The translations under genes were made by a program, and so were the position numbers. Positions 1 to 64,000 of a DNA stretch of 64,000 nt are shown piece by piece. Origin of the DNA: Comamonadaceae bacterium OS-4. Lineage in GTDB: Bacteria; Pseudomonadota; Gammaproteobacteria; Burkholderiales; Burkholderiaceae_C. The notes beneath the pieces are model-generated. The model had not been told where the DNA came from and did not search any database. It worked only from the letters and a program-made list of their open reading frames with translations. The stretch lies in contig AP026970.1 of assembly GCA_027924025.1 (NCBI GenBank), positions 1,510,501 to 1,574,500 of the forward strand. Reading direction: 5' to 3'. Every line of letters starts with the position of its first letter. Within the stretch, counting starts at the first letter, position 1.

Positions 1-1438
1 GGGTGGCGGCTTGCTGGTCGATCATGCGGTTGATCTGGCTCAAGGCCTGTTCGGTGCTCAGGCCGGATGCGTTCAAACCCGCCAATGCGCTATTCGATGC
101 CGTGCTGCCACGGTTGATCATCTCGGTGAGCTGGGCGTGGTGCAAGGTGGTGCGGTCTTGCCACACCGTGACGGAGATCGAGGTGCCAAAGGAGCCGAAC
201 AGCACCCGGCAGAAGCTGCTCAGGCCCGAGGCCGACGCAATCTTGTCGCCCGGTAACCCCCCCAGAATGATGCTGGTGAGCGGAATGAAGAACAGTGCCA
301 ACGCAATACCCTGAATCAGCGTCGGAATCATCATGGTGTTGAAGTCCGACAGCGTGCTGAAGTGCGAACGCATCCAGAGCACCAGCGCAAACACCAGGAA
401 GGCCAGCGTCGCCAAGCGGCGGGTGTCGAACTTGGTGATGTTCTTGCCGATGATGGGCGACAGAATGATCGCAAACAAGCCCACTGGTGCCATCAACATG
501 CCGGCCTGGGTGGCGGTGTAGCCCATGAAGCTTTGCAGCCACAGCGGCAGCAGCACGATGTTGCCCATGAAGAGGCCATAGGCAATCGACATGGCCACCG
601 TGCCGGTCAAGAAGTTGCGGACCTTGAAAAGCTTCAAGTCGACCACCGGGTGGTCATCGGTCAGCTCCCAGGCGATCAAGAACGCGAAGGCCACTACCGA
701 GAGTACGGTAAGCGCAATGATCTCGTTGGAGTGGAACCAGTCGAGCTCTTTGCCCAGGTCCAACATCATCTGAATCGCGGTCACCGCAATCACCAGCAAG
801 GCCAGGCCCACGGTGTCGATGGGCAGTTTGCGCGTTTGCGTTTCCCGCTTGTGGAAGATGCTCCAGGTGATGAACCCCGCCACGATGCCGATGGGCACGT
901 TGATAAAGAAGATCCATCCCCAGTGCGCGTTGTCGGTGATCCAGCCGCCCAGGAGCGGGCCCATCACGGGGGCGACCAGCGTGGTCATGGCCCAAAGCGC
1001 CATCGCCAAGCCCGCAAGGGCCGGTGGATAGCTGGAGAGCAACAGGGTTTGCGCCAGCGGCATCATCGGGCCGGCCACAAAGCCTTGCAGGGCGCGGGCA
1101 CCAATCAGGAAGGGCATGTTGGGCGCAATGCCGCACAACCAGCTGGAGAACACAAACAACAACACGCTGGTGACAAACAGCCGCACCTGCCCGAAGCGCT
1201 GGGACAACCAGCCGGTCAGGGGCAAAGCAATCGCGTTGGCCACGCCAAAGCTGGTGATGACCCAAGTGCCCTGGCTTGAGCTGACCCCGAGGTCACCGGC
1301 AATGGCCGGCAAAGACACGTTGGCAATGGACGAATCCAGCACGTTCATGAACGTGGCGGCCGACAGCGCAATCGTGCCCCACAGGCGCGCCGACCCCTCC
1401 AGGGGCGCGGGCGCAGAGTAAGCGGCGGGTGAGCTCAT
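1..1438 (-). CDS. emrB: EmrB-type MFS drug efflux permease (DHA2 family), C-terminus cut by window edge
   Basis: Inner-membrane proton-driven exporter of the 14-helix DHA2 family, which works with a HlyD-type adaptor and an outer-membrane channel to expel drugs. The frame has no stop before base 1, so about 479 N-terminal residues are present. The start at 1438 begins MSSPAAYSAP and lies 7 bp behind the emrA stop. Visible family features are the first-helix motif FMNVLDSSIANVSLPAIAG, the loop 2-3 motif GWLSQRFGQVRLF, the segment PVMGPLLGGWITDN, and many hydrophobic helices. It is the last gene of the order marR, outer-membrane factor, emrA, emrB, which argues for a self-contained tripartite pump. 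The substrate cannot be read from sequence. Confidence 0.95.
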   Translation of the reverse strand, partial: MSSPAAYSAPAPLEGSARLWGTIALSAATFMNVLDSSIANVSLPAIAGDLGVSSSQGTWVITSFGVANAIALPLTGWLSQRFGQVRLFVTSVLLFVFSSWLCGIAPNMPFLIGARALQGFVAGPMMPLAQTLLLSSYPPALAGLAMALWAMTTLVAPVMGPLLGGWITDNAHWGWIFFINVPIGIVAGFITWSIFHKRETQTRKLPIDTVGLALLVIAVTAIQMMLDLGKELDWFHSNEIIALTVLSVVAFAFLIAWELTDDHPVVDLKLFKVRNFLTGTVAMSIAYGLFMGNIVLLPLWLQSFMGYTATQAGMLMAPVGLFAIILSPIIGKNITKFDTRRLATLAFLVFALVLWMRSHFSTLSDFNTMMIPTLIQGIALALFFIPLTSIILGGLPGDKIASASGLSSFCRVLFGSFGTSISVTVWQDRTTLHHAQLTEMINRGSTASNSALAGLNASGLSTEQALSQINRMIDQQAAT

Positions 1439-1445
1439 GGATGGC

Positions 1446-2711
1446 TCACACGCCTTGGCCGGCCTTGGCGGCGGCATGAGCGTTGGTTTTGGCGCCGCGG
1501 CCGAGGTTGGCGGCAATCACTTTGCGCACTTCGTCGTTGGCTTGCTGGTCCAGCACGGTGTACACATCGGTCTGGGTCACCGAGGCGGAGCGGGGCGCAT
1601 CGGCCAGGGACTTGCCACTCTGGTCGGTCACGTCCACCGTGGCTTCCATCGAGAGGCCTACGCGCAACGGGTTCTGGGCCAGTTGCTCGGCATCCAGCGC
1701 CACCCGCACCGGCACGCGCTGTACCACCTTGATCCAGTTGCCAGTGGCGTTCTGGGCCGGCAGCAGCGAGAAGGCCGCACCGGTGCCGGCACCCAAACCG
1801 GCGACCGTGCCTTTGTACTCCATCTTTTTGCCGTACAGGTCGGCGGTGAGTTTGACCGGTTGGCCGATGCGGATGTTGCGCAACTGCACTTCCTTGAAGT
1901 TGGCATCTACCCACAACTGGTTGAGGGGAATGATGGCCATCAAGGGGGCACCAGCGGCCACGCGTTGGCCCAGCTGCACAGTGCGTTTGGCCACATAGCC
2001 GTCCACCGGGGCAGGCAGCTCAGCGCGGTGCAGCGCGAGGAAAGCTTCGCGCACCTTGGCGGATGCAGCTACCACGCTCGGGTGGGCTTCCACGTTGGTG
2101 CCTTCGGTCAGGGTCTGGTTGCTGGAGAGCTGCTCACGCGCAGCGGCCACGCCAGCTTGGGCGGCGGACAGTGCGTTCTGCGCGGTGGTGAGTTGCGACT
2201 TGGCGTGGTTGAGTTCTTCTTTGGACACCGCGCCGTTGCCGGCCAGTGCCTGGCGGCGGTTCAGGTCGTCGGTGGCGCGGGCAATGTCGGTTTGCGCGCG
2301 GGCGATATCGGACTCACGCAGCGTCACCTGGGCGGACAAGGTGCCGTTGTTGGCGTACAGGGTGCGCACTTGGCGCACCGATTGGGCCAAGTTGGCCTCG
2401 GCTTGGTCGAGTGCGACTTTGGCATCGGCCGGGTCCAACTTCACCAGGGCCTGGCCGGCTTTCACGAAGTCGGTGTCGTCCGCCATGATGGCCGTGACAG
2501 TGCCGCCCACTTGGGGGGTGATTTGGATCACGTTGCCTTGCACATAGGCGTTGTCGGTTTCTTCGGAGTGGCGTGCACCAAAGTAGCCGAAGCCGCCATA
2601 GGCCAGACCCAGCAGCACCACGATGCTGAGGACGGTCAGGGCTTTTTTGCGTGCAGGGTTGCCGGCGGGAGTGGCGGCTGGGGCGACGGTGGGGGTGGAA
2701 GAAGTGCTCAT
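1446..2711 (-). CDS. emrA: EmrA-type membrane-fusion adaptor (HlyD family)
   Basis: Periplasmic adaptor of 421 residues linking the EmrB permease to the outer-membrane factor. It has a cytoplasmic N-terminus, one transmembrane helix at about residues 22-44 (ALTVLSIVVLLGLAYGG), and a biotinyl-lipoyl half beginning HSEETDNAYVQGNVIQITPQ, which is the typical EmrA signature (TDNAYV, PQVGG). A long alpha-helical hairpin follows (about residues 100-210, rich in Ala, Gln, Leu), then the second lipoyl half (PVDGYVAKR) and a beta-barrel. Length is slightly above E. coli EmrA because of a low-complexity Ala-rich C-terminal tail. It sits between the outer-membrane factor (54 bp upstream) and emrB (7 bp downstream), so the pump is made from one transcript. 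Confidence 0.95.
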   Translation of the reverse strand: MSTSSTPTVAPAATPAGNPARKKALTVLSIVVLLGLAYGGFGYFGARHSEETDNAYVQGNVIQITPQVGGTVTAIMADDTDFVKAGQALVKLDPADAKVALDQAEANLAQSVRQVRTLYANNGTLSAQVTLRESDIARAQTDIARATDDLNRRQALAGNGAVSKEELNHAKSQLTTAQNALSAAQAGVAAAREQLSSNQTLTEGTNVEAHPSVVAASAKVREAFLALHRAELPAPVDGYVAKRTVQLGQRVAAGAPLMAIIPLNQLWVDANFKEVQLRNIRIGQPVKLTADLYGKKMEYKGTVAGLGAGTGAAFSLLPAQNATGNWIKVVQRVPVRVALDAEQLAQNPLRVGLSMEATVDVTDQSGKSLADAPRSASVTQTDVYTVLDQQANDEVRKVIAANLGRGAKTNAHAAAKAGQGV

Positions 2712-2764
2712 GGTGTTTCTTTCAATCAGGTTCTGTGCGTGTTGGGTGGGGCCGTAGTGAGTGC

Positions 2765-4273
2765 TTAGCGCGCGACTACGTCACTCGTCTGTGTGGTGGA
2801 GGTGGTGGCTGCGGAGCTGTCGGTGTCGGTAAAGCCGCCCCCCAGTGCGCGGATCAGCTGGATCTGGGTGTCCACGCTGCGGGCCGCCAGGTCCACGGCC
2901 AGCTTGCGCTGGGCCAGCACAGCGGTTTCTGCGTTGAGCACGTTCAGGTAGTTGCCCAAGCCTGCTTCGTACCGCTGCACGGCAATGGCGTAGGCGGCCT
3001 CGGCCGAGCGCTGGGCGGCTTGTTGCTCGGCCTGCTGGCGCTCGATGGCTTTGGTGGAGGTGAGCTGGTCGGCCACATCGTGCACTGCGTCGACGACTGC
3101 GGCGTTGTACGTCTCAATGGCGGCGTCCAAGTCTGCTGCTTTGCCTTTGAGGTTGGCGCGCAGGCGGCCACCTTCAAACAAGGGCAGGCGGATGGCCGGG
3201 CCCACACCCCACTGGGCGCTGCTGCTTTGCACCAGCTTGTCAAAACCGATGCTCGAGAAGCCGGCAAATGCGGTCAGGTTGATGTTGGGGTAGAACAGGG
3301 TTTTGGCGTTGTCTACATCGCGGGTCGCGGCCTCTACACGCCAGCGGGCAGCGACCACATCGGCACGCCGGCCCAGCAGGTCCAGAGGCACCGATTGCAC
3401 TTTGGTTTGTGCGGTTGCTATGGAATGAATAGCTGCTGGCGCATATTTGGTAAGCGCCAGAGGCGTATTTTGTTGCCCGGTTAAGGCGGCGAGGGCATTG
3501 ATGAGCAGGGCTTCCTGCTCTTTCAGGGCCTCGATCTGGAAGCGGGCATCAGGCAATCCGCTTTCGCTTTGCTGGAGTTCGAGCTGGGTGTCCAGGCCGG
3601 CTTGCAGGCGGTCTTTCACCAGCCGTTGGGTTTGCTGGCGCTGGGCGAGAGTGCGTTGCGCCACTTCGAGCTGGCCCTGCACCCGCATCCACTGGAAGTA
3701 GCTGCGGGCCACATTGCTGGCCAGCAGCATGCGGGCAGCCTGGGCGTCCGCCTGGGCGGCGCGGCTTTGGCCGATGGCGGCGTCCAGCGCAGCCCGGTTC
3801 TTGCCGAACAGGTCCAGCTCCCAGCTGCCGCTCATTTGCAGCGTGGCGATCTCGCGCTCGCTGCCAGCAATCGGTGCGGGCACCAAGCCGTTGCGGGTGT
3901 AGAGCTGGCGTGTGGCATCCAGCCCGGCGTTCAATTGCGGAGCGCTGGCGGCGTTGGCATTGTCTATTCCGGCCTGCACTCGCTGCACGCGGGCCTGGGC
4001 CATGCGCAGGTTGGGGTTGTTGGCCAGGGCTTGGGCGACCAGCTGGTTGAGTTGCTCATCGCCGTAGGCTTTCCACCACTGGCTGTCCAGCGCTACGCTG
4101 TCCGCAGGAATGGCTTGGGTGGACAAGCCGGCTTGCTGCGCAGCGACGGGCTTGGCCTGCGAAAAGATGCCCGAGAAGTTGGCACACGCGCTCAAAGACG
4201 CAATGGCCACCGCGCTGAGCGCAAATCGGCTCCAGCGCAGTGCTTGTGAAGTGGAAAAGATGGTGTCTTGCAT
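2765..4273 (-). CDS. NodT/OprM-family outer-membrane efflux lipoprotein
   Basis: Outer-membrane channel of the tripartite pump, 502 residues. The N-terminus carries a signal peptide ending in a lipobox (SLSAC, Cys about residue 30), so it is a lipoprotein. Two repeated OEP helical domains are visible, the first around QWWKAYGDEQLNQLVAQAL and the second around WRVEAATRDVDNAKTLFYPN. Residues LDLLGRRADVVAARW match the family motif LLxRRPDxxxAE. The stretch PLALTKYAPAAIHSIA between the two repeats is encoded by a dispersed hairpin repeat (3417-3472) that keeps the frame open. The gene starts 7 bp after the marR stop and precedes emrA. Confidence 0.94.
   Translation of the reverse strand: MQDTIFSTSQALRWSRFALSAVAIASLSACANFSGIFSQAKPVAAQQAGLSTQAIPADSVALDSQWWKAYGDEQLNQLVAQALANNPNLRMAQARVQRVQAGIDNANAASAPQLNAGLDATRQLYTRNGLVPAPIAGSEREIATLQMSGSWELDLFGKNRAALDAAIGQSRAAQADAQAARMLLASNVARSYFQWMRVQGQLEVAQRTLAQRQQTQRLVKDRLQAGLDTQLELQQSESGLPDARFQIEALKEQEALLINALAALTGQQNTPLALTKYAPAAIHSIATAQTKVQSVPLDLLGRRADVVAARWRVEAATRDVDNAKTLFYPNINLTAFAGFSSIGFDKLVQSSSAQWGVGPAIRLPLFEGGRLRANLKGKAADLDAAIETYNAAVVDAVHDVADQLTSTKAIERQQAEQQAAQRSAEAAYAIAVQRYEAGLGNYLNVLNAETAVLAQRKLAVDLAARSVDTQIQLIRALGGGFTDTDSSAATTSTTQTSDVVAR
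3417..3472 (+). repeat. Dispersed hairpin element, copy C, inside the outer-membrane factor gene
   Basis: Copy of a ~56-bp element seen six times in this window. The 5' block is GCTATGGAATGAATAGCT, followed by GCTGGCGCA, a 10-base spacer, and GCGCCAGAGGC. CTGGCGC and GCGCCAG form a perfect stem. It is antisense to the host gene and encodes a peptide alignable with that encoded by copy D in gluQ. Confidence 0.8.
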
Positions 4274-4280
4274 GGGGTGC

Positions 4281-4790
4281 TTAGCGGTCAGTAGTGGGGG
4301 CGCTCACTGCAGCGCTGTTGGCTGCCTTGATGCGTTGGGCGTTGTCCAGAATGCGGCGCAGGTAGCCTTTCAGGTTCTCGAACTCCTCAGCGCTGAAACC
4401 TTCGAGGTGGGTGTTTTGCACTTCGCACAGCACCTGCGGAATGTCGGCGGCGGCTTGCGTGCCGGCAGGAGTGAGCTGGATGTTGACCACCCGGCGGTCT
4501 TGCTCGGAGCGCACCCGCTGAACCAGGCCTTTGGCCTCCATGCGGTCCAGCAGGCGGGTGGTGGCGCCGTTGTCGAGCTCGCAGGCGCGGGCCAGTTCAG
4601 CCACGGTAGACGCTTGCTTGTTGTAGAGCTTGAAGAGCGGAATCCACTGCGCGTTGGTCAGGTCGGTGTGGGCAAGCTGATGCTCGACCGACTGGGCCAC
4701 GTGCGAGAGGATGCTGCGCATCAGGTAACCGATGCTGTCTTCCGGCCGGTAGCTGTCGGGGCGGTAAAACGAAGGGGCAATGTGTTGCAT
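4281..4790 (-). CDS. MarR-family transcriptional repressor of the efflux operon
   Basis: Winged-helix regulator of 169 residues, the EmrR/MarR type that usually represses its own drug-pump operon and lets go when it binds a hydrophobic or phenolic ligand. The winged-helix core is at about residues 35-125: TNAQWIPLFKLYNK, ASTVAELARACELDNGATTRLLDRMEAKGLV (recognition helix region), and the wing QDRRVVNIQLTPAG with the conserved D-R-R. A C-terminal dimerisation helix follows. It is the first gene of the operon, 7 bp before the outer-membrane factor, and is preceded by a strong promoter with an overlapping palindrome, which fits autorepression. Confidence 0.95.
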   Translation of the reverse strand: MQHIAPSFYRPDSYRPEDSIGYLMRSILSHVAQSVEHQLAHTDLTNAQWIPLFKLYNKQASTVAELARACELDNGATTRLLDRMEAKGLVQRVRSEQDRRVVNIQLTPAGTQAAADIPQVLCEVQNTHLEGFSAEEFENLKGYLRRILDNAQRIKAANSAAVSAPTTDR

Positions 4791-4797
4791 GGCCCGA

Positions 4798-4826
4798 ATA
4801 TTAGTTGCCTAAGCAAATATTGTCAA
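4798..4826 (-). promoter_or_regulatory. Sigma70 promoter of the marR-efflux operon
   Basis: Reading the minus strand, a perfect -35 TTGACA (4821-4826) is separated by exactly 17 bp from a -10 TAATAT (4798-4803), 7 bp before the marR start codon. This leaves a near-leaderless or very short-leader transcript. It is the best promoter match in the window. Confidence 0.75.
4805..4816. promoter_or_regulatory. Putative MarR operator palindrome
   Basis: TTGC-CTAA-GCAA lies inside the 17-bp spacer of the marR promoter. Position and symmetry fit a repressor dimer blocking RNA polymerase. That the adjacent MarR protein binds it is inference from MarR/EmrR autoregulation. Confidence 0.55.
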
Positions 4827-4857
4827 GGCTGATATTGCATGGGCAACGGAATGGGCG

Positions 4858-4882
4858 AAAAAAAGCCGGCATAAGCCGGCTC
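4858..4882 (-). terminator. Rho-independent terminator after gabD
   Basis: On the minus strand AGCCGGC-TTAT-GCCGGCT is followed by seven T residues. It lies 22 bp behind the gabD stop and marks the end of the gab catabolic operon. Confidence 0.8.
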
Positions 4883-4903
4883 TCCAAGCATGCGGGTGCA
4901 GGG

Positions 4904-6376
4904 TTATTTCAAGATGTCGCCCAGGCAGAGGTACTTGACCTCGATGTAGTCGTCCATGCCGAAGTGCGAGCCCTCGCGGCCGAGGCCGGATTGCTTGACG
5001 CCGCCGAAGGGCACATGCTCGGTGGCCAGAATGCCCACGTTCACGCCCACCATGCCGTACTCCAGCGCTTCGCCTACGCGGTAGATGCGGCCGATGTCGC
5101 GGCTGTAGAAGTAGCTGGCCAGGCCGAATTCGGTGTTGTTGGCTGCGTCAATCGCTTCTTGCTCGGTGGTGAACTTGAACACCGGCGCAAAGGGGCCGAA
5201 GGTTTCTTCGCGAGCGCACAGCATGTCGGCAGTGGCGCCGGATACGACTGTCGGCTCGAAGAACTGGCCCTGCAGGGCGTTGCCACCGGTTTCCACCTTG
5301 CCGCCCTTGGCTATAGCGTCAGCCACATGGCGTTTGACTTTTTCGATGGCCGCGTCTTCGATCAGCGGGCCTTGCACCACGCCGTCTTCAAAGCCGTTGC
5401 CGACTTTCATGGCGGCAACTTTGGCGCTGAACTTGGCCACGAACTGGTCGTACACGCCGGCCTGCACATAGAAGCGGTTGGCGCATACGCAGGTTTGACC
5501 GGCGTTGCGGTACTTGCTGGCCAGAGCGCCTTCGACCGCAGAGTCCACATCGGCGTCGTCAAATACGATGAAGGGGGCATTGCCGCCCAACTCGAGCGAC
5601 AGCTTTTTGACGGTAGGCGCGCTTTGCGCCATCAGGATGCGGCCCACTTCAGTGGAGCCGGTGAAGCTCAAGTGGCGCACCACATCGCTGGCGCAAATGA
5701 CCTTGCCCACGGCAATGGACTGATCGCTGTCCGCGGTGATCATGTTGAGCACACCGGCTGGAATGCCGGCGCGGATGGCCAGCTCGGCAGCTGCCAGCGC
5801 CGTCAGGGGAGTGAGTTCCGCGGGCTTGATGATGACCGGGCAACCGGCTGCCAAGGCGGGTGCCACCTTGCGGGTGATCATGGCGAGCGGGAAGTTCCAC
5901 GGCGTGATGGCGGCGCACACGCCAATGGGCTGCTTGATGACCATGAGGCGGCGGTTGTTGTCAAACTGGGGCAGGGTCTCACCGTTGACGCGCTTGGCTT
6001 CTTCGGCGAACCACTCCACAAAGCTGGCGCCATAGGCAATTTCGCCTTTGGCCTCGGCAAACGGCTTGCCTTGCTCGGCGGTCATGATGCGGGCCAGGTC
6101 TTCCTGGTTGGCCATCAGCAAATCAAACCACTTGCGCAGGATGATGCTGCGCTCTTTGGCGGTCTTGCTCTTCCAGGCGGGCCAGGCGGCGTTGGCAGCG
6201 GCGATGGCGGCTTCCGCATCAGCGGCACCGAGGTTGGCCACATCGGCCAGGTGCTGGCCGTTGGACGGATCAGTCACCGCAAAGCGGCTCGCGCCAGCGA
6301 CCCATTGGCCGTTGATCAGCGCATCGGTCTTGAGCAGGCTGGGGTCTTTCAGCAGGGAAAGCGGCGATGTGGACAT
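4904..6376 (-). CDS. gabD: Succinate-semialdehyde dehydrogenase (NAD(P)+)
   Basis: Aldehyde dehydrogenase of 490 residues that oxidises succinate semialdehyde to succinate, the last step of GABA breakdown. Typical GabD features are visible: the N-terminal ALINGQWV, the substrate/NADP segment ITPWNFPLAMITRK, the glycine motif FTGSTEVGR, the catalytic Glu in LELGGNAPFIVFDDAD, and the nucleophile Cys in NAGQTCVCANR with the second Cys of the GabD subfamily. Length matches E. coli GabD (482). It is the last gene of the operon gabT, transporter, ureohydrolase, gabD and is followed by a terminator at 4858-4882. The 100-bp gap before it holds copy F of the dispersed hairpin. Confidence 0.95.
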   Translation of the reverse strand: MSTSPLSLLKDPSLLKTDALINGQWVAGASRFAVTDPSNGQHLADVANLGAADAEAAIAAANAAWPAWKSKTAKERSIILRKWFDLLMANQEDLARIMTAEQGKPFAEAKGEIAYGASFVEWFAEEAKRVNGETLPQFDNNRRLMVIKQPIGVCAAITPWNFPLAMITRKVAPALAAGCPVIIKPAELTPLTALAAAELAIRAGIPAGVLNMITADSDQSIAVGKVICASDVVRHLSFTGSTEVGRILMAQSAPTVKKLSLELGGNAPFIVFDDADVDSAVEGALASKYRNAGQTCVCANRFYVQAGVYDQFVAKFSAKVAAMKVGNGFEDGVVQGPLIEDAAIEKVKRHVADAIAKGGKVETGGNALQGQFFEPTVVSGATADMLCAREETFGPFAPVFKFTTEQEAIDAANNTEFGLASYFYSRDIGRIYRVGEALEYGMVGVNVGILATEHVPFGGVKQSGLGREGSHFGMDDYIEVKYLCLGDILK

Positions 6377-6397
6377 GGTGTCTCCTCAATATACAAA

Positions 6398-6453
6398 CAA
6401 AATTGGCTGCCAGCGCCCGTGGAATATGCGCAAGCAGCTATGAAAAACGTAGC
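6398..6453 (-). repeat. Dispersed hairpin element, copy F, between the ureohydrolase gene and gabD
   Basis: Minus-strand copy starting GCTACGTTTTTCATAGCT, then GCTTGCGCA, a 10-base spacer and GGGCGCTGGCAGCC, ending in AATTTTG. GCTGC-TT-GCGC pairs with GCGC-TG-GCAGC. It begins 23 bp behind the ureohydrolase stop in the sense orientation, so it may dampen or process the transcript before gabD. Confidence 0.85.
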
Positions 6454-6476
6454 AAATTCAGGTGTGGTGCCAGCGG

Positions 6477-7421
6477 TCAGCGCACCGGTACCCCGGGTAG
6501 CACACACAGCATTTCGTACAACAGGTTGGCCCCTAGCAGGGCGGTGTTGCCCGTGGTGTCGTAGGGCGGTGATACCTCTACCAAGTCTGCCCCAACGATA
6601 TTAAGCCCACGGCAACCCCGGATGAGCTCCAGCGCCTGCGGCACGGTCAGTCCACCGATTTCAGGCGTCCCGGTACCGCCGGCGTAGGCAGGGTCAATAC
6701 CGTCAATGTCAAAGCTCAGGTAGCAGGGGGTGTTGCCCACCCGCTGGCGCACCTGCTCCATGACGGGGGCCAAGGACTGGTGCCACACCTCGTGGGCAGG
6801 TACCAGCGTAAAGCCTTGGCGGCGCGGCCAATCGAAATCATCGGCCGCATAACCGGTGCCGCGCAGGCCGATCTGGGTGACCTTGTGGCAATCAAGCAGG
6901 CCTTCTTCCACCGCGCGGCGGAAGGGGGTGCCGTGCGCAATGCGCTCGCCGAACATGTCTTCATTCACGTCGGCATGCGCATCCACATGCACCATCGCCA
7001 CCGGGCCGTGTTGGGCGGCCATGGCCCGCAGAATGGGTAGCGCAATGGTGTGGTCACCGCCCAGGGTGAGCGGTATGCAGCCGTGGCCCAGCACCTCGGC
7101 GTAATAGGCGGTGATGATGTCGACCGACTTCAACAACGAGTAGGTGTTGATGGGCACATCGCCCAGATCCGCCACTTGCAGGGCATCAAACGGCGCAGCG
7201 CCGGTGGCCATGTTGTAGGGGCGCAGCAGGCAGGATTCCGCGCGGATCTGGCGCGGGCCGAAGCGCGCACCCGGGCGGTGGCTGGTGCCGATGTCCAGCG
7301 GTACGCCAATGAAAGCCGCATTCAGCCCTTGGGCCGACGCGGCAACCGGCAGTCGCATCATGCTGGCGATGCCGCCGAAGCGCGGCATGGCATTGCCGGA
7401 AAGAGGTTGGTTCAGTTCCAT
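6477..7421 (-). CDS. Ureohydrolase, agmatinase family; probable guanidinobutyrase
   Basis: Manganese metalloenzyme of 314 residues that cleaves a guanidino group to urea plus an amine. Metal-ligand motifs are GGDHTI, HVDAHADVNED and SFDIDGIDPAYAGGTGTPE. I chose the ATG at 7421 (MELNQPLSGNAM), 17 bp behind the permease stop; an in-frame start at 7463 would overlap the permease. The family includes agmatinase, arginase and guanidinobutyrase and motifs alone do not separate them. The operon carries gabT and gabD but no putrescine aminotransferase or aminobutyraldehyde dehydrogenase, so 4-guanidinobutyrate to GABA is the reaction that completes a pathway. That assignment is inference. Confidence 0.9.
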   Translation of the reverse strand: MELNQPLSGNAMPRFGGIASMMRLPVAASAQGLNAAFIGVPLDIGTSHRPGARFGPRQIRAESCLLRPYNMATGAAPFDALQVADLGDVPINTYSLLKSVDIITAYYAEVLGHGCIPLTLGGDHTIALPILRAMAAQHGPVAMVHVDAHADVNEDMFGERIAHGTPFRRAVEEGLLDCHKVTQIGLRGTGYAADDFDWPRRQGFTLVPAHEVWHQSLAPVMEQVRQRVGNTPCYLSFDIDGIDPAYAGGTGTPEIGGLTVPQALELIRGCRGLNIVGADLVEVSPPYDTTGNTALLGANLLYEMLCVLPGVPVR

Positions 7422-7438
7422 AGGGGCTGGGCTCAGGG

Positions 7439-8257
7439 TCAGGCTTTGCGGCCGCGCAGCCACTCCAGCACCAGCAGCATGGCGGTGGTGAACAGGATCA
7501 GCAAAGTGGCCACCGCTGCAATCGTGGGCGAGATGTTTTCGCGGATGCCGGTGAACATCTGGCGCGGCAGGGTGGTCTGCTCAGCGCCGGCGAGGAACAG
7601 GGTGACCACGACTTCGTCAAACGAGGTGGCAAAGGCGAACAGCGCACCCGAAATCACACCCGGGGCAATCACCGGCAATGTGACCCGCATGAAGGTGTTG
7701 AACGGTGTTTCGCCCAGACTCAACGAGGCGCGCACCAGGTTGTGGTTGAAGTTGGCCAGGGTGGCGAGCACCGTGGTCAACACAAAGGGGGCACCCATGG
7801 CGGCGTGCACCGCAATCAAGCCCACATAGCTGTCGCTCAGACCCAAGGGGGCGAAATACAGGTAGGTGGCTACGCCGATCACGATCACCGGCACCACCAT
7901 GGGGGCGATCAGGAAAGCCATGAGCAGACCCTTGAAGCGGAACTCGGTGCGGCTCAAGCCAACAGCGGCCAGCGTGCCCAGCACGGTGGCAATCACCGTA
8001 GCGGCAGGCGCCACGATGAAGCTGTTGCGCATGGCGTTAGACCACTCAGGCGCGGTGAACAAGTGGCTGTACCACTTGGTCGACCAGCCGGGGATCGGGT
8101 AGGTCAAAAACGAGCTGCTGGAAAACGACAGCGGAATGATGGCGAGGATAGGCGCCAACAAGTAGCCCAGCACCAGCACACACACGATGCGCAGCAGCCA
8201 CCAGCCAGCCTTGTCGGCCAAGGTGAAGTAGAGGGGGAATTCAGGCAGTTTGAACAT
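7439..8257 (-). CDS. ABC transporter permease, PotC/PotI-like
   Basis: Inner-membrane permease of 272 residues with about six hydrophobic segments, for example WLLRIVCVLVLGYLLAPILA and the C-terminal LLILFTTAMLLVLEWL. The EAA-type cytoplasmic loop that docks on the ATPase is visible as VTLPVIAPGVISGALFAF. The SFDE pattern after it is typical of polyamine-type permeases. It follows the larger permease by 11 bp and precedes the ureohydrolase by 17 bp. In Pot-type transporters the two permeases form a heterodimer. Substrate inferred from context: a guanidino compound, GABA or a polyamine. Confidence 0.92.
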   Translation of the reverse strand: MFKLPEFPLYFTLADKAGWWLLRIVCVLVLGYLLAPILAIIPLSFSSSSFLTYPIPGWSTKWYSHLFTAPEWSNAMRNSFIVAPAATVIATVLGTLAAVGLSRTEFRFKGLLMAFLIAPMVVPVIVIGVATYLYFAPLGLSDSYVGLIAVHAAMGAPFVLTTVLATLANFNHNLVRASLSLGETPFNTFMRVTLPVIAPGVISGALFAFATSFDEVVVTLFLAGAEQTTLPRQMFTGIRENISPTIAAVATLLILFTTAMLLVLEWLRGRKA

Positions 8258-8268
8258 GAATGTCTTTC

Positions 8269-9510
8269 TTACGCCAAGGCCAGGTCGGCTTTGCCGATGC
8301 GGCGGTAGACGGCGTAAAGCACCAAGGTGGTGGCGAGCAGCAAGGCACCCAGCGCGCAGGCCATGCCCCAGTTGACTTCGACGTTGGTGTAGCGGGCGAT
8401 GTAGTAGCTCAGCATCTGGTCATCCGCGCCACCCAGCAGGGCCGGCGTGATGTAGTAACCGATCGACAAGATAAACACCAGCAAAGCACCGGCGCCCACA
8501 CCCGGGAAGGTCTGCGGCACATAGACCCGCATAAAGGCAGCCAGCGGTGCGCTGCCAAGGGACACGGCTGCACGCACATAGGTGGGTGGCACGCTCTTCA
8601 TCACGCTGTACAGCGGCAGGATCATGAAGGGCAGCAGGATGTGCACCATGGAGATGATCACGCCGGTGCGGTTGAACAGCAGCGCCAATGGCTCACTGAT
8701 CACACCGATACCCAGCAGCGCACCGTTGACCAGACCTTCGGACTGCAGCAACACGATCCACGCCGCCACCCGCACCAGGATGGAGGTCCAGAAAGGCACC
8801 AGCACCAGAATCATCAGCACGTTGGCCTTGCGCTCGGGCAGGGTGGAGAGCCAGTAGGCCAGCGGGTAGGCCAGCAGCAGGCACAACAGGGTGACGATAA
8901 AGCTGATCTGGAAGGTGCGCGCCAATATGCCGCCATAGGCGCGCTGGTCTTCGGGCATGCGCTCGATGTGGCCCTGCGCATCGCGTTTCAGGTCCACCGA
9001 TGCCAGCAGGTAGTCGGGCGTCCAGCGGGAGCCGTTTTTGGCAATCGCTTGCCAGAACTCAGGCTCGGCCCAGCGGGCGTCTTTGTCCAGCAACTGCTGG
9101 CGCACAGCATTGGCATCACCCTCGATAGGCAGGGCCTTGTAGGCACCCATGATCAGCGAGCGGGCGCCGGGCACCTCAGAGTTCAATCGGCGCGCCAAGG
9201 CGCCGGCATCTGCTGTGTCAGGCAGTTGCGATAAATCTTTGACCAAGGCTGCATAAGCCGCCGCTTGGGGTTGGGACGTGCGGTCCCAGTCTGCCAGGGC
9301 TTCTACCGTGGTGGGCAGGGCCTTGGCGACTTCGGGGTTCTCCACCGCGCGCATCAAGAGCGCGGCAATGGGAACCAGCAGGGTCAGGAGCAAAAACACC
9401 AGCAAGGGCAGTGTCAGGCTGAAGGCCCGCCATTTGCGGCGGGACTCCGCACGGGAAAGTGCCGCACGGAGATCGCCCGGGGGCTGGATGGCACTGGCTT
9501 GCATGGTCAT
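8269..9510 (-). CDS. ABC transporter permease, PotB/PotH-like, with a long periplasmic insertion
   Basis: The first permease of the transporter, 413 residues against about 285-320 for E. coli PotB/PotH. The extra length lies between the first helix (LTLPLLVFLLLTLLVPIAALL, about 30-50) and the second (FQISFIVTLLCLLLAYPLAYWL, about 200-220): about 150 hydrophilic residues predicted to face the periplasm. The docking loop VYVPQTFPGVGAGALLVFILSIGYYITPALLGG is typical. It lies 27 bp behind the binding-protein gene and 11 bp before the second permease. Confidence 0.92.
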   Translation of the reverse strand: MTMQASAIQPPGDLRAALSRAESRRKWRAFSLTLPLLVFLLLTLLVPIAALLMRAVENPEVAKALPTTVEALADWDRTSQPQAAAYAALVKDLSQLPDTADAGALARRLNSEVPGARSLIMGAYKALPIEGDANAVRQQLLDKDARWAEPEFWQAIAKNGSRWTPDYLLASVDLKRDAQGHIERMPEDQRAYGGILARTFQISFIVTLLCLLLAYPLAYWLSTLPERKANVLMILVLVPFWTSILVRVAAWIVLLQSEGLVNGALLGIGVISEPLALLFNRTGVIISMVHILLPFMILPLYSVMKSVPPTYVRAAVSLGSAPLAAFMRVYVPQTFPGVGAGALLVFILSIGYYITPALLGGADDQMLSYYIARYTNVEVNWGMACALGALLLATTLVLYAVYRRIGKADLALA

Positions 9511-9537
9511 GGGTTCAGGCTCCTGACGGTCTACAGA

Positions 9538-10569
9538 TTACTGGGTGGCCCAGGCAGCAAAACGCTTTTCCAGAGCTTCGCCCTGGTCCGCCCAGAAGGT
9601 GGTGTTGAACTGCAAGGCTTCCTTGGCGTTCTTGTCCGAGGTAGGCAAGTCGGCGAGTACCTTGGCGTTCAGCTTGGTCAAGGCCTTCTTGTTGGTCGGG
9701 CCGTATGCGATGTTTTGGGCGTACACCGCTTGGTTCTCGGGCTTCATGGCGAAGTTCAGGAACTTGTAGACGGCGTCTTTCTTGGCAGTGCCCTTGGGGA
9801 TGACCCAGTAGTCCAGGTCGTAAATGCCACCGGGCCAGTAGATCTGCAGGTTGCGGCCTTCGCGGTTGGCCGCATCAATACGACCGTTGTACACGGTGGA
9901 CAAGACCACATCGCCCGCCACCAGGAACTGGGGCGCCTGGGCACCGGCTTCCCACCACTGGATGTTGGGCTTGAGGGCGGTCAGCTTCTTGAAGGCGCGC
10001 TCTGCGCCGTCTTTTGTGGCCAGTACCTTGTAGATGTCAGCGGGCTTCACGCCATCGGCCAGCAAGGCGAATTCGAGGTTGTAGCGGGCGCCTTTGCGCA
10101 TGCCGCGCTTGCCGGGGATCTTGGTGGTGTCAAAGAAGTCGGCCCAGCTGGTGGGGGCTTTTTTGAGCTTGTCGCCGTTGTAGGCCATCACGGTAGACCA
10201 AACAAACAGGCCCACACCGCACTCAGTGACTGCAGACGGCAGCAGGTCGGCTTTGGGTGCGATTTTGCTGTAGTCGAGTTTTTCAAACAGACCTTCGTCG
10301 CAGCCGCGGGCCACGTCAGGAGACTCCACTTCCACCAGGTCCCAGGTCACGTTCTTGGTTTCCACCATGGCCTTGATCTTGGCTTGCTCGCCGTTGTACT
10401 CCACAGCGGTGACCTTGATGCCTTCTTTGGCAACCGGCTCGTAGTAAGCGGCCTTTTGGGCATTGGCGTTGGCGCCGCCGAAGTTCACCACGGTGATGGC
10501 GTCTTGGGCTTGAACATTCATCGCGAAGCAGGCAGCCACAGAGGCAGCAGCGATCAGGCTTTTTTTCAT
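9538..10569 (-). CDS. ABC transporter periplasmic substrate-binding protein, PotD/PotF-like
   Basis: Secreted binding protein of 343 residues with a Sec signal peptide (MKKSLIAAASVAACFAMNVQAQ) cleaved after about residue 22. The mature protein starts with the fold-typical DAITVVNFGGANANAQ. It has conserved polyamine-type segments such as TWDLVEVESPDV, VMAYNGDKLKKAPTSWADFF and GDVVLSTVYNGR. It lies between the ATPase gene (45 bp) and the large permease (27 bp). It belongs to the spermidine/putrescine-binding superfamily that also includes GABA, opine and guanidino binders, so the ligand cannot be named from sequence. Confidence 0.92.
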   Translation of the reverse strand: MKKSLIAAASVAACFAMNVQAQDAITVVNFGGANANAQKAAYYEPVAKEGIKVTAVEYNGEQAKIKAMVETKNVTWDLVEVESPDVARGCDEGLFEKLDYSKIAPKADLLPSAVTECGVGLFVWSTVMAYNGDKLKKAPTSWADFFDTTKIPGKRGMRKGARYNLEFALLADGVKPADIYKVLATKDGAERAFKKLTALKPNIQWWEAGAQAPQFLVAGDVVLSTVYNGRIDAANREGRNLQIYWPGGIYDLDYWVIPKGTAKKDAVYKFLNFAMKPENQAVYAQNIAYGPTNKKALTKLNAKVLADLPTSDKNAKEALQFNTTFWADQGEALEKRFAAWATQ

Positions 10570-10614
10570 GGAGCAATTTCCTAGATAAGTTGAGGAAGGG
10601 ACAGGGGGAAAACT

Positions 10615-11709
10615 TCAGAGCGCGTAGATGCGCGTAAACGGGGTCGGAAACTCGAGGTGCACCGTGCTGCCCATGGCGGGCGGCGTGAGGGCACACGCGT
10701 GGGTGAGCGGCAGTTTCACCGTGGCTTGCGCCTGACCAGCACCCAGTGCGCACTGCAGGCGCACATGGTCACCGTAGTACACAATGCCGGCCACTTGGGC
10801 GGCTACCGTGTTCAGCCCGGCCTGTGCCTGCACGTGCAGCGCAATCCGCTCGGGTCGCACACAGGCCTCGACCACGGCGCCTGTGGCTGCGTTGTTGACA
10901 TTGATGCCCGCCAGCCTTTGGCCTTGGCCGAGTTCGATGCACGGTGCATCAGCATTACCACCCAATGTGCCGCGCAGCACTGTGCTGTCGCCCACAAAGC
11001 CGGCCACAAAACGGTTGCTGGGGGCTTCATAGAGGCTTTGGGCATCGGCCAATTGCTGGATCACGCCTTCGTTGAACACCGCCACACGGTCGCTCATGGT
11101 CAGGGCTTCACCTTGGTCGTGGGTCACGTACACAAAGGTCACACCGAGCTGGCGGTGCAACTCTTTGAGTTCGAGCTGCATGTGTTCGCGCAACTGTTTG
11201 TCCAGCGCGCCCAGGGGCTCGTCCATCAGCACCAGTTGGGGCTCGAACACCAGCGCGCGCGCCAACGCGACACGCTGCTGCTGGCCGCCCGAGAGGCGGG
11301 TGGGCAGCCGCTCGCCCATGCCGGTCAGGCGCACCATGTCCAAGGCCTTTTGCACCCGCTTTTCCTGCTCGTCTTTGGGCACTTTGCGCACGGTGAGCGG
11401 GTAGGCCACGTTTTGTGCCACCGTCATGTGGGGGAACAGTGCGTAGTTCTGGAACACCATGCCGAAGTTGCGCTTGTGGGGCGGGGTGCGGGTGATCTGC
11501 TTGCCGTCGAGCAGGATGTCGCCTGCCGTGGGGGACTCGAACCCGGCCAGCATCATCAGGGTGGTGGTCTTGCCGGAGCCCGAGGGTCCGAGCAGGCTCA
11601 GGAATTCACCGCGCTGGATATCGAGGTTCAGCTCCCGCACCACCAGCTGTTCGCCGTCGTACGTTTTTTGTACGCCGCTAAAGCGCACCAAGGGTTCAGT
11701 AGAGGACAT
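10615..11709 (-). CDS. ABC transporter ATP-binding protein, PotA/PotG-like
   Basis: ATPase of the transporter, 364 residues. Visible are Walker A (GPSGSGKTT), the Q-loop (FQNYALFPHMT), the signature LSGGQQQRVALARAL, Walker B (LVLMDEPLGALD), the switch histidine (VTHDQ), and a C-terminal TOBE-type regulatory domain from about residue 280. I prefer the ATG at 11709 (MSSTEPLVRF); the longer frame starts with TTG at 11733. It follows gabT closely (33 bp) and precedes the binding-protein gene. Confidence 0.93.
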   Translation of the reverse strand: MSSTEPLVRFSGVQKTYDGEQLVVRELNLDIQRGEFLSLLGPSGSGKTTTLMMLAGFESPTAGDILLDGKQITRTPPHKRNFGMVFQNYALFPHMTVAQNVAYPLTVRKVPKDEQEKRVQKALDMVRLTGMGERLPTRLSGGQQQRVALARALVFEPQLVLMDEPLGALDKQLREHMQLELKELHRQLGVTFVYVTHDQGEALTMSDRVAVFNEGVIQQLADAQSLYEAPSNRFVAGFVGDSTVLRGTLGGNADAPCIELGQGQRLAGINVNNAATGAVVEACVRPERIALHVQAQAGLNTVAAQVAGIVYYGDHVRLQCALGAGQAQATVKLPLTHACALTPPAMGSTVHLEFPTPFTRIYAL

Positions 11710-11742
11710 GTGTTCTTCGAAAAGCAGATTCAAAAAAGGCGA

Positions 11743-13035
11743 TCAGGCTACGGCAGCAAAGCTGTCAGCCAGAATAGCCAAGCCTTCTTCGAGCAGTGCG
11801 TCGGGAGCGGTCAAGGGCACCAGGATGCGGATCACGTTGCCGTAGGTACCGCAGGACAGGAGGATGAGTCCGCGGCGTGCGGCTTCGGTCACCACTTTCT
11901 TGGTCAATACCGCGTCTGGGCGATGCACATCGCCAGCTTCAAACAACTCGATGGCGACCATGGCGCCCATGCCGCGCACATCACCGATGGCAGGTACCTT
12001 GGTGGCAATGGCCTTGAGCTTTTCGACCAGGAAAGCGCCCATGTCTTGGCTGCGCTGCAGGAGTTTTTCTTCTTCAAAGGCCTTCATCACGGCCAGTGCG
12101 GCGGCGCAGGCCACAGGGCTGCCGGCATAGGTACCGCCCAAGCCACCTGCCGCAGGTGCGTCAATCACATCTGCACGGCCAACCACGCCGGACAAGGGGA
12201 ATCCGCCTGCCAACGATTTGGCGGTGGTAATCAAATCAGGAGCCACAGGCCACTGCTCGCAGGCGAACCAGGTGCCGGTGCGGCCCGCGCCGGTTTGCAC
12301 TTCGTCGGCAATCAACAAAATGCCGTACTTGTCGGCCATGGCCTTGAGGCCGGAGATGAACTCGGGAGGGGCCACGTAGAAACCGCCTTCGCCCTGCACC
12401 GGTTCGACGATGAAGGCAGCTACGCGTTCTGCTTCGATGTCGTTCTTGAAAATCAGCTCCACCGAGTGCAGGGCATCCGCCACGCTCACGCCATGCAGTT
12501 CATTCGGAAACTGTGCGTGGAAGACTTCACCGGGGAAGGGGCCGAAGCCCAGCTTGTAGGGCGCCACTTTGCCGGTCAGACCCAACGTGAAGTTGGTGCG
12601 GCCGTGGTAGCCACCGGTGAAGGCAATCACGCCGGGGCGCTTGGTGTAAGCGCGCGCAATCTTGATGGCGTTTTCTACGGCCTCGGCGCCGGTGGTCAAC
12701 AACAAGCTCTTCTTAGCAAAGTTGCCGGGCGCCATGGCGTTCAGGCGTTCGCACACTTCCACATAGGGTTCGTAGGCAATCACCTGAAAGCAGGTGTGGG
12801 TGTATAGGTCGAGCTGGGCCTTGACGGCCTCAATCACCTGAGGGTGCAGATGGCCAGTGTTGAGCACCGCAATACCACCGGCGAAGTCGATGAAGCGGCG
12901 GCCTTCCACGTCCCAGAACTCGGAGTTGCGGGCGTTCTTGATGAAAATCTCGTGGGCCTGACCGACGCCGCGGGCAACGGCAGATTGGCGGCGGGCATAG
13001 AGGGCGGCATTGAGAACTTGGCGATCAGCTTGCAT
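11743..13035 (-). CDS. gabT: 4-aminobutyrate-2-oxoglutarate transaminase
   Basis: PLP-dependent class III aminotransferase of 430 residues converting GABA plus 2-oxoglutarate to succinate semialdehyde plus glutamate. The N-terminus DVEGRRFIDFAGGIAVLNTGH, the cofactor segment TTGAEAVENAIK, the Asp in IADEVQTGAGRTG and the PLP lysine in LITTAKSLAGGFPLS fit GabT (E. coli 426 residues). It is the first gene of the catabolic operon and faces the GabR-type regulator across a 174-bp divergent promoter region. Confidence 0.95.
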   Translation of the reverse strand: MQADRQVLNAALYARRQSAVARGVGQAHEIFIKNARNSEFWDVEGRRFIDFAGGIAVLNTGHLHPQVIEAVKAQLDLYTHTCFQVIAYEPYVEVCERLNAMAPGNFAKKSLLLTTGAEAVENAIKIARAYTKRPGVIAFTGGYHGRTNFTLGLTGKVAPYKLGFGPFPGEVFHAQFPNELHGVSVADALHSVELIFKNDIEAERVAAFIVEPVQGEGGFYVAPPEFISGLKAMADKYGILLIADEVQTGAGRTGTWFACEQWPVAPDLITTAKSLAGGFPLSGVVGRADVIDAPAAGGLGGTYAGSPVACAAALAVMKAFEEEKLLQRSQDMGAFLVEKLKAIATKVPAIGDVRGMGAMVAIELFEAGDVHRPDAVLTKKVVTEAARRGLILLSCGTYGNVIRILVPLTAPDALLEEGLAILADSFAAVA

Positions 13036-13126
13036 AAATGGGGTCCGGTGTAGTTGAACGGGTGGCAGAACTATAGGAACCGTTCACACAAACAACCATG
13101 TACACAATGATGAAAGTTTCGAGACA

Positions 13127-13152
13127 CTGTGCAGGTCTAAAATCCTGTACAG
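13127..13152. promoter_or_regulatory. Inverted repeat in the gabT-regulator divergent promoter
   Basis: CTGTGCAGG (13127-13135) and CCTGTACAG (13144-13152) form a dyad with one mismatch around an 8-base A/T-rich spacer that contains TAAAAT, a possible -10 for the regulator gene. The spot and symmetry suit an operator for the neighbouring GabR-type protein. No footprint-level evidence is available from sequence. Confidence 0.4.
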
Positions 13153-13209
13153 AGTTTCCCTAGATTGGTGCATTTTTGCTGCCCCTCTCGCCTGCCTTAC
13201 GATCGCGCC

Positions 13210-14628
13210 ATGCTTACACTCAGCCCCGACATTGCAACCCCCCTGGTCAGCCAGATCGTGGACGGACTGCGCGGACTGATTGCGGGCCAAGTGCTCAAGC
13301 CCGGGAGCAAGCTCCCCTCTATTCGTGCATTCGCGGTCGCCCACAACGTCAGTGTGTTCACGGTGGTCGAGGCCTATGACCGCTTGGTCGCTCAAGGGTG
13401 GCTGGTTTCGCGGGCACACTCCGGCTTTTTTGTGAAGCGCCGGGAAGAGGGCGGCAACATGGGTGCACCGGCTCGCGAGGCAGAAACGCCCCGTTTTGAT
13501 GCAAGCTGGTACCTGAAGCAGATTTTCGAAAACCGCAATCTGCCGCTCAAGCCCGGTTGCGGCTGGTTGCCGCACGACTGGTTGTTTGGCGATGCGGTGC
13601 GCCGCAGCATGCGCCAGCTCTCCAGCGATGGCTCCGAAATGGATGGTTATGGCTTGCCTTACGGTCACATGGCCTTGCGCATGATCATTGCGGAGTCGCT
13701 GGCCGAACACCAAATCTCGGCAGACGCCGGCCAGGTGCTGCTGACGCATGGCTCCAGCCAGGGGCTGGATCTGGTGGCGCGCTGCCTGCTCAAGCCAGGC
13801 GATACCGTCTTGGTGGATGACCCCGGTTACCCCAATCTCTTGTTCATGCTGCGTGTCTGGGGCGTGGACGTGGTGGGGGTTCCGCGTACCGGCACGGGTT
13901 ACGACCTCGCCGCGCTGGAGGCCATCCTGACCACGCGCAAGCCCAAGGCTTTTTTCACACAGCCGCGTTTGCAGAGCCCCACCTGCTCGGTGGCTTCAGT
14001 TGCCCAGCTGCACCGCCTGTTGCAACTGGCCGAGATGCACGATTTTGTGCTGGTCGAAAACGACATCTATGCCGACATGGATGCCACCTCGCGCACCACA
14101 TTGGCCAGTCTGGATCAGCTGCGTCGCGTGGTTTACGTGGGCAGCTATTCCAAAACCATTTCGCCCAATCTTCGCGTGGGCTACTTGTTGGCCCGGCCGG
14201 ATTTGTCGGCCCAGTTTGTGCAGCTCAAGATGATTGCAGGGCTGACGTCTTCCGATATTGCCGAGCGCATCACCTTTGGCGCGATTACTGATGGCCGCTG
14301 GCGCAAGCACCTGAAGTCCCTGCGGGACCGCTTGGGCGAAGCACACCGCCAAGTGAGCCGCCGGTTGTTGGGCCTGGGCTTTGAGATATTCCATGAGCCC
14401 GAGGCCGGCATGTACCTGTGGGCCCGCCACCCCGACATCGCGGACAGCGCCGTACTGTCGCAGTCAGCGACCCAAGAAGGCATCATGTTGGGGCCTGGCC
14501 AGTTGTTTCTGGTGGAGCCCCGGCCGACCGGATGGCTGCGCTTCAATGTGGCGTTTTGCGCAGACGAGCGCTTGTGGCGCTTTCTGGACCAGCGCATTTT
14601 GGTGGGACAAAGCGCCGAGCACGCCTGA
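13210..14628 (+). CDS. MocR-family PLP-dependent transcriptional regulator (GabR/PdxR type)
   Basis: Regulator of 472 residues fusing a GntR-type winged helix (about residues 1-75: VSQIVDGLRGLIAGQ, KLPSIRAFAVAHNVSVFTVVEAYDRL) to an aminotransferase-fold sensor (about 100-470). PLP-site residues are visible: DDPGYPN, ENDIYADM and the Schiff-base lysine in YVGSYSKTISPNLRVGYL. I chose the ATG at 13210 because it begins at the winged helix; the frame upstream lacks family similarity. GabR activates gabT and gabD in Bacillus when PLP and GABA bind. The divergent position before gabT suggests the same job here. Confidence 0.92.
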   Translation: MLTLSPDIATPLVSQIVDGLRGLIAGQVLKPGSKLPSIRAFAVAHNVSVFTVVEAYDRLVAQGWLVSRAHSGFFVKRREEGGNMGAPAREAETPRFDASWYLKQIFENRNLPLKPGCGWLPHDWLFGDAVRRSMRQLSSDGSEMDGYGLPYGHMALRMIIAESLAEHQISADAGQVLLTHGSSQGLDLVARCLLKPGDTVLVDDPGYPNLLFMLRVWGVDVVGVPRTGTGYDLAALEAILTTRKPKAFFTQPRLQSPTCSVASVAQLHRLLQLAEMHDFVLVENDIYADMDATSRTTLASLDQLRRVVYVGSYSKTISPNLRVGYLLARPDLSAQFVQLKMIAGLTSSDIAERITFGAITDGRWRKHLKSLRDRLGEAHRQVSRRLLGLGFEIFHEPEAGMYLWARHPDIADSAVLSQSATQEGIMLGPGQLFLVEPRPTGWLRFNVAFCADERLWRFLDQRILVGQSAEHA

Positions 14629-14711
14629 GGGCGGATTCCGGCGCGCCAAAGCGCATCGCGGGCGGCGATAATAGTGGGTTCTATTGATCCACCACTCGAA
14701 GAAATTCCGTC

Positions 14712-17363
14712 ATGACCCAGCCCGTAATGAGTGTTGCCGACATTCGCAAAACCTTCCTCGACTTCTTTGCCTCCAAGGGGCACACCGTCGTGGCGTCCAG
14801 CCCGCTGGTACCGGGTAACGACCCCACCCTGATGTTTACCAACTCGGGCATGGTGCAGTTCAAGGATGTGTTTTTGGGCTCTGACAAGCGCAGTTACGTC
14901 CGTGCGGCCTCGGTGCAGGCCTGCCTGCGCGCCGGCGGCAAACACAACGACCTCGAAAACGTGGGCTACACCGCCCGCCACCACACCTTCTTTGAGATGC
15001 TGGGCAACTGGAGCTTTGGCGACTACTTCAAGAAGGAAAGCCTGAACTGGGCGTGGGAACTGCTGACGACCGTCTACAAGTTGCCAGCTGAAAAGTTGTA
15101 CGCCACCGTCTACCAAGACGACGACGAGGCTTATGCCATTTGGGAAGACATTTTCGTCAAGGCTGGCTGGACGCCCGAGCGCGTAAAGTCAGAGGGGCGC
15201 ATCATCCGCATCGGCGACAACAAAGGCGGCCGTTACAAGAGCGACAACTTCTGGATGATGGCGGACACCGGCCCCTGCGGCCCCTGCTCGGAAATTTTCT
15301 ACGACCACGGCGCGCACATCCCCGGCGGCCCACCCGGCAGCCCGGACGAAGACGGCGACCGTTTCATCGAGATCTGGAACAACGTGTTCATGCAGTTCAA
15401 CATGGACGAGACTGGTGCGGTGACCCCGCTGCCCGCGCCGTGCGTAGACACCGGCATGGGCCTGGAGCGTCTGGCCGCCATCCTGCAGCACGTGCACAGC
15501 AACTACGAAATCGACCTGTTCGATGCACTGATCAAGGCCGCATCCCGCGAGACCGGTTGCACCGACTTGAACAATAAGTCTCTGCGCGTGATTGCCGATC
15601 ACATCCGCGCCACCGCATTTTTGGTGAGTGACGGCGTGATCCCGAGCAACGAAGGCCGCGGTTATGTGCAGCGCCGCATCGTGCGCCGCGCCATCCGCCA
15701 CGGTTACAAGCTGGGCCAGAAGACGCCGTTCTTCCACAAGCTGGTCAAGGACCTGGTGCAGGTCATGGGCGCTGCCTACCCCCACATGGCGTCGCAAGAA
15801 GCCCGCATCACCGAAGTGCTGCGCGTGGAAGAAGAGCGTTTCTTCGAAACCCTGGCCACTGGCATGCAGATTCTGGACGAAGCCCTGGCTGGCGGTGTGA
15901 AAGTGCTGCCCGGTGAGGTGGCTTTCAAGTTGCACGACACCTACGGCTTCCCGCTCGATTTGTCGGCCGACGTGTGCCGCGAAAACGGTGTGGAAGTCGA
16001 CAGCGCCGGTTTTACCGCCGCCATGGAAGCGCAAAAGGCCAAGGGCCGCGCAGCCGGCAAATTCAAGATGGACAAGGCGCTGGAGTACACCGGCGCCGGC
16101 AACACCTTCGTGGGCTATGAGCACCTGACCCAAGCTGCAAAAATCGTAGCACTCTACGCAGACGGCACGCCGGTGAGCGAGCTAAAGGCAGGTCAAGACG
16201 GCGTGTTGGTGCTGGACACCACACCGTTCTACGCCGAGAGCGGCGGCCAGGTGGGAGACGAGGGCGCAGTGTTCTCCGATGCCGGCCTGTTTGAAGTGGG
16301 CGATACCCAGAAGATCAAGGCCGATGTGTTCGGCCACCACGGCACGCTCAAAACCGGCGTTTTGCGCGTCGGCGATGCCGTGACGGCCCATGTCGACGCC
16401 GCTAAGCGCGCCGCCACGGTGCGCAACCACAGCGCCACCCACCTGATGCACAAAGCCCTGCGCGAAGTGCTGGGTGAGCATGTTCAGCAAAAGGGCTCGC
16501 TGGTGAATGCCGAGCGCACCCGTTTTGACTTCGCGCACAACGCGCCAGTCACGGACGAACAGATCCGCCGGATTGAAGCCATTGTGAACGCCGAGGTGCT
16601 GGCCAACGCCGCTGCCCAAGCGCGCGTGATGGACATCGAGTCGGCCCAGAAAACCGGCGCCATGATGCTGTTCGGCGAAAAATACGGTGAGACCGTGCGC
16701 GTGCTCGACATCGGCTCCAGCCGCGAACTCTGCGGTGGCACGCACGTCCATGCCACCGGGGATATCGGCCTGTTCAAGGTGGTGGGCGAGAGCGGCGTGG
16801 CCGCTGGTGTTCGCCGTATTGAGGCGGTGACCGGCACCAACGCGCTGAACTACTTGCAAGACCTGGAAGACACCGTGAGCGCTGCCGCTGCAACGCTCAA
16901 AACGCCGGTGGCTGAGCTGGGCAACCGCTTGGGCCAGATGGTGGACCAGGTCAAGGCGCTGGAAAAAGAAATCGCCGCCCTCAAGGGCAAGCTGGCTTCC
17001 GCTCAGGGCGACGAGCTGGTGAGCAGCGCGGTAGAGGTGAATGGCGTCAAGGTGCTAGCCGCCAAGCTCGAAGGCGCTGACGCGAAGACCTTGCGCGACA
17101 CCATGGACAAGCTCAAGGACAAGCTCAAGACCGCGGTCATCGTGCTCGGCGCGGTGGATGGCGACAAGGTGCAGATCGCAGCCGGCGTGACCAACGACAC
17201 CACAGGCAAAGTCAAAGCCGGCGAACTGGCCAACTTTGTGGCTGGCCAAGTGGGTGGCAAGGGCGGCGGCAAGGCTGACATGGCCATGGCAGGTGGTACC
17301 GAGCCTGCCAAGTTAGCCGGCGCACTGGCCAGCGTGCAAGCCTGGGTGAGCGCCAAGCTCTAA
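14712..17363 (+). CDS. alaS: Alanine-tRNA ligase
   Basis: Class II aminoacyl-tRNA synthetase of 883 residues charging tRNA-Ala, close to the usual ~875. The catalytic domain starts with [15 protein letters not shown]. The editing domain has the zinc motif [11 protein letters not shown] (HxxxH) and [11 protein letters not shown] coiled-coil and a glycine-rich C-Ala domain ([15 protein letters not shown]) end the protein. It is monocistronic, followed by the hairpin copy A acting as a terminator. Confidence 0.98.
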
Positions 17364-17390
17364 GGGCTTTGATCTAGCACGGTTTAAGCT

Positions 17391-17446
17391 GCTATCAAAA
17401 TGAGAGCTGCTCGCGCACACTTTATGGGCGCTAGCAGCTCTTTTTT
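17391..17446 (+). repeat. Dispersed hairpin element, copy A, behind alaS
   Basis: GCTATCAAAATGAGAGCT, GCTCGCGCA, a 10-base spacer, GGGCGCTAGCAGCTC and six T residues. AGAGCTGCT pairs with AGCAGCTCT. It starts 27 bp behind the alaS stop in the sense orientation. Confidence 0.85.
17403..17446 (+). terminator. Rho-independent terminator of alaS, formed by hairpin copy A
   Basis: A 9-bp perfect stem (AGAGCTGCT, 17403-17411, with AGCAGCTCT, 17433-17441), extended inward by GCGC pairing, is followed by a T run 17441-17446. The T run abuts the start codon of the next gene. Confidence 0.75.
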
Positions 17447-17998
17447 ATGAAAATGCCGATGCGTCGTCGTCAACTGTTCATTCTGGGGGCGGGTGTCTGT
17501 GCATCACCGGCGTGGGCGGCCGGTGCGCCGGGTACAGGCCCCGGGTTCGATGTGCAAGCCTGGCCCGCAAAAAGTGGTGTACCAGCCATCCCCGCGGCTG
17601 ATCAGGCAGGGCAGCCGTGGAGCCTGCCGTCACTGCGCGGCAGAGCCGTTTTGCTGAATTTCTGGGCCAGTTGGTGTGAGCCATGCCGCGCCGAGATGCC
17701 GGCTTTGCAAGCACTTGCGGCGCGTGAACAGGCGCAGCTCGCGGTACTGACGATCAATCTCAAGGAGAGCCCGGAGGCGATTGCACGCTTCGTGCACATC
17801 AGCGGCTTGAGCTTGCCCGTGTTGCGCGACCCGCAAGGCGATACGGCCCGCGCCTGGGGCGTGCGCATCTACCCGTCAACCGTGCTGATCGACCGTGAGG
17901 GCGTTCCGCGTGCCACGGTGCGTGGAGCCCTGGACTGGGCAGGTCCAGAGGGCGAGGCGCTCTGGCGCCCTTTGCTTCAGCCAGCGCGCAAACGCTGA
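17447..17998 (+). CDS. TlpA-like secreted thiol-disulfide oxidoreductase
   Basis: Thioredoxin-fold protein of 183 residues, exported by a signal peptide (MKMPMRRRQLFILGAGVCASPAWA; the RRRQLF stretch could also serve Tat). The active site is NFWASWCEPCRAEMPAL (CEPC) at about residues 70-86, with the cis-Pro region IYPSTVLIDREG. TlpA/ResA relatives reduce apocytochrome c or other periplasmic thiols. The start is only 0-2 bases behind the T run of the alaS terminator, so it probably has weak independent transcription or relies on read-through. It converges with and overlaps the next gene by 22 bp. Confidence 0.88.
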   Translation: MKMPMRRRQLFILGAGVCASPAWAAGAPGTGPGFDVQAWPAKSGVPAIPAADQAGQPWSLPSLRGRAVLLNFWASWCEPCRAEMPALQALAAREQAQLAVLTINLKESPEAIARFVHISGLSLPVLRDPQGDTARAWGVRIYPSTVLIDREGVPRATVRGALDWAGPEGEALWRPLLQPARKR

Positions 17999-18333
17999 AC
18001 CAAAGCCTGCACTTCAGCGTCCTTTACCGCGGGGGTATCGAGGCTGGCACTCGAGCTGATGAGTCTGCGCAAGGTGTCGAGGTGGGGTGTTACGGTGCCG
18101 AAAAAGCGGGCGCTTTGTCCCTGGGCCACCAAGAGTGTCGGGAAATTTTCGACCTCAATCGGGTCGACCAGGTCGGACTGGTCTTCGACATCCACCCACA
18201 CAAACCGGGCCCCCGCAAACTCGGACTGCAAGGCGGTGAATAGCGGTTGGTATTCAGTACAGGTGCCGCACCATTGGGCGCACAGGCAAACGACCAGCAG
18301 GTCGGGGGTAGGGAGATCGGTGGGAAATGACAT
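17977..18333 (-). CDS. Cytoplasmic thioredoxin-like protein with a CGTC active site
   Basis: Small thioredoxin-fold protein of 118 residues without a signal peptide. The active site VVCLCAQWCGTCTEYQPLF has CGTC instead of the CGPC of thioredoxin. FVWVDVEDQSDLVDPIEVENFPTLLVA gives the cis-Pro loop. The fold is sure. The partner is unknown. Its 3' end overlaps the tlpA-like gene on the other strand by 22 bp, and its 5' end faces the ferredoxin-NADP reductase gene across a 133-bp divergent region. Confidence 0.88.
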   Translation of the reverse strand: MSFPTDLPTPDLLVVCLCAQWCGTCTEYQPLFTALQSEFAGARFVWVDVEDQSDLVDPIEVENFPTLLVAQGQSARFFGTVTPHLDTLRRLISSSASLDTPAVKDAEVQALVQRLRAG

Positions 18334-18356
18334 GCGCTGGCTAATGACTCAAATCA

Positions 18357-18366
18357 ATATCGATAT
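18357..18366. promoter_or_regulatory. Palindrome in the thioredoxin-fpr divergent region
   Basis: ATATCGATAT, a perfect 10-bp palindrome inside an A/T-rich stretch of the divergent intergenic region. A possible protein-binding site; no family match recognised. Confidence 0.25.
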
Positions 18367-18466
18367 AACAGGCTGCAGGGGTATGAAGTTTTACAATATA
18401 GGGTTTCGCCCTAGGCCATTGTGGCCGAACCGGTGTTCCCCATTCCGACCCTGAAGCAAGGCCCCC

Positions 18467-19243
18467 ATGAGTGCATTTCTGGAAGAAACAGTTTTAAGCG
18501 TACACCACTGGACAGACCGCCTGTTCAGCTTTACCACCACGCGTGACCCTGCGCTGCGCTTCTCGAACGGCCATTTCACCATGATCGGGCTGATGCAAGA
18601 CAACGGCAAACCGCTGCTGCGCGCGTACTCCATCGTGAGTGCCAACTATGAAGAGCACCTCGAGTTTTTGAGCATCAAGGTGCAAGATGGCCCGCTGACC
18701 TCCAAGCTCCAGCACATCAAGGTCGGCGACAAAATTGTGATTGGCCGCAAGCCCACCGGTACTTTGTTAATTGATTACCTCTTGCCCGGCAAAAACCTTT
18801 ACCTGCTAGGCAGCGGTACTGGACTGGCGCCTTTCTTGAGCGTGGCCCGCGACCCCGAGACCTACGAAAAGTTTGAAAAAGTGATCGTGGTGCACGGTGT
18901 GCGCGAAGTCAAAGAGCTGGCCTATTACGACTATTTCAAGAACGAGCTGCCCAAGCACGAGTTCTTGGGTGAAATGGTCACCAAGCAAATGCTCTACTAC
19001 CCCACGGTGACCCGCGAGGCGTTTGAGCATCAAGGCCGCATCACTACGCTGATTGAATCCAACCAGTTGCCGGCCGACCTGGGCTTGCCACCGCTGGACC
19101 CCGCAACAGACCGCATCATGATCTGCGGCAGCCCCGGCTTGAACAAGGATATGCGCGAGATTCTGGATGCCAAAGGCTTCAAGGAAGGCAACACCACCAC
19201 CCCGGGCGACTATGTGGTGGAGCGCGCGTTCGTCGAACAATAA
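18467..19243 (+). CDS. fpr: Ferredoxin-NADP+ reductase
   Basis: FAD enzyme of 258 residues moving electrons between NADPH and ferredoxin or flavodoxin, with roles in oxidative stress and redox balance. The FAD site is LRAYSIVSANYEEHLEFLSI (RxYS). The NADP site is LLGSGTGLAPFLSV. The C-terminal AFVEQ fits the bacterial subclass I type. Length equals the family (about 257). It is monocistronic, ending at the strong hairpin 19272-19301. Confidence 0.95.
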   Translation: MSAFLEETVLSVHHWTDRLFSFTTTRDPALRFSNGHFTMIGLMQDNGKPLLRAYSIVSANYEEHLEFLSIKVQDGPLTSKLQHIKVGDKIVIGRKPTGTLLIDYLLPGKNLYLLGSGTGLAPFLSVARDPETYEKFEKVIVVHGVREVKELAYYDYFKNELPKHEFLGEMVTKQMLYYPTVTREAFEHQGRITTLIESNQLPADLGLPPLDPATDRIMICGSPGLNKDMREILDAKGFKEGNTTTPGDYVVERAFVEQ

Positions 19244-19271
19244 GCACAGGCTCAAAGAGCCCCGCTGTATT

Positions 19272-19301
19272 AAAAAAAGGCCTGCTTGCAGGCCTTTTTT
19301 A
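19272..19301. terminator. Bidirectional terminator between fpr and the small-protein cluster
   Basis: AAAGGCCTG-CTTG-CAGGCCTTT flanked by A and T runs on both sides. It serves fpr on the plus strand and overlaps the stop codon of the opposing gene (stop at 19299). Confidence 0.85.
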
Positions 19302-19562
19302 TGCCTGCCGGGTGTGGCTGGCGCGGTGCCGTTGCACGGCGGGTGAGCGCAAAGCCAGGTGTTTGGTGGTGCGGCCTGCCATGCGCTTGCGCCACATCCG
19401 GAAAGAGCTCGCTTTCATGTGCTTGCGCATCAGATCCACCACCGCCGACTCATTCAGGCCGAACTGCGCTTCAATCGCCTCGAACGCGGTGCGGTCCTCC
19501 CACGCCATTTCCACGATGCGTGAAATGTCAGACTCGCTCAAGTCCACTTGGAGCCGGCTCAT
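19299..19562 (-). CDS. TIGR03643-family small basic protein
   Basis: 87 residues, probably cytoplasmic. The N-terminal half LDLSESDISRIVEMAWEDRT-type segment and FEAIEAQFGLNESAVVDLMRK look like a small helix-turn-helix. FRMWRKRMAGR follows and the tail is rich in Arg and His. I recognise the TIGR03643 pattern; no function is established. The start (ATG at 19562) overlaps the stop of the DUF3429 gene by 4 bp, so the two are translationally coupled. Confidence 0.85.
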   Translation of the reverse strand: MSRLQVDLSESDISRIVEMAWEDRTAFEAIEAQFGLNESAVVDLMRKHMKASSFRMWRKRMAGRTTKHLALRSPAVQRHRASHTRQA

Positions 19563-20011
19563 ACCGCCAAGCTCCCTACCAGCAGGCTGAGAGCCGCAGC
19601 CAAGGTTAAGTGGAGGCGCATCGGTAGCCAGGGTGACAAGCCGTAGGCGGGGTAGCTGCGGCGGTCTACTGCCAAACACATGCCCAACAGCAGAGCCAGT
19701 GTGATCAAGCCCTGCGCTGCCGGCAGCAGCAGGGCTACCCATGCCACCAGGCTGGGGAACACCCCCCACACAAACGGGCCCGGTTGAGGCGTCAGCGCCC
19801 CGCGCATGGCCAAGCCCCAATGAATGGCCCCCATGAAACTCGCGATGGTGGCGCCGTAGGCTAGCAAGGCTGACGCGGCGTGGCCACGGTAGGCGGTGGG
19901 CGCCAGCCATGTCGCAGCGGCGAGCGCCACAAAAGGCAATGCACCGGCATAGCCCAATCGAGCGGCCCACCGTGGCAAGGGCAGGGGGGCAGAGGGGGTT
20001 GCCGCTGTCAT
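19559..20011 (-). CDS. DUF3429 membrane protein
   Basis: 150-residue integral membrane protein with about five hydrophobic helices (for example ALPFVALAAATWL, LVAWVALLLPAAQGLITLALLL, LTLAAALSLLVGSLAV). The motif ASFMGAIHWGLAM is typical of DUF3429. The function is unknown. It overlaps the next gene by 4 bp (ATGA) and the upstream Cys-rich gene by 4 bp. Confidence 0.87.
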   Translation of the reverse strand: MTAATPSAPLPLPRWAARLGYAGALPFVALAAATWLAPTAYRGHAASALLAYGATIASFMGAIHWGLAMRGALTPQPGPFVWGVFPSLVAWVALLLPAAQGLITLALLLGMCLAVDRRSYPAYGLSPWLPMRLHLTLAAALSLLVGSLAV

Positions 20012-20184
20012 GGTCCGCCGTCCTCAGTGTCTGGGTCGATCTTGTTGCTGACAGGGGTTGCCAGTTCTGGTGACCCGGGGCGGCACATGGCGGTGCCGTT
20101 CCATTGCTGGCCGCACCAGCAGAGGCCTTCGTCGTTGATGATGCAGGTGCCGGTTCCGCAGCAGCGTTCGTCGTCGTTGTCCAT
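20008..20184 (-). CDS. Small Cys-rich hypothetical protein
   Basis: 58 residues starting MDNDDERCCGTGTC, with six cysteines in the first 34 residues (CC-x3-C, CxC, C), suggesting a metal site or disulfides. I recall similar short proteins in Comamonadaceae but no function. It has no signal peptide. The support is its position: its stop overlaps the DUF3429 start by 4 bp, and the start is 136 bp from the divergent DUF2237 gene. Confidence 0.65.
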   Translation of the reverse strand: MDNDDERCCGTGTCIINDEGLCWCGQQWNGTAMCRPGSPELATPVSNKIDPDTEDGGP

Positions 20185-20320
20185 GGTCGCGTCCTGAATA
20201 GCCGTAAGTACAAAAGTTGCTTGCCACTGTGGCAGCATTCGATGCCCTGTATTTTGTGGGAATCGGCGCCCCCCCGTGTCCTTGGGGGCCATTGTTTGTT
20301 TGTCTGAAAGCGAGTCGAGA

Positions 20321-20680
20321 ATGTCCGCCCTGAATGTTTTGGGTACTGCCCTGCAAGCCTGCTCGTTTGACCCGCTGACCGGGTTCTTTCGCGATGGCTG
20401 CTGCAATACGGATGCGCACGACCATGGCACCCATGTGGTGTGTGCCAAGGTCACCGCAGACTTTTTGGCCTATTCGCTGCAGCGTGGCAATGACCTGAGC
20501 ACCCCGCGCCCGGAATACCGCTTCGTGGGGCTGCGCCCCGGGGACCGCTGGTGCTTGTGCGTGAACCGCTGGCTGGAAGCACTCCAGGCCGGAGTAGCGC
20601 CACCGGTGCACCTCGAGGCGACCCACGCCAAAGCGCTGGAGCGGGTCAGTCTGGAGCAGCTTCGGGAATACGCTTTGTAA
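20321..20680 (+). CDS. DUF2237 family protein
   Basis: 119 residues. The start at 20321 gives MSALNVLGTALQACS, the usual DUF2237 N-terminus; the longer frame from 20276 lacks similarity. The family signature is visible: GFFRDGCCNTDAHDHGTHVVCAKVTADFL, GNDLSTPRPEYRFVGLRPGDRWCLCVNRW and VHLEATHAKAL. The Cys and His pattern suggests a metal site. No biochemical role is known. Confidence 0.9.
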   Translation: MSALNVLGTALQACSFDPLTGFFRDGCCNTDAHDHGTHVVCAKVTADFLAYSLQRGNDLSTPRPEYRFVGLRPGDRWCLCVNRWLEALQAGVAPPVHLEATHAKALERVSLEQLREYAL

Positions 20681-20732
20681 AACGGTTCGCTGCAGCCCCG
20701 ATGCGGGCCGCGCACCCGTGCATACTGCCCCC

Positions 20733-21281
20733 ATGAAAAACCTATTGCTTAATTGGTGTGGTGCTGCAATTCTGGCCGTGGGGAGCGCCATGGCCCACGC
20801 CCAGCCAACGGCCTTGCAGCCGATTGCGTCGCTCGATGTGCCCCGCTACATGGGCACTTGGTACGAGATTGCCAAGTACCCCAACAGCTTTCAAAAAAAG
20901 TGCGTGCGCAATACCCGCGCCGGCTACCAAGCCCAGCCGGACGGCTATGTGCAGGTGTTGAACCGCTGTGTCACCGCGGATGGCCAGACGACCGAGGCTT
21001 TGGGAGCCGCCCGCCAAGTGGGCCCCGCCAACTCACCCAAGCTGCAAGTGCGCTTTGCGCCGGCGTGGCTGTCTTTTCTGCCGATGGTCTGGGGTGACTA
21101 CTGGGTGATTGACCTGGATCCGCAGTATCAGTTGGTGGCCGTGAGCGAGCCCAAGCGCGAATACTTGTGGGTGTTGTCCCGCAGCCCCAAGGTAGAGCCG
21201 GCGGCATACCAGGCCTTGCTGACCCGGTTGGGTCAGCAGGGGTTTGATCTGAAACGTTTGGAACTGAGTCCCCAGGAGTGA
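20733..21281 (+). CDS. Bacterial lipocalin (Blc-like)
   Basis: 182-residue secreted lipocalin that would bind lipids or other hydrophobic ligands. A signal peptide ends at AMAHAQ. The lipocalin motif 1 is YMGTWYEIAKYPNSFQ (GxW), followed by CVRNTRAGYQ and the C-terminal LSRSPKVEPAAYQALLTRLGQQGFD typical of Blc. No clear lipobox is seen, unlike E. coli Blc, so it is probably soluble in the periplasm. Start chosen at ATG 20733 rather than GTG 20718. The next gene starts 2 bp behind its stop. Confidence 0.92.
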   Translation: MKNLLLNWCGAAILAVGSAMAHAQPTALQPIASLDVPRYMGTWYEIAKYPNSFQKKCVRNTRAGYQAQPDGYVQVLNRCVTADGQTTEALGAARQVGPANSPKLQVRFAPAWLSFLPMVWGDYWVIDLDPQYQLVAVSEPKREYLWVLSRSPKVEPAAYQALLTRLGQQGFDLKRLELSPQE

Positions 21282-21283
21282 GC

Positions 21284-21610
21284 ATGATTGACGGACTGAT
21301 TGCCGGCCACCTTGTAGGCCTGGCCGAGACCCGCGAGGGGAAAAACGGTACCCGCTTTGCACTGGCCAAGGTGAAAGCCACCCCTGGTGACGGCGAGAGC
21401 CTGATCGTCAACGTGATTGCCTTTGCCACCGAGGCCAGCGCCGCCCTGATGGCCCTGGACGATGGCGATGCCATTGCCCTCGCCGGTGCGCTCACCCCCA
21501 AGGTGTGGACCGACAAGCAAGGCAACACCCGGCCTGCACTCGATATGGTGGCCACGCAGGTGCTGACGGCCTATCACGCAGCACGCAAGCAGCAAACGTT
21601 GGCAGAGTAG
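21284..21610 (+). CDS. Small SSB-like OB-fold protein
   Basis: 108 residues with the pattern of a single-stranded-DNA-binding OB fold: MIDGLIAGHLVGLAETR, FALAKVKATPGDGESLIVNVIAFA, LDDGDAIALAGALTPKVWTDKQGNTRPALDMVATQVL. It lacks the acidic C-terminal tip of replicative SSB and is shorter than it, so it is not the housekeeping SSB. The RBS AGGAG sits in the last codons of the lipocalin gene, so the two are co-transcribed. The role is unknown. Confidence 0.8.
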   Translation: MIDGLIAGHLVGLAETREGKNGTRFALAKVKATPGDGESLIVNVIAFATEASAALMALDDGDAIALAGALTPKVWTDKQGNTRPALDMVATQVLTAYHAARKQQTLAE

Positions 21611-21654
21611 GGGAACGACGCGCGGTGATACCCGCGGTAACCGATGGATGCGGA

Positions 21655-21993
21655 TCACTTGGGGCGAATGCGCTGACTCTTGCGGGTTCGCTCCATGAAG
21701 TCGTCAGGCTTGGTTTTCACCCAGGCCACAAACAAGGCCACGTCGGCGTGCGTCAGCAACGCGTCCACCGAGTTGAACTGCCGAGCCAACTCGGTCTCAG
21801 TCAAAAGGGCGTGAATCTGTCGATGGCATATCCGGTGCAGGTATTCCGTGTGCCTGCCCCCTTTGGACTTGGGAATCAAATGATGTGCATCGCGCTGACT
21901 GGGTGGAATTTTCCGCTCACACAGCGGGCATACCAGGTCCGCGGGCAGAACCCGAACATGCTCTTGCTGGAGAAGGCGCCTGATACGGCCCAT
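21655..21993 (-). CDS. Small HNH-nuclease-domain protein
   Basis: 112 residues. An HNH/zinc-finger core is visible: CPLCER, then DAHHLIPKSKGGRHTEYLHRICHRQIHALL. The C-terminal part FVAWVKTKPDDFMERTRKSQR is conserved-looking and basic. HNH proteins of this size occur as stand-alone DNA nucleases of unknown role. No restriction or phage genes are near. It lies 28 bp behind the glycosyltransferase gene on the same strand. Confidence 0.85.
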   Translation of the reverse strand: MGRIRRLLQQEHVRVLPADLVCPLCERKIPPSQRDAHHLIPKSKGGRHTEYLHRICHRQIHALLTETELARQFNSVDALLTHADVALFVAWVKTKPDDFMERTRKSQRIRPK

Positions 21994-22021
21994 GGGGTCT
22001 TTGGTGTCTGTGGATCCAAAC

Positions 22022-22705
22022 TCAAACCAGCATGGCGCTTTGGGTCGCCTGCGGCGCGTGGCTGGGCTTTTCGGCAGGCCGTTCGCTGCAGGGGTATTTC
22101 AGATGGTTTTCCCGGTGCCGTCGGTAGAACAGCAAGCCTTCCTTGAGGCTGGCCACCGTGGCTTGTTGCTCCAGCATCTTGTCCCACAAATTCCAGTCTT
22201 CCTGCGGGTGTTCACCATCCTCGAACCTTCTTTGGTAACCAATCCGCTGGCCAAATGCGGTGCGATACAGCATAGAGCCATGGTGTTGTGCTTGGCGATC
22301 CCAATACAAGTCGCCCCAATGTGGGGTTGTCTGACCGGGCACCCGGGTCAGGATTTCGTGTTTGAGCTCGCCGGTCACCACGATGTCATAGGTCACGATA
22401 TCGGTCGTGGCGTTGGAGAGCAATTCAATTGCATCCGAGCGCAGCCAGTTGTCAGCGCCAATGAACATCACGTACTCTGTAGTCACTCGCGACAGCATAT
22501 CTTGGAAGTTGTCGACCGTGCCGAGATTGGCCGGCCGCAACACATATTCAACACTGGGGTAGAGCGCGGGGAGATGGTCGCAGTCCATCGCGCCATCATC
22601 GACAAACAAAATCCGCGCCGGAGCGCGGGTCTGGGACAACAAGGACTCAATGCAGTGCGCTGCAAGGTGACCGTACCTGAAGGAAGCTATAACAACAGTG
22701 ATCAT
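22022..22705 (-). CDS. Family 2 glycosyltransferase
   Basis: 227-residue GT-A-fold enzyme that would move a sugar from a nucleotide sugar. MITVVIASFRYGHLAAHCIESLLSQT and ILFVDDGAMD are the nucleotide-binding strands. MFIGADNWLRSDAIEL holds a D-x-N version of the DXD metal site (GADNWL). It is short, at the low end of the family, and isolated from any polysaccharide cluster, so the acceptor is unknown. Confidence 0.87.
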   Translation of the reverse strand: MITVVIASFRYGHLAAHCIESLLSQTRAPARILFVDDGAMDCDHLPALYPSVEYVLRPANLGTVDNFQDMLSRVTTEYVMFIGADNWLRSDAIELLSNATTDIVTYDIVVTGELKHEILTRVPGQTTPHWGDLYWDRQAQHHGSMLYRTAFGQRIGYQRRFEDGEHPQEDWNLWDKMLEQQATVASLKEGLLFYRRHRENHLKYPCSERPAEKPSHAPQATQSAMLV

Positions 22706-22830
22706 GGTGCGGTTGAGTAGATCACATGCCTATGCAATAACGGTGACAAAGGTCAATTCGGGAGCGTGCTAGGGGCGGGGCTTTGCGATGCCCCACTGCT
22801 GAGGTGCACCATGCCATTTAAGATCCCCCG

Positions 22831-23388
22831 ATGAGTGACAAAGACCGCGACTCCCTCGCGCGAGCCCGCGCTCAATGGCGCTGGCGAGGCACGGACCGTC
22901 CACCGTTTGCCGAGATACCCGCGCAGGGGCAAATGTCGGTATGGGATTTCCCTCGGCCACCGGAGCTGGTGCGTGAAACGCGCGAGGTTCTGGTGGTTTG
23001 GGGCGGTCTGGAGGTCGCTCGAACCTGCGCTGCATGGGCCGTCAGAGAGACCGCCCACCCGCCGACTTTTTACCTGCCTCTGGCGGATGTGCAGCGGTAT
23101 TTGTTGCGCCCGGCAGGCGGTGGCTCGTTCTGCGAGTGGAAGGGGCCTGCGCGGTATTGGGATCTGGTCGATGGTGCGCGCCGCTTGGAGCAGGTCGCGT
23201 GGAGCTACCCGCAGCCCTTGGAGGGGTCTGAGCCCCTAGCTGAGTGCATCGCTTTTTACGCGCACGACCTCAGCTGCACCGTAGGGGGCGCCAAGGTGCT
23301 GGCGCAGGCAGGTGGTTTTTATGGCGGGTGGATCACCCCAGAGTTGACCGGACCCTTCAAAGGCGACCCCGGCAGCAACGGTTGGTAA
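22831..23388 (+). CDS. DUF427 domain protein
   Basis: 185 residues. The single DUF427 beta-fold domain is visible: REVLVVWGGLEVARTCAAWAVRETAHPPTFYLPLADV, SFCEWKGPARYWDL and the ending WSYPQPLEG. This domain is common in bacteria and fungi and has no established activity. The C-terminus FYGGWITPELTGPFKG also fits the family. It converges with dinG. Confidence 0.88.
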   Translation: MSDKDRDSLARARAQWRWRGTDRPPFAEIPAQGQMSVWDFPRPPELVRETREVLVVWGGLEVARTCAAWAVRETAHPPTFYLPLADVQRYLLRPAGGGSFCEWKGPARYWDLVDGARRLEQVAWSYPQPLEGSEPLAECIAFYAHDLSCTVGGAKVLAQAGGFYGGWITPELTGPFKGDPGSNGW

Positions 23389-23428
23389 GTGATAACTGGG
23401 CGTGAAGCGCCTTCCCGGTTTGGGCTCT

Positions 23429-25588
23429 TTAGCCCAGCGCCCGTGTTCCCAGCTTGTACGCCGGCAATCCGGCCAGCATCCGCTTGCCGTAGCTGGTTTG
23501 CGTGAGCCGCTTGTCGTAGCAAATCACCTGCGCGCGGTCTTCTTCGGTGCGGATGGCGCGGCCGGTCCATTGGAGCAGTTTCACCCCGGTGGCGGGGATG
23601 ACCAGTTCGTTGAACGGGTCACGGCCCACGCTGCGTAGCCATTCAGCCCGGGCTTCGTCCACCGGGTCGCTGGGCGGGGCAAAGGGCAGTTTCGCGATGA
23701 ACACGGTTTCGCACAAAGCACCCGGCAAGTCCAAGCCCTCGCCAAAGCTCTGCAGGCCAAACAGCACCGAGGGCAACCCGCTCTCCACCCGTTCGGCGTG
23801 GGCAGCCAATAGCCGCGTGCGGGACTGGGTGCCTTGCACCAGCACCATGTCCATCATGTGGCCGGGCACAGCCTCAGACGCGGTGCGCATCTGGGCGCGG
23901 CTGGTGAAGAGCACCAGCGCGCCGCGCTTGACCTGTTCCATGTCTTCCATCAGCGCGCGCACCACCTCGGCGGTGTAGGCGTCTGCGTGCTTCGGGTCTG
24001 CCTGGGTGTGCACCACCGTGAGGCTGCCCTGCTTGGCGTAGTTGAAGGGGCTGGCCACTTCCAACGCGGTGACATACGGCTTGTTGGCCAAGCCCGCTTC
24101 TTTCAAAAAGTAGTCAAAGCTGCCGCAGCTGGTAAGCGATGCGCTGGTGACGATCGCACCGCGCACCTGGCTCCACAAAAACTGGCGCAACAAATCGCCC
24201 GGCACGATGGGGCAGGCATGGGCGGTCATGGTCAGGTAGCCGTTGGCGCTCTCCGCCTGCAGCCACTTGGCCAAGGGTTGGTCGCCGTGCTCCAGCAGCA
24301 AATTGGCGGTGCTCACCAGGCTGCCTAGGCGCGGCGCAATGCCGCCCAACTGGGCATAGAGCTGCGCGCACAGTACCGCCTGGCTGGGGTCGTCTTTGGC
24401 GATGGCTTTCACGTCCAGGCCCAGTGCCTCCAGCGCCTTGGACAGGCCGGTGGCTTGCGACTGGATCTGGCGTACCGGCTCGTGCAAGGCTTCGGGCAAC
24501 ACGCCGTTGGCAAATCGCAAGGTGCCGTCTTTGCCGCCACCGTGGGCATCCTGGCCGGTGTGGGCCCACACCAAGTCCATGGCCATGCGGGCCACCGAGG
24601 TGAGCGCGCCTTTGAGCTGGCTGGTCACCGTCTGCACGTCTTCGCCCAAGTGCAGGGCGAGTTTGCCGGCCACCTCGGTCATGGTTTTGGGCAGTTTGTC
24701 GAGCCAGCGCAGGTTGGACAGGTCCATGCTGTTGGAAAACTGGTCCAGTGCGACAGCCGGCAGGTGGTGGCCTTCGTCAAATACCACCAAGCAGTTGTCC
24801 AGGTCGGGCAGGGTCTTCATGCCCAAAGACGCCAACACCAAGTCGTGATTGGCCACGATGACGTTGGCCTCGGCCAGTTTGGTGCGCGCGTTGTAGTAAC
24901 TGCACTCTTTGTAGCGCGGGCAATGGCGGGCGGTGCAGGTGTGGCGCTCGGCGGCCACGGCTGACCAGTCGCGCGGGTCGGGGGTGTCGGCCAGGTTGTC
25001 GCGGTCGCCATCCCAGCTGGCCACCGCCAGCTTGTGGGCCATGCCCTCAAACAGGGCTTGGCGGCGTTCTTCAATCGCCTCTTGCGAGAGCGCGCTGACC
25101 TTGGGCTGCGGCAAATCGTCGTCAAACAAATCGTCCTCGGCCGCGCCGCTGCCCACCAGGCGCTCCAGCTTGACCTTGCACACATAGCGGCCGCGGCCCT
25201 TGGCCAGGGCGTAGGCGAAAGGCTGGTCCATGCTGCGGGCCAAGGCCGGCAGGTCCTTGGTCATCAGCTGCTCTTGCAAGGCCACGGTCGCGGTGCTGAT
25301 GATGACGCGGGTTTTGCGCTCCAGCGCCATGGCAATCGCGGTGCTGGCATAGGCCGCGCTCTTGCCCACGCCGGTACCGGCCTGGATGACCGCGATGGCT
25401 TTGGTCGGGTTGGGGTGCTCGCCGATGTCGGCCTGCGCAAGGGTGGCGGCCACGGTTTCGGCCATCTGGTGCTGGCCGGGGCGGCTCCTGAATCCGCTGG
25501 TGCTGCCCACGACTTGCTCAAATGCGCGCAGGGCATGCTGGGCCAGGGCGGCGCTGGCAGGGGGCAGGGAGGAGAAATCGGAGCTCAA
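23429..25588 (-). CDS. dinG: ATP-dependent DNA helicase, DinG family
   Basis: XPD-like iron-sulfur helicase of about 719 residues, unwinding 5'-tailed DNA, forks, R-loops or D-loops. Walker A AGTGVGKSAAY, Walker B/DEAH box VVFDEGHHLPAV (DEGH), and the four iron-sulfur cysteines (VCKVK, HTCTARHCPRYKECSYYN) are present. The C-terminal motif VI is WTGRAIRTEEDRAQ. The start is uncertain: no ATG lies between the upstream junk and the conserved QHALRAFEQVV, so I picked TTG at 25588. The long open frame further upstream is a shadow of genes on the other strand. Confidence 0.9.
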   Translation of the reverse strand: MSSDFSSLPPASAALAQHALRAFEQVVGSTSGFRSRPGQHQMAETVAATLAQADIGEHPNPTKAIAVIQAGTGVGKSAAYASTAIAMALERKTRVIISTATVALQEQLMTKDLPALARSMDQPFAYALAKGRGRYVCKVKLERLVGSGAAEDDLFDDDLPQPKVSALSQEAIEERRQALFEGMAHKLAVASWDGDRDNLADTPDPRDWSAVAAERHTCTARHCPRYKECSYYNARTKLAEANVIVANHDLVLASLGMKTLPDLDNCLVVFDEGHHLPAVALDQFSNSMDLSNLRWLDKLPKTMTEVAGKLALHLGEDVQTVTSQLKGALTSVARMAMDLVWAHTGQDAHGGGKDGTLRFANGVLPEALHEPVRQIQSQATGLSKALEALGLDVKAIAKDDPSQAVLCAQLYAQLGGIAPRLGSLVSTANLLLEHGDQPLAKWLQAESANGYLTMTAHACPIVPGDLLRQFLWSQVRGAIVTSASLTSCGSFDYFLKEAGLANKPYVTALEVASPFNYAKQGSLTVVHTQADPKHADAYTAEVVRALMEDMEQVKRGALVLFTSRAQMRTASEAVPGHMMDMVLVQGTQSRTRLLAAHAERVESGLPSVLFGLQSFGEGLDLPGALCETVFIAKLPFAPPSDPVDEARAEWLRSVGRDPFNELVIPATGVKLLQWTGRAIRTEEDRAQVICYDKRLTQTSYGKRMLAGLPAYKLGTRALG

Positions 25589-25726
25589 GGGGATAGAGGC
25601 GTGGGGCCGTTGCGGCAGAGGAGGGCTGAATATACAGGCAGCAGGGGATAATCGCCCGCTTGCCGCTGCACAGCCACCGCTGCTGCGCAAAGAATGCGGC
25701 CCGAACATCCAACGGGAGAATTCAAC

Positions 25727-26878
25727 ATGTCCGACCAAAGCACCCTTGCCGCCGGCAAACAGCCCCAGGCTGCACGCCGCCAATTTATGAAGAATTCGGC
25801 GGTAGCCCTTGCTAGCGCTGCGCTGCCTGCTGTCAATTTTGCACAAACAGTGCCTGCTGCTGAACGCCAATTCAGCCCCAAGCCCGCTGCCTGGCGCACC
25901 TTTGAGGTGACTACCCGCGTCGACATTGCCAAGCCCCAAGGCGCTACCCGTTTGTGGTTGCCCGTGCCCTCCATCAACAGCGAGTGGCAGCAGTCCTTGG
26001 AAAGCAGCTACTCCAGCAACGGCAGCGCCCGCATGGAAGACGACAACGCCACCGGCGCCCGCATGCTGTTTGTGGACTTTGCGGCCGACCAGGCCAAGCC
26101 CTTTGTGGAGCTGACCAGCCGCATCCGCACCCGCAGCCGCGCGCAAGACTGGAGCCAGAAAACCGCCGTGGCGGAAGATGCCGCCACCCTGAAATACTGG
26201 ACCCAGCCTACCGCCTTGCTGCCCCTGGATGGCATCGTGCGCACCACCGCACAAGAAGCCACCCGCGGCGCCAAGACCGATGTGGAAAAGGTGCAAAAGA
26301 TTTACGACTGGATCGTGACCAACACCTACCGCGAACCCAAGGTGCGCGGCTGCGGTGAAGGCGATATCAAAACGATGTTGGAGACCAACAACCTGGGCGG
26401 CAAGTGTGCCGATTTGAACGCCTTGTTTGTGGGCCTGTGCCGCGCGGCCGGCGTGCCCGCGCGTGATGTGTATGGCCTGCGGGTGGCGCCCAGTGCGTTC
26501 GGCTACCGCGAGTTGGGTGGCAACTCTGCCAGCCTCAAGGGTGCGCAGCACTGCCGTGCCGAGGTCTACCTCAAAGGCTACGGCTGGGTGGGCATGGACC
26601 CCGCCGACGTGGCCAAGGTCATGCGCCAGGAGACCCCGGAGTGGATCAAGTCCGCCAGCAACCCGCTGGTCGCGCCCGTTAACAAGGGCTTGTTTGGCGG
26701 CTGGGAAGGCAACTGGATGGCCTACAACATGGCCCACGACGTGGCATTGCCCCAGTCCAGCGGCTCTAAGCTGGGCTTCTTGATGTACCCCACCGCCGAG
26801 ACAGCCGCTGGCCGCCTCGACTCCTACGCGCCGGACGACTTCAAGTACCAGATCAGCGCCAAAGAGTTGGCGGCGTAA
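25727..26878 (+). CDS. Tat-exported transglutaminase-like domain protein
   Basis: 383 residues. The N-terminus ARRQFMKNSAVALASAALPA is a textbook twin-arginine signal (RRxFMK). The transglutaminase/protease-like core has the Cys in GGKCADLNALFVGLCRAAGVPARDVYG, the His in GAQHCRAEVYL and the Asp in GWVGMDPADV. Bacterial members are often peptidases or act on cell-wall peptides. The start is supported by the RBS GGGAGA at 25714-25719. It diverges from dinG across about 140 bp. Confidence 0.9.
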   Translation: MSDQSTLAAGKQPQAARRQFMKNSAVALASAALPAVNFAQTVPAAERQFSPKPAAWRTFEVTTRVDIAKPQGATRLWLPVPSINSEWQQSLESSYSSNGSARMEDDNATGARMLFVDFAADQAKPFVELTSRIRTRSRAQDWSQKTAVAEDAATLKYWTQPTALLPLDGIVRTTAQEATRGAKTDVEKVQKIYDWIVTNTYREPKVRGCGEGDIKTMLETNNLGGKCADLNALFVGLCRAAGVPARDVYGLRVAPSAFGYRELGGNSASLKGAQHCRAEVYLKGYGWVGMDPADVAKVMRQETPEWIKSASNPLVAPVNKGLFGGWEGNWMAYNMAHDVALPQSSGSKLGFLMYPTAETAAGRLDSYAPDDFKYQISAKELAA

Positions 26879-26914
26879 CAGGTACCTCAAACCCCTCGTT
26901 TCGCAGCATTGCCC

Positions 26915-28666
26915 ATGACCATACCCCGCGCACTGTTGGAGTTCGGTGATCCGCATCACAGTGGCCAGCCTGCCACCAAATTGGCTTTTGGCGAGCCGCA
27001 GCAGGTGCTGGTGGCCCACACCCTGGATGATGTGCGGCCGGTGCTGGAACAAGTGGATGCGCTGAGCCGTGAGGGGCTGTGGTGTGTGGGCTATATGCGT
27101 TATGAGGCGGCGCCGGCTTTTGATGCGGCGCTGCAGGTGCACGCAGCCGAGGGGCCTTTGGTGTGGTTTGGTGTCCATGCGCAGCCCTTGGCTGACGCTG
27201 ATGTGGCGCTGCCCAGCGCGCCCGAGCCGCATGTGAAGTGGACTCCGCGTATCAGCCGTAAGGCCTTTGATGCCAACATGGCGCGCATCCACGCAGCCAT
27301 TGCCGCCGGGGACTTTTATCAGCTGAACTACACGGCTCAGCTCGAGGCGCCTTTTGCGTCCTTAGAGGGCAGTGCCTTGGCGTATTTTGCGGCCCTGCGC
27401 CGCTCGCAACCGCGGGGCTATGGCGCGTTCATTGACACCGGTGAAGAGCAGGTGCTCTCGGTCTCGCCAGAGCTGTTTTTTGACTGGGACGGCACCCGAA
27501 TCCTGGGCCGCCCGATGAAGGGCACCGCCGCCCGAGGTGCCAACCCGCAAGAAGACGCAGCCAATGCCGAGCGCTTGCGCAGCACCCCCAAAGAGCAGGC
27601 TGAAAACGTGATGATTGTGGATTTGATCCGCAACGACCTCTCTCGCGTGGCAGAGCCATTCAGCGTCAAAGTGCCGCGGCTGTTTCATCTGGAGGCACTG
27701 CCCACCGTGTGGCAGATGACTTCAGACGTTATGGCCACCACCCGGGCGGGCACGCGCCTGTGGGATGTGTTTGAGGCCTTGTTTCCCTGCGGCTCGGTCA
27801 CCGGTGCACCCAAAGTGCAGGCCATGCGCCAGATCAAGGCGCTGGAGCCGGATGCCCGCGGCGTCTATTGCGGGGCCGTGGGGGTGGTGCGGCCGGGCGG
27901 ACATGCTACCTTCAACGTGCCTATCCGCACCGTTACGCTGCGTGGCGGGACTGCACGCTGTGGCATCGGCAGCGGTATTACCTTCGATGCGCAAGCCGAG
28001 GGCGAGTGGCAAGAGTGGCGCAGCAAGCGCATGTTTTTGGAGCGCGCCAGCCAGCCCTTCGAAGTGTTGGAGACCTTGGCCCTGCGGGATGGCGTTTTCC
28101 AGCACTTGCCTTTGCACTTGCAGCGCATGGCGCAGGCGGCCGCGCATTTCGGCTATTCGTGGAGCGAGGCCTTGGCCCAGAAGGCCCTGGCCCCTCTGGC
28201 GCAAGCCCGCCCGGCCGGTGCGTGGCGGGTGCGCCTGCTGCTGCAGCCCGGTGGGCAGTGCACTGCCGAGGCGTTTGCGCTGCCTGATTCCCCACAGCCG
28301 GTCCGGCTGCAACTGGCAGACCGGCCCATGGCCGACGCACAGGGCGAGTTTGTGCGTTTCAAAACGACGCGCCGCGCGCACTACGATGCCTTTACCCCTG
28401 TAGACCCGGCGGTGTTTGACACGGTGCTGTTCAACAGCGCTGGCGAGGTGACCGAGTGCACCCGGGGCAACATCGCCATCAAGCTGGGCGGCCGTTGGGT
28501 CACCCCGCCGCTGGTCTGCGGATTGCTGCCCGGCATCGGCCGGCAAGTCTGGCTGGCCGAGGGCCGCTTGGTGGAGCAAGTGGTGCACACCACCCAGCTC
28601 GTAGAGGCTGAGGGCCTGGCCTTTATCAACAGCCTGCGAGGCTGGCTGGATGCCGAGCTGGTTTAG
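26915..28666 (+). CDS. pabB: Aminodeoxychorismate synthase component I fused to 4-amino-4-deoxychorismate lyase
   Basis: 583-residue fusion making p-aminobenzoate for folate. The PabB half (about 1-355) shows FYQLNYTAQL, GRPMKGTAARGANPQED, EQAENVMIVDLIRNDLSRV and FPCGSVTGAPKVQAM. The PabC half (about 370-583) is a class IV aminotransferase-fold lyase with FETLALRDGVFQHLPLHLQRM, the lysine in FVRFKTTRRAHYD and NSAGEVTECTRGNIAI. The amidotransferase PabA is not adjacent. ATG 26915 preferred over TTG 26909. Its stop overlaps the start of the next gene by 17 bp. Confidence 0.94.
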   Translation: MTIPRALLEFGDPHHSGQPATKLAFGEPQQVLVAHTLDDVRPVLEQVDALSREGLWCVGYMRYEAAPAFDAALQVHAAEGPLVWFGVHAQPLADADVALPSAPEPHVKWTPRISRKAFDANMARIHAAIAAGDFYQLNYTAQLEAPFASLEGSALAYFAALRRSQPRGYGAFIDTGEEQVLSVSPELFFDWDGTRILGRPMKGTAARGANPQEDAANAERLRSTPKEQAENVMIVDLIRNDLSRVAEPFSVKVPRLFHLEALPTVWQMTSDVMATTRAGTRLWDVFEALFPCGSVTGAPKVQAMRQIKALEPDARGVYCGAVGVVRPGGHATFNVPIRTVTLRGGTARCGIGSGITFDAQAEGEWQEWRSKRMFLERASQPFEVLETLALRDGVFQHLPLHLQRMAQAAAHFGYSWSEALAQKALAPLAQARPAGAWRVRLLLQPGGQCTAEAFALPDSPQPVRLQLADRPMADAQGEFVRFKTTRRAHYDAFTPVDPAVFDTVLFNSAGEVTECTRGNIAIKLGGRWVTPPLVCGLLPGIGRQVWLAEGRLVEQVVHTTQLVEAEGLAFINSLRGWLDAELV

Positions 28667-29789
28667 CCATTTGCGGTTCCCTGGCAACTGGCTCAGGCGC
28701 AGCGGTGCTGCGCTGGCTGCGTTTGTTTGTTTATGGGCGGGATACGCTGCAGCGCAGCCCGGTTCCGCGGTGATGGCACCTGCCAAACCGGCCTGGGTCA
28801 ACGTGCCACGGATTCAGGGACATTTGGTGGCGGCCGATGTGGGGCTGGTGATCAACAGCAACGACCCGAATTCGGTCGCGGTGGGCGAGTATTACGCCCG
28901 GCAGCGCGGCATCCCGCCCGAGCAAGTGGTGCGCGTGGCGCTGCCGGTTCGTCCGACCCTGACTGCCGCAGAGTTTGAGCAGTTCAACGCCCAGGTCAAA
29001 GCCGCCATGGGGCCTCAGGTGCAAGCCTTGGCCTTGGCATGGGCCCAACCCTATGCGGTGGAATGCAACGCGATCACGGCTGCCTTGACTGTGGGGTACC
29101 AGCCTGAGTTGTGCAGCCAGACATGTGCCACGAGCCGCCCCTCGGTGCTGTTCAACCACCCCACGGTCCGGCCCTTTACGGACCTCGGGGTGCGCCCCAG
29201 CATGTTGCTGGCCGGGCGCACTGTGGCTCAGGCCACCGCGCTGATTGATCGTGGAGTGGCCGCCGACCGCCAGTTGGGCAAACGGGGGGTGGCGCCCGCC
29301 AGCGTGGTGCTGCTGCGCACCACGGATGTGGCGCGCAATGTGCGTGCCGCTTGGTACCCGCCTGTGCCGGCGATGGGCCAGCCCGATCCGCTGGTGCCCC
29401 TGGGCGCGCAGCTCCGGGTGCAAGACAGCACAGCAGAAAGCCCCGAGCGCGTGGTGCTGCTCCAGACCGGCGCAGTCCGGGTTGACAACCCGGCGGCCAT
29501 CGACTGGGTGCCCGGTGCGCTGGCGGACCATCTGACGTCGTATGGCGGGCAATTGCTCAACACTGGCGGCCAAATGACCGCGCTCGAATGGCTGGAGGCC
29601 GGCGCCACCGCGAGCTACGGCAGTGTGAGTGAACCCTGCAACCATTGGCAGAAGTTCCCGCACCCCCAAGTGCTCTTGCTGCACTACGTGCAAGGCGCGA
29701 CCGCGCTAGAGGCCTATTGGCGCAGCGTGGCGTGGCCCGCCCAAGGTGTGTTTGTCGGGGAACCTTTGGCCGCACCGTTTGGTCGATAA
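28650..29789 (+). CDS. TIGR03790-family exported protein
   Basis: 379 residues with an N-terminal hydrophobic signal (LAAFVCLWAGYAAA). The TIGR03790 pattern is visible: DVGLVINSNDPNSVAVGEYYARQRGIP near the N-terminus, ALALAWAQPYAVECNAITAALT, and the C-terminal GATASYGSVSEPCNHWQKFPHP. The family has no known activity; the His/Cys in the last motif could be catalytic. It starts inside the end of the pabBC gene (17-bp overlap), so it is probably translated from the same message, and is followed by the terminator 29790-29824. Confidence 0.88.
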   Translation: MPSWFSHLRFPGNWLRRSGAALAAFVCLWAGYAAAQPGSAVMAPAKPAWVNVPRIQGHLVAADVGLVINSNDPNSVAVGEYYARQRGIPPEQVVRVALPVRPTLTAAEFEQFNAQVKAAMGPQVQALALAWAQPYAVECNAITAALTVGYQPELCSQTCATSRPSVLFNHPTVRPFTDLGVRPSMLLAGRTVAQATALIDRGVAADRQLGKRGVAPASVVLLRTTDVARNVRAAWYPPVPAMGQPDPLVPLGAQLRVQDSTAESPERVVLLQTGAVRVDNPAAIDWVPGALADHLTSYGGQLLNTGGQMTALEWLEAGATASYGSVSEPCNHWQKFPHPQVLLLHYVQGATALEAYWRSVAWPAQGVFVGEPLAAPFGR

Positions 29790-29824
29790 AAAAAGGAGCA
29801 CATGCATAGCACGCGCTCCTTTTT
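29790..29824 (+). terminator. Terminator behind the TIGR03790 gene
   Basis: AAAAAGGAGC (29790-29799) pairs with GCTCCTTTTT (29815-29824) around a 15-base loop. It begins at the stop codon of the upstream gene. The A-rich arm makes it usable in both directions. Confidence 0.7.
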
Positions 29825-29894
29825 GTCAGAACTTGAGGACGCTTTGATCTAGCGTCTGTCCTTGTGGGTGTGTTTTACGCTTTTCGTCTTGGTC

Positions 29895-30437
29895 TTATTT
29901 GCTCTTGCGGCGCCGAGCAATCATGCCCAGCATCCCCAAACCAGCCAACAACATGGCATAGGTTTCTGGTTCTGGAACGGCTGTGACTTCCATAACACCG
30001 TACTGGGGGCCGGCATAGCTAGAAACGTTGGCTAGGTCGTTCCACTGACCATGGCTGTAGGTGTGGACATAGTCTTCGTTACCACCCACGTTATTGGGTT
30101 CGCCGCCAGCCCAGTTGGTGTAGGTCAAGGCATCGCCGTTAGACCAAGCGAAAGTCGCTGCGCCAGGTGCAGTGCGTTGGAGGCCGATCCACAGGGTTTT
30201 TGTACTGCCCCAAGTGGAAATCAAGAAGTTGTTTTCAGCAGCGTTATTCACCGCAACCAAATGTCCGCCGTTGGCGACAGCAAAGGCTTCGCTGGCAGTC
30301 CAATTGTCAGACGACAAAAGGCTGTAGGTCTTACCGCCGTAGGTTGCGGTATCCAATACGCTGATAGCAGCTTGAGAAGTGGTGGCGGCCACGAGTGCCA
30401 TGGCACAGAAAGCTGCTTTTGCAAAAAATTTAGACAT
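29895..30437 (-). CDS. PEP-CTERM sorted C-type lectin domain protein
   Basis: 180-residue exported protein. A signal peptide (MSKFFAKAAFCAMALVAATTSQA) is followed by a C-type lectin-like domain (about 30-150: YSLLSSDNWTASEAFAVANGGHLVAVNNAAEN, LWIGLQR, WAGGEPNNVGGNEDYVHTYSHGQWND) and a PEP-CTERM tail (VPEPETYAMLLAGLGMLGM then RRRK). Known PEP-CTERM proteins are cut by exosortase and placed on the surface or in exopolysaccharide. The EPN motif hints at a mannose-type, calcium-dependent site. Start at 30437 supported by the RBS GGGGAG. Base use is less GC-rich than that of its neighbours. Confidence 0.92.
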   Translation of the reverse strand: MSKFFAKAAFCAMALVAATTSQAAISVLDTATYGGKTYSLLSSDNWTASEAFAVANGGHLVAVNNAAENNFLISTWGSTKTLWIGLQRTAPGAATFAWSNGDALTYTNWAGGEPNNVGGNEDYVHTYSHGQWNDLANVSSYAGPQYGVMEVTAVPEPETYAMLLAGLGMLGMIARRRKSK

Positions 30438-30563
30438 GAAAGCTCCCCAAATGTTTGTGGAACTCCAGTTTTCAGGGAAGGGGGTGTTCACGCAATAGTC
30501 CGTTAGAGCTAGATTCCATGGTTTTTTCAGAACGCGCCAAACTATCGTGTTCAATAGGGCTGT

Positions 30564-31643
30564 ATGCATAGTTCATCCTCCCCTGCACTGACCGACCTGA
30601 TGCGTGCTCCCGCACGCGAAGTTCCGGTGACGGTGGCTCTCATTGCGCTGAACGTCTTGGTGTTTGTGGCACTGGCCGCCGCCGGTGGCGGTTGGTGGCA
30701 TGCAGGGCGGGGCGTGCAACTTGATTGGGGGGCCAACTTCGCCCCGGCCACCCAAGACGGCCAGTGGTGGCGTTTGGGCAGCGCCATGTTTATTCACTTT
30801 GGCATTTGGCATCTGTTGCTCAACATGTGGGCCTTGTGGGATATCGGCCGCTTGTTGGAGGGTTTGCTCGGGCGCTGGCGATTCGCCTTGCTCTATCTCG
30901 GGGCCGGGGTCTGCGGGAATCTGGTGTCTTTGGTGGTGCAGGGCAACCGGGCGGTGTCTGGCGGTGCTTCAGGCGCCGTGTTTGGCCTGTATGGCGCCTT
31001 GCTGGTTTTTTTGTGGGTGGAGCGCAAACAAGTGGAGGCCGGGGAATTCCGCTGGCTATTCGGCGGGGCGCTGGGCTTCTCGGTGCTGATGCTGGGCTTG
31101 GGTTGGTTCATGCCGGGCATCGACAACGCGGCGCATGGCGGCGGCCTGCTGGCGGGCATGTTGTGGGCAGGGCTCTTGCTGCGACCCTGGACGGCGAGTA
31201 GCTCCGCAGCCGGATTGCGGCCGGGGCTGTCGGCCACGCTGCTCGTGGCTGCGGTCGTCTTGTTGGGCCTGGTGTTGCCAGAGCCTGCCTACCGCTTTGG
31301 TGAAGAGGTCAAAGCGCGCCAGAGCATTCAACGTTTCATTTCTGACGATGAACGCATCCATGAGCATTGGAATTCGATATTGAATGATGTGCAGAAAAAC
31401 AGCGCGTCGTTTGAGTCCATCGCCGGACGGATGGATGCGGAAGTGGTGCAACCCTATCGCCAGAGCTTTGAGGATTTGATGCGCGCCTCCCCCGAGAGTG
31501 CAGCGCCCTCAGCCGCCACGCTGGCCAACTTGCAGGCCTATGCCGCCCAAAAAGCCTCCCAAGCCCAGAAGCAGGTCGATGCCCTGCGCCAAGGCAACAA
31601 GCCGGAGCTGCCGGCTATAGAGCCCCCCAGCGAGACACGTTAA
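30564..31643 (+). CDS. Rhomboid-family intramembrane serine protease
   Basis: 359 residues. The rhomboid core (about 20-210, six helices) has HFGIWHLLLNMWALWDIG (His and Asn), the catalytic serine in SGGASGAVFGLYGALL, and the histidine in MPGIDNAAHGGGLLAGML. A soluble C-terminal tail of about 140 residues, predicted helical (AYAAQKASQAQKQVDAL), is added. It cleaves transmembrane substrates, unknown here. It converges with the RluA-type gene 3 bp away. Confidence 0.93.
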   Translation: MHSSSSPALTDLMRAPAREVPVTVALIALNVLVFVALAAAGGGWWHAGRGVQLDWGANFAPATQDGQWWRLGSAMFIHFGIWHLLLNMWALWDIGRLLEGLLGRWRFALLYLGAGVCGNLVSLVVQGNRAVSGGASGAVFGLYGALLVFLWVERKQVEAGEFRWLFGGALGFSVLMLGLGWFMPGIDNAAHGGGLLAGMLWAGLLLRPWTASSSAAGLRPGLSATLLVAAVVLLGLVLPEPAYRFGEEVKARQSIQRFISDDERIHEHWNSILNDVQKNSASFESIAGRMDAEVVQPYRQSFEDLMRASPESAAPSAATLANLQAYAAQKASQAQKQVDALRQGNKPELPAIEPPSETR

Positions 31644-31646
31644 ACC

Positions 31647-32573
31647 TTAATGCGCTGGAGGCGCTTCTGCCAAAGGCATCAGGGTGCGCCGGCTGTCAAA
31701 TGTGCGCTTTGCGCCGCTCAGCGGATCTGTGAACTCCAAGGTGCGGGCCAGTAACTGCAAGGGGCGTCGGAAATCGTTGGCGCCCTCGGGCGTGAGGACG
31801 GGGTAGATGCCATCAAACAAGAGCGGCAAGCCCAAGGCGTGCATATGCACCCGCAGTTGGTGGCGCTGTCCGGTCAGCGGCTGCAAGCGGTAGCGGGCCC
31901 AGGGGCCTGCCACTTCCAGCGGCGCAATGTCGGTGATGGCGTTGACCTCGCCCGGCACCTCGGCTTGCTGCATGAAATGAAGGGCGTCACCGATGCGGCT
32001 TTCGCGGTGCAGCGGCCAGGGCAGGTCGGGGTTCCAGGGGGCGACGCATTCGTAAGTCTTGTGCACCAACCGGTCGCGGAACAAGGCCTGGTAGGCATTA
32101 CGACTGGCCGCCTGGACCGAAAACATCACCAGCCCGGCCGTGTCTTTGTCGATCCGGTGGATGGGGGAAAGCTCGGGCAGGTCTAGACGTTGCTGCAAAC
32201 GGGCCAACACTGTTTCACGCACATGTTTGCCGCTGGGGACCACCGGCAGAAAGTGCGGCTTGTCGACCACCAGCAAATGCGCGTCCTGCCAGATCACCTC
32301 TTCCTGAAACGGGATGACGGGCTCGTCCGGCACCTCGCGGTAGTAGTACAGGCGGCGGCCCGGGGTGGCGGTATCGCTGGCAGAGGCGGTTATGCCGTCT
32401 CCATCGGTGATATCGCCCGCATCCAGGCGCTGACGCCACACCGCTTCCGGCAACGCAGGAAAGCGGTGGGTCAAAAAAGCCAGCAGGCCGGGCCAGGGGC
32501 CGCCAGCCACCACCACACTACTCGGCCGTACGCCGTGCCGGGCCGCGGGAGCCAAAGGCCGTGCGCGGGCCAT
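31647..32573 (-). CDS. RluA-family pseudouridine synthase
   Basis: 308-residue enzyme converting uridine to pseudouridine in RNA. The catalytic motif ELSPIHRIDKDTAGLVMFS contains the essential Asp (HRID). LTGQRHQLRVHMHALGLPLLFD is the second conserved block. The N-terminal part WRQRLDAGDITDGDGI resembles a reduced S4-like region. I cannot tell which RNA site is modified. The ATG at 32573 lies 14 bp behind the trmB stop, so the pair is co-transcribed. Confidence 0.9.
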   Translation of the reverse strand: MARARPLAPAARHGVRPSSVVVAGGPWPGLLAFLTHRFPALPEAVWRQRLDAGDITDGDGITASASDTATPGRRLYYYREVPDEPVIPFQEEVIWQDAHLLVVDKPHFLPVVPSGKHVRETVLARLQQRLDLPELSPIHRIDKDTAGLVMFSVQAASRNAYQALFRDRLVHKTYECVAPWNPDLPWPLHRESRIGDALHFMQQAEVPGEVNAITDIAPLEVAGPWARYRLQPLTGQRHQLRVHMHALGLPLLFDGIYPVLTPEGANDFRRPLQLLARTLEFTDPLSGAKRTFDSRRTLMPLAEAPPAH

Positions 32574-32587
32574 GGGGCAGACCTTGC

Positions 32588-33376
32588 TTAGATGCGCTCG
32601 AACACGACGTCCCACACGCCGTGGCCGAGCTTGATGCCGCGGTTCTCAAACTTGGTGAGGGGGCGGTAGTGCGGCTTAGGCGAGTAGCCCGCCAATTCGG
32701 GGTGCGTGGGCAGGGCGCGGTTTTTGAGCTTGGGCTCAGCGCTCAACACTTCCAGAATCTGCTGGGCATAGGGCTCCCAGTCGGTGGCCGCGTGCAGGTA
32801 ACCGCCGGGCTTGAGGCGGGCCGCCAGCTTGGCGATCAGTGGGCTTTGGATCAAGCGGCGCTTGTTGTGCTTGGTTTTGTGCCAAGGGTCGGGGAAGAAA
32901 ATGTGCACGCCGTCCAGGCAGGCCAGCGGCAGCATATGGTCAATCACCTCCACCGCATCGTGGTTGCAAATCCGGATGTTGGGGATGTTGTTTTCACCGA
33001 TGCGCTTGAGCAAAGCGCCGACCCCGGGTTCGTGCACCTCGCAGCACAAGAAATTGGTACCGGGCAGGGTGAGTGCAATTTGAGCGGTGGCTTCGCCCAT
33101 GCCGAAACCGATTTCCAGAACGACCGGGCGTTGGGCGTCTGAAGGGGCTCCAGCCCCCGCTGCACCTTCAAAGGTTGCTCCGAAGTTGAGAGCAGAAGGC
33201 TGGTAAGGAACTAGAAACTGTGGGCCCAGCTCCGCCATGGCGCGCTCTTGTCCACTGCCCATGCGGCCTGCGCGCTTCACAAAGCTCTTGATGGTACGCA
33301 TGAAGGGCTTGGCAGCGTCCTCCGTGTGGGGAAGGGTTTCATCCGATTCGGGCTGGGGAGATTGAGGGTTCGTCAT
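32588..33376 (-). CDS. trmB: tRNA (guanine(46)-N7)-methyltransferase
   Basis: 262-residue SAM-dependent enzyme making m7G46 in the tRNA variable loop. [17 protein letters not shown] is the SAM site. [23 protein letters not shown] is the TrmB signature and [17 protein letters not shown] the C-terminal T/GxxGxG-type block. The N-terminal ~45 residues are a variable tail ([18 protein letters not shown]). Confidence 0.96.
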
Positions 33377-33470
33377 GGCGGCAAGAGCACGTAAGCAGGG
33401 CCTGCATTGTAGGCAGTCAGGCGCGACATCGGTAATTTGAGAAATATCAAATACCGCTTAAAAATCTTTT

Positions 33471-33499
33471 TAAACAAATTTGATAAATATACGTATAAT
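33471..33499 (+). promoter_or_regulatory. Sigma70-type promoter of the chemoreceptor gene
   Basis: TAAACA (33471-33476), 17 bp, then a perfect -10 TATAAT (33494-33499) in an A/T-rich island that stands out from the GC-rich surroundings. The start codon is about 80 bp downstream. Confidence 0.55.
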
Positions 33500-33581
33500 T
33501 AAACACATAGTCTGACGAAAGTCACCGTCTCCGCACCGTCGCGGGCTGTCCGCGCGGCGTGGTACTCAAGAGGGAAACGAG

Positions 33582-35141
33582 ATGTTCAAGTCTTTGCGCT
33601 GGGTAATGTCGCTTTTGGGGGCTATTGGCGTTGTCGCCGCGATGGCAGTTGCCGCCCAGGGCTACCACTTCATTCAGCAGTTGGACGCCTCTGCGCAGAA
33701 GGTCTATGCAGGGAAAGATGTGGTGGCCGATATTTTGCCGCCCCCGATGTATTTGATCGAGACCCGGCTAGTTTTATCGCTCATGCTGGACGGGAGCATG
33801 TCTGCAGCAGACGGTAAAAAGCGCTTCGAAGAGCTGGCCGCCGAATACGATCAGCGGGTGGAGTTCTGGAAAAAGAACCCGCCCTTCGGCCTGGAGGCCA
33901 AACTCTTGGGTGAGCAGCACAGAGCAGCGCAGGTTTTCTTGGCAGCGGCCCGCAGCCAAGTGGTCGAGCCTTTCGTTGCAGGCAAGTCCGATGTGGCGCG
34001 CACTAATTTGCCCGCGGTCCATGCTTTGTACCAGCAGCACCGGGCCGGTGTGGACGCCACGGTGGTGGACGCCAATGCGTTTGCCGCCAGCTCCATGCAA
34101 GCGTTTGACGCCATGCACGCCTTCAGCGTGACTGCCATGGTGGCGACCGCCTTGGTGGCTGCAGCGGTGGTGTTCGTGGTGTACCGGCTGGTGCTAGCCA
34201 GTATCCAAAAACCGGTGCGTGGCAGCACCGAGGCGGCCAAGTTGATTGCTGCGGGCGATTTGGCCACCCATGTGGCCTTGGACCCGGGGCGCACAGACAG
34301 CTTGGGAGCGCTGCAAGAGGCGCTGCAAACCATGCGCGAAGGCCTCAACAGCACCGTATCGTCGGTGCGTTTGGTGGCAGACAACGTGTCCAACGCCAGC
34401 GCCGAAATTGCGCAAGGCAACCACGACTTGTCCGCCCGGACCGAGAGCCAGGCCAGTGCTCTGGAGGAGACCGCCGCTTCCATGGAAGAGCTGACGTCCG
34501 TGGTGAATCAAAATGCCCAAGCGGCCCAGCAGGCTGAGCGGCTCGCCCAGCAAGCCGCCGAGGTCGCCGAACGCGGCGGTGCCGCCGTAGGGCAGGTGGT
34601 GGCGACCATGAAAGGCATCAACGACTCGTCCCGCGAAATCGCAGGCATTGTGAGCGTGATTGAAGCCATCGCGTTTCAAACCAATATCCTGGCCTTGAAT
34701 GCCGCCGTCGAAGCGGCCCGGGCCGGCGAGCAAGGCCGCGGCTTTGCGGTGGTGGCCTCGGAGGTGCGTTCGCTGGCAGGCCGCAGTGCGGTAGCCGCCA
34801 AAGAAATCAAGGCCCTGATCGATGCCAGCGTAGACCGCGTGGCCCACGGCTCCACACTGGCCGACCAGGCCGGTGCCACGATGGACGATATGCTGCGTTC
34901 GACCCAGCAGGTCAGCACCTTGCTGACAGAAATCAGCGCGGCCAGCCGCGAGCAGTCCAGCGGGATCTCGCAAATCGGTGAGGTCGTCAGTCAGATGGAC
35001 CAAGTAACCCAACAAAACGCCGCGCTGGTGGAGGAAATTGCCGCCGCTGCCAGCAGCCTCAAGGTCCAGGCGGCGGAGCTGGTGCGCCAGATGTCGCAGT
35101 TCACGGTAGAAGGCGGGCACGAGGTACCGCGCCTGAGCTGA
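33582..35141 (+). CDS. Methyl-accepting chemotaxis protein (transmembrane chemoreceptor)
   Basis: 519-residue receptor. Helix TM1 is at about 8-28 ([19 protein letters not shown]). A periplasmic helical ligand domain (about 30-185) contains [20 protein letters not shown], a segment I have seen in many betaproteobacterial receptors. TM2 is at about 186-206, then a HAMP domain, then the signalling hairpin with tip [32 protein letters not shown] and methylation helices ([16 protein letters not shown]). It ends EVPRLS, with no aromatic docking pentapeptide. It is monocistronic and far from the chemosensory operon at 39734-47447. The ligand is unknown. Confidence 0.95.
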
Positions 35142-35175
35142 CGGCCTGTGCAGCCCGGGTTGCTGCAGACCGGTG

Positions 35176-36126
35176 TCACCTGCCGTAACGGCTGCGCCAC
35201 TCAGCGGTCCAAGCGCTGAGCGCACTGGCTCGGTCACCCGCTGCCGCAGACAAGCCCAGCGCAGCGGCGGCACTGGCGAGTGTTGTATCCGGGTTGCTCA
35301 GGTCGAGGGCTGCAGCTCCGTTTTGTTTGCTGAGTTTTTCCCCGTTAGGGCCGAGTATCAAAGGGGTGTGCAGGTAGCGCACCGCAGGCAGCCCCAAGGC
35401 CACTTGCAGTGCGATCTGTCGCACGGTGTTGTCCGCCAGGTCTTCGCCGCGCACGATGTGGGTGATGCCCTGGTCGGCATCGTCCACCACCACCGCCAGC
35501 TGGTAGGCCCACAAGCCGTCTGCCCGCAACAGCACGAAGTCGCCCACCTCGCGGGTAAGGTCTTGCTGCTGCACACCGAGGCGCCGGTCATGCCAGGTCC
35601 ATAGACCCTCATCATTCACATTTGCTATGAAATCAGGAGCTGGTGGCGCAGGTGATATGTGCGCTAGAGGGCTTTTTGGCTTGAAACTATGAGCTTCAGT
35701 GCGCAGGCGCCACGCACGGCCCTCGCGCCCCTGCAAACCGTGGCGGCAAGTGCCGGGGTAGATCAGCTCGCCGTTACGCGCCTTGCCTGCACCCATTTGC
35801 GCCAGTGCTTGGGCAATGTCTTTGCGTGAGCAGGCGCAGGGGTAGGCATCTCCAGCCGCGATCAGTGTGTCGAGCGCCTGCCGGTAGAGATTATTTCGCT
35901 GGCTTTGCCAGACCGGAGGCTCGTCGGGCACCAGGCCTACGCTGGCGAGTTGATGCAGGATGAATTCACCACCGCCTGCTATGCAGCGCGGGGTGTCGAC
36001 GTCTTCAATGCGCACCAACCACTGCCCGCCATGGGCACGGGCATCCAGCCAGCTGGCCAGCGCAGCAAGCAAAGAGCCCGCATGCAGCGGGCCCGTGGGG
36101 GAGGGGGCAAAGCGACCTCTGTACAT
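35176..36126 (-). CDS. gluQ: Glutamyl-Q tRNA(Asp) synthetase
   Basis: 316-residue paralogue of the GluRS catalytic core that puts glutamate on queuosine in tRNA-Asp. The class I motifs are [18 protein letters not shown] (HIGH version PLHAG) and [10 protein letters not shown] (KMSKS). The zinc-type cysteines lie in YPCACSRKD and YPGTCRHG. No anticodon-binding domain is present, as expected. The start at 36126 ([10 protein letters not shown]) matches the family; the longer frame reads through a GC-rich repeat. Residues [17 protein letters not shown] are encoded by the dispersed hairpin copy D. Confidence 0.95.
35624..35679 (+). repeat. Dispersed hairpin element, copy D, inside gluQ
   Basis: GCTATGAAATCAGGAGCT, GGTGGCGCA, a 10-base spacer, TGCGCTAGAGGGC and five T residues. 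It is antisense to gluQ. Its codons line up with those of copy C over 16 positions with no gaps. Confidence 0.8.
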
Positions 36127-36141
36127 AGCCCCCACGCTTGT

Positions 36142-36206
36142 CACTTCGTGTACTGCGCTGCCCCCCAAGGGGGCCTTCGCGCCTTGGGGCGGCCCGGCGG
36201 CGCTCA
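36142..36206. repeat. GC-rich hairpin repeat upstream of gluQ
   Basis: A C-rich/G-rich block in which CCCCAAGG (36163-36170) pairs with CCTTGGGG (36182-36189) around a loop containing TTCGCG, followed by CGGCCCGGCGGCGCTCA. I recall near-identical intergenic blocks in many Comamonadaceae genomes (REP-like), but only one copy is in this window. Confidence 0.5.
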
Positions 36207-36217
36207 ATCGGCTCGAG

Positions 36218-37261
36218 TTAGGCAACTTTCAGCGCGAGTTCCAGGCCAGAGACAAACGCGTCTTCCACCCGGTGGCCTATGCACCAGTCGCCGCACAGGC
36301 CGATGCCGGCTTTGCTGTCCCACAAAAAGTGTTCGCCCAATGGGGCTTCGGTTTTGGCATACAGCCAGCGGTGGACTTGGGCGTGGGCGGGTTCTGCGCG
36401 AATGCCGGTGATCTCGGCAAAGGCTTTGATCAGCTTGGCCTGGATGCGGTCAGGCGTGTCGTTCAAATGCTCTTGCGACCAAGCTGCACTGGCTTGCACT
36501 GTCCAGCGCTCGACCTTGCCGCGGCCGGGCTTGCTCGATTCGCGCGACAACCAAGCCACACGGTGGTGGGTGCTGCGGGCGGCGTTCCACTGCGGGCCCA
36601 AGGTGGTGAGGCCGGGCTGCACCGCTTGGGGGTAGGCCAGCATCAGGGTCCAGCAGGGGGCGACAGAGACTTTGGAGGTTTTCTTGGCCAGCGCTGCACC
36701 CTTGGGGGTGGTGGCCAGCAGTTCCTGGGCTTGGGGGTGGGGGATGGCGAGCACGATCTCGTCAAAGCCGCCATAGACGTGGCTGCTGCCCGCGTCACCC
36801 GAGGTGCGCAGCTGCCATTTCTTTTTGTGCAACGCGTCTTGTTCGAGCGCGGTTACACGGGTGTTGACCAGCAACTGCCCGGCATCCGCCAGGGGCTGTG
36901 CCCAAGCGCGCACCAGCGCGTTCATGCCGGGGGCGGGTACCCAGTGCGCATCCCGCCCGGGCAGGGCGGCGGCGGCCACGCGGCCATGGGAGTCGAGCAC
37001 GCGTACCGCGTTCGCACTCCAGGGGCGGCACAGGCCTGGCGTGGTTTGCAGGGCTTGGGTGAAACGGGGGTCGCGCACCGTGAAGTACTGGGCCCCATGG
37101 TCAAAAGTGCCGAAGGCGCTTTCGCGGGTGGACATGCGGCCACCGGGCCCGCGGCTTTTTTCGAAAACGGTGACCTTGTGGCCAGCTTGCACCAGGGTGC
37201 GGGCACAGGCAATGGCTGCCATGCCTCCGCCAACGATGGCGATGTGTCGGGATGTTGTCAT
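36218..37261 (-). CDS. FAD/NAD(P)-binding oxidoreductase (amine-oxidase/renalase-like)
   Basis: 347 residues. The Rossmann dinucleotide site is [41 protein letters not shown], where the GGRMSTR segment is typical of renalase-like flavoproteins. The [15 protein letters not shown] block and C-terminal [21 protein letters not shown] (FAD-binding) complete it. Substrate unknown. Start at 37261 ([12 protein letters not shown]) is set by the Rossmann strand. Confidence 0.88.
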
Positions 37262-37323
37262 GGCCGCAGTCTCCAGTGGTTGTAATGGCCTCTTTATACA
37301 CGTTGGGCCAGCGCAAAAACGGT

Positions 37324-38265
37324 TTACGCGGTTCTGTGTTCCTCGATCAGCGCGTTGCGGGTGGTCTCGCTTTCCAGTTGGCTGAGCCACCATTGCAGGG
37401 CGCGGCCCTGGTTCACGGTTTTGGCCAGGCGCCATGCGTAGTGCAAGGGTACGGTGCGCTGCGGGCGCTCGGTCTTTTTGACGACCAGCCGTCCGGTGGT
37501 GATGTAGCTGTCGGCCATGCAGCGGGGCAGGTTGCCGCCGCCCAGACCGCGCAACTGCGCGTCGAGTTTGGCGTGCATGGTGGGTACGGTGAACACATCT
37601 TGCCCGCTGAGCAGGCCGAAGGTTTGGCCCGCCCCGCGTTGCACCGAGTCGGCCACTGCAACCGCCCGGTGTTTTTGAATCAGCTCGTCACTCAGCGGCT
37701 CCGGGGCTTGCGCGAGCGGGTGGTGCGGGGCGACGGCATACACAAAATGCAAGTTGCCCAGCGGTTTGCTGTGCACACCGGCGGTGCGCGCCGAGTCCGC
37801 CCCGACGCCAATGGCCAGATCGGCCTGACCGGTGGTGAGCGCTTCCAGCGTGCCCGAGAGGGTCTCTTCCCGCAGGCGGATACGGGTGGGCGGGGACTGG
37901 CTGAAAAAGTTGTCACACATCTCCATCATGATCGGCTTGGAGATCACGGTGTCGATCGCGATCGTGAGTTGCGGCTCCCAGCCGGTGGCGACCCGTTTGA
38001 CCCGGTTGGCCACCGCGTCAATTTCTTCCAGCAGGCGAGCGCCTTCGCGCAGCAACTCAGCCCCGGCGGCAGTGAGCTTGGCTTGGCGGGAGCTGCGGTC
38101 GTACAGGAGCACGTCCAACGCATCTTCGATTTGGCGCACCCGGTAGGTCAAGGCGCTGGGCACCATGCCCATGTCCCGCGCGGCGGCGGCGAAGCTGCCG
38201 GCTTCGGCAATGGTCTGCAACATGGAGAGCGCATCAGGGGTGAGGAAGTCGCGTGCCGTTTGCAT
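37324..38265 (-). CDS. LysR-family transcriptional regulator
   Basis: 313 residues: N-terminal winged helix (about 1-65; DALSMLQTIAEAGSFAAAARDMGMVPSALTYRVRQIEDAL) and a periplasmic-binding-protein-like effector domain (about 95-300). It lies 111 bp from the divergent pirin gene. LysR proteins usually control the divergent neighbour, so pirin and flavodoxin are the likely targets. In Proteobacteria similar pairs respond to quinones or electrophiles; that is inference. Confidence 0.93.
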   Translation of the reverse strand: MQTARDFLTPDALSMLQTIAEAGSFAAAARDMGMVPSALTYRVRQIEDALDVLLYDRSSRQAKLTAAGAELLREGARLLEEIDAVANRVKRVATGWEPQLTIAIDTVISKPIMMEMCDNFFSQSPPTRIRLREETLSGTLEALTTGQADLAIGVGADSARTAGVHSKPLGNLHFVYAVAPHHPLAQAPEPLSDELIQKHRAVAVADSVQRGAGQTFGLLSGQDVFTVPTMHAKLDAQLRGLGGGNLPRCMADSYITTGRLVVKKTERPQRTVPLHYAWRLAKTVNQGRALQWWLSQLESETTRNALIEEHRTA

Positions 38266-38376
38266 GGTCGATGCCCTTAAGTTGAGTTTTTTTGAATGAT
38301 GCCATCAAACGGTATGGATGGAAAAGGCGCTGGCGAGGCCTAAAGTTCAAGCCATACGAAACCAGAGGCACTTCAC

Positions 38377-39078
38377 ATGTTGACCGTACGCAAATCGCAG
38401 GACAGAGGCTACGCCGACCACGGCTGGCTCAAGTCTTTCCACAGCTTTTCGTTCGCCGGGTACTACGACCCCGCGCACATGGGCTGGGGCAATCTGCGGG
38501 TGATCAATGAAGACCGCATCGCGCCCGGCACCGGCTTTGGCACCCACGGCCACCGCGACATGGAGATCATCAGCTATGTCATGTCGGGCAACCTGGCGCA
38601 CAAAGACAGCATGGGCAACATCAAGGGCATTCCCCCCGGCGATGTGCAGCGCATGAGTGCCGGCACTGGCGTGACGCACAGCGAGTTCAACCATGCGCCG
38701 AATGACACCACCCATTTCTTCCAGATCTGGATCGAGCCCAATGTGACCGGCATTCCCCCGAGCTACGAGCAAAAGACCTTCGTCACCGCTGACAAGCAGG
38801 GCGTGCTGAAGCTGGTGGCCTCACCCGACGGTGCGGAGGGCAGCGTGCTGATCCATGCGGACGCCAAGTTGTACAGCGGTTTGCTGGATGGCGCAGAGAC
38901 TGCAAGCCTGGCGCTGGACCCCGCCCGCAAAGGCTATGTGCAGGTGCTGCGCGGTTCGGTATCAGTAAACGGCACGCCTTTGCAGACGGGTGATGCCGCC
39001 TTGCTCAGCGCTGAAAGCAGCTTGGTGCTGGATGCGGCGCAGGATGCAGAAGTGCTGGTTTTTGATTTGGAAGCCTGA
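38377..39078 (+). CDS. Pirin family protein (bicupin)
   Basis: 233 residues, the length of bacterial YhhW-type pirins. The N-terminal cupin has the metal ligands FGTHGHRDMEIISYVMSG and GTGVTHSEFNH (His, His, His, Glu). The second cupin is degenerate. YhhW oxidises quercetin in vitro; the real substrate is uncertain. The gene is divergent from the LysR regulator and followed by the flavodoxin gene 66 bp away. Confidence 0.94.
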   Translation: MLTVRKSQDRGYADHGWLKSFHSFSFAGYYDPAHMGWGNLRVINEDRIAPGTGFGTHGHRDMEIISYVMSGNLAHKDSMGNIKGIPPGDVQRMSAGTGVTHSEFNHAPNDTTHFFQIWIEPNVTGIPPSYEQKTFVTADKQGVLKLVASPDGAEGSVLIHADAKLYSGLLDGAETASLALDPARKGYVQVLRGSVSVNGTPLQTGDAALLSAESSLVLDAAQDAEVLVFDLEA

Positions 39079-39087
39079 TTTTTTTCG

Positions 39088-39117
39088 GGTGTCCGCAAGG
39101 TGCGGATGCCTTTCTTT
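39088..39117 (+). terminator. Weak hairpin between pirin and flavodoxin genes
   Basis: GTCCGC (39091-39096) pairs with GCGGAT (39102-39107) with one G-T pair, followed by GCCTTTCTTT. The interrupted T run suggests a partial terminator that would lower read-through into the next gene. Confidence 0.35.
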
Positions 39118-39144
39118 GAGTCTTTTTACTTAGGAGTTCACAAA

Positions 39145-39678
39145 ATGGCAAAAGTAGCAGTTGTATTCCATTCCGGTTACGGTCACACCCAGCGCGTAGC
39201 GCAATTCGTGGCTGAAGGCGCGAGCGCCGAGCTGATCACCATCGACGCCAATGGCGACATCACCGATGCCCAGTGGGCCACTTTGGATGCCGCTGATGCG
39301 GTGATCTTCGGCTCCCCCACGTACATGGGCATGGCTTCTTGGCAGTTCAAGAAGTTTGCTGATGCTTCCAGCAAGCGTTGGTTCACCACCGCCTGGAAAG
39401 ACAAGGTCGCAGGCGGCTTCACGATTTCTGCAAGCCCTAGCGGCGACAAGCTGTCCACCATCCAGTACTTCATCACCCTGTCTCAGCAGCATGGCATGAT
39501 CTGGGTCGGCCAGCCTGCCATGAACGATGGCACCATCAACCGCATCGGTTCCAACTCCGGCGTAATGGCCCAAGTTGGCCCGACCAGCCCAGCGGAAGAC
39601 ATCCCCCAAGGTGATCTGGACACCGCCAAAGCCTACGGCGCACGCGTGGCATCCATTGCTGCCAAGCTGAAGGCCTAA
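39145..39678 (+). CDS. Flavodoxin/WrbA-like NAD(P)H:quinone oxidoreductase
   Basis: 177-residue FMN protein. The phosphate loop is VVFHSGYGHTQRVAQFV. The isoalloxazine loops are FGSPTYMGMASWQFKKF and GGFTISASPSGDKLSTI. This matches the NADPH-dependent FMN-reductase/WrbA group that reduces quinones by two electrons. Start at ATG 39145, after TAGGAG. It follows pirin and ends at a clear bidirectional terminator. Confidence 0.9.
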   Translation: MAKVAVVFHSGYGHTQRVAQFVAEGASAELITIDANGDITDAQWATLDAADAVIFGSPTYMGMASWQFKKFADASSKRWFTTAWKDKVAGGFTISASPSGDKLSTIQYFITLSQQHGMIWVGQPAMNDGTINRIGSNSGVMAQVGPTSPAEDIPQGDLDTAKAYGARVASIAAKLKA

Positions 39679-39707
39679 GCGCCCCGACACCGGCTTGCCG
39701 GTGAAGC

Positions 39708-39735
39708 AAAAAGCCCGCTACGGCGGGCTTTTTTT
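39708..39735. terminator. Bidirectional terminator between flavodoxin gene and chemosensory operon
   Basis: AAAAA-GCCCGC-TACG-GCGGGC-TTTTTTT. It closes the flavodoxin transcript on one strand and the last cheY-like gene (stop at 39734) on the other. Confidence 0.9.
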
Positions 39736-40165
39736 ATGGTGCAGGTGCGGGGTTGGAATCTTCTTCTTCATCGTCCAGTCCGGCCGTCAGGGAGACTTCG
39801 AGCGGAATCAGTTTGGTGACCCGCTGCACGATCTGCTCGGGCTCAAACGGTTTGGTCAGATAGTCGCGCACGCCCATCCGGGCAATGGATACGACCGTAT
39901 CCGTGCTGCTGTTGGCGGTCAGCATCATGACTTTGGTCGTCTTCAGCAGCCCTTCTTCTTTCATGGCCTGGAGCACATCCATGCCATTCATGCCCGGCAT
40001 GTTGTAGTCCAGGATCACCAGCACCGGGTTGTGCTTGTCCATCATTTGCATGGCGACCATGCCGTTCTCGGCTTCGTAGAGATTGCATTCGTGGCCGGAC
40101 AGGGCTTTGGCCACCGCGCGGCGGACCATGCCGCTGTCGTCCACGATCAGGATGTTGGGGTTCAT
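39734..40165 (-). CDS. CheY-like single-domain response regulator 1
   Basis: 143 residues, one receiver domain with an acidic tail (GLDDEEEDSNPAPAP). Phosphorylation site pattern: ILIVDDSG (acidic pair), VILDYNMPGMNG (phospho-Asp), MLTANSS (Thr) and DYLTKPFEP (Lys). Start ATG 40165. It is the last gene of the cheA operon and 22 bp behind a second cheY-like gene to which it is clearly related (GVRDYLTKPFE against GVRDYITKPFE), so the pair looks like a tandem duplication. Likely output of the adjacent CheA; target unknown. Confidence 0.93.
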   Translation of the reverse strand: MNPNILIVDDSGMVRRAVAKALSGHECNLYEAENGMVAMQMMDKHNPVLVILDYNMPGMNGMDVLQAMKEEGLLKTTKVMMLTANSSTDTVVSIARMGVRDYLTKPFEPEQIVQRVTKLIPLEVSLTAGLDDEEEDSNPAPAP

Positions 40166-40187
40166 GGGGAGGTCCTTTCTGGGTGCT

Positions 40188-40595
40188 TCAAGAGGTGGGT
40201 GTGTCTGAACTGTCCGCAGGGCGGGGCACCAGAGCAATGAGGCGCGCCGCTTTGGTGAGAAGCGCTTCGGTTTCAAAGGGTTTGGTGATGTAGTCGCGCA
40301 CGCCGAGGCGCGCTACCGCGGCCACTGTCTCGGGGTCGGCGTTGGCCGTGAGCATGAGGACTTTGGTGCGTTTGAGTGCTTCGTCCGCCCGCAGTGCGCG
40401 CAGCATTTCCAGCCCGTCCATCACCGGCATGTTGTAGTCCAGCACGATCAGGTCCGGCGGGTGTAGCCGGGCTGCATCGAGCGCCAGTTGCCCGTTCTCC
40501 GCTTCGTTCACCTCGCAGGCAAAGCCGGCGAATGCGCGGCGGACGGCTTTGCGCACCATGCTGCTGTCGTCCACACTCAGAATGCGCAGGGTCAT
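40188..40595 (-). CDS. CheY-like single-domain response regulator 2
   Basis: 135 residues with a full receiver set: ILSVDDSSMVRKAVRRAF, VLDYNMPVMDGLEML, MLTANADPETV, DYITKPFETEA. Start ATG 40595 overlaps the cheX stop by 4 bp, so it is coupled to the phosphatase gene. No output domain is attached. One of the two CheY-like proteins may act as a phosphate sink for the other. Confidence 0.93.
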   Translation of the reverse strand: MTLRILSVDDSSMVRKAVRRAFAGFACEVNEAENGQLALDAARLHPPDLIVLDYNMPVMDGLEMLRALRADEALKRTKVLMLTANADPETVAAVARLGVRDYITKPFETEALLTKAARLIALVPRPADSSDTPTS

Positions 40596-41074
40596 AGCGG
40601 CTCCAGGCGCAGCGCCAGGTTCAGCACCAAGGGCAGCCCGGCGCATTGCCACACCGCGTGGTAGTCCGCGTGGTCCGCCAGTGGCTCCGTCCAGGTATCG
40701 GAGTTGTGGGATACCGTCGGAATGCTCAGGTCGTTCGCATAGCCGCTGCGGGAGAGGGCCGCGCCGATCTGACCGGCCAGCATGTTGCAGATCTCGCCGG
40801 CTACGTCCACTTTGTCGGCTAGTGTTGCTTCGTCGTCTTCAGCGCCGCCCAGCATGCGGGCCACCAGTTTGTCGGCCAGCGGGTCAGGCATGGACAGGGA
40901 CAGGTCACCCCGCACCCGGCTGCCGGTGATGCTGACCGTGCCTGACAGGTGCGAGGCGTAGCCCTGCAGTTGCGGTGCTTTTTCATGAGAAGCCTCCGCT
41001 TGCATGCCGAATTGGGTGCTCAGAACCTTGGTCACGGCTTCCGAGACGATGGGGCCGGGTGCAATGGTGTTCAT
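40592..41074 (-). CDS. cheX: CheX-type CheY-phosphate phosphatase
   Basis: 160 residues of the CheC/CheX/FliY family. The Glu-Asn phosphatase motif is visible in DKVDVAGEICNMLAGQIG (E-x2-N). SGTVSITGSRVRGDLSLSM and PTVSHNSD are other conserved parts. It would dephosphorylate one or both CheY-like proteins encoded right after it. CheX here takes the role of CheZ, which is absent. Confidence 0.88.
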   Translation of the reverse strand: MNTIAPGPIVSEAVTKVLSTQFGMQAEASHEKAPQLQGYASHLSGTVSITGSRVRGDLSLSMPDPLADKLVARMLGGAEDDEATLADKVDVAGEICNMLAGQIGAALSRSGYANDLSIPTVSHNSDTWTEPLADHADYHAVWQCAGLPLVLNLALRLEPL

Positions 41075-41092
41075 GCGGTTCCTTGTGTCTGG

Positions 41093-42172
41093 TTAAGAGG
41101 CCAGGGCCTGCACGATGGCGTGTGGCATGTGGCTGAGTGGCAGCACCTGTTCGGCCGCGCCCATGTGGATGGCGGCTTGGGGCATGCCGAAGACCACGCT
41201 GCTGTGTTCGTCTTGCGCCAGCGTGCGGGCGCCTGCTGAGCGCAAGGCGAGCAAGCCGCGTGCGCCGTCTACCCCCATGCCGGTCAGCAGGGCCGCCACC
41301 GCATCGCGCCCGGCCAACTCGGCCGCCGAGCGAAACAGAATGTCCACCGCCGGGCGGCAGTGGTGCACGGGGGGCGACTGCGTCAGCCGCACCCGGTAAC
41401 CACGGGCAGATGCGACCAGCGCCAGGTGCTGGTTGCCGGGCGCGATGAGGCAGGTGTTGCCGGTGAGCTCTTCACCGTCTTCTGCCTCCCTGACCGGGAA
41501 GGCGCACAGCTCATCGAGGTGTTGCGCCATGGTCCGGGAAAAATTGGGCGGGATGTGCTGCACCACCACAATGGGCGGTAGTCCCTCCGGCAAATGGGGC
41601 AGCAGGTATTTCAGGGCCTCGACGCCGCCGGTGCTGGCGCCTAGCACGATCAGCTTGCGGGCAGAGTAGCCCCGCGCCGGCCGCTGGGCGTGTGGGGCTT
41701 GCAGAGCGGTGGCCGCTGGCAGGGTGCTGCGGTGGGACTTGGCCGCCGCCCGTACCAGGTGGGCGAGGTGTCGCGCCATCTCCCCGATGGACTGGCTGCC
41801 ATCGGGCTTGCCGACTACATCAATAGCACCCGCAGCCAGCGCTTCCAGAGCCCGGGCCGAGCCGGTCTGGGTCAGCGAACTGATCACGATGACCGGAACC
41901 GGGTGGTGTTCCTGCAGGATCTTCAAAAACGTGAGCCCGTCCATGCGCGGCATTTCCAGGTCCAGTGTCACCACATCGGGGTCCAGCGCCAGAATCATGT
42001 CCCGCGCCACATAGGGGTCGGGCGCGGAGCCCACCACTTCGATGGACAGGTCTTTGGACAGCGCGTCGATGATGGACTTGCGCGCCATCGCAGAGTCGTC
42101 CACCACCAGCACGCGGACTTTGCGCGATCCACTGCCAATGGGGCGTCTGAGCAGGGCGTTGGTGTCTGTCAT
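41093..42172 (-). CDS. cheB: Chemotaxis response regulator protein-glutamate methylesterase CheB
   Basis: 359 residues: receiver domain (about 15-135; VLVVDDSAMARKSI, VTLDLEMPRMDGLTF) joined to a C-terminal methylesterase (about 165-355). The catalytic triad lies in LGASTGGVEALKYLL (Ser), VVVQHIPPNFS (His) and LTGMGVDGARGLLAL (Asp). It removes methyl groups from receptor glutamates when phosphorylated by CheA. Start ATG 42172; it follows cheR by 13 bp. Confidence 0.97.
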   Translation of the reverse strand: MTDTNALLRRPIGSGSRKVRVLVVDDSAMARKSIIDALSKDLSIEVVGSAPDPYVARDMILALDPDVVTLDLEMPRMDGLTFLKILQEHHPVPVIVISSLTQTGSARALEALAAGAIDVVGKPDGSQSIGEMARHLAHLVRAAAKSHRSTLPAATALQAPHAQRPARGYSARKLIVLGASTGGVEALKYLLPHLPEGLPPIVVVQHIPPNFSRTMAQHLDELCAFPVREAEDGEELTGNTCLIAPGNQHLALVASARGYRVRLTQSPPVHHCRPAVDILFRSAAELAGRDAVAALLTGMGVDGARGLLALRSAGARTLAQDEHSSVVFGMPQAAIHMGAAEQVLPLSHMPHAIVQALAS

Positions 42173-42185
42173 GGTGCGCGCTTGT

Positions 42186-43016
42186 TCATGCCAACTGGTA
42201 CACGCCGTGTTGCACCGAACGCAGCTTGTGCCGGATGCCGAACAGGCTCTCTGAATTACCGATGACCAGATAGCCTCCTGGCACCAACATGTCCACCAGC
42301 CGCTCGACGGCCATCGCACGCGACTGGTTGTCAAAGTACATCAGCACATTGCGGCAGAAGATGATGTGCTGTCGCTCTGTCACCGGGTAGCGGGGCTGGA
42401 ACAAATTGATGCGCTGAAAGTGCACTTTGTTGCGCAGCTCCGCTTTGACACGGCAAGTGCCCTCCCATGCGTCATACCCGCGCTGAAAGTAGCGCTCCAG
42501 CAGTTCACGCGGTACAGGTTCGACGCTCTCCATGCGGTAAATGCCGCGTTCGGCAAAGGCCAGCATACGGTTGGATATGTCAGACGCGGTGATGCCCCAG
42601 GACAGGTCTGGACGCTGCTGCATCAGGTCTGCCACCACCAGCGCCAAGGTGTAGGGCTCCTCGCCGGAGGAGCAGGCCGCAGACCACAGACGCAAGGGGC
42701 TACCGCTTGTCTGCAAATCTGGCAGAAAGGCGGGGATCGCCGTGCGAACCGCGAACCAGAAGTGCGTCTCTTCCCGGAAGAAATGGGTGTGGTTGGTGGA
42801 GATCAAGTCCACCAGCTCTTCGATCTCGTCCGGGTCCTGGGTTTCATGCAGGTAATCCGCATACTCATCGATGCTGCGCAAACCCATGCTGTCGATCCGC
42901 TTGCGTAGCCGGTTCGACAGCATCAGCCCTTTGTCGGGGCCCACCCGTATGTGGCTATGCCGGTAGACCAGCCCCACCAAGGTCTGGTACGCCTGATTGG
43001 ACAAATCCTCTGCCAC
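42186..43016 (-). CDS. cheR: Chemotaxis protein methyltransferase CheR
   Basis: 276 residues. The N-terminal helical domain (1-75) and the SAM domain with LRLWSAACSSGEEPYTLALVVAD, IIFCRNVLMYFDNQSR and GYLVIGNSESLFG are typical. It methylates receptor glutamates. The beta-subdomain segment between about residues 155 and 190 that docks the receptor's C-terminal pentapeptide is present in length. The receptor gene just upstream ends in a matching aromatic pentapeptide. Confidence 0.96.
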   Translation of the reverse strand: MAEDLSNQAYQTLVGLVYRHSHIRVGPDKGLMLSNRLRKRIDSMGLRSIDEYADYLHETQDPDEIEELVDLISTNHTHFFREETHFWFAVRTAIPAFLPDLQTSGSPLRLWSAACSSGEEPYTLALVVADLMQQRPDLSWGITASDISNRMLAFAERGIYRMESVEPVPRELLERYFQRGYDAWEGTCRVKAELRNKVHFQRINLFQPRYPVTERQHIIFCRNVLMYFDNQSRAMAVERLVDMLVPGGYLVIGNSESLFGIRHKLRSVQHGVYQLA

Positions 43017-43055
43017 CTTGTTCTCCTTGTGCCATTTCAGCGGCAGCGTGCGACA

Positions 43056-44714
43056 TCAAAAATTGCGGAAACTTCCGGCATCGGGTTCACCGCTTGTCTC
43101 CGCAGGCTCCGGTGGCATGGGAATGCTGGCCGATGAAGCCGGGCGGCGCAGGGGCGGGGGGCTGACTACCGCAGGGCGGCTGCGGCCGGCCATCTGCAGC
43201 GGGCGGGCACGGGCTGCCGGTTTGCGGGCCCCCATGCGCATGGGGGGGGCGGACTCGCTATCCATACTCGTGCCGCTTGCTGCCGTGGAGCCGCCGACCA
43301 GGCTGCCCAGGCGGAGCACCAAGCCTTTGAGTGTTTCGGCCTGTGCGCTGAGCTGTTCGGCAGAGCTGGCGCACTGCTCCGCGGTCGACGAGTTGCTTTG
43401 CGAAATGCTGTCCATCTGGTTGATGGCCACACTGATCTGGGTAATGCCCTGCGCCTGCTCCCGTGCAGCGCCAGCGATGTCGCCTACCAGCGCGTCGGTT
43501 GCAGAGACTTTTTCTGAAATGGACAGCAGTGAGCGGCCCACCTCGCTGGTGCACTCGGCGCCGCGGCGGCTGTTGGCAATGGCGGCATCAATCTTCTCGG
43601 CCGTTTCTTTGGCGGCCGCGGCACTGCGCTGTGCCAGCGAGCGGACCTCATCGGCCACCACGGCAAAACCGGCACCTGCCTCTCCGGCGCGGGCGGCTTC
43701 CACGGCCGCGTTCAGCGCGAGGATGTTGGTTTGGAATGCGATTTCGTCAATGTTCTTGACGATCTTGGCGACCTCGGCACTGGACGCGTCGATGGCGGCC
43801 ATGGCTGCAGTCATTTCGGTCATGGTGCGGGTGCCGGTGTCGGCCACTTCGCGGGCCTGCGATGCCAGGACCTTGGCCTTTTGTGCGTTGTCGGCGGTCG
43901 CGCGGATCATGCTGGAGACTTCTTCCAGAGAGGCGCTGGTCTCTTCAATGGCGGCCGCTTGTTCGGTGGCACCCGAAGACAGGCCTTGGCTGGCCGATGA
44001 CACATCGCCGGCGGCCGCGGCGGTTTGCACGGCACCGCTTTCTAACGCTTGGGTGATGCTGCGCAGGGCCGAGTTGGTGCTGCGGATGATGAGGTAGCCG
44101 ATGATCACGGCGAACGCTACCGAGATGGCCAAAGTGAGTTGCAGCATCCAGATGCCGGAGCTGACCAGGGCTTTGCCTTGAGAGCCGGCTTTTTCGCCCA
44201 AGCGCTCGTTGAAGTCGATGTGCGCATCGGCCGCTTTTTCCATTTTCAAGAAATTGGGAATCTGTACGTCTTTGAATGTCTTCTGGGCCTCATCCGCTTT
44301 GCCGTCTCGTGTCAAAGCAAGGATGCGGGCGTTCGTGTTGTTGATGGCCTCATACGAGCGCTTGAGCTCTTCGTACAGGCGCCTGTCGTCCTGGTCCACG
44401 ATCAGGGGTTCGTACTTTTTGAGTTGATCGACGATCTGCTTGTCCAGCTCGGCAATCGTGCGCTCGCGCTCCGCTTTCTCTGCTTCTGTGGATTGGGGTA
44501 ACAACAGGCGTTCGATGGTTTGAGCCCGCACTTGGGAGCCCACATCGGCAACGATCACCAAGCTGGGGATGGCGTTGTCCGCCAAGTCCACCACCGAGGT
44601 GCCTATGCCGGCAAAGCGGGTCAGGGCGATGATTCCCGTGATCAGACTGAGAGCCACCAGGGTGGCGAAGCCGGCAATGATCCGGGCGGCGATGGTCCAG
44701 GCGTTGGTGTTCAT
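43056..44714 (-). CDS. Methyl-accepting chemotaxis protein of the chemosensory operon, with C-terminal CheR-docking tail
   Basis: 552 residues. TM1 is at about 9-30 ([20 protein letters not shown]), a four-helix-bundle-like periplasmic domain spans 35-185, and TM2 is at about 188-210. The signalling domain follows TM2 almost directly, so HAMP is missing or very reduced. The hairpin tip is [35 protein letters not shown]. After the domain comes a ~90-residue Pro/Arg/Ala-rich linker ending in SFRNF, which fits the aromatic-x-x-aromatic CheR-binding tail. It is placed between cheW and cheR, so it is the dedicated receptor of this pathway. Confidence 0.94.
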
Positions 44715-44718
44715 GGTG

Positions 44719-45264
44719 TCATACCTCTGAGGAAGATGCCGTCGCCGGCGCGGATTTGGAAACAGGGGGAAGCGTCAGGTTGCCGTCTTCCTGAAAAATG
44801 CGTTCGATATCCAGCAGCGTCTTCACACCGCCGCGGATGGTGGCCACGCCCAGCATGTAGTCGGTGTCCAGTGATTCGCCGAAGTCGGGGGTGGGCTCAA
44901 TATCGGCCGCCGCGAGGTTGACCACTTCTTCCACCGAATCGACGATGGCGCCCATCAGGGTGCGGCCGCCTTTGCTGAGGTGCACCTGCACCACCACAAT
45001 GCAGTTGCGGTCTCCCACGGCGACGGCCGGCATCTGGAATTTTTCGCGCAGGTCGATCACCGCGATCACGGTGCCCCGCAGGTTGATAACGCCCTTCACA
45101 TAGGCCGGCATGCGGGGCACCGGCGTGATGGGGCAGATGCGGATGATCTCGCGCACATTCATCACCGGGATGCCATAGGAGTCCGCACCGAGGGAGAAGG
45201 TCAGATAGCGGCCCGATATGCGGGTTTGGGCCGTCACAGGGGGGGCTGTGGTGCTTGCATTCAT
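44719..45264 (-). CDS. cheW: CheW coupling protein
   Basis: 181-residue adaptor between receptor and CheA. The SH3-like fold is visible in [52 protein letters not shown] and [20 protein letters not shown] segments. It overlaps the cheA stop by 4 bp and precedes the receptor gene by 4 bp, so the three products are made together. Confidence 0.96.
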
Positions 45265-47447
45265 GGGTGGGTACCTGTGGACATGGGTGAATGGGATTTG
45301 CGGTGGTCCAGCGGCAGCTTGACCAGCGTGTCGACATCGAGAATCAGGCCGACCCAGCCGTCGCCCAGTACCGCGCCACCGGAAACGAGGTTCTGGTTTT
45401 CAAAGGTGGGGCCCAAGCTTTTGATGACGACCTCTTGCTTGCCGATCAAGTGGTCCACCAGAATGCCGCGCGATACGCCACCGGACTCGACCACCACCAC
45501 AATGCCGTCTTCCGGCCGTTGGGCGTGTCCGCCTTTGCCTAGGAAATTACCGAGCCGCAACACCGGCGTCTGGCGGCCGCGCACCGTCACCATTTCTTCG
45601 CGCTCGTGCACCGTGTTCACCATGCCGGGCCTCGGTTTGAAGGACTCACGCACCGATAGCGTGGGAATGATGTAACGCTCATCGCCCACGCCCACCAAAA
45701 AGCCGTCGATGATGGCCAGAGTCAGCGGCAGGGTGATGGTGAAGGTGCTGCCTTTGCCGGGGCTGGATTGCACGTCGACCCGTCCGCGCAGGCTGTCAAT
45801 ATTGCCGCGCACCACATCCATGCCGACTCCGCGACCGGAGAGGTCGGTCACCGTTTCTGCCGTGGAGAAGCCGGGCAGGAAGATCAGTGCATAAATCTCT
45901 TCTTTGCTCAGCGCCGCGTCCGGCCGCACCAGGCCGCGCTCAATGGCTTTGGCGAGAATGCGTTCGGAATCCAGGCCTTTGCCATCGTCCTGAATGCGGA
46001 TCACAATGCCGCCGCCCTGGTGGTGGGCGGAGAGCTTGATGGTGCCTGTGGACGCTTTGCCGTTGGCGGTGCGCACATCGGGCAGTTCCAACCCATGGTC
46101 CACCGCATTGCGGATCATGTGGATGAGGGGGTCCCCTACCTTCTCCACGATGTTGCGGTCCAGCTCGGTGTCTTCGCCATGCAGCTCCAGCTGGATCTGT
46201 TTGCCCAGTTGGGCGCTCAGGTCGCGCACGAGGCGGCTCATTTTCTGGAACAGGTTGCGGATGGGCACCATGCGAAGCGACATGGCGTTGCGCTGCAGCT
46301 CCGAGGTCACCCGGCTGAGCTGGCGCAGGCAGCGCAAGAGCTGCAGGCTGTTGAGACCTTGTACATCCGGGTTTTGCACCACCATGGATTGCGCAATGAC
46401 CAATTCGCCCACGAGATTGACGAGGTTGTCCAGCTTCTCGGTGTCCAGCTTCACAAAGCCCGCGGGGGCTGCCGCGGTCGGTGCGGGCGTGGTACGGGTT
46501 GAAGGCGTTTTGTCGGGAGTGCCTGAGGGCGGCGTGCTCACGCTGCTTGGGGCAGGTTTGCCAAGCAAAGCGGCTCGGGCCCGGTCCACAATGGGCTGAA
46601 CCGGTGAGGCGATGGCGCTGCCTGCGCCTTGGCCTTCCAGTTGCAGGCTGATTTGGGCGGTGAATACCTTCAAGGCATCGGCACCCGCCAGAACGCACTC
46701 AATGATCTCCGGGTTGATATCGAGCTTGCCTGCCCGAACGGCCTCCAGCAAGGTCTCTAACTCATGGGCCAATGCCGCCAGCACCGGTAGGTGCACCAGA
46801 CCGGCACCGCCTTTGAAGGTGTGAAAGGCGCGGAAGATGGAGTCGATGGTGGCCTTGTCCTGCGGATTGCTCTCCAGGGTGAGCACGCCTTGCTCCAGGT
46901 CTTGCAACAGCTCGACGGACTCCCTGACAAATTCGCGCAGCATCTCTTCGTCGCGCGCCAGGTCCAGCGTGAAGTGCTCCGGGAGGGCGTGCAGCGCAGC
47001 CTGTGTTTCAGGTGGTGTGTTGGCTACTTTTGGCGTTGGTGCGGCACTGGCAGGCATTGCCGGCTTGGTTTTCTTTTTGGGCTTGGGCTTGGGCTGCCAA
47101 GCCGCCGGCAGCTCAGGGACAGTTTGTTGTTGCTCCACCGCGAGAAGCAGCGCGCTCATCCAGGCATGCCATTCGCCTAAGCGGGTAATGGTGCCCGGGT
47201 CAAAGGTGACAGTGCTGTCCAGCACGGCGTCCATCCAGCGGCGCAGCACTTGAATGCCGGCGTCAAACCCCGGTGGTGCACCCTCCGTCGGGATATCGCC
47301 GAAATCCATGGTCAGCGCATTGATGGCCAACACGCCGGTGTCCTTGTCCGGTTCTACGAAGGCAAGCTCTTCTGCGAGTTGGCTCACCAAAGCCGTAGCG
47401 GCATCCAAGCGGCCTTGCCCCCAGTTTTCGACGGAATAGAGGTCCAT
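45261..47447 (-). CDS. cheA: Chemotaxis histidine kinase CheA, non-canonical architecture
   Basis: 728 residues. About 115 N-terminal residues (MDLYSVENWGQGRLD onward) are unlike the usual HPt start and I do not recognise them, though they are helical and may be a degenerate HPt. A Pro/Lys linker leads to an HPt with the phospho-His in FRAFHTFKGGAGLVH at about residue 210. A Pro/Thr-rich linker (about 285-325) stands where the CheY-binding P2 domain would be. Then come the dimerisation domain (KLDNLVNLVGELVIAQ), the ATPase (HMIRNAVDHGLE, DLSGRGVGMDVV) and the C-terminal CheW-like domain. It is the first gene of the operon. Confidence 0.95.
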   Translation of the reverse strand: MDLYSVENWGQGRLDAATALVSQLAEELAFVEPDKDTGVLAINALTMDFGDIPTEGAPPGFDAGIQVLRRWMDAVLDSTVTFDPGTITRLGEWHAWMSALLLAVEQQQTVPELPAAWQPKPKPKKKTKPAMPASAAPTPKVANTPPETQAALHALPEHFTLDLARDEEMLREFVRESVELLQDLEQGVLTLESNPQDKATIDSIFRAFHTFKGGAGLVHLPVLAALAHELETLLEAVRAGKLDINPEIIECVLAGADALKVFTAQISLQLEGQGAGSAIASPVQPIVDRARAALLGKPAPSSVSTPPSGTPDKTPSTRTTPAPTAAAPAGFVKLDTEKLDNLVNLVGELVIAQSMVVQNPDVQGLNSLQLLRCLRQLSRVTSELQRNAMSLRMVPIRNLFQKMSRLVRDLSAQLGKQIQLELHGEDTELDRNIVEKVGDPLIHMIRNAVDHGLELPDVRTANGKASTGTIKLSAHHQGGGIVIRIQDDGKGLDSERILAKAIERGLVRPDAALSKEEIYALIFLPGFSTAETVTDLSGRGVGMDVVRGNIDSLRGRVDVQSSPGKGSTFTITLPLTLAIIDGFLVGVGDERYIIPTLSVRESFKPRPGMVNTVHEREEMVTVRGRQTPVLRLGNFLGKGGHAQRPEDGIVVVVESGGVSRGILVDHLIGKQEVVIKSLGPTFENQNLVSGGAVLGDGWVGLILDVDTLVKLPLDHRKSHSPMSTGTHP

Positions 47448-47497
47448 AGCGGTGTGACCAATCGCTGTAACTGATAAATATCAAAAATATGAACTTC

Positions 47498-47527
47498 ATT
47501 ATTTAGTTTTAAAAATAACAATGTCAA
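47498..47527 (-). promoter_or_regulatory. Candidate promoter of the cheA operon
   Basis: On the minus strand TTGACA (47522-47527) is followed after 18 bp by AATAAT (47498-47503), in an A/T-rich island about 50 bp before the cheA start. This is a sigma70-type site; no flagellar sigma28 pattern was seen. Confidence 0.5.
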
Positions 47528-47626
47528 GGAATTAATTGAAAATATGGTTTAAACGATGAGTTGCCTGATGGGTGACAGAGAGTTGCATTGCTAAGATGTT
47601 GCTTTGCAACTCTGACCCAAGACTTC

Positions 47627-48076
47627 ATGGCACGTCTTTTTGCTACCAAATTCATAGCTGCTTGCGTAATCTCTGCGGGCGCTATGGCGCCTTTTTATGC
47701 TTATTCGCAGACTGACGCTTCCGCGTTCAGTGCCATCAGCGCCATGCCGGTGGCCTCGGTTGTCGGTGCGAGCGCGGGTGCGGTGATCGCCATTCCGGTG
47801 GCGTTTTCCACCGCAGGCGCGGTGTTGGTGGTGAAGGGCGTAGAGGCATCTGCCAAAGGCACGGTCTATCTGCTGGAGCGCATGTCAGATGGCGCGCGGG
47901 CCAGCGTAGAGGTGTCGGGCAAAGCGGCCTCCGGCGCTTCCAACGCCGTGGGCACCTCTGTTTTTGTCAGCGTGATTAGCACCGGCGTGGTGTTGTCGGT
48001 GGCGGGCAAGGTGATTGCGTTTGTGCCTAACGAAATCGGCAAAGCTTTGTTGCACAACGTACGCGTGAGCCAGTGA
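47627..48076 (+). CDS. Secreted small Ala/Val/Ser-rich protein of unknown function
   Basis: 149 residues. The N-terminal signal peptide (LFATKFIAACVISAGAMAPFYAYSQ) is followed by a mature part rich in small residues with two long hydrophobic stretches (VVGASAGAVIAIPVAFSTAGAVLVV and SVFVSVISTGVVLSVAGKVIAFV), so it may be membrane-associated. I recognise no family. The signal-peptide core is encoded by the dispersed hairpin copy E (47642-47700). Its stop overlaps the GTG start of the DUF2145 gene by 4 bp, so the two work as a pair. Confidence 0.8.
   Translation: MARLFATKFIAACVISAGAMAPFYAYSQTDASAFSAISAMPVASVVGASAGAVIAIPVAFSTAGAVLVVKGVEASAKGTVYLLERMSDGARASVEVSGKAASGASNAVGTSVFVSVISTGVVLSVAGKVIAFVPNEIGKALLHNVRVSQ
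47642..47700 (+). repeat. Dispersed hairpin element, copy E, encoding a signal-peptide core
   Basis: GCTACCAAATTCATAGCT, GCTTGCG, a 9-base spacer, CGGGCGCTATGGCGCC and TTTTTATGC. It shares the 16-base block TTCATAGCTGCTTGCG and the exact spacing to CGGGCGCT with copy F. It lies in sense orientation within codons 6-25 of the host gene. Confidence 0.75.
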
Positions 48077-48897
48077 GCCGCCTTATTTACCTGCAGCGAT
48101 GGGTGGCGGCAGGAGTGGTCGCCCTGGCGTGTGCCGGCCCAGCGCAGGCAGGCCGGACTTGTGATGAACCGCAGGACCTGACGCCCGCCAAGGTGGACAA
48201 GTCCATGACCTTGGCCTGGAAAACGCTGCAGGCGTTGGATGCCAGCGGTGCCAAGGTAGTGGTCATGGCGCGCGCCGGGCAGGACCTGAGCAAATACGGT
48301 GTGCGCTACTCGCACCTCGGGTTTGTGTACCGGCAAGACACCCCCGATGGCGCGTATGTCTGGCGGGTGCTGCACAAACTCAATATGTGCGGGACGGCGG
48401 AATCGGCCATTTACCGGCAGGGCCTCGGGGAGTTTTTCCTCGACGACCTCTGGCAATACGAAGCGGCTTGGGTGGCGCTCAGCCCGCAGGCGCAATCGGC
48501 CATGCTGAAAGTGCTGCTAGATGGGCCGCGGTCCTTGGTGCTGCACGAGCCGCGCTACAACATGGTCAGCTACCCGTGGTCTTTGAAGTACCAGCAGAGC
48601 AACCAGTGGGCGATCGAAACACTGGCCTTTGCGATGACGGCCGGCACTGCCGAGCCGGTGACCAGCCGGGCTCAGGCGCAGGCTTGGCTCCAGCGCGCCG
48701 CTTACCAGCCTACGACTTTGACGATCACCCCTTTGGTGCGCCTCGGAGCGCGCATGACCAAAGCCAATGTGGCGTTTGATGACCACCCTGACGAGAAGCG
48801 CTACTCCGACCGGATAGAAACCGTGACAGTGGACTCGGTGTTTGCCTGGCTCAAGCGCGCCAATCTGTCCGCTGGCGACCCGGTGGTGCAGCGCTAG
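48073..48897 (+). CDS. DUF2145 exported protein
   Basis: 274 residues, GTG start overlapping the upstream stop (GTGA). A signal peptide ends at ACAGPAQA. The DUF2145 pattern is visible: DKSMTLAWKTLQALDASGAKVVVMARAGQDLSKYGVRYSHLGFVYR and MVSYPWSLKYQQSNQWAIETLA. The conserved His, Cys (MCGTAESAIYRQGLGEFF) and Asn/Gln residues suggest a papain-like or NlpC-type hydrolase fold, but that is inference; no function is established. It converges with trhO 4 bp away. Confidence 0.9.
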   Translation: MSRLIYLQRWVAAGVVALACAGPAQAGRTCDEPQDLTPAKVDKSMTLAWKTLQALDASGAKVVVMARAGQDLSKYGVRYSHLGFVYRQDTPDGAYVWRVLHKLNMCGTAESAIYRQGLGEFFLDDLWQYEAAWVALSPQAQSAMLKVLLDGPRSLVLHEPRYNMVSYPWSLKYQQSNQWAIETLAFAMTAGTAEPVTSRAQAQAWLQRAAYQPTTLTITPLVRLGARMTKANVAFDDHPDEKRYSDRIETVTVDSVFAWLKRANLSAGDPVVQR

Positions 48898-48901
48898 CCG
48901 C

Positions 48902-49657
48902 TCAGGCTTCGCTGCTGTGCTGCAGGCCGGTAGACTGCAGATCGGCTCCCAAGGCGCGGCGTTCGTCGAACACAAAGCAGCCGCCCCGGTAGTGGCTGCC
49001 GTCGGTTTCTTCGAAGTACTTGAGAATGCCGCCCTCGAGCTGGTAGACGTGTTCCAGACCTTCTTCGCGCATCAGGATGGCCGCTTTTTCGCAGCGGATG
49101 CCACCCGTGCAAAAGCTCACCACGGTTTTGTCCTGGAGTTCGTCCAGATGGGCGCGAAATGCGTCCGGAAACTCGGTGAACTTGGTGATACGCCAGTCGA
49201 TCGCACCTTCAAAAGTGCCTTCATCGACTTCAAAGTCGTTGCGCGTATCCAGGGTGACCACCGGGCGACCGTTGTCATCATGGCCTTGATCTAGCCAGCG
49301 CTTCACAGTGGCAGGTGCCACCGCGGGCGCGCGCCCGTCAGCGGGCTTGATGGTGGGGTGGTTCATGCGGATGATTTCACCCTTGACCTTGACCAGCATT
49401 TTCTTGAACGGCTGGGTGTCTGACCAGCTTTCCTTGGGCGCGATATCTGCAAACCGCGGGTCGTGCTGGAGCTGGGTGACAAAACTGCGCACATCGTCCG
49501 CCGGCCCGGCGAGGAACATATTGATGCCTTCCTCGGCCAAGAGAATGGTGCCTTTGAGCTGCAGGGCTTGGGCGCGGCCCAGCAAGACCTCGCGTAAAGC
49601 GGCAGCATCCGGCAGCGGGACAAATTTGTAGGAGGAGATGTTCAGTACGGTGTTCAC
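48902..49657 (-). CDS. trhO: tRNA uridine(34) hydroxylase, rhodanese type
   Basis: 251 residues (YceA family), making ho5U34 in tRNA with oxygen. The N-terminal acylphosphatase-like domain has LKGTILLAEEGINMFLAGP. The rhodanese domain contains VTLDTRNDFEVDEGTFEGAIDW and the active loop VVSFCTGGIRCEKAAILM with the reactive Cys (CTGGIRC). The C-terminal zinc-type region found in longer members is missing, as in many proteobacterial copies. The upstream gene ends 9 bp before its start. Confidence 0.93.
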   Translation of the reverse strand: MNTVLNISSYKFVPLPDAAALREVLLGRAQALQLKGTILLAEEGINMFLAGPADDVRSFVTQLQHDPRFADIAPKESWSDTQPFKKMLVKVKGEIIRMNHPTIKPADGRAPAVAPATVKRWLDQGHDDNGRPVVTLDTRNDFEVDEGTFEGAIDWRITKFTEFPDAFRAHLDELQDKTVVSFCTGGIRCEKAAILMREEGLEHVYQLEGGILKYFEETDGSHYRGGCFVFDERRALGADLQSTGLQHSSEA

Positions 49658-49666
49658 CGCCTGATT

Positions 49667-50155
49667 TTAATTGCCTGCGTCCGGGCCAGCCGTATCCGGC
49701 GCATGCAACTGGGTCTGGATCCAATCCTTGGCGCTCTGGCTGTCGGCAAAAACACCGGAAGCGATCACACCGTCCAGCAAGTTTTCAAACCGGCTGCGCA
49801 GCAACGAGGCACCTTCCACGTGCGGAGCAATCACAAAGGCCACCGCTCGCAGGCGGGAGCCTGCTGGGCGGTTGGCATAGTCCGCGCGGGTTTGGGCATA
49901 GATGTCCGGCCCGTAAACCAGCGTGTCATGCATGTGATTGATGATGCCCCAGGGGCCAGCCGCGTTCAGGGTGGGGACTTGCGCCTTCATTTGGGCGGCT
50001 ATCAGGGCCCGCATTTCGGCGTTCCAGTCGCCGTGCATGTGGGCAATCAGCATGCCAGGGGCGATCTCCACCAAAGCGGATCCATGTGGACTGAATAAAC
50101 GGCGGGTCACGGGGTTTGAGGGACTTTTTCCGGGTTGGCAATGCGTAGCCCGCAT
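49667..50155 (-). CDS. Hypothetical protein, possibly STAS/SpoIIAA-like
   Basis: About 162 residues from the ATG at 50155; an ATG at 50200 is also possible. The mature-looking part GMLIAHMHGDWNAEMRALI, GPWGIINHMHDTLVYGPD and RAVAFVIAPHVEGASLLRSRFENLL resembles proteins with a SpoIIAA/STAS fold, but I do not firmly recognise a family. It is cytoplasmic, with no signal peptide. It diverges from dnaE, with about 60 bp between starts, and leads into trhO. Confidence 0.75.
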   Translation of the reverse strand: MRATHCQPGKSPSNPVTRRLFSPHGSALVEIAPGMLIAHMHGDWNAEMRALIAAQMKAQVPTLNAAGPWGIINHMHDTLVYGPDIYAQTRADYANRPAGSRLRAVAFVIAPHVEGASLLRSRFENLLDGVIASGVFADSQSAKDWIQTQLHAPDTAGPDAGN

Positions 50156-50216
50156 TGTGGCGCAGATGCAGACCCTTCCCCCGCGTCTGCCGCCAATCAA
50201 AAACTACAATGACCCA

Positions 50217-53200
50217 ATGTTTGTACACCTGCGCCTTCACACTGAGTTTTCTGTCGTCGACGGAACCACCCGCATCGATGATGTCATCAAAATGGCGGCC
50301 AAAGACGGGCAGCCCGCGCTGGCCATCACCGACCTGAACAACCTGTTCGGCGCAATCAAGTTCTACAAAGGTGGTCGTGGCAAAGGTGTGAAGCCGGTCA
50401 TAGGCGCAGAAATCATTCTCGAAGGCCTGGGTGGCGACGCCACCGCCGTCACTCGCATCATTTTGCTGGTGCAAAACAAGCAGGGCTACCTGAACATCTC
50501 CGAGCTGATTGCCCGCGCATTCACGCAAAACGTGGTGAAGAACCAGGCCGTCATCAAGATGGCCTGGCTCAAAGAGCTCAACGAAGGCTTGATTGCGCTC
50601 TCAGGCGCACAAGCCGGGCCGGTGGGCCAAGCGCTGGTGCAGGGCGACACCGCCCGTGCGCACGATGTGGCGCTGCAGTTGGCGGGTGTCTTCCCCCACC
50701 GCTTCTACATCGAGCTGCAGCGCGCAGGCCGCGCGGATGATGAGGCGCATGTGGTCGCTGCGGTCAAACTGGCTGCCCGCATGAAACTGCCGGTGGTGGC
50801 GACCCATCCCATCCAGTTCGCCGAGCAGGACGACTTTGAGGCTCACGAAGCCCGCATCTGTATTGCCGATGGCGAGATATTGAGCAACCCCAAGCGTGTA
50901 CGCCGCTTCACCCGCGAGCAGTACTTCAAAAGCGCAGCCCAGATGGAGGAGCTGTTTGCCGATATCCCCTCGGCAATCGCCAACACGATTGAAATTGCCA
51001 AACGCTGCAGCCTGACGCTGGTGCTGGGCAAGCCGCAGTTGCCCGCCTTCCCAACCCCCGAAGTCAACGGGCAGCGCATGACGCCCGAAGAGTATTTCCG
51101 CTATGCATCGTTCGAGGGACTGAACGAGCGCATGGTGCACCTCTACCCCAAAGAGGAAGAGCGTGCGGCTGAGATGCCGCGCTACGTGGAGCGCTTGGAG
51201 TTCGAGCTGGGTACCATTTTGAAAATGGGCTTCCCCGGTTACTTTTTGATCGTGGGCGACTTCATTAACTGGGCCAAGAACAACGGCTGCCCAGTAGGCC
51301 CGGGGCGCGGCTCTGGTGCCGGCTCATTGGTGGCCTATGCGCTCAAGATTACCGATCTGGACCCGCTGCGCTACAACCTGCTGTTTGAGCGGTTTTTGAA
51401 CCCGGAGCGGGTCTCCATGCCCGACTTCGACATCGACTTTTGCCAGACCAACCGCAATCTGGTAATCGACTATGTGAAAGACAAATACGGCAAAGACGCC
51501 GTGAGCCAGATTGCCACCTTCGGCACCATGGCTGCGCGCGGTGTGGTGCGCGATGTGGGCCGTGTGCTGGACATGAGCTACACCTTTTGCGACGGCATCA
51601 GCAAGCTCATCCCGAATAAGCCGGGCACCAACGTCACGCTGCAGTTGCCGCCCACCGATGGCAAGAAGAGCGACAAATACGTCTACGCCACCGAGGCCGA
51701 GCCGATTCTGGCGGAGCGCGAGGCCAAGGAAGAAGACGTCAAAACCCTGCTGGAGATGGCCCGCAAGCTCGAGGGCATGACCCGCAATATCGGCATGCAC
51801 GCCGGGGGCGTGTTGATCGCCCCGGGCAAGCTCACCGACTTCTGCCCGCTCTACCAGCAGCCCGGCAGCGAGTCCGCCGTCAGCCAGTACGACAAGGACG
51901 ATGTGGAAGCCATCGGCCTGGTGAAGTTCGACTTTTTGGGCCTGGCCACCCTCACCATTCTGGAAATTGCAGCCGAGTTCATCCGCAAGCGCCATCCGGG
52001 TCAGGAAAAGTTCGCCTACGAGAACCTGCCGCTGGACGATGCCAAGGTCTACAAGCTGTTCAGCGAAGGCAAAACGGAGGCGGTGTTCCAGTTTGAAAGC
52101 CGCGGCATGCAGGGCATGTTGCGCGACGCCAAGCCCAGCCGCCTGGAAGACCTGATTGCCCTGAACGCCTTGTACCGCCCGGGGCCTATGGACCTGATCC
52201 CGAGTTTCGTGGCCCGTAAGCACGGGCGCGAAGTCGTGGAGTATCCGCACCCTGCGGTGGCCGAGATGCTCTCCGAGACCTACGGGATCATGGTGTACCA
52301 GGAGCAGGTGATGCAGACCGCCCAGATCCTGGGCGGCTATTCACTGGGCGGCGCCGACTTGCTGCGCCGCGCCATGGGCAAGAAGAAGAAAGAGGAGATG
52401 GACGAGCACCGCGGCATTTTCCGTGCTGGTGCGTTCAAGACCCACGGCATCCCCGAAGCGAAGGCCGATGAGGTGTTCGACCTGATGGAGAAGTTCGCGG
52501 GCTACGGCTTCAACAAGTCGCACGCGGCCGCGTACTCGCTGCTGGCGTACCACACCGGCTGGATCAAGGTGCACTACACCGCCGAGTTCTTCTGCGCCAA
52601 CATGACAGTCGAAATGGACGACACCGACAAGCTCAAGGTGTTGTTTGAGGATGCGGAAAAAATGGGCCTGAGCTTCGAGCCGCCCAACATCAACCGCGGT
52701 TTTTATCGCTTCGAGCCGATTTCGAACAAGGAGATTCGCTACGGGCTGGGCGCCGTCAAGGGCACCGGCGAGCAGGCGATCCTGGCCATCGTGGCCGCGC
52801 GTGAGGGCAGGGGCCCGACCGAAGAAGCCGGCCCGTTCAAGAGCCTGTTTGACTTCGCCCGCCGGGTGGATCGCAGCCGCATGAACAAGCGATGCGTGGA
52901 AGCGTTGATCAAGGCCGGGGCTTTTGACTCGCTGCACCTGAACCGGGCAGAGTTGGTCGCTTCCATGGACCGGGCGTTTGAGTTTGCCGCTGCGTCGGCC
53001 GCCAATGCCAACCAGGTGGGCCTGTTTGACATGGGCGGTGACGACGACCATGGATCCAGCACGCAAGAGCCCGACCTGGTGGAGGTCACACCTTGGGGGG
53101 TGAAAGAGCGCCTGACCCAAGAGAAAACGGCCGTCGGTTTCTACTTGTCCGGCCACTTGTTTGACGAAGTCGCCACCGAGGTCCGCAAATTCGCCCGCCG

Positions 53201-53786
53201 GCCGATTGAAGAGCTCAAAGACTCCCGCGAGCCCCAGTTGCTGGCCGGCATCGTGACCGAGTTGCGGGTGATCAACGGGCAGCGCGGCAAACTGGCCCTG
53301 TTCAAGCTCGACGATAAATCCGCCATGATCGAGGCGCGCGCCAGCGAGGCGCTGCTCAATACCTACAAAGACTTGCTGAAGGACGATGAGCTCATCATCG
53401 TGGAAGGCAAGGCCATGCCGGATCGCTTCTCGGGCGGTATGCAATTGACGGTGCAGCACATCTGGAGCCTGGAGCAGGCACGCTGCAAGTTTGGCAAGTA
53501 CTTGCGTGTACCGGTGAAGCTCGATGCCCAGGGGCGTGCGCCCGATGTGGCGGCGTTGGTGCGGGAATTTCCGGCGGTGCGCGAAACAAGCGAACATGGG
53601 GAAACGGTGCGCGGCCTGTCGGTCCGGCTGCAGCTGGTGTGCAGTGCGGCAGGCGCCCATCCGGTGGAGCAGGCAGCGGCCGATTTGCATCTGGGCGAAG
53701 CCGCCAAGTTCTACCCCACCGACGCAGCCCTTGCGAGCTGGCGTGCGCAGGCCAATGGGGGAGTGGCCGCGATTGCCTACGACTGA
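50217..53786 (+). CDS. dnaE: DNA polymerase III alpha subunit
   Basis: Replicative polymerase of 1189 residues (family about 1160). The PHP domain is at the N-terminus (FVHLRLHTEFSVVDG). The polymerase active site has GPGRGSGAGSLVAYAL and PDFDIDFCQTNRN (the Asp pair). GGYSLGGADLLRRAMGKKK and FNKSHAAAYSLLAY are fingers-domain blocks. An OB domain follows (LLAGIVTELRVINGQRGKLALFKLDD). Start at 50217 (MFVHLRLH) fits all dnaE proteins; the frame further upstream overlaps the divergent gene. Confidence 0.98.
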   Translation: MFVHLRLHTEFSVVDGTTRIDDVIKMAAKDGQPALAITDLNNLFGAIKFYKGGRGKGVKPVIGAEIILEGLGGDATAVTRIILLVQNKQGYLNISELIARAFTQNVVKNQAVIKMAWLKELNEGLIALSGAQAGPVGQALVQGDTARAHDVALQLAGVFPHRFYIELQRAGRADDEAHVVAAVKLAARMKLPVVATHPIQFAEQDDFEAHEARICIADGEILSNPKRVRRFTREQYFKSAAQMEELFADIPSAIANTIEIAKRCSLTLVLGKPQLPAFPTPEVNGQRMTPEEYFRYASFEGLNERMVHLYPKEEERAAEMPRYVERLEFELGTILKMGFPGYFLIVGDFINWAKNNGCPVGPGRGSGAGSLVAYALKITDLDPLRYNLLFERFLNPERVSMPDFDIDFCQTNRNLVIDYVKDKYGKDAVSQIATFGTMAARGVVRDVGRVLDMSYTFCDGISKLIPNKPGTNVTLQLPPTDGKKSDKYVYATEAEPILAEREAKEEDVKTLLEMARKLEGMTRNIGMHAGGVLIAPGKLTDFCPLYQQPGSESAVSQYDKDDVEAIGLVKFDFLGLATLTILEIAAEFIRKRHPGQEKFAYENLPLDDAKVYKLFSEGKTEAVFQFESRGMQGMLRDAKPSRLEDLIALNALYRPGPMDLIPSFVARKHGREVVEYPHPAVAEMLSETYGIMVYQEQVMQTAQILGGYSLGGADLLRRAMGKKKKEEMDEHRGIFRAGAFKTHGIPEAKADEVFDLMEKFAGYGFNKSHAAAYSLLAYHTGWIKVHYTAEFFCANMTVEMDDTDKLKVLFEDAEKMGLSFEPPNINRGFYRFEPISNKEIRYGLGAVKGTGEQAILAIVAAREGRGPTEEAGPFKSLFDFARRVDRSRMNKRCVEALIKAGAFDSLHLNRAELVASMDRAFEFAAASAANANQVGLFDMGGDDDHGSSTQEPDLVEVTPWGVKERLTQEKTAVGFYLSGHLFDEVATEVRKFARRPIEELKDSREPQLLAGIVTELRVINGQRGKLALFKLDDKSAMIEARASEALLNTYKDLLKDDELIIVEGKAMPDRFSGGMQLTVQHIWSLEQARCKFGKYLRVPVKLDAQGRAPDVAALVREFPAVRETSEHGETVRGLSVRLQLVCSAAGAHPVEQAAADLHLGEAAKFYPTDAALASWRAQANGGVAAIAYD

Positions 53787-53793
53787 TTTTTGA

Positions 53794-53849
53794 TGAAAAA
53801 GGCTGCCGGCGCTCTAGAACGTTGCGCCAGTAGCTATCAAAAACAGAGC
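53794..53849 (-). repeat. Dispersed hairpin element, copy B, behind tolA
   Basis: Minus-strand copy: GCTCTGTTTTTGATAGCT, ACTGGCGCA, spacer, GAGCGCCGGCAGCC and five T residues. CTGGCGC pairs with GCGCCGG. It starts 13 bp behind the tolA stop in the sense orientation and lies between convergent dnaE and tolA, so it may end the tol transcript. Confidence 0.85.
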
Positions 53850-53862
53850 AGAGCTGGGCGGG

Positions 53863-54870
53863 TCAAGGGCCGACCAGGGTCTGCGGCGAGATCACGATGA
53901 TCATCGGCGACCAAACCTTGCCATCGTCCAGCGGCAGCTTGCGGGTTTTGTCGATCGCATTTTCGGCCGCGTCATCCCAAGCCTTGTTGCCGCTGCGTTT
54001 GATGACGCGCTTGCTCAAGATTTCACCGCTCGCGCTCAGGCTCACCTCAATCTCGGTTTTGGGGTTGCCGACAATCGTGTCGGTGAACGTGATGTTGGGT
54101 TTAACAGCCGCCTGGATGCGCCCGCTGTAGTTGGCACCGGGGCCTGAGCTCTTCGCGGCGGTGCCGGTGGAGCTAGGCGCACCACTGCCGCTGGCTCCCG
54201 CCAGACCGGTCATGCGGGCGATTTGCTGCTGGCGCAGCTCTTCTGTGCGCTTGGCATCTTCTTTGGCCGCTTTTTGCTCTTTCAGTTTGGCGGCGTCGGC
54301 CAGTTTGGCTTTGTCTGCTTTTTCTTTCGCCTCGCGTGCCGCTTTCTCTTTGGCGAGCTTTTCTTTTTCCAGCTGTTCTTTTTCACGCAGCTGGGCACGG
54401 GCTTTGTCTTGCTTGTCTTTGGCCGCTTTTTCGAGGGCCTGCTTTTCGAGCTCGCGTTTTTCTTGGGCTTTGCGCGCCTCTGCCTTTTGCGCTTGCAATT
54501 CCTTTTGCTTCTCTTCAGCGATACGGCGCTCTTTTTCTTTGGCCAATGCAATGTCCGCCTTGCTCGGGGCTTCCGGCTCTGCGGGTTTCACCACGGGGGG
54601 CGGGGGAGTCGGCTTGGGCTTGGGGGCTGGCTCAGGCTCGATGGCAGGCTCAGGCGGGTCTTCCGGCGGCGGCGGGGGCGCCGCCTCTTGTGGAATCGCC
54701 GACCACAGCTCAGCTTCTACCGTGGCGGGCGGGAGTTCGCGTTTCCAGGCCACGCCAATCGCAAGTACCGCGACCAGCGCCGCATGGGCCACCAAGGCCA
54801 TGACCAGTGCGCGCAACATGCCCGGCGTGTGGGGCGGTGCAAATTCCTGTCGGGTATCAGCAGCGGGCAT
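53863..54870 (-). CDS. tolA: Cell-envelope protein TolA
   Basis: 335 residues. One N-terminal transmembrane helix (about 19-40: LRALVMALVAHAALVAVLAIGVAW) is followed by a Pro-rich segment (PPPPEDPPEP, KPKPTPPPP), a long Lys/Ala/Glu helix (about 100-215, EKERRIAEEKQKELQAQKAEARK-like) and a C-terminal TonB/TolA-type domain (YSGRIQAAVKPNITF, EIEVSLSASGEILSKRVIKRSG). It bridges the inner membrane to outer-membrane partners during division. The gene follows tolR by 16 bp. tolB and pal do not follow it. Confidence 0.95.
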   Translation of the reverse strand: MPAADTRQEFAPPHTPGMLRALVMALVAHAALVAVLAIGVAWKRELPPATVEAELWSAIPQEAAPPPPPEDPPEPAIEPEPAPKPKPTPPPPVVKPAEPEAPSKADIALAKEKERRIAEEKQKELQAQKAEARKAQEKRELEKQALEKAAKDKQDKARAQLREKEQLEKEKLAKEKAAREAKEKADKAKLADAAKLKEQKAAKEDAKRTEELRQQQIARMTGLAGASGSGAPSSTGTAAKSSGPGANYSGRIQAAVKPNITFTDTIVGNPKTEIEVSLSASGEILSKRVIKRSGNKAWDDAAENAIDKTRKLPLDDGKVWSPMIIVISPQTLVGP

Positions 54871-54886
54871 GGTGCAGGTCAGAGAC

Positions 54887-55321
54887 TCAGTTAGCCAGCT
54901 GAACGGACAAGCCGACCCGCTGAATGCCTGCGCGCTGCAAGGTGTCCATGACTTTGACCACGCTCTCGTATTTCACGTTCTTGTCGGCACTGATCACCAC
55001 TGCCGAGTTGGCGGGTGCAGCCCCGTCGCCCGTGGCTTGCGCTTGCTTGACGGTGGCGGCCAAGTCTTTGAGTGCCACAGACGAGGTTTTCTCTTTCACT
55101 TTGACCTCGAGCGCTTCGGCCTTGGTCAGGGTCACCTGGATGATTTGGTCAGGCTGGCGCGATGCTTTGCCCACGCTGGGCAAGTCAATCACGCTGGGGG
55201 TAATCAAGGGTGCGGTCACCATGAAGATGATCAAGAGCACCAACATCACATCGATGAAGGGCACCATGTTGATCTCGTTGATGGTGCGGCGACCACGGCC
55301 ACGTCCGGCGACAGCAGGCAT
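54887..55321 (-). CDS. tolR: TolR proton-channel partner (ExbD/TolR family)
   Basis: 144 residues with one helix (about 18-40) carrying the essential Asp in INMVPFIDVMLVLLIIFMVTAPL. A periplasmic domain follows (VTLTKAEALEVKVKEK, NSAVVISADKNVKYESVVKVMDTLQ, RVGLSVQL). The GRGRGRRTINEIN N-terminus is typical of betaproteobacterial TolR. It sits between tolQ (18 bp) and tolA (16 bp). Confidence 0.96.
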   Translation of the reverse strand: MPAVAGRGRGRRTINEINMVPFIDVMLVLLIIFMVTAPLITPSVIDLPSVGKASRQPDQIIQVTLTKAEALEVKVKEKTSSVALKDLAATVKQAQATGDGAAPANSAVVISADKNVKYESVVKVMDTLQRAGIQRVGLSVQLAN

Positions 55322-55339
55322 GTTGATTCCTTATGCGGC

Positions 55340-56035
55340 TTAGCGGGCTGCCGGCGCAGGCTGGGCGCTCACGTTGCGTTGCAGGATGTTTGAAAACTCT
55401 TCAATGAAGGTCTCTTGCTGGATGGCGATGCGGTCCAGGTCGCGGGCGAAGCGGTTGTACGCCACCACCGCCGGAATGGCTGCAAACAGGCCGATGGCAG
55501 TCGCCACCAGGGCCTCTGCAATACCGGGGGCCACGGTGGAGAGGGTGACTTGTTGCAAAGAGGCGAGGCCAGTGAAGGCGTGCATGATGCCCCACACGGT
55601 GCCGAACAGACCCACATACGGCGACACCGAGCCGACTGATGCCAGAAAGGACAGGTTGCTCTCGACCTCGTCCATCTCACGCTGGAAGCTGGCGCGCATT
55701 GCACGGCGTGCGCCGTCCATCAAGGTGCCGACATCACTGACGCGGCGTTCGCGCAGCTTTTGAAATTCGCGCATGCCGCTGGCAAAAATACGCTCCATTG
55801 GGCCACAGGTCTGGGCATTGCGACTCGCTGCATTGAACAGATCATTGAGGCTGGAGCCCGACCAGAAGTCGCGTTCAAACGCTTCGTTTTGGGTTTTGAT
55901 GCGTTTGAGCGAAAACAGCTTGCGGAAGATGGCGGCCCAGCTGGCAATCGATACCAGCATCAACAAGGCCATGACGGCCTGGACCACAATGCTCGCGTTC
56001 AGGATCAGGTGCAGGATGGAAAGGTCTTGGTTCAT
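55340..56035 (-). CDS. tolQ: TolQ motor protein (MotA/TolQ/ExbB family)
   Basis: 231 residues with three transmembrane helices: about 12-34 (LNASIVVQAVMALLMLVSIASW), 135-155 (LFGTVWGIMHAFTGL region) and 170-195 (IAEALVATAIGLFAAIPAVVAYN). With TolR it makes the proton-driven motor that energises TolA. It is the first tol gene; the acyl-CoA thioesterase gene ybgC often found before it is replaced here by the end of an aminotransferase gene (11 bp). Confidence 0.96.
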   Translation of the reverse strand: MNQDLSILHLILNASIVVQAVMALLMLVSIASWAAIFRKLFSLKRIKTQNEAFERDFWSGSSLNDLFNAASRNAQTCGPMERIFASGMREFQKLRERRVSDVGTLMDGARRAMRASFQREMDEVESNLSFLASVGSVSPYVGLFGTVWGIMHAFTGLASLQQVTLSTVAPGIAEALVATAIGLFAAIPAVVAYNRFARDLDRIAIQQETFIEEFSNILQRNVSAQPAPAAR

Positions 56036-56046
56036 GGTGTGAGGGC

Positions 56047-57237
56047 TTAAACGGATGTGAGCATCGCACGCAAACGCTGGATGGCTGTTTCTAATTGTTG
56101 CATCGAGCTGGCGGTCGAAAAGCGGACAAACTGGGCCGTCTGCGCGGTACCGAAGTCCCGACCGGGCGTGATCGCGACATGGGCACGGTTCATGACTTCA
56201 AAGGCAAAATCCCAGCTGCTTTGGAGCCCGAGTCGCGCGCAAAGTTCCGAGCAATCAGCCCACACATAAAAGGCTCCGTCGGGCTCCACCGGAATGCTGA
56301 AACCCAGATCACGCAGGGCCGGAATGAAATAGTCGCGACGCGCTTTGAACTCGGCGCGGCGCGCCTCGTAGAGCGCAATGCTCTCCGGCTCGAAGCAGGC
56401 CAGTGCCGCGTGCTGAGCGATGGTGCTCGGGCAAATGAACAGGTTTTGGGCCAGGCGCTCAATCACTGGCACCAAGTCTTGCGGAACCACCATCCAGCCC
56501 AAGCGCCAACCCGTCATGTTGAAGTACTTGCTGAAGCTGTTGATGCTGATGACCTGGTCATCCAGCGCCAGCGCAGTGTGACCGAACTGGTCGTCGTGGC
56601 TGAGTGCCAGATAGATCTCGTCGATCATGGTGATACCCCCCTTGGCCTGCACCACTGCATGGATGCGGCGCAGTTCGTCGGGGTGGATCGAGGTACCGGT
56701 GGGGTTGGATGGCGAAGCCAGCAGCACACCGCGTGTGCGCGGGCCCCAAGCGGCCTCTACTTTCGCGGCGCTGAGCTGGTAGCGCTCGTCGGCCGAGGTT
56801 TCCAGCAGCACCGCCTTGCCCTCGGCGGCGCTCACAAAATGGCGGTTGCACGGGTAGCTGGGGTCCGGCATCAAGACCTCGTCGCCCGGCTCAATCAGGG
56901 CCAGACAGGCTAGGTGCAGCGCCGCGGAGGCTCCTGCCGTAACCACGATGCGCTCCGGCGCCACTTGCACGCCAAAGCGGCTGGCGTACCAGGCGCTGAT
57001 GCATTCGCGCAGCGCAGGCAGGCCGGTGGCTGCGGTGTATTGGGTAACACCATCGCGAATCGCTTGTTCGGCAGCCGCTTGCACCAGGGGAGGTGCAGTG
57101 AAATCGGGTTCCCCGATATTGAGGAACACCATAGGCGCATCGCTGTGCGCCACTTGTGCAGCCAGGGCAGAAGCTGCCTTGGCAACCTCCATCACATAAA
57201 ACGGCTCAATGTTCTGTGCGCGTGAGGAAATGTGCAT
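56047..57237 (-). CDS. PLP-dependent class I aminotransferase
   Basis: 396 residues of the AspC/AlaT fold group. The N-terminal AQNIEPFYVMEVAKAA, the LNIGEPDFTAPPLV block, YTAATGLPALRECI, PSNPTGTSI, MIDEIYLALSHD and the PLP lysine in SINSFSKYFNMTGWRLGW are seen, plus the carboxylate-binding Arg in FVRFSTA. The substrate pair is not clear. Start ATG 57237 sits 16 bp behind the nusB stop, so it ends the ribBX-ribH-nusB run. I do not see a cofactor clue linking it to riboflavin. Confidence 0.93.
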   Translation of the reverse strand: MHISSRAQNIEPFYVMEVAKAASALAAQVAHSDAPMVFLNIGEPDFTAPPLVQAAAEQAIRDGVTQYTAATGLPALRECISAWYASRFGVQVAPERIVVTAGASAALHLACLALIEPGDEVLMPDPSYPCNRHFVSAAEGKAVLLETSADERYQLSAAKVEAAWGPRTRGVLLASPSNPTGTSIHPDELRRIHAVVQAKGGITMIDEIYLALSHDDQFGHTALALDDQVISINSFSKYFNMTGWRLGWMVVPQDLVPVIERLAQNLFICPSTIAQHAALACFEPESIALYEARRAEFKARRDYFIPALRDLGFSIPVEPDGAFYVWADCSELCARLGLQSSWDFAFEVMNRAHVAITPGRDFGTAQTAQFVRFSTASSMQQLETAIQRLRAMLTSV

Positions 57238-57253
57238 CGTGGCGGTCGTGGGG

Positions 57254-57790
57254 TCAGGCAGCGGGTTTTTTATTGCGTTCGGCGTCGATTTCCACGGCGC
57301 GCAGCTGGGGGGCAATGCCGTTGAGCACGCCATTGACGTATTTGTGGCCATCAGTGCCGCCGAATTCTTTGGCGAGTTCGATGCACTCATTGAGCACGAC
57401 GCGCCATGGCACATCGAGGCAGTGCTTCAACTCGTAAGCACCAATCCACATGATGGCGTGCTCTACCGGCGAAATCTCGGCCATCGGACGGTCCAATGCC
57501 GGAATGATCAGGGCATCAAGCTCTTCCGCTTGGGCCACACAGCCGTGCAGCAAAGCATCGAAATGCACAGCGTCCGCTTTGGCGAAACCGGCCAGGTCAC
57601 GGGTGAACGGGTCAATATCGTCCACCGCATTGCGGCCCACCAGGCTTTGGTAAAGGCCTTGCAGCGCGAATTCGCGGGCGCGGGTGCGGTTGGATTTGCT
57701 GCCTGCTTTGCGGGCGCCGGTGGTGGTCAGGCCGGTGCGGCTCTGACGGGGAGGGCGCTTGGCCGCGGAGGTGCTGGGGGTATCGCTCAT
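57254..57790 (-). CDS. nusB: Transcription antitermination factor NusB
   Basis: 178 residues, longer than E. coli NusB (139) because of a basic N-terminal tail (residues 1-35: [24 protein letters not shown]) and a short C-terminal extension. The core [45 protein letters not shown] and [27 protein letters not shown] is typical. It acts with NusE in rRNA antitermination. Shares one base with the ribH stop (TGATG). Confidence 0.95.
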
Positions 57791-58257
57791 CAGATGCTCT
57801 CCAACAGGTTGGCCATTTCGACGGCAACTTGGGCGGCATCGCGCCCCTTGTCGGTCTGGCGGGCTACGGCTTGTTCGAGGTTCTCGGTGGTGAGAATCGC
57901 ATTGGCCACGGGGATCTGGTAATCCAAGGACACGCGGGTCACGGCGGAACCGGATTCGTTCGCCACCAGCTCAAAGTGATAGGTTTCGCCGCGGATGATG
58001 CAGCCCAGCGCGATCAGCGCATCGTAGGTGCCTTTTTCAGCCATGGCTTGCAGTGCTACCGGCACTTCCAGGGCACCGGGTACGGTGACATGGTCAATGT
58101 CTTTTTCCGATACGCCAAGCGCCAGCAATTCGGTTTTGCAGGCGTGGGCCAGTGCATTGGTGATGTCCGCATTGAAGCGGGCCTGCACGATGCCGATGTT
58201 GAGTTTCTTGCCGTTCAAACGGTCGGAGGCTGCGGTGCCTTTGTCTGCGCCAAACAT
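57790..58257 (-). CDS. ribH: 6,7-dimethyl-8-ribityllumazine synthase
   Basis: 155 residues; condenses the pyrimidine intermediate with dihydroxybutanone phosphate in riboflavin synthesis. [61 protein letters not shown] (catalytic His in TYHFE) are the signature. It follows ribBX by 20 bp, giving the usual betaproteobacterial rib-nusB order. Confidence 0.97.
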
Positions 58258-58277
58258 GGGTGATTCCTTGATTCGAG

Positions 58278-59393
58278 TTATTTGCTGATGTAGCCGGTGA
58301 TTTCGAGGCCGTAGCCGGTCATGCTAGGCATGCGGCGTGGGCTTCCCATGAGTTGCATTTTCTGCACACCGCACTTGAGCAAAATCTGGGCGCCGATGCC
58401 GTAAGTGCGCAGGTCCATGCGGCCCCGTTCAGGCGCTTGCGATGCCCGTGCGGTGCCTTCAAACTGGCACAGCAACTGCTCGCCGCTTTCGCCGCAATTG
58501 AGGAGTACCACCACGCCTTTGCCTTCAGCGGCGATATAAGCCAGAGCAGCATCCAGGCTCCAGGAGTGCATGCTGCGATTGACTTCCAAGGCGTCCAGCA
58601 CCGAGAGTGGCTCATGCACACGGGCGGGCACCACAGTGCCGGCGTCCCACTCGCCCTTGACGAGCGCGAGGTGCACGCCTTGTCCGGTGCTGTCTTTGAA
58701 GGCGTGGGCGGTGAATTCACCGTACGCTGTTTTCATGGTGCGGCTGCCCACGGGCTCGATCAGCGATTCGACACGGCTGCGGTGTTCAATCAGGTCGGCG
58801 ATCGTGCCGATTTTCAGGCCGTGTTCGGCCGCGAACAGCTGCAAGTCGGGCAGACGGGCCATGGTGCCGTCGTCTTTCATGATCTCGCAGATCACGGCCG
58901 AGGGGCTGCAGCCGGCCATGGCCGCCAGATCGCAACCGGCTTCGGTGTGGCCTGCGCGCATGAGTACGCCACCGTCCACCGCCTGCAGCGGGAAAATGTG
59001 GCCGGGTTGCACCAGATCGGTCGCCACCGCATTTTTCGCCACCGCGGCTTGCACGGTTTTTGCGCGGTCTGCGGCAGAGATGCCGGTGGTCACGCCTTCG
59101 GCGGCTTCAATAGATACGGTAAAAGCAGTGCTGTAAACGGTGCCGTTGCGTGCCGCCATCGGGGGCAGCTTCAGGTGCTCGCAGCGTTCTCGGGTCAGGG
59201 TCAGGCAGATCAGGCCACGGCCAAAACGGGCCATGAAGTTGATCGCTTCGGGCGTGACGTGGTCCGAGGCGAGAACCAGATCGCCCTCGTTTTCACGGTC
59301 CTCTTCGTCCACCAGAATCACGATACGGCCGGCGCGCATGTCGGCCACGATGTCTTCAACGGGGGAAATAGATACGGGGGTGAGGGCGGTCAT
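58278..59393 (-). CDS. ribB: RibBX-type protein: dihydroxybutanone-phosphate synthase with a degenerate GTP cyclohydrolase II-like domain
   Basis: 371 residues. The N-terminal RibB domain (about 1-205) is intact: [53 protein letters not shown] and [16 protein letters not shown]. The C-terminal domain (about 215-371) follows the RibA fold ([34 protein letters not shown]) but lacks the zinc motif C-x10-C-x-C: the position of ECLTGD reads EPLSVLD and the CDC site is MHSW. So it should not have cyclohydrolase activity. Proteins like this are called RibBX. A separate ribA must exist elsewhere. Confidence 0.92.
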
Positions 59394-59548
59394 GCAGAAG
59401 GGCTTTCCAAATGTCGTTCTATGGCGGGGGCCCTGAGGGGTGCGGCGCTCCTGCCGGATGCTCGGTGCCTCAGTAGTAACCCCCGATTATCGCCGCTTTC
59501 GAACGGATGGTTGCGGGTCAGGCGCAGGGGCCCAGCACAGTAGGGGCT

Positions 59549-59950
59549 TCAGTCCAGCGAGGCGCTCCAGCGCTCGTTCCAGCCGGTTTGCAGGGCACGC
59601 CGGTCGCGCTTGGTAGGGCGGCCGCCCGCAATCGTGTGGGCGGGCTCCGGGCTTAGGCGTTGTTGCTCGGCGGCGGTCAGCCGGTCGCGCACGCTGTCTG
59701 GGGTTTCTGCGTACATCAGCTGGGCCACCGGTGCCGGGCCGCGTTGCTCACTGATGAGCAGCACCTGCACGACTTTTTTGACCTTGCCTTGCCAGATCGT
59801 CAGGGTGTCGCCGGCCTTGACCTCTTTGGCGGGTTTGACGTCCCGGCCTTCCCACTGCACCCGGCCGAGTTGGACTTCATCCGTGGCCAGCGAGCGGGTT
59901 TTGAAAAAACGTGCGGCCCACAGCCACTTGTCGATCCGGGTGCTTTGCAT
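59549..59950 (-). CDS. Hsp15-like S4-domain RNA-binding protein
   Basis: 133 residues. The S4 fold at the N-terminus (MQSTRIDKWLWAARFFKTRSLATDEVQLGRVQWEGRDVKPAKEVKAGDTL) is the HslR signature; IDKWLWAARFFKTR is nearly invariant. HslR returns stalled 50S subunits with nascent chain to use. The C-terminal part with RPTKRDRRALQTGWN is also family-like. It is separated from the histidine kinase gene by 9 bp on the same strand, so may be co-transcribed. Confidence 0.92.
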   Translation of the reverse strand: MQSTRIDKWLWAARFFKTRSLATDEVQLGRVQWEGRDVKPAKEVKAGDTLTIWQGKVKKVVQVLLISEQRGPAPVAQLMYAETPDSVRDRLTAAEQQRLSPEPAHTIAGGRPTKRDRRALQTGWNERWSASLD

Positions 59951-59959
59951 GCGAAAACT

Positions 59960-61372
59960 TCAGCTGAGATAGAGCGGTAATCGTACACAAGCATCCAGTC
60001 CGGTGCAGGTGTCCCCTGAATACCGGTTGTTCAGCTGGATGGTTCCGCCCAATGCCATCACCATTTCGCGGGTGATGGTGAGACCCAATCCCGAGCCGGA
60101 GTGGGCGCTACCGGCTGCAAAGGGCTGGAACAAGCGCATGCGAAGCGCGTCGGAAATGCCGGGGCCGCTATCCGAAATGGTTATTTCGGCCTGGCCGTCT
60201 TTCGGCTGCATGTGGATGTGCAAACGGCCGCCTTCCGGGGTCAGGCGAATGGCGTTGTGCATCAGGTTTCTGGCCATTTCGCGGAGCATCCACTCATGGG
60301 CGAGCACCAAACAAGGCTCGGTGACCAACTCAAAGTCCAGGTCTTTCTCGGCAATCAAGGCGGAGAGGTCCAGCGCAATAGCGCGCACGGGCTCCGTCCA
60401 GTCCATGGCGGCGAAATCCTGCTGCTGGCGCACTTGCTCCACTTTGGCCAGTGAGAGCATTTGGTTGGCCAGCTGGGTGGCGCGGTCAACAGTGGTTTCT
60501 ATTTCTTCCAAACCTTGCCGTGCGGGAACGTCTCCCCGCAAAGCGGATTGCACTTGCACCTTGAGTACTGCCAGCGGTGTGCGCAGCTGGTGGGCAGCGT
60601 CGCGCACAAAGCGTTTCTGGTGGTCCAGCAAGTGCTGCAGTTTGTGCATGACGTGGTTGGTGGCCACCGCCAAGGGCTGGATCTCGAGGGGTAGCTCTGC
60701 GGCGGGAAGGGCCGTCAGGTCGTCTTCGCTGCGTTGCTCCAGCTCTTCACTTAACTGGCGCACAGGTCGGGTTGCCCGGTCCACCATGAACAGCACGACA
60801 CCGGCGATCACGGTGATGAGGATCAGCTGTCGCTGCAAGGTGTCTACCAAGATCTGCCGCGCCAGCGTGTGGCGCAGCTCCAGCGTTTCGGCGACCTGCA
60901 CCATGGCCATGGTGCGCTCCCGTCCACTGGCCACCGGCTGCAACAAAACCGCCACCCGCACGGGATCGCCACGGAAAGTGTCGTCATAAAAGTCCACCAA
61001 AGCCGCGTAAGGGCCTTGCGACGGGATTTTGCCGGTCCAGAGGGCAAGGTCTTGTTCCCCGTCCACCCACTGTCCTTGTGCGTTGGAAACGCGGTAACTC
61101 ATGCGGCTGCGGTTGTCGGCTTCAAATGCTTCCAGCGCCGAGTAAGGCACCTGGGCCCGCAGGCGCGCGCCACTGCCATGCCCTTCGATGTCCAGCAACT
61201 CACCGATGGCTTTGGCCGAGGCCAGCAGGGTCCGGTCATAGGCGGTGTTGACCGCAGACAAGGCCTGCCGGTACAGGCTGAAGGTGTCCACCGCCACGAA
61301 GAGCAGGATGGGAATCAGGATCCCCAGCAACAGGCTTTTGCGCAGGGAGGGGGTGGTGCCGGTGGCGGCCAT
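59960..61372 (-). CDS. TctE-type sensor histidine kinase
   Basis: 470 residues. TM1 is at about 15-35 (LLLGILIPILLFVAVDTFSLY), a periplasmic sensor domain lies at 36-175, and TM2 at about 178-198 (LILITVIAGVVLFMV), with a HAMP-like link. The H-box is FVRDAAHQLRTPLAVLKVQ. N, G1 and G2 boxes are REMARNLMHNAIRLTPEGG, ISDSGPGIS and GSGLGLTITREMV. It is one base behind the response-regulator gene, which begins the operon. The divergent tctCBA genes suggest citrate or another carboxylate as the signal. Confidence 0.94.
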   Translation of the reverse strand: MAATGTTPSLRKSLLLGILIPILLFVAVDTFSLYRQALSAVNTAYDRTLLASAKAIGELLDIEGHGSGARLRAQVPYSALEAFEADNRSRMSYRVSNAQGQWVDGEQDLALWTGKIPSQGPYAALVDFYDDTFRGDPVRVAVLLQPVASGRERTMAMVQVAETLELRHTLARQILVDTLQRQLILITVIAGVVLFMVDRATRPVRQLSEELEQRSEDDLTALPAAELPLEIQPLAVATNHVMHKLQHLLDHQKRFVRDAAHQLRTPLAVLKVQVQSALRGDVPARQGLEEIETTVDRATQLANQMLSLAKVEQVRQQQDFAAMDWTEPVRAIALDLSALIAEKDLDFELVTEPCLVLAHEWMLREMARNLMHNAIRLTPEGGRLHIHMQPKDGQAEITISDSGPGISDALRMRLFQPFAAGSAHSGSGLGLTITREMVMALGGTIQLNNRYSGDTCTGLDACVRLPLYLS

Positions 61373-61373
61373 G

Positions 61374-62048
61374 TCACTCTGCCTTGAGCAAGTAGCCCAA
61401 ACCGCGCAGGGTGACCAGGCTCACCCGGGTGGCGGTCAGTTTTTTGCGCAGGCGGTAGACCACGACTTCAATCGCTTCGAACTGCACATCGGCCTGACCC
61501 GGAAACACGACCTCAAACAAGCGCTCCTTGCTGACAGCGTGTCCGGGGCGCGACATCAGCGCGCCCATCAAGGCCAGTTCTTTGGGGGTGAGGTCCATGA
61601 CCTGGTGCCTGTGGTAAATGGCTCCGCTCATCCGGTCCAAACGGAGCTCGCCCACTTGCAGATCACTGCTTTGCGGTGGCGGGTTGTCGGCGTTGCGGCG
61701 GTGCAGGGCGCGCACCCGGGCTTCGAGCTCATCGAGGTCAAAGGGCTTGGGCAGGTAGTCGTCTGCGCCGGCGTTCAGGCCCAGCACTTTGTCGCCTACG
61801 GTGCCTCGCGCCGTGAGGATGAGTACGGGCGTGCGCAGGCCGTTGCGGCGGGCCTGTTTGAGCACATCGAGACCATCCATCCCCGGCAGGCTCAGGTCCA
61901 GCACCACGACGTCCGGCTGCACGTCGGTCCAAAGTTGCAGGGCTGCCGCGCCATCGCTGCACACATCGACCCGCATTTGCGCGCGCACCAGACTGCGTTG
62001 CAGCGTGGTGTGCAGTGCGGGGTCGTCTTCGATCAAAAGAAGGTGCAT
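61374..62048 (-). CDS. TctD-type OmpR-family response regulator
   Basis: 224 residues: receiver (1-120; LLIEDDPALHTTL, VVVLDLSLPGMDGLDVL, PVLILTARGTVGDKV, DYLPKPFDLDELEARV) and winged-helix DNA-binding domain (about 130-220; [39 protein letters not shown]). It is 110 bp from the divergent tctC gene, so it should activate that operon when TctE senses the substrate. Confidence 0.95.
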   Translation of the reverse strand: MHLLLIEDDPALHTTLQRSLVRAQMRVDVCSDGAAALQLWTDVQPDVVVLDLSLPGMDGLDVLKQARRNGLRTPVLILTARGTVGDKVLGLNAGADDYLPKPFDLDELEARVRALHRRNADNPPPQSSDLQVGELRLDRMSGAIYHRHQVMDLTPKELALMGALMSRPGHAVSKERLFEVVFPGQADVQFEAIEVVVYRLRKKLTATRVSLVTLRGLGYLLKAE

Positions 62049-62158
62049 GGTTTCGAAGAGGGTGCGGAGTTTACGGGTTTCCCCTAGGGTTTTTGGACAG
62101 CCGATTGACAGCCACGGCCCGCATCATAGGGCTTGCAATCAACCATAGGAGACTCCCC

Positions 62159-63124
62159 ATGCGTCGCGATACCTTCCTCAAATCCATGGCCGTCATGGCC
62201 GCAGCCGGTGCCTTGCCCCTGACAGCCCGTGCTGGCGCTAACGTGAAAATGATGATTCCTGCCAACCCCGGTGGCGGTTGGGACGGTACAGGCCGTGCCT
62301 TGGGCAAAGCCTTGATTGATGCCAAATTGGCAGACACCGTGCAGTACGACAACAAGGGCGGGGCCGCCGGCGTGATCGGTCTGGCGCAGTTCGTGAACTC
62401 TGCCAAGGGTGACCCGAATGCCTTGATGGTGATGGGTGCCGTGATGCTGGGCGGCATCATCACCGGAAAGCCTGCCATTTCCCTGGACAAGGCAACCCCT
62501 ATTGCACGTTTGACTAGCGAATACAACGTATTCGTGGTGCCTGCAGATTCCCCCTTCAAGACCATGAAGGATGTGGTGGCCCAGATGCAAAAAGACCCCG
62601 GCAGCGTGAAGTGGGGCGGTGGTTCCCGCGGATCCACCGAGCACATCTGCGCATCCATGCTGGCCACCAAGGTCAACGTGGACCCCAAGAAGGTGAACTA
62701 TGTGGCCTTCCGTGGCGGCGGCGAAGCGACTGCTGCCATTCTGGGCGGCAACGTGTCGGTGGGCGGCAGCGGCTACAGCGAGTTTGCGGAATACATCACC
62801 GCCGGCAAGATGCGCCCCATTGGTGTGACCTCTGAGAAGCGCCTGCCCGGACTGGCCAACGTACCGACCATGAAAGAGCAGGGCTACGACGTGGTTCTGG
62901 GCAACTGGCGCGGTGTGTATGGGGCTCCCGGCATCACCGCTGAGCAACGCGCAGCCCTGACCGATTTGATCGTCAAGGTCAGCAAATCCAAGGGTTGGGC
63001 AGAGGCACTGGAAAAGAACGGCTGGACGCCTGCCGTGTTGACCGGCAAAGCATTTGATGACTTCGTCGACGCCGACTTCGCCAGCCTGCGCGGCATCATG
63101 CACTTGTCCGGAATGTTGTCATGA
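62159..63124 (+). CDS. TctC-type tripartite tricarboxylate transporter substrate-binding protein
   Basis: 321 residues. The N-terminal signal (MRRDTFLKSMAVMAAAGALPLTARAG) could be Sec or Tat; the arginine motif is off by one residue. The mature part has VKMMIPANPGGGWDGTGRALGKAL and QYDNKGGAAGVIGLAQF, both TctC hallmarks. GNVSVGGSGYSEFAEYITAGKMRPIGVTSEKRLPG gives the second ligand region. Start set by AGGAG at 62147-62151. It overlaps tctB by 4 bp (ATGA). Confidence 0.95.
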   Translation: MRRDTFLKSMAVMAAAGALPLTARAGANVKMMIPANPGGGWDGTGRALGKALIDAKLADTVQYDNKGGAAGVIGLAQFVNSAKGDPNALMVMGAVMLGGIITGKPAISLDKATPIARLTSEYNVFVVPADSPFKTMKDVVAQMQKDPGSVKWGGGSRGSTEHICASMLATKVNVDPKKVNYVAFRGGGEATAAILGGNVSVGGSGYSEFAEYITAGKMRPIGVTSEKRLPGLANVPTMKEQGYDVVLGNWRGVYGAPGITAEQRAALTDLIVKVSKSKGWAEALEKNGWTPAVLTGKAFDDFVDADFASLRGIMHLSGMLS

Positions 63125-63630
63125 CCCCAGCGCTGAAAGCGCGGCAGGAAGCTGCCGTTGCATTCGGCGTGCTGCTCCTGGCCCTCGGGCTGGGGGCAGG
63201 CGCCTGGATTATTCCTTCCGAGGCGGGTTACGCCGGCGTCGGCCCTGATTTTCTTCCGTGGGTAGTCTCGGTCGCTCTGTTACTGTGCGGGGCCTTCATG
63301 TTGTGGGAAGTACGTACCGGCGGTTTCCGTGACCTTGAAGAAGGCGATGATGGTGAGCAACCTTACTGGCCCGGCTTTGTCTGGATGTCGGTAGGTCTGC
63401 TGGTCAACGCTGCATTGATCACCACCATCGGTTTTATCTTCAGCTGTGCCTTGTGCTTTGTGTTGGCGGCGCGCGGCGCTCGTCTTTCGCAAGGGCAGGC
63501 GGTTGGCGGTAGCCGGACGTGGATATTGGATGCGGTAGTGGGCCTACTGATTGCAGCGCCGGTGTATTGGATGTTTACGAAGTTTTTGGCCATCGGCTTG
63601 CCGGGTCTGACTCAAAGCGGGTGGTTGTAA
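63121..63630 (+). CDS. TctB-type small membrane subunit of the tripartite tricarboxylate transporter
   Basis: 169 residues with four hydrophobic segments ([91 protein letters not shown]). The ending LPGL before the stop is typical. It is coupled to tctC (4-bp overlap) and shares one base with the tctA start (TAATG). Confidence 0.92.
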
Positions 63631-64000
63631 TGGATATCTGGAATCAGCTCTTACAGGGCTTTGTCACGGCGGGCACGCCCATCAATCTACTGTGGGCCTT
63701 TGTGGGCTGCGCATTGGGCACCGCCGTCGGTGTGTTGCCCGGTATCGGACCCGCCACCGCAGTGGCCATGTTGTTGCCCATCACCACCAAGGTGGATGCC
63801 ACAGCCTCCATGATTTTCTTCGCCGGTATCTATTACGGCGCGATGTACGGGGGCTCGACCACGTCCATCCTGCTGAATACGCCCGGTGAAACGTCCAGCA
63901 TGGTTACGGCCATGGAGGGCAACAAGATGGCCAAGAGCGGGCGCGCGGGCGCTGCTTTAGCCACCTCGGCGATCGGATCGTTCTTCGCCGGAACGATTGC
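63630..64000 (+). CDS. TctA-type large membrane subunit, truncated by the window edge
   Basis: The first 123 codons of the roughly 500-residue permease. Visible hallmark motifs are [19 protein letters not shown] and [21 protein letters not shown], which form the conserved substrate path of TctA proteins. Start ATG at 63630 overlaps the tctB stop by one base. The remaining gene lies beyond base 64000. Confidence 0.95.

Follow-up and report, generated by a model that had tools for sequence, protein, structure and literature searches.

The question raised by this locus is what kind of element is repeated six times in a 64,000-nucleotide stretch of a Rhodoferax genome (the window), and how its copies came to be dispersed. 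An initial annotation had reported them as a hairpin-bearing repeat, and its coordinates and strands were confirmed for all six. They are listed with their weight-matrix scores and some of the genes concerned:

2765 to 4273, minus strand: gene for a NodT-type outer-membrane factor, host of copy C (TIGR01845, 377 bits; PF02321)
3413 to 3479, plus strand: copy C, 64.8 bits, antisense and in frame inside this outer-membrane efflux gene
6391 to 6457, minus strand: copy F, 82.4 bits, between the agmatinase gene and gabD, both on the minus strand
6477 to 7463, minus strand: agmatinase gene, ending before copy F (TIGR01230, 205.6 bits)
14712 to 17363, plus strand: alaS, ending before copy A (TIGR00344)
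17387 to 17453, plus strand: copy A, 75.7 bits, immediately behind alaS, with a thioredoxin-like gene following
35176 to 36225, minus strand: gluQRS, tRNA glutamyl-Q(34) synthetase, host of copy D (NF004313, 448 bits)
35620 to 35686, plus strand: copy D, 74.7 bits, antisense and in frame inside gluQRS
47638 to 47704, plus strand: copy E, 65.3 bits, between a CheA-like gene and a divergently oriented short ORF, overlapping the predicted 5′ end of that ORF
53787 to 53853, minus strand: copy B, 56.4 bits, between the convergent dnaE and tolA

The six copies are not a chance resemblance. The pattern GCT-N11-AGCT-NN-T-N-GCG, which expresses the fixed layout and constant GCT-to-AGCT distance first described, matches exactly at all six and nowhere else in the window; with one mismatch allowed, nine matches were found against 2.25 expected, a number reached in none of 100 shuffles. 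A weight matrix built from 103 genome copies, the six included, recovered exactly these six (56–82 bits), and nothing above 8 bits was found with it in the reversed G000 sequence (203 kb; genomes carry G numbers and loci L numbers). An Rfam search of the window gave no match at the gathering score. Across the 4.07-Mb genome, the exact pattern occurs 118 times (reversed control, 0) and the model finds at least 150 matches, well beyond chance. The predicted hundreds of copies per genome are reached in relatives, with 253 and 291 exact matches, but not by the exact count here. At least 40 exact copies are present in 18 of 200 genomes of the family and more than 10 in none of those sampled outside it, while matrix matches above 10 bits occur in 17 of 80 named gabD loci, including Rhodoferax, Acidovorax, Polaromonas, Simplicispira and Giesbergeria; a dispersed, high-copy family of Comamonadaceae-type genomes is thereby established. 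Searches with copy F returned two plasmid records, from Rhodoferax antarcticus and Delftia, and no phage.

The logo of 103 copies defines a unit of 66–67 bp, longer than the 56 bp first proposed, running from position −3 to 63 (the G of GCTA being 1) with sharp ends and flat flanks; its mean GC content is 46%. The element is composed of two overlapping palindromes, a 17-bp left box (GCTAY-N7-RTAGC) centred on an A-tract, and an 11-pair stem with an 11-base loop that form an imperfect hairpin, followed by an A/T tract. This tract, at positions 51–54, corresponds to the T-rich end of the original description, being mostly T but AAAA in some copies. Among 114 copies, positions 13–16 read ATAG in 58, GGAG in 25, GTAG in 17 and AGAG in 10. 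Covariation of the stem, initially put forward as the argument for a selected structure, is weak. In the model-selected alignment A2, 82% of stem cells are paired, double-changed cells number 18 against 8.2 ± 2.7 after shuffling, double-changed pairs 5 against 3.6, and the covariation score of 0.106 (shuffled, 0.083) was equalled in none of 500 shuffles. In 114 matrix-selected copies, paired cells of the whole helix number 999 of 1254 (shuffled, 986.8 ± 4.1; as high in 2 of 1000 shuffles), but, taken one by one, no pair is Watson-Crick more often than after shuffling at p<0.05. RNA folds of single copies gave z values from −0.8 to −4.1 relative to shuffles, not better in every case. Covariation was dropped as the main proof of structure, the signal being too weak.

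Classed by position relative to genes, the 114 copies divide into 53 in tandem intergenic regions (32 sense, 21 antisense), 22 between convergent and 5 between divergent genes, 29 inside predicted genes, and 5 unclassed. A gene 3′ end faces the element in 75 of the 80 classed intergenic copies, the excess of convergent over divergent placement is significant (p=0.0015), and the stop codon of upstream co-directional genes falls −3 to 25 bp from the element in 37 of 56 cases. Runs of at least five Ts occur in a share of 0.34 of intergenic copies in the arrangement >E>, 0.45 in >E<, 0.14 in <E< and 0.4 in divergent regions (n=5). Inside genes, they are found in 0.40 of 15 antisense copies and in none of 14 sense copies, an absence that fits a terminator. 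T-runs distinguish copies behind a co-directional gene from sense copies in genes (p=1.6e-4), and stem energy distinguishes the former from other intergenic copies (p=0.03). Counted against a terminator are the weak sense bias between tandem genes (32:21, p=0.17) and the T-run comparison of >E with <E (p=0.09); a hairpin and T-run behind genes hold for the group, with five or more Ts in just 0.34–0.45 of sense intergenic copies. A generic terminator scan of window positions 1–19000 gave 15 sites against 17.9 in shuffles. It missed copies A and F and overlapped C only in part; loops longer than 8 bases, such as the element's 11-base loop, fall outside its limit.

On balance, these observations incline us towards an old, REP-like dispersed element that acts as a portable terminator and was probably spread by a linked transposase, two steps that we infer. 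The hairpin and T-run, transcribed in the sense direction, would end transcription; a transposase of RAYT group-1/TIRYT type, or its ancestor, would have multiplied the element in the past; and in this lineage it would not have moved recently, being kept as a terminator and/or binding site.

The copies are old, common to several species and vertically inherited, with key positions constrained. Flanking duplications were not seen, nor was a recent empty site: each of the 11 orthologous sites compared has a copy in all three of the nearest relatives. Between G000 and G218, mean change at these sites is 4% at 26 high-information positions, 22% at 22 low-information positions and 9% in the flanks. 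Within the window, the site of copy A has copies in G205, G232, G218, G224, G125 and G213; that of copy C in G205, G232 and G218, with weaker variants in G125 and G224; that of copy D matrix-positive copies in 8 of 14 genomes compared; and that of copy F copies in G205, G232, G218 and G227, none being seen in the alignment of G216, G125, G224 and G213. Of four indels first taken for empty sites, L234:12553, L235:5462 and L235:15632 proved to be GC-rich sequence unlike the element, leaving L234:13808 as a mere candidate; at two other sites, L235:7856 and L234:3515, G218 has runs of N. Between G000 and G218, copy F differs at 6 of its 11 loop bases, which suggests gene conversion; such copy-to-copy exchange is not claimed, as low-information positions change on average no faster than the most diverged flanks.

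The enzyme encoded elsewhere that the initial annotation envisaged has a plausible candidate in a single Y1 transposase. At 21 of 27 loci, drawn from 14 genera, an antisense GCT..GATRTG-CCC motif lies behind its stop codon and marks a degenerate or full copy of the element. Apparently of RAYT group-1/subclass 2.1 (TIRYT) type, this protein has 230–246 aa and GGGG(T/A)C-type flanking repeats, fitting the length near 238 aa and flanks of that subclass. Scored with the core matrix, the sequence behind the gene ranks among the top 3% of local windows at 14 of 27 loci and not at the other 13; fuller copies follow the gene in G232, G227 and G120, G010 and G190 have copies a short way upstream of it, and a different RAYT in G213 has the element on both sides within 60 bp. 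In Rhodoferax, six motif-bearing transposase loci belong to genomes with 11–291 exact copies, and three without the motif to genomes with 0. Against the link, G141 has 121 exact copies yet no PF01797 match; the motif is missing behind the transposase in G009 (54 copies) and G088 (16 copies). As 39 of 41 genomes of the genus have PF01797 matches irrespective of copy number, mere presence of the domain is ruled out as a predictor. When 12 further PF01797 loci from the genus were scanned with the model, just L065 and L068 showed a match close by, and the IS200/IS605 TnpA of L065 (G221), an IS200-type gene some 460 bp from the element, was judged to be there by coincidence. The catalytic motif Y---NP reads F---HP in three element-rich species (G205, G232, G227), which have lost the tyrosine, and Y---HA in G000 and G218.

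In the consulted parts of PMC3733652 and PMC6006769, automatic and manual searches found no REP partner for RAYT group 1/TIRYT, with whose TIRtrons (subclass 2.1) the linked transposase agrees in size and flanking repeats. More tentatively, the element could be this missing partner, and the tyrosine-less transposase of the copy-richest Rhodoferax lineage, under purifying selection, may now be a host protein binding 150–300 terminator-like sites. The dispersed element is not itself the TIRYT repeat GGGGWSAS, which its left box abuts behind the gene. The proposal provides a candidate enzyme-substrate pair open to testing.

A rival reading, somewhat unlikely in our view, takes the element as the sequence-specific site of a host DNA-binding protein, serving nucleoid or chromosome organisation or being bound by a domesticated RAYT, the hairpin being incidental. 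Stem positions are conserved mainly by sequence, their strongest couplings spanning a few bases only; the box centre avoids TpA, as A-tracts do (AAA 37, TTT 27, TAA 0 and TTA 0 in 114 copies); among the model matches listed, 149 of 150 are on the 3.76-Mb contig and one on the 305-kb contig; and the transposase gene is intact with low dN/dS, though three versions lack the tyrosine. Yet T-run and stem strength depend on gene orientation, a dependence not required of a double-stranded site, the helix retains its small pairing excess over shuffles, and the binder is putative.

Ordinary intrinsic terminators, alike by resemblance only and never mobile, are improbable. A hairpin and T-run close behind stops would suit them, but sequence conservation extends to both ends and to the 17-bp box that precedes the stem, and the reading is already disfavoured by the fixed 66-bp unit and by the copies inside genes (29 of 114). 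At copy D, the GluQRS segment is at least 21 residues longer than in G224 and G226, and GDPD carries a net insertion of about 20 residues at its copy. Counting against the preferred reading, in-gene copies in SelO, MutS, PutA and NodT come with little or no net length change, a result that simple insertion leaves unaccounted for; the 27.9-bit match in PutA (L008:489) probably arose by chance. The Rickettsia palindromic elements occur in frame in a wide variety of unrelated proteins. The element shares this feature with that family, named in the consulted part of PMC3733652, and is unlike it in sequence, host and linked transposase gene. A MITE left by an IS with a DDE transposase, as short, high-copy and dispersed as the element, is very improbable, given no terminal inverted repeat in the 103-copy logo and no target duplication or clean empty site at the 11 orthologous sites.

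The REP-like half of the original MITE- or REP-like proposal fares better. GTAG-type REPs and their RAYT transposases are described in the consulted parts of PMC2817692, PMC3733652, PMC6006769 and PMC8266576. Like them, the element contains an imperfect palindrome, its hairpin falling within the 21–65 nt set for REPs; its copies exceed 100 and follow genes in tandem and convergent arrangements, and at many loci, though not in every carrier genome, it lies next to a Y1 transposase gene. Unlike them, it is a two-part unit of 66–67 bp, has no constant GT[AG]G tetranucleotide 5′ of the hairpin foot, and occurs singly, neither inverted pairs nor clusters (REPIN/BIME) being seen: the 32 copies in 203 kb of G000 are all at least 791 bp apart. 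BRE, the beta-proteobacterial repeat element, is likewise dispersed in Comamonadaceae and Bordetella and mostly intergenic but, as described in the consulted part of PMC3110155, is about 90 bp long, 69% GC, often tandem and present in at most 29 copies; size, GC content and arrangement led us to reject identity. A literature search with 12-mers of the element brought up nothing recognised as relevant among the 15 of 17 papers listed, and the consulted part of the Rhodoferax ferrireducens genome paper (PMC2755013) mentions no such repeat.

That the element has no known name stands, and parts of it were printed unnamed and unexplained in 2017. The consulted part of PMC5217627 gives the motif pairs ATAGCT(N)22CAAAAG for Polaromonas naphthalenivorans (125 copies) and GCTTAT(N)5AAGCG for Acidovorax ebreus (114 copies), in a gene context like the element's, as pentamer pairs, not as an element, and with no transposase link. 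In letters and spacing, the former fits positions 13–18 with 41–46 and the latter the loop. Across 80 named loci, both matches to the Acidovorax pair fall in elements; the Polaromonas pair has none there, its identity resting on spacing and letters. These orphan pairs and a large RAYT group without repeats are two unexplained observations that the element would join. Another trait in common with GTAG-type REPs is an occasional position within genes, DnaE2 and UvrD/Rep helicase among them. Of the 17 genes with internal copies that were assigned by Pfam, a raw count of 6 are DNA-repair hosts: an error-prone DNA polymerase, UvrD, an AddA-like helicase, MutS, MutL and a UDG-superfamily protein. 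The element repeats here the odd occurrence of REPs inside DNA-repair genes noted by others in unrelated REP families.

The dispersed element, a 66-67-bp repeat, forms a family that is real, old and REP-like; from sequence evidence, it most likely acts as a portable terminator and was probably once spread by a group-1 REP-associated tyrosine transposase (RAYT). All six copies proposed in the initial annotation were confirmed, and GCT-N11-AGCT-NN-T-N-GCG occurs exactly in the window only at these six:
17387..17453 (+), copy A
53787..53853 (-), copy B
3413..3479 (+), copy C, in a gene for a NodT-type outer-membrane factor
35620..35686 (+), copy D, in gluQRS
47638..47704 (+), copy E
6391..6457 (-), copy F, between the agmatinase gene and gabD

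Across the source genome, G000 (4,068,203 bases in two contigs, the window being C1:1510501-1574500), the extended pattern (with ...GCGC-N6-14-GCGC) gives 118 matches and the reversed pattern 0. The genome scan proposed at the outset, with a covariance model built from the six copies, likewise exceeds chance: it yields at least 150 matches, and of the 150 listed, all at E 0.014 or better, 149 lie on contig C1 and 1 on the 305-kb C2. Because the exact pattern recovers just 26 of 32 weight-matrix copies (in 203 kb), the copy number is estimated at about 150, or somewhat more. The expectation of hundreds per genome holds for relatives with 253 and 291 exact matches, against 118 exact and at least 150 model matches here. 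In the GTDB family, 18 of 200 genomes have at least 40 exact matches (maximum 307; largest reversed-control count 22). Six of 41 genomes of the genus, G000 included, have 46-291, and among 150 genomes of the order none apart from G000 exceeds 10; the matches in the single genome with 10 (G349, control 0) lack the A/T centre. Such counts overstate absence, since the exact pattern is blind to variants (GTCTGCGC..GGGC) found in G125 and G213. A matrix match above 10 bits is present in 17 of 80 named gabD loci, from Acidovorax, Polaromonas, Simplicispira, Giesbergeria, Rhodoferax and MAGs. A copy (19-60 bits) lies directly behind gabD in several other genera and before gabD in G000:
Loci L155, L192, L195, L205, L209 and L213, around 5476-5580: copies behind gabD in other genera

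With the G of GCTA as position 1, the unit spans -3 to 63 between flat flanks and reads AWTTGCTAYNAWWWNRRTAGCTGCTNGCGCANWWTYYAYGRGCGCYAGMGGCYNWTTTGRYYNNWAA in a logo of 103 distinct copies, from which 5 matches lacking the full 5' box were left out. Its first part is a 17-bp palindrome (positions 1-17) with an A/T centre that avoids TpA: among 114 copies the centre is AAA in 37, TTT in 27, AAT in 24, ATT in 16, TAT in 3, ATA in 2, and TAA or TTA in 0. The second part is an imperfect stem, 16-26/38-48, which shares bases 16-17 with the palindrome and is followed by an A/T tract at 51-54. The initial annotation took covariation of the stem to argue for a selected structure, an argument that is weakly supported. 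In alignment A2, whose copies were both picked and aligned by the model, 82% of stem cells are paired, double-changed cells number 18 against 8.2, and the covariation score is 0.106 against 0.083; in the 114 matrix-selected copies the whole helix keeps a small excess (999 of 1254 cells paired versus 986.8 +/- 4.1 when shuffled), but no single stem pair reaches p<0.05. In the first palindrome, the variable inner positions pair no more often than after shuffling, and mostly less often. Because covariation is weak and the strongest couplings span only a few bases, conservation of the symmetry is mainly conservation of sequence.

Placement of the 114 copies is tandem sense in 32, tandem antisense in 21, convergent in 22, divergent in 5 and unclassed in 5, the other 29 lying inside predicted genes (14 sense and 15 antisense, in some cases at a gene end). 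Of the 80 classed intergenic copies, 75 are faced by the 3' end of one or both neighbours. Co-directional upstream genes stop -3 to 25 bp from the element in 37 of 56 cases and overlap it in 7 more, and opposing downstream genes stop within 25 bp in 40 of 44. T-runs of at least 5 are found in 0.34 and 0.45 of the copies that follow a co-directional gene and in 0.14 of those in the <E< arrangement; within genes, they occur in 0 of 14 sense copies versus 0.40 of antisense copies. This pattern is, indirectly, what selection against premature termination would predict, and coding constraint may also account for it.

The orthologous-site comparison suggested initially returned presence and no absence: all 11 G000 sites compared (window copies A, C, D and F, plus seven in loci L234 and L235) have a same-place copy in G205, G218 and G232, two of the G232 sites being anchored by one flank only and one of these lying 125 bp off. 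Between G000 and G218, the mean difference is 4% at the 26 most informative positions, 22% at the 22 least informative and 9% in the flanks, genes included. Within G000, pairwise identity among 103 copies is at most 84%, with saturation (67% difference) at the low-information positions. Given the shared sites, this ceiling on identity and the graded rates of change, a recent burst is not indicated, and selection seems to act on the key positions.

Among 24 in-gene copies of the 103, at least four reading frames are in use. In GluQRS, same-place matrix-positive copies occur in 8 of 14 genomes (G000, G218, G205, G232, G125, G213 and, from other genera, G010 and G120) and in none of G224, G226, G227, G216, G233 and G003. 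The corresponding segment has 13 residues in G224 and G226, an intermediate length in G227, G216 and G233, 34 residues in G125, G120 and G010, and 40 in G000. A GDPD protein has 22 residues where its solved homologue 2otd has two. In SelO, MutS, PutA and NodT the net length change is small, almost none, as if the copy had replaced part of the gene rather than lengthened it. Internal copies lie in 17 genes with a Pfam assignment, of which, as a raw count, 6 act in DNA replication/repair: error-prone DNA polymerase (two copies), UvrD, an AddA-like helicase, MutS, MutL and a UDG-superfamily protein. A similar placement is reported for unrelated REPs in PMC3733652.
L050, L105, L008 and window 3413-3479: copies in SelO, MutS, PutA and NodT with almost no length change
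L087, L102, L082, L104, L105 and L002: copies in DNA replication/repair genes

The suggestion of an enzyme encoded elsewhere finds a candidate in PF01797, which has one match in G000 (27.9 bits; best NCBIfam name, scoring below cut-off, REP-associated tyrosine transposase). It also matches 39 of the 41 genomes of the genus, and 19 of the 20 GTDB-family genomes that have 16-307 exact copies. The element's left box, as antisense GCT..GATRTG.CCC, lies between the transposase stop codon and a TGTCCCC-type repeat at 21 of 27 loci in 14 genera (overlapping the stop in G135), and the element core ranks within the top 3% of local windows at 14 of 27. Fuller copies lie behind the stop in G232, G227 and G120, and in G010 and G190 copies immediately precede the gene; another RAYT, in G213, is flanked by a copy on each side, 58 bp upstream and 17 bp downstream. 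The main counter-case is G141, with 121 copies but no PF01797 match. By its length, YIDLNP motif (in most genera) and GGGG-type flanks, the transposase apparently belongs to subclass 2.1. According to PMC6006769, this subclass (median 238 aa) is the same as RAYT group 1 and probably as TIRYT, and no REP-like sequences turned up for it in either automatic or manual searches. The gene is intact, with dN/dS of 0.04-0.19 over five pairs (0.04 for G000-G218; in the other pairs dS is saturated, at 1.4-2.1), and in G205, G232 and G227 the Y---NP motif has F in place of its catalytic tyrosine.
L061 and L227-L230: RAYT genes of G000, G205, G232, G218 and G227

A literature search, with subscription papers mostly outside it, gave no name or transposase link for the element among the papers listed. 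Two motif pairs of Tong and colleagues (2017), as described in PMC5217627, both fit it: ATAGCT(N)22CAAAAG, with 125 copies in Polaromonas naphthalenivorans (101 of them intergenic, 18 in genes), and GCTTAT(N)5AAGCG, with 114 copies in Acidovorax ebreus (44 of them convergent, 4 divergent). In the 80 named gabD loci the former occurs 0 times and the latter twice, both inside elements of Acidovorax sp. NO-1.

Other repeats were met in the same genomes. A GC-rich one of about 80-100 bp, with a CCCCC..GGGGG core, occurs in one Rhodoferax species but not in the next at otherwise matching sites; it resembles the published BRE in size and GC, a likeness by description only.
Window around 36107-36216: GC-rich repeat
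L234:12553 in G205/G232, and L235:5462 and 15632 in G205 (L271, L273, L277): insertions

A further repeat, at L235:7107-7352, contains two stretches (7145-7187 and 7280-7340) with dozens of matches across G205, G232, G218, G125 and G227, frequently 90-100% over 34-60 bases.
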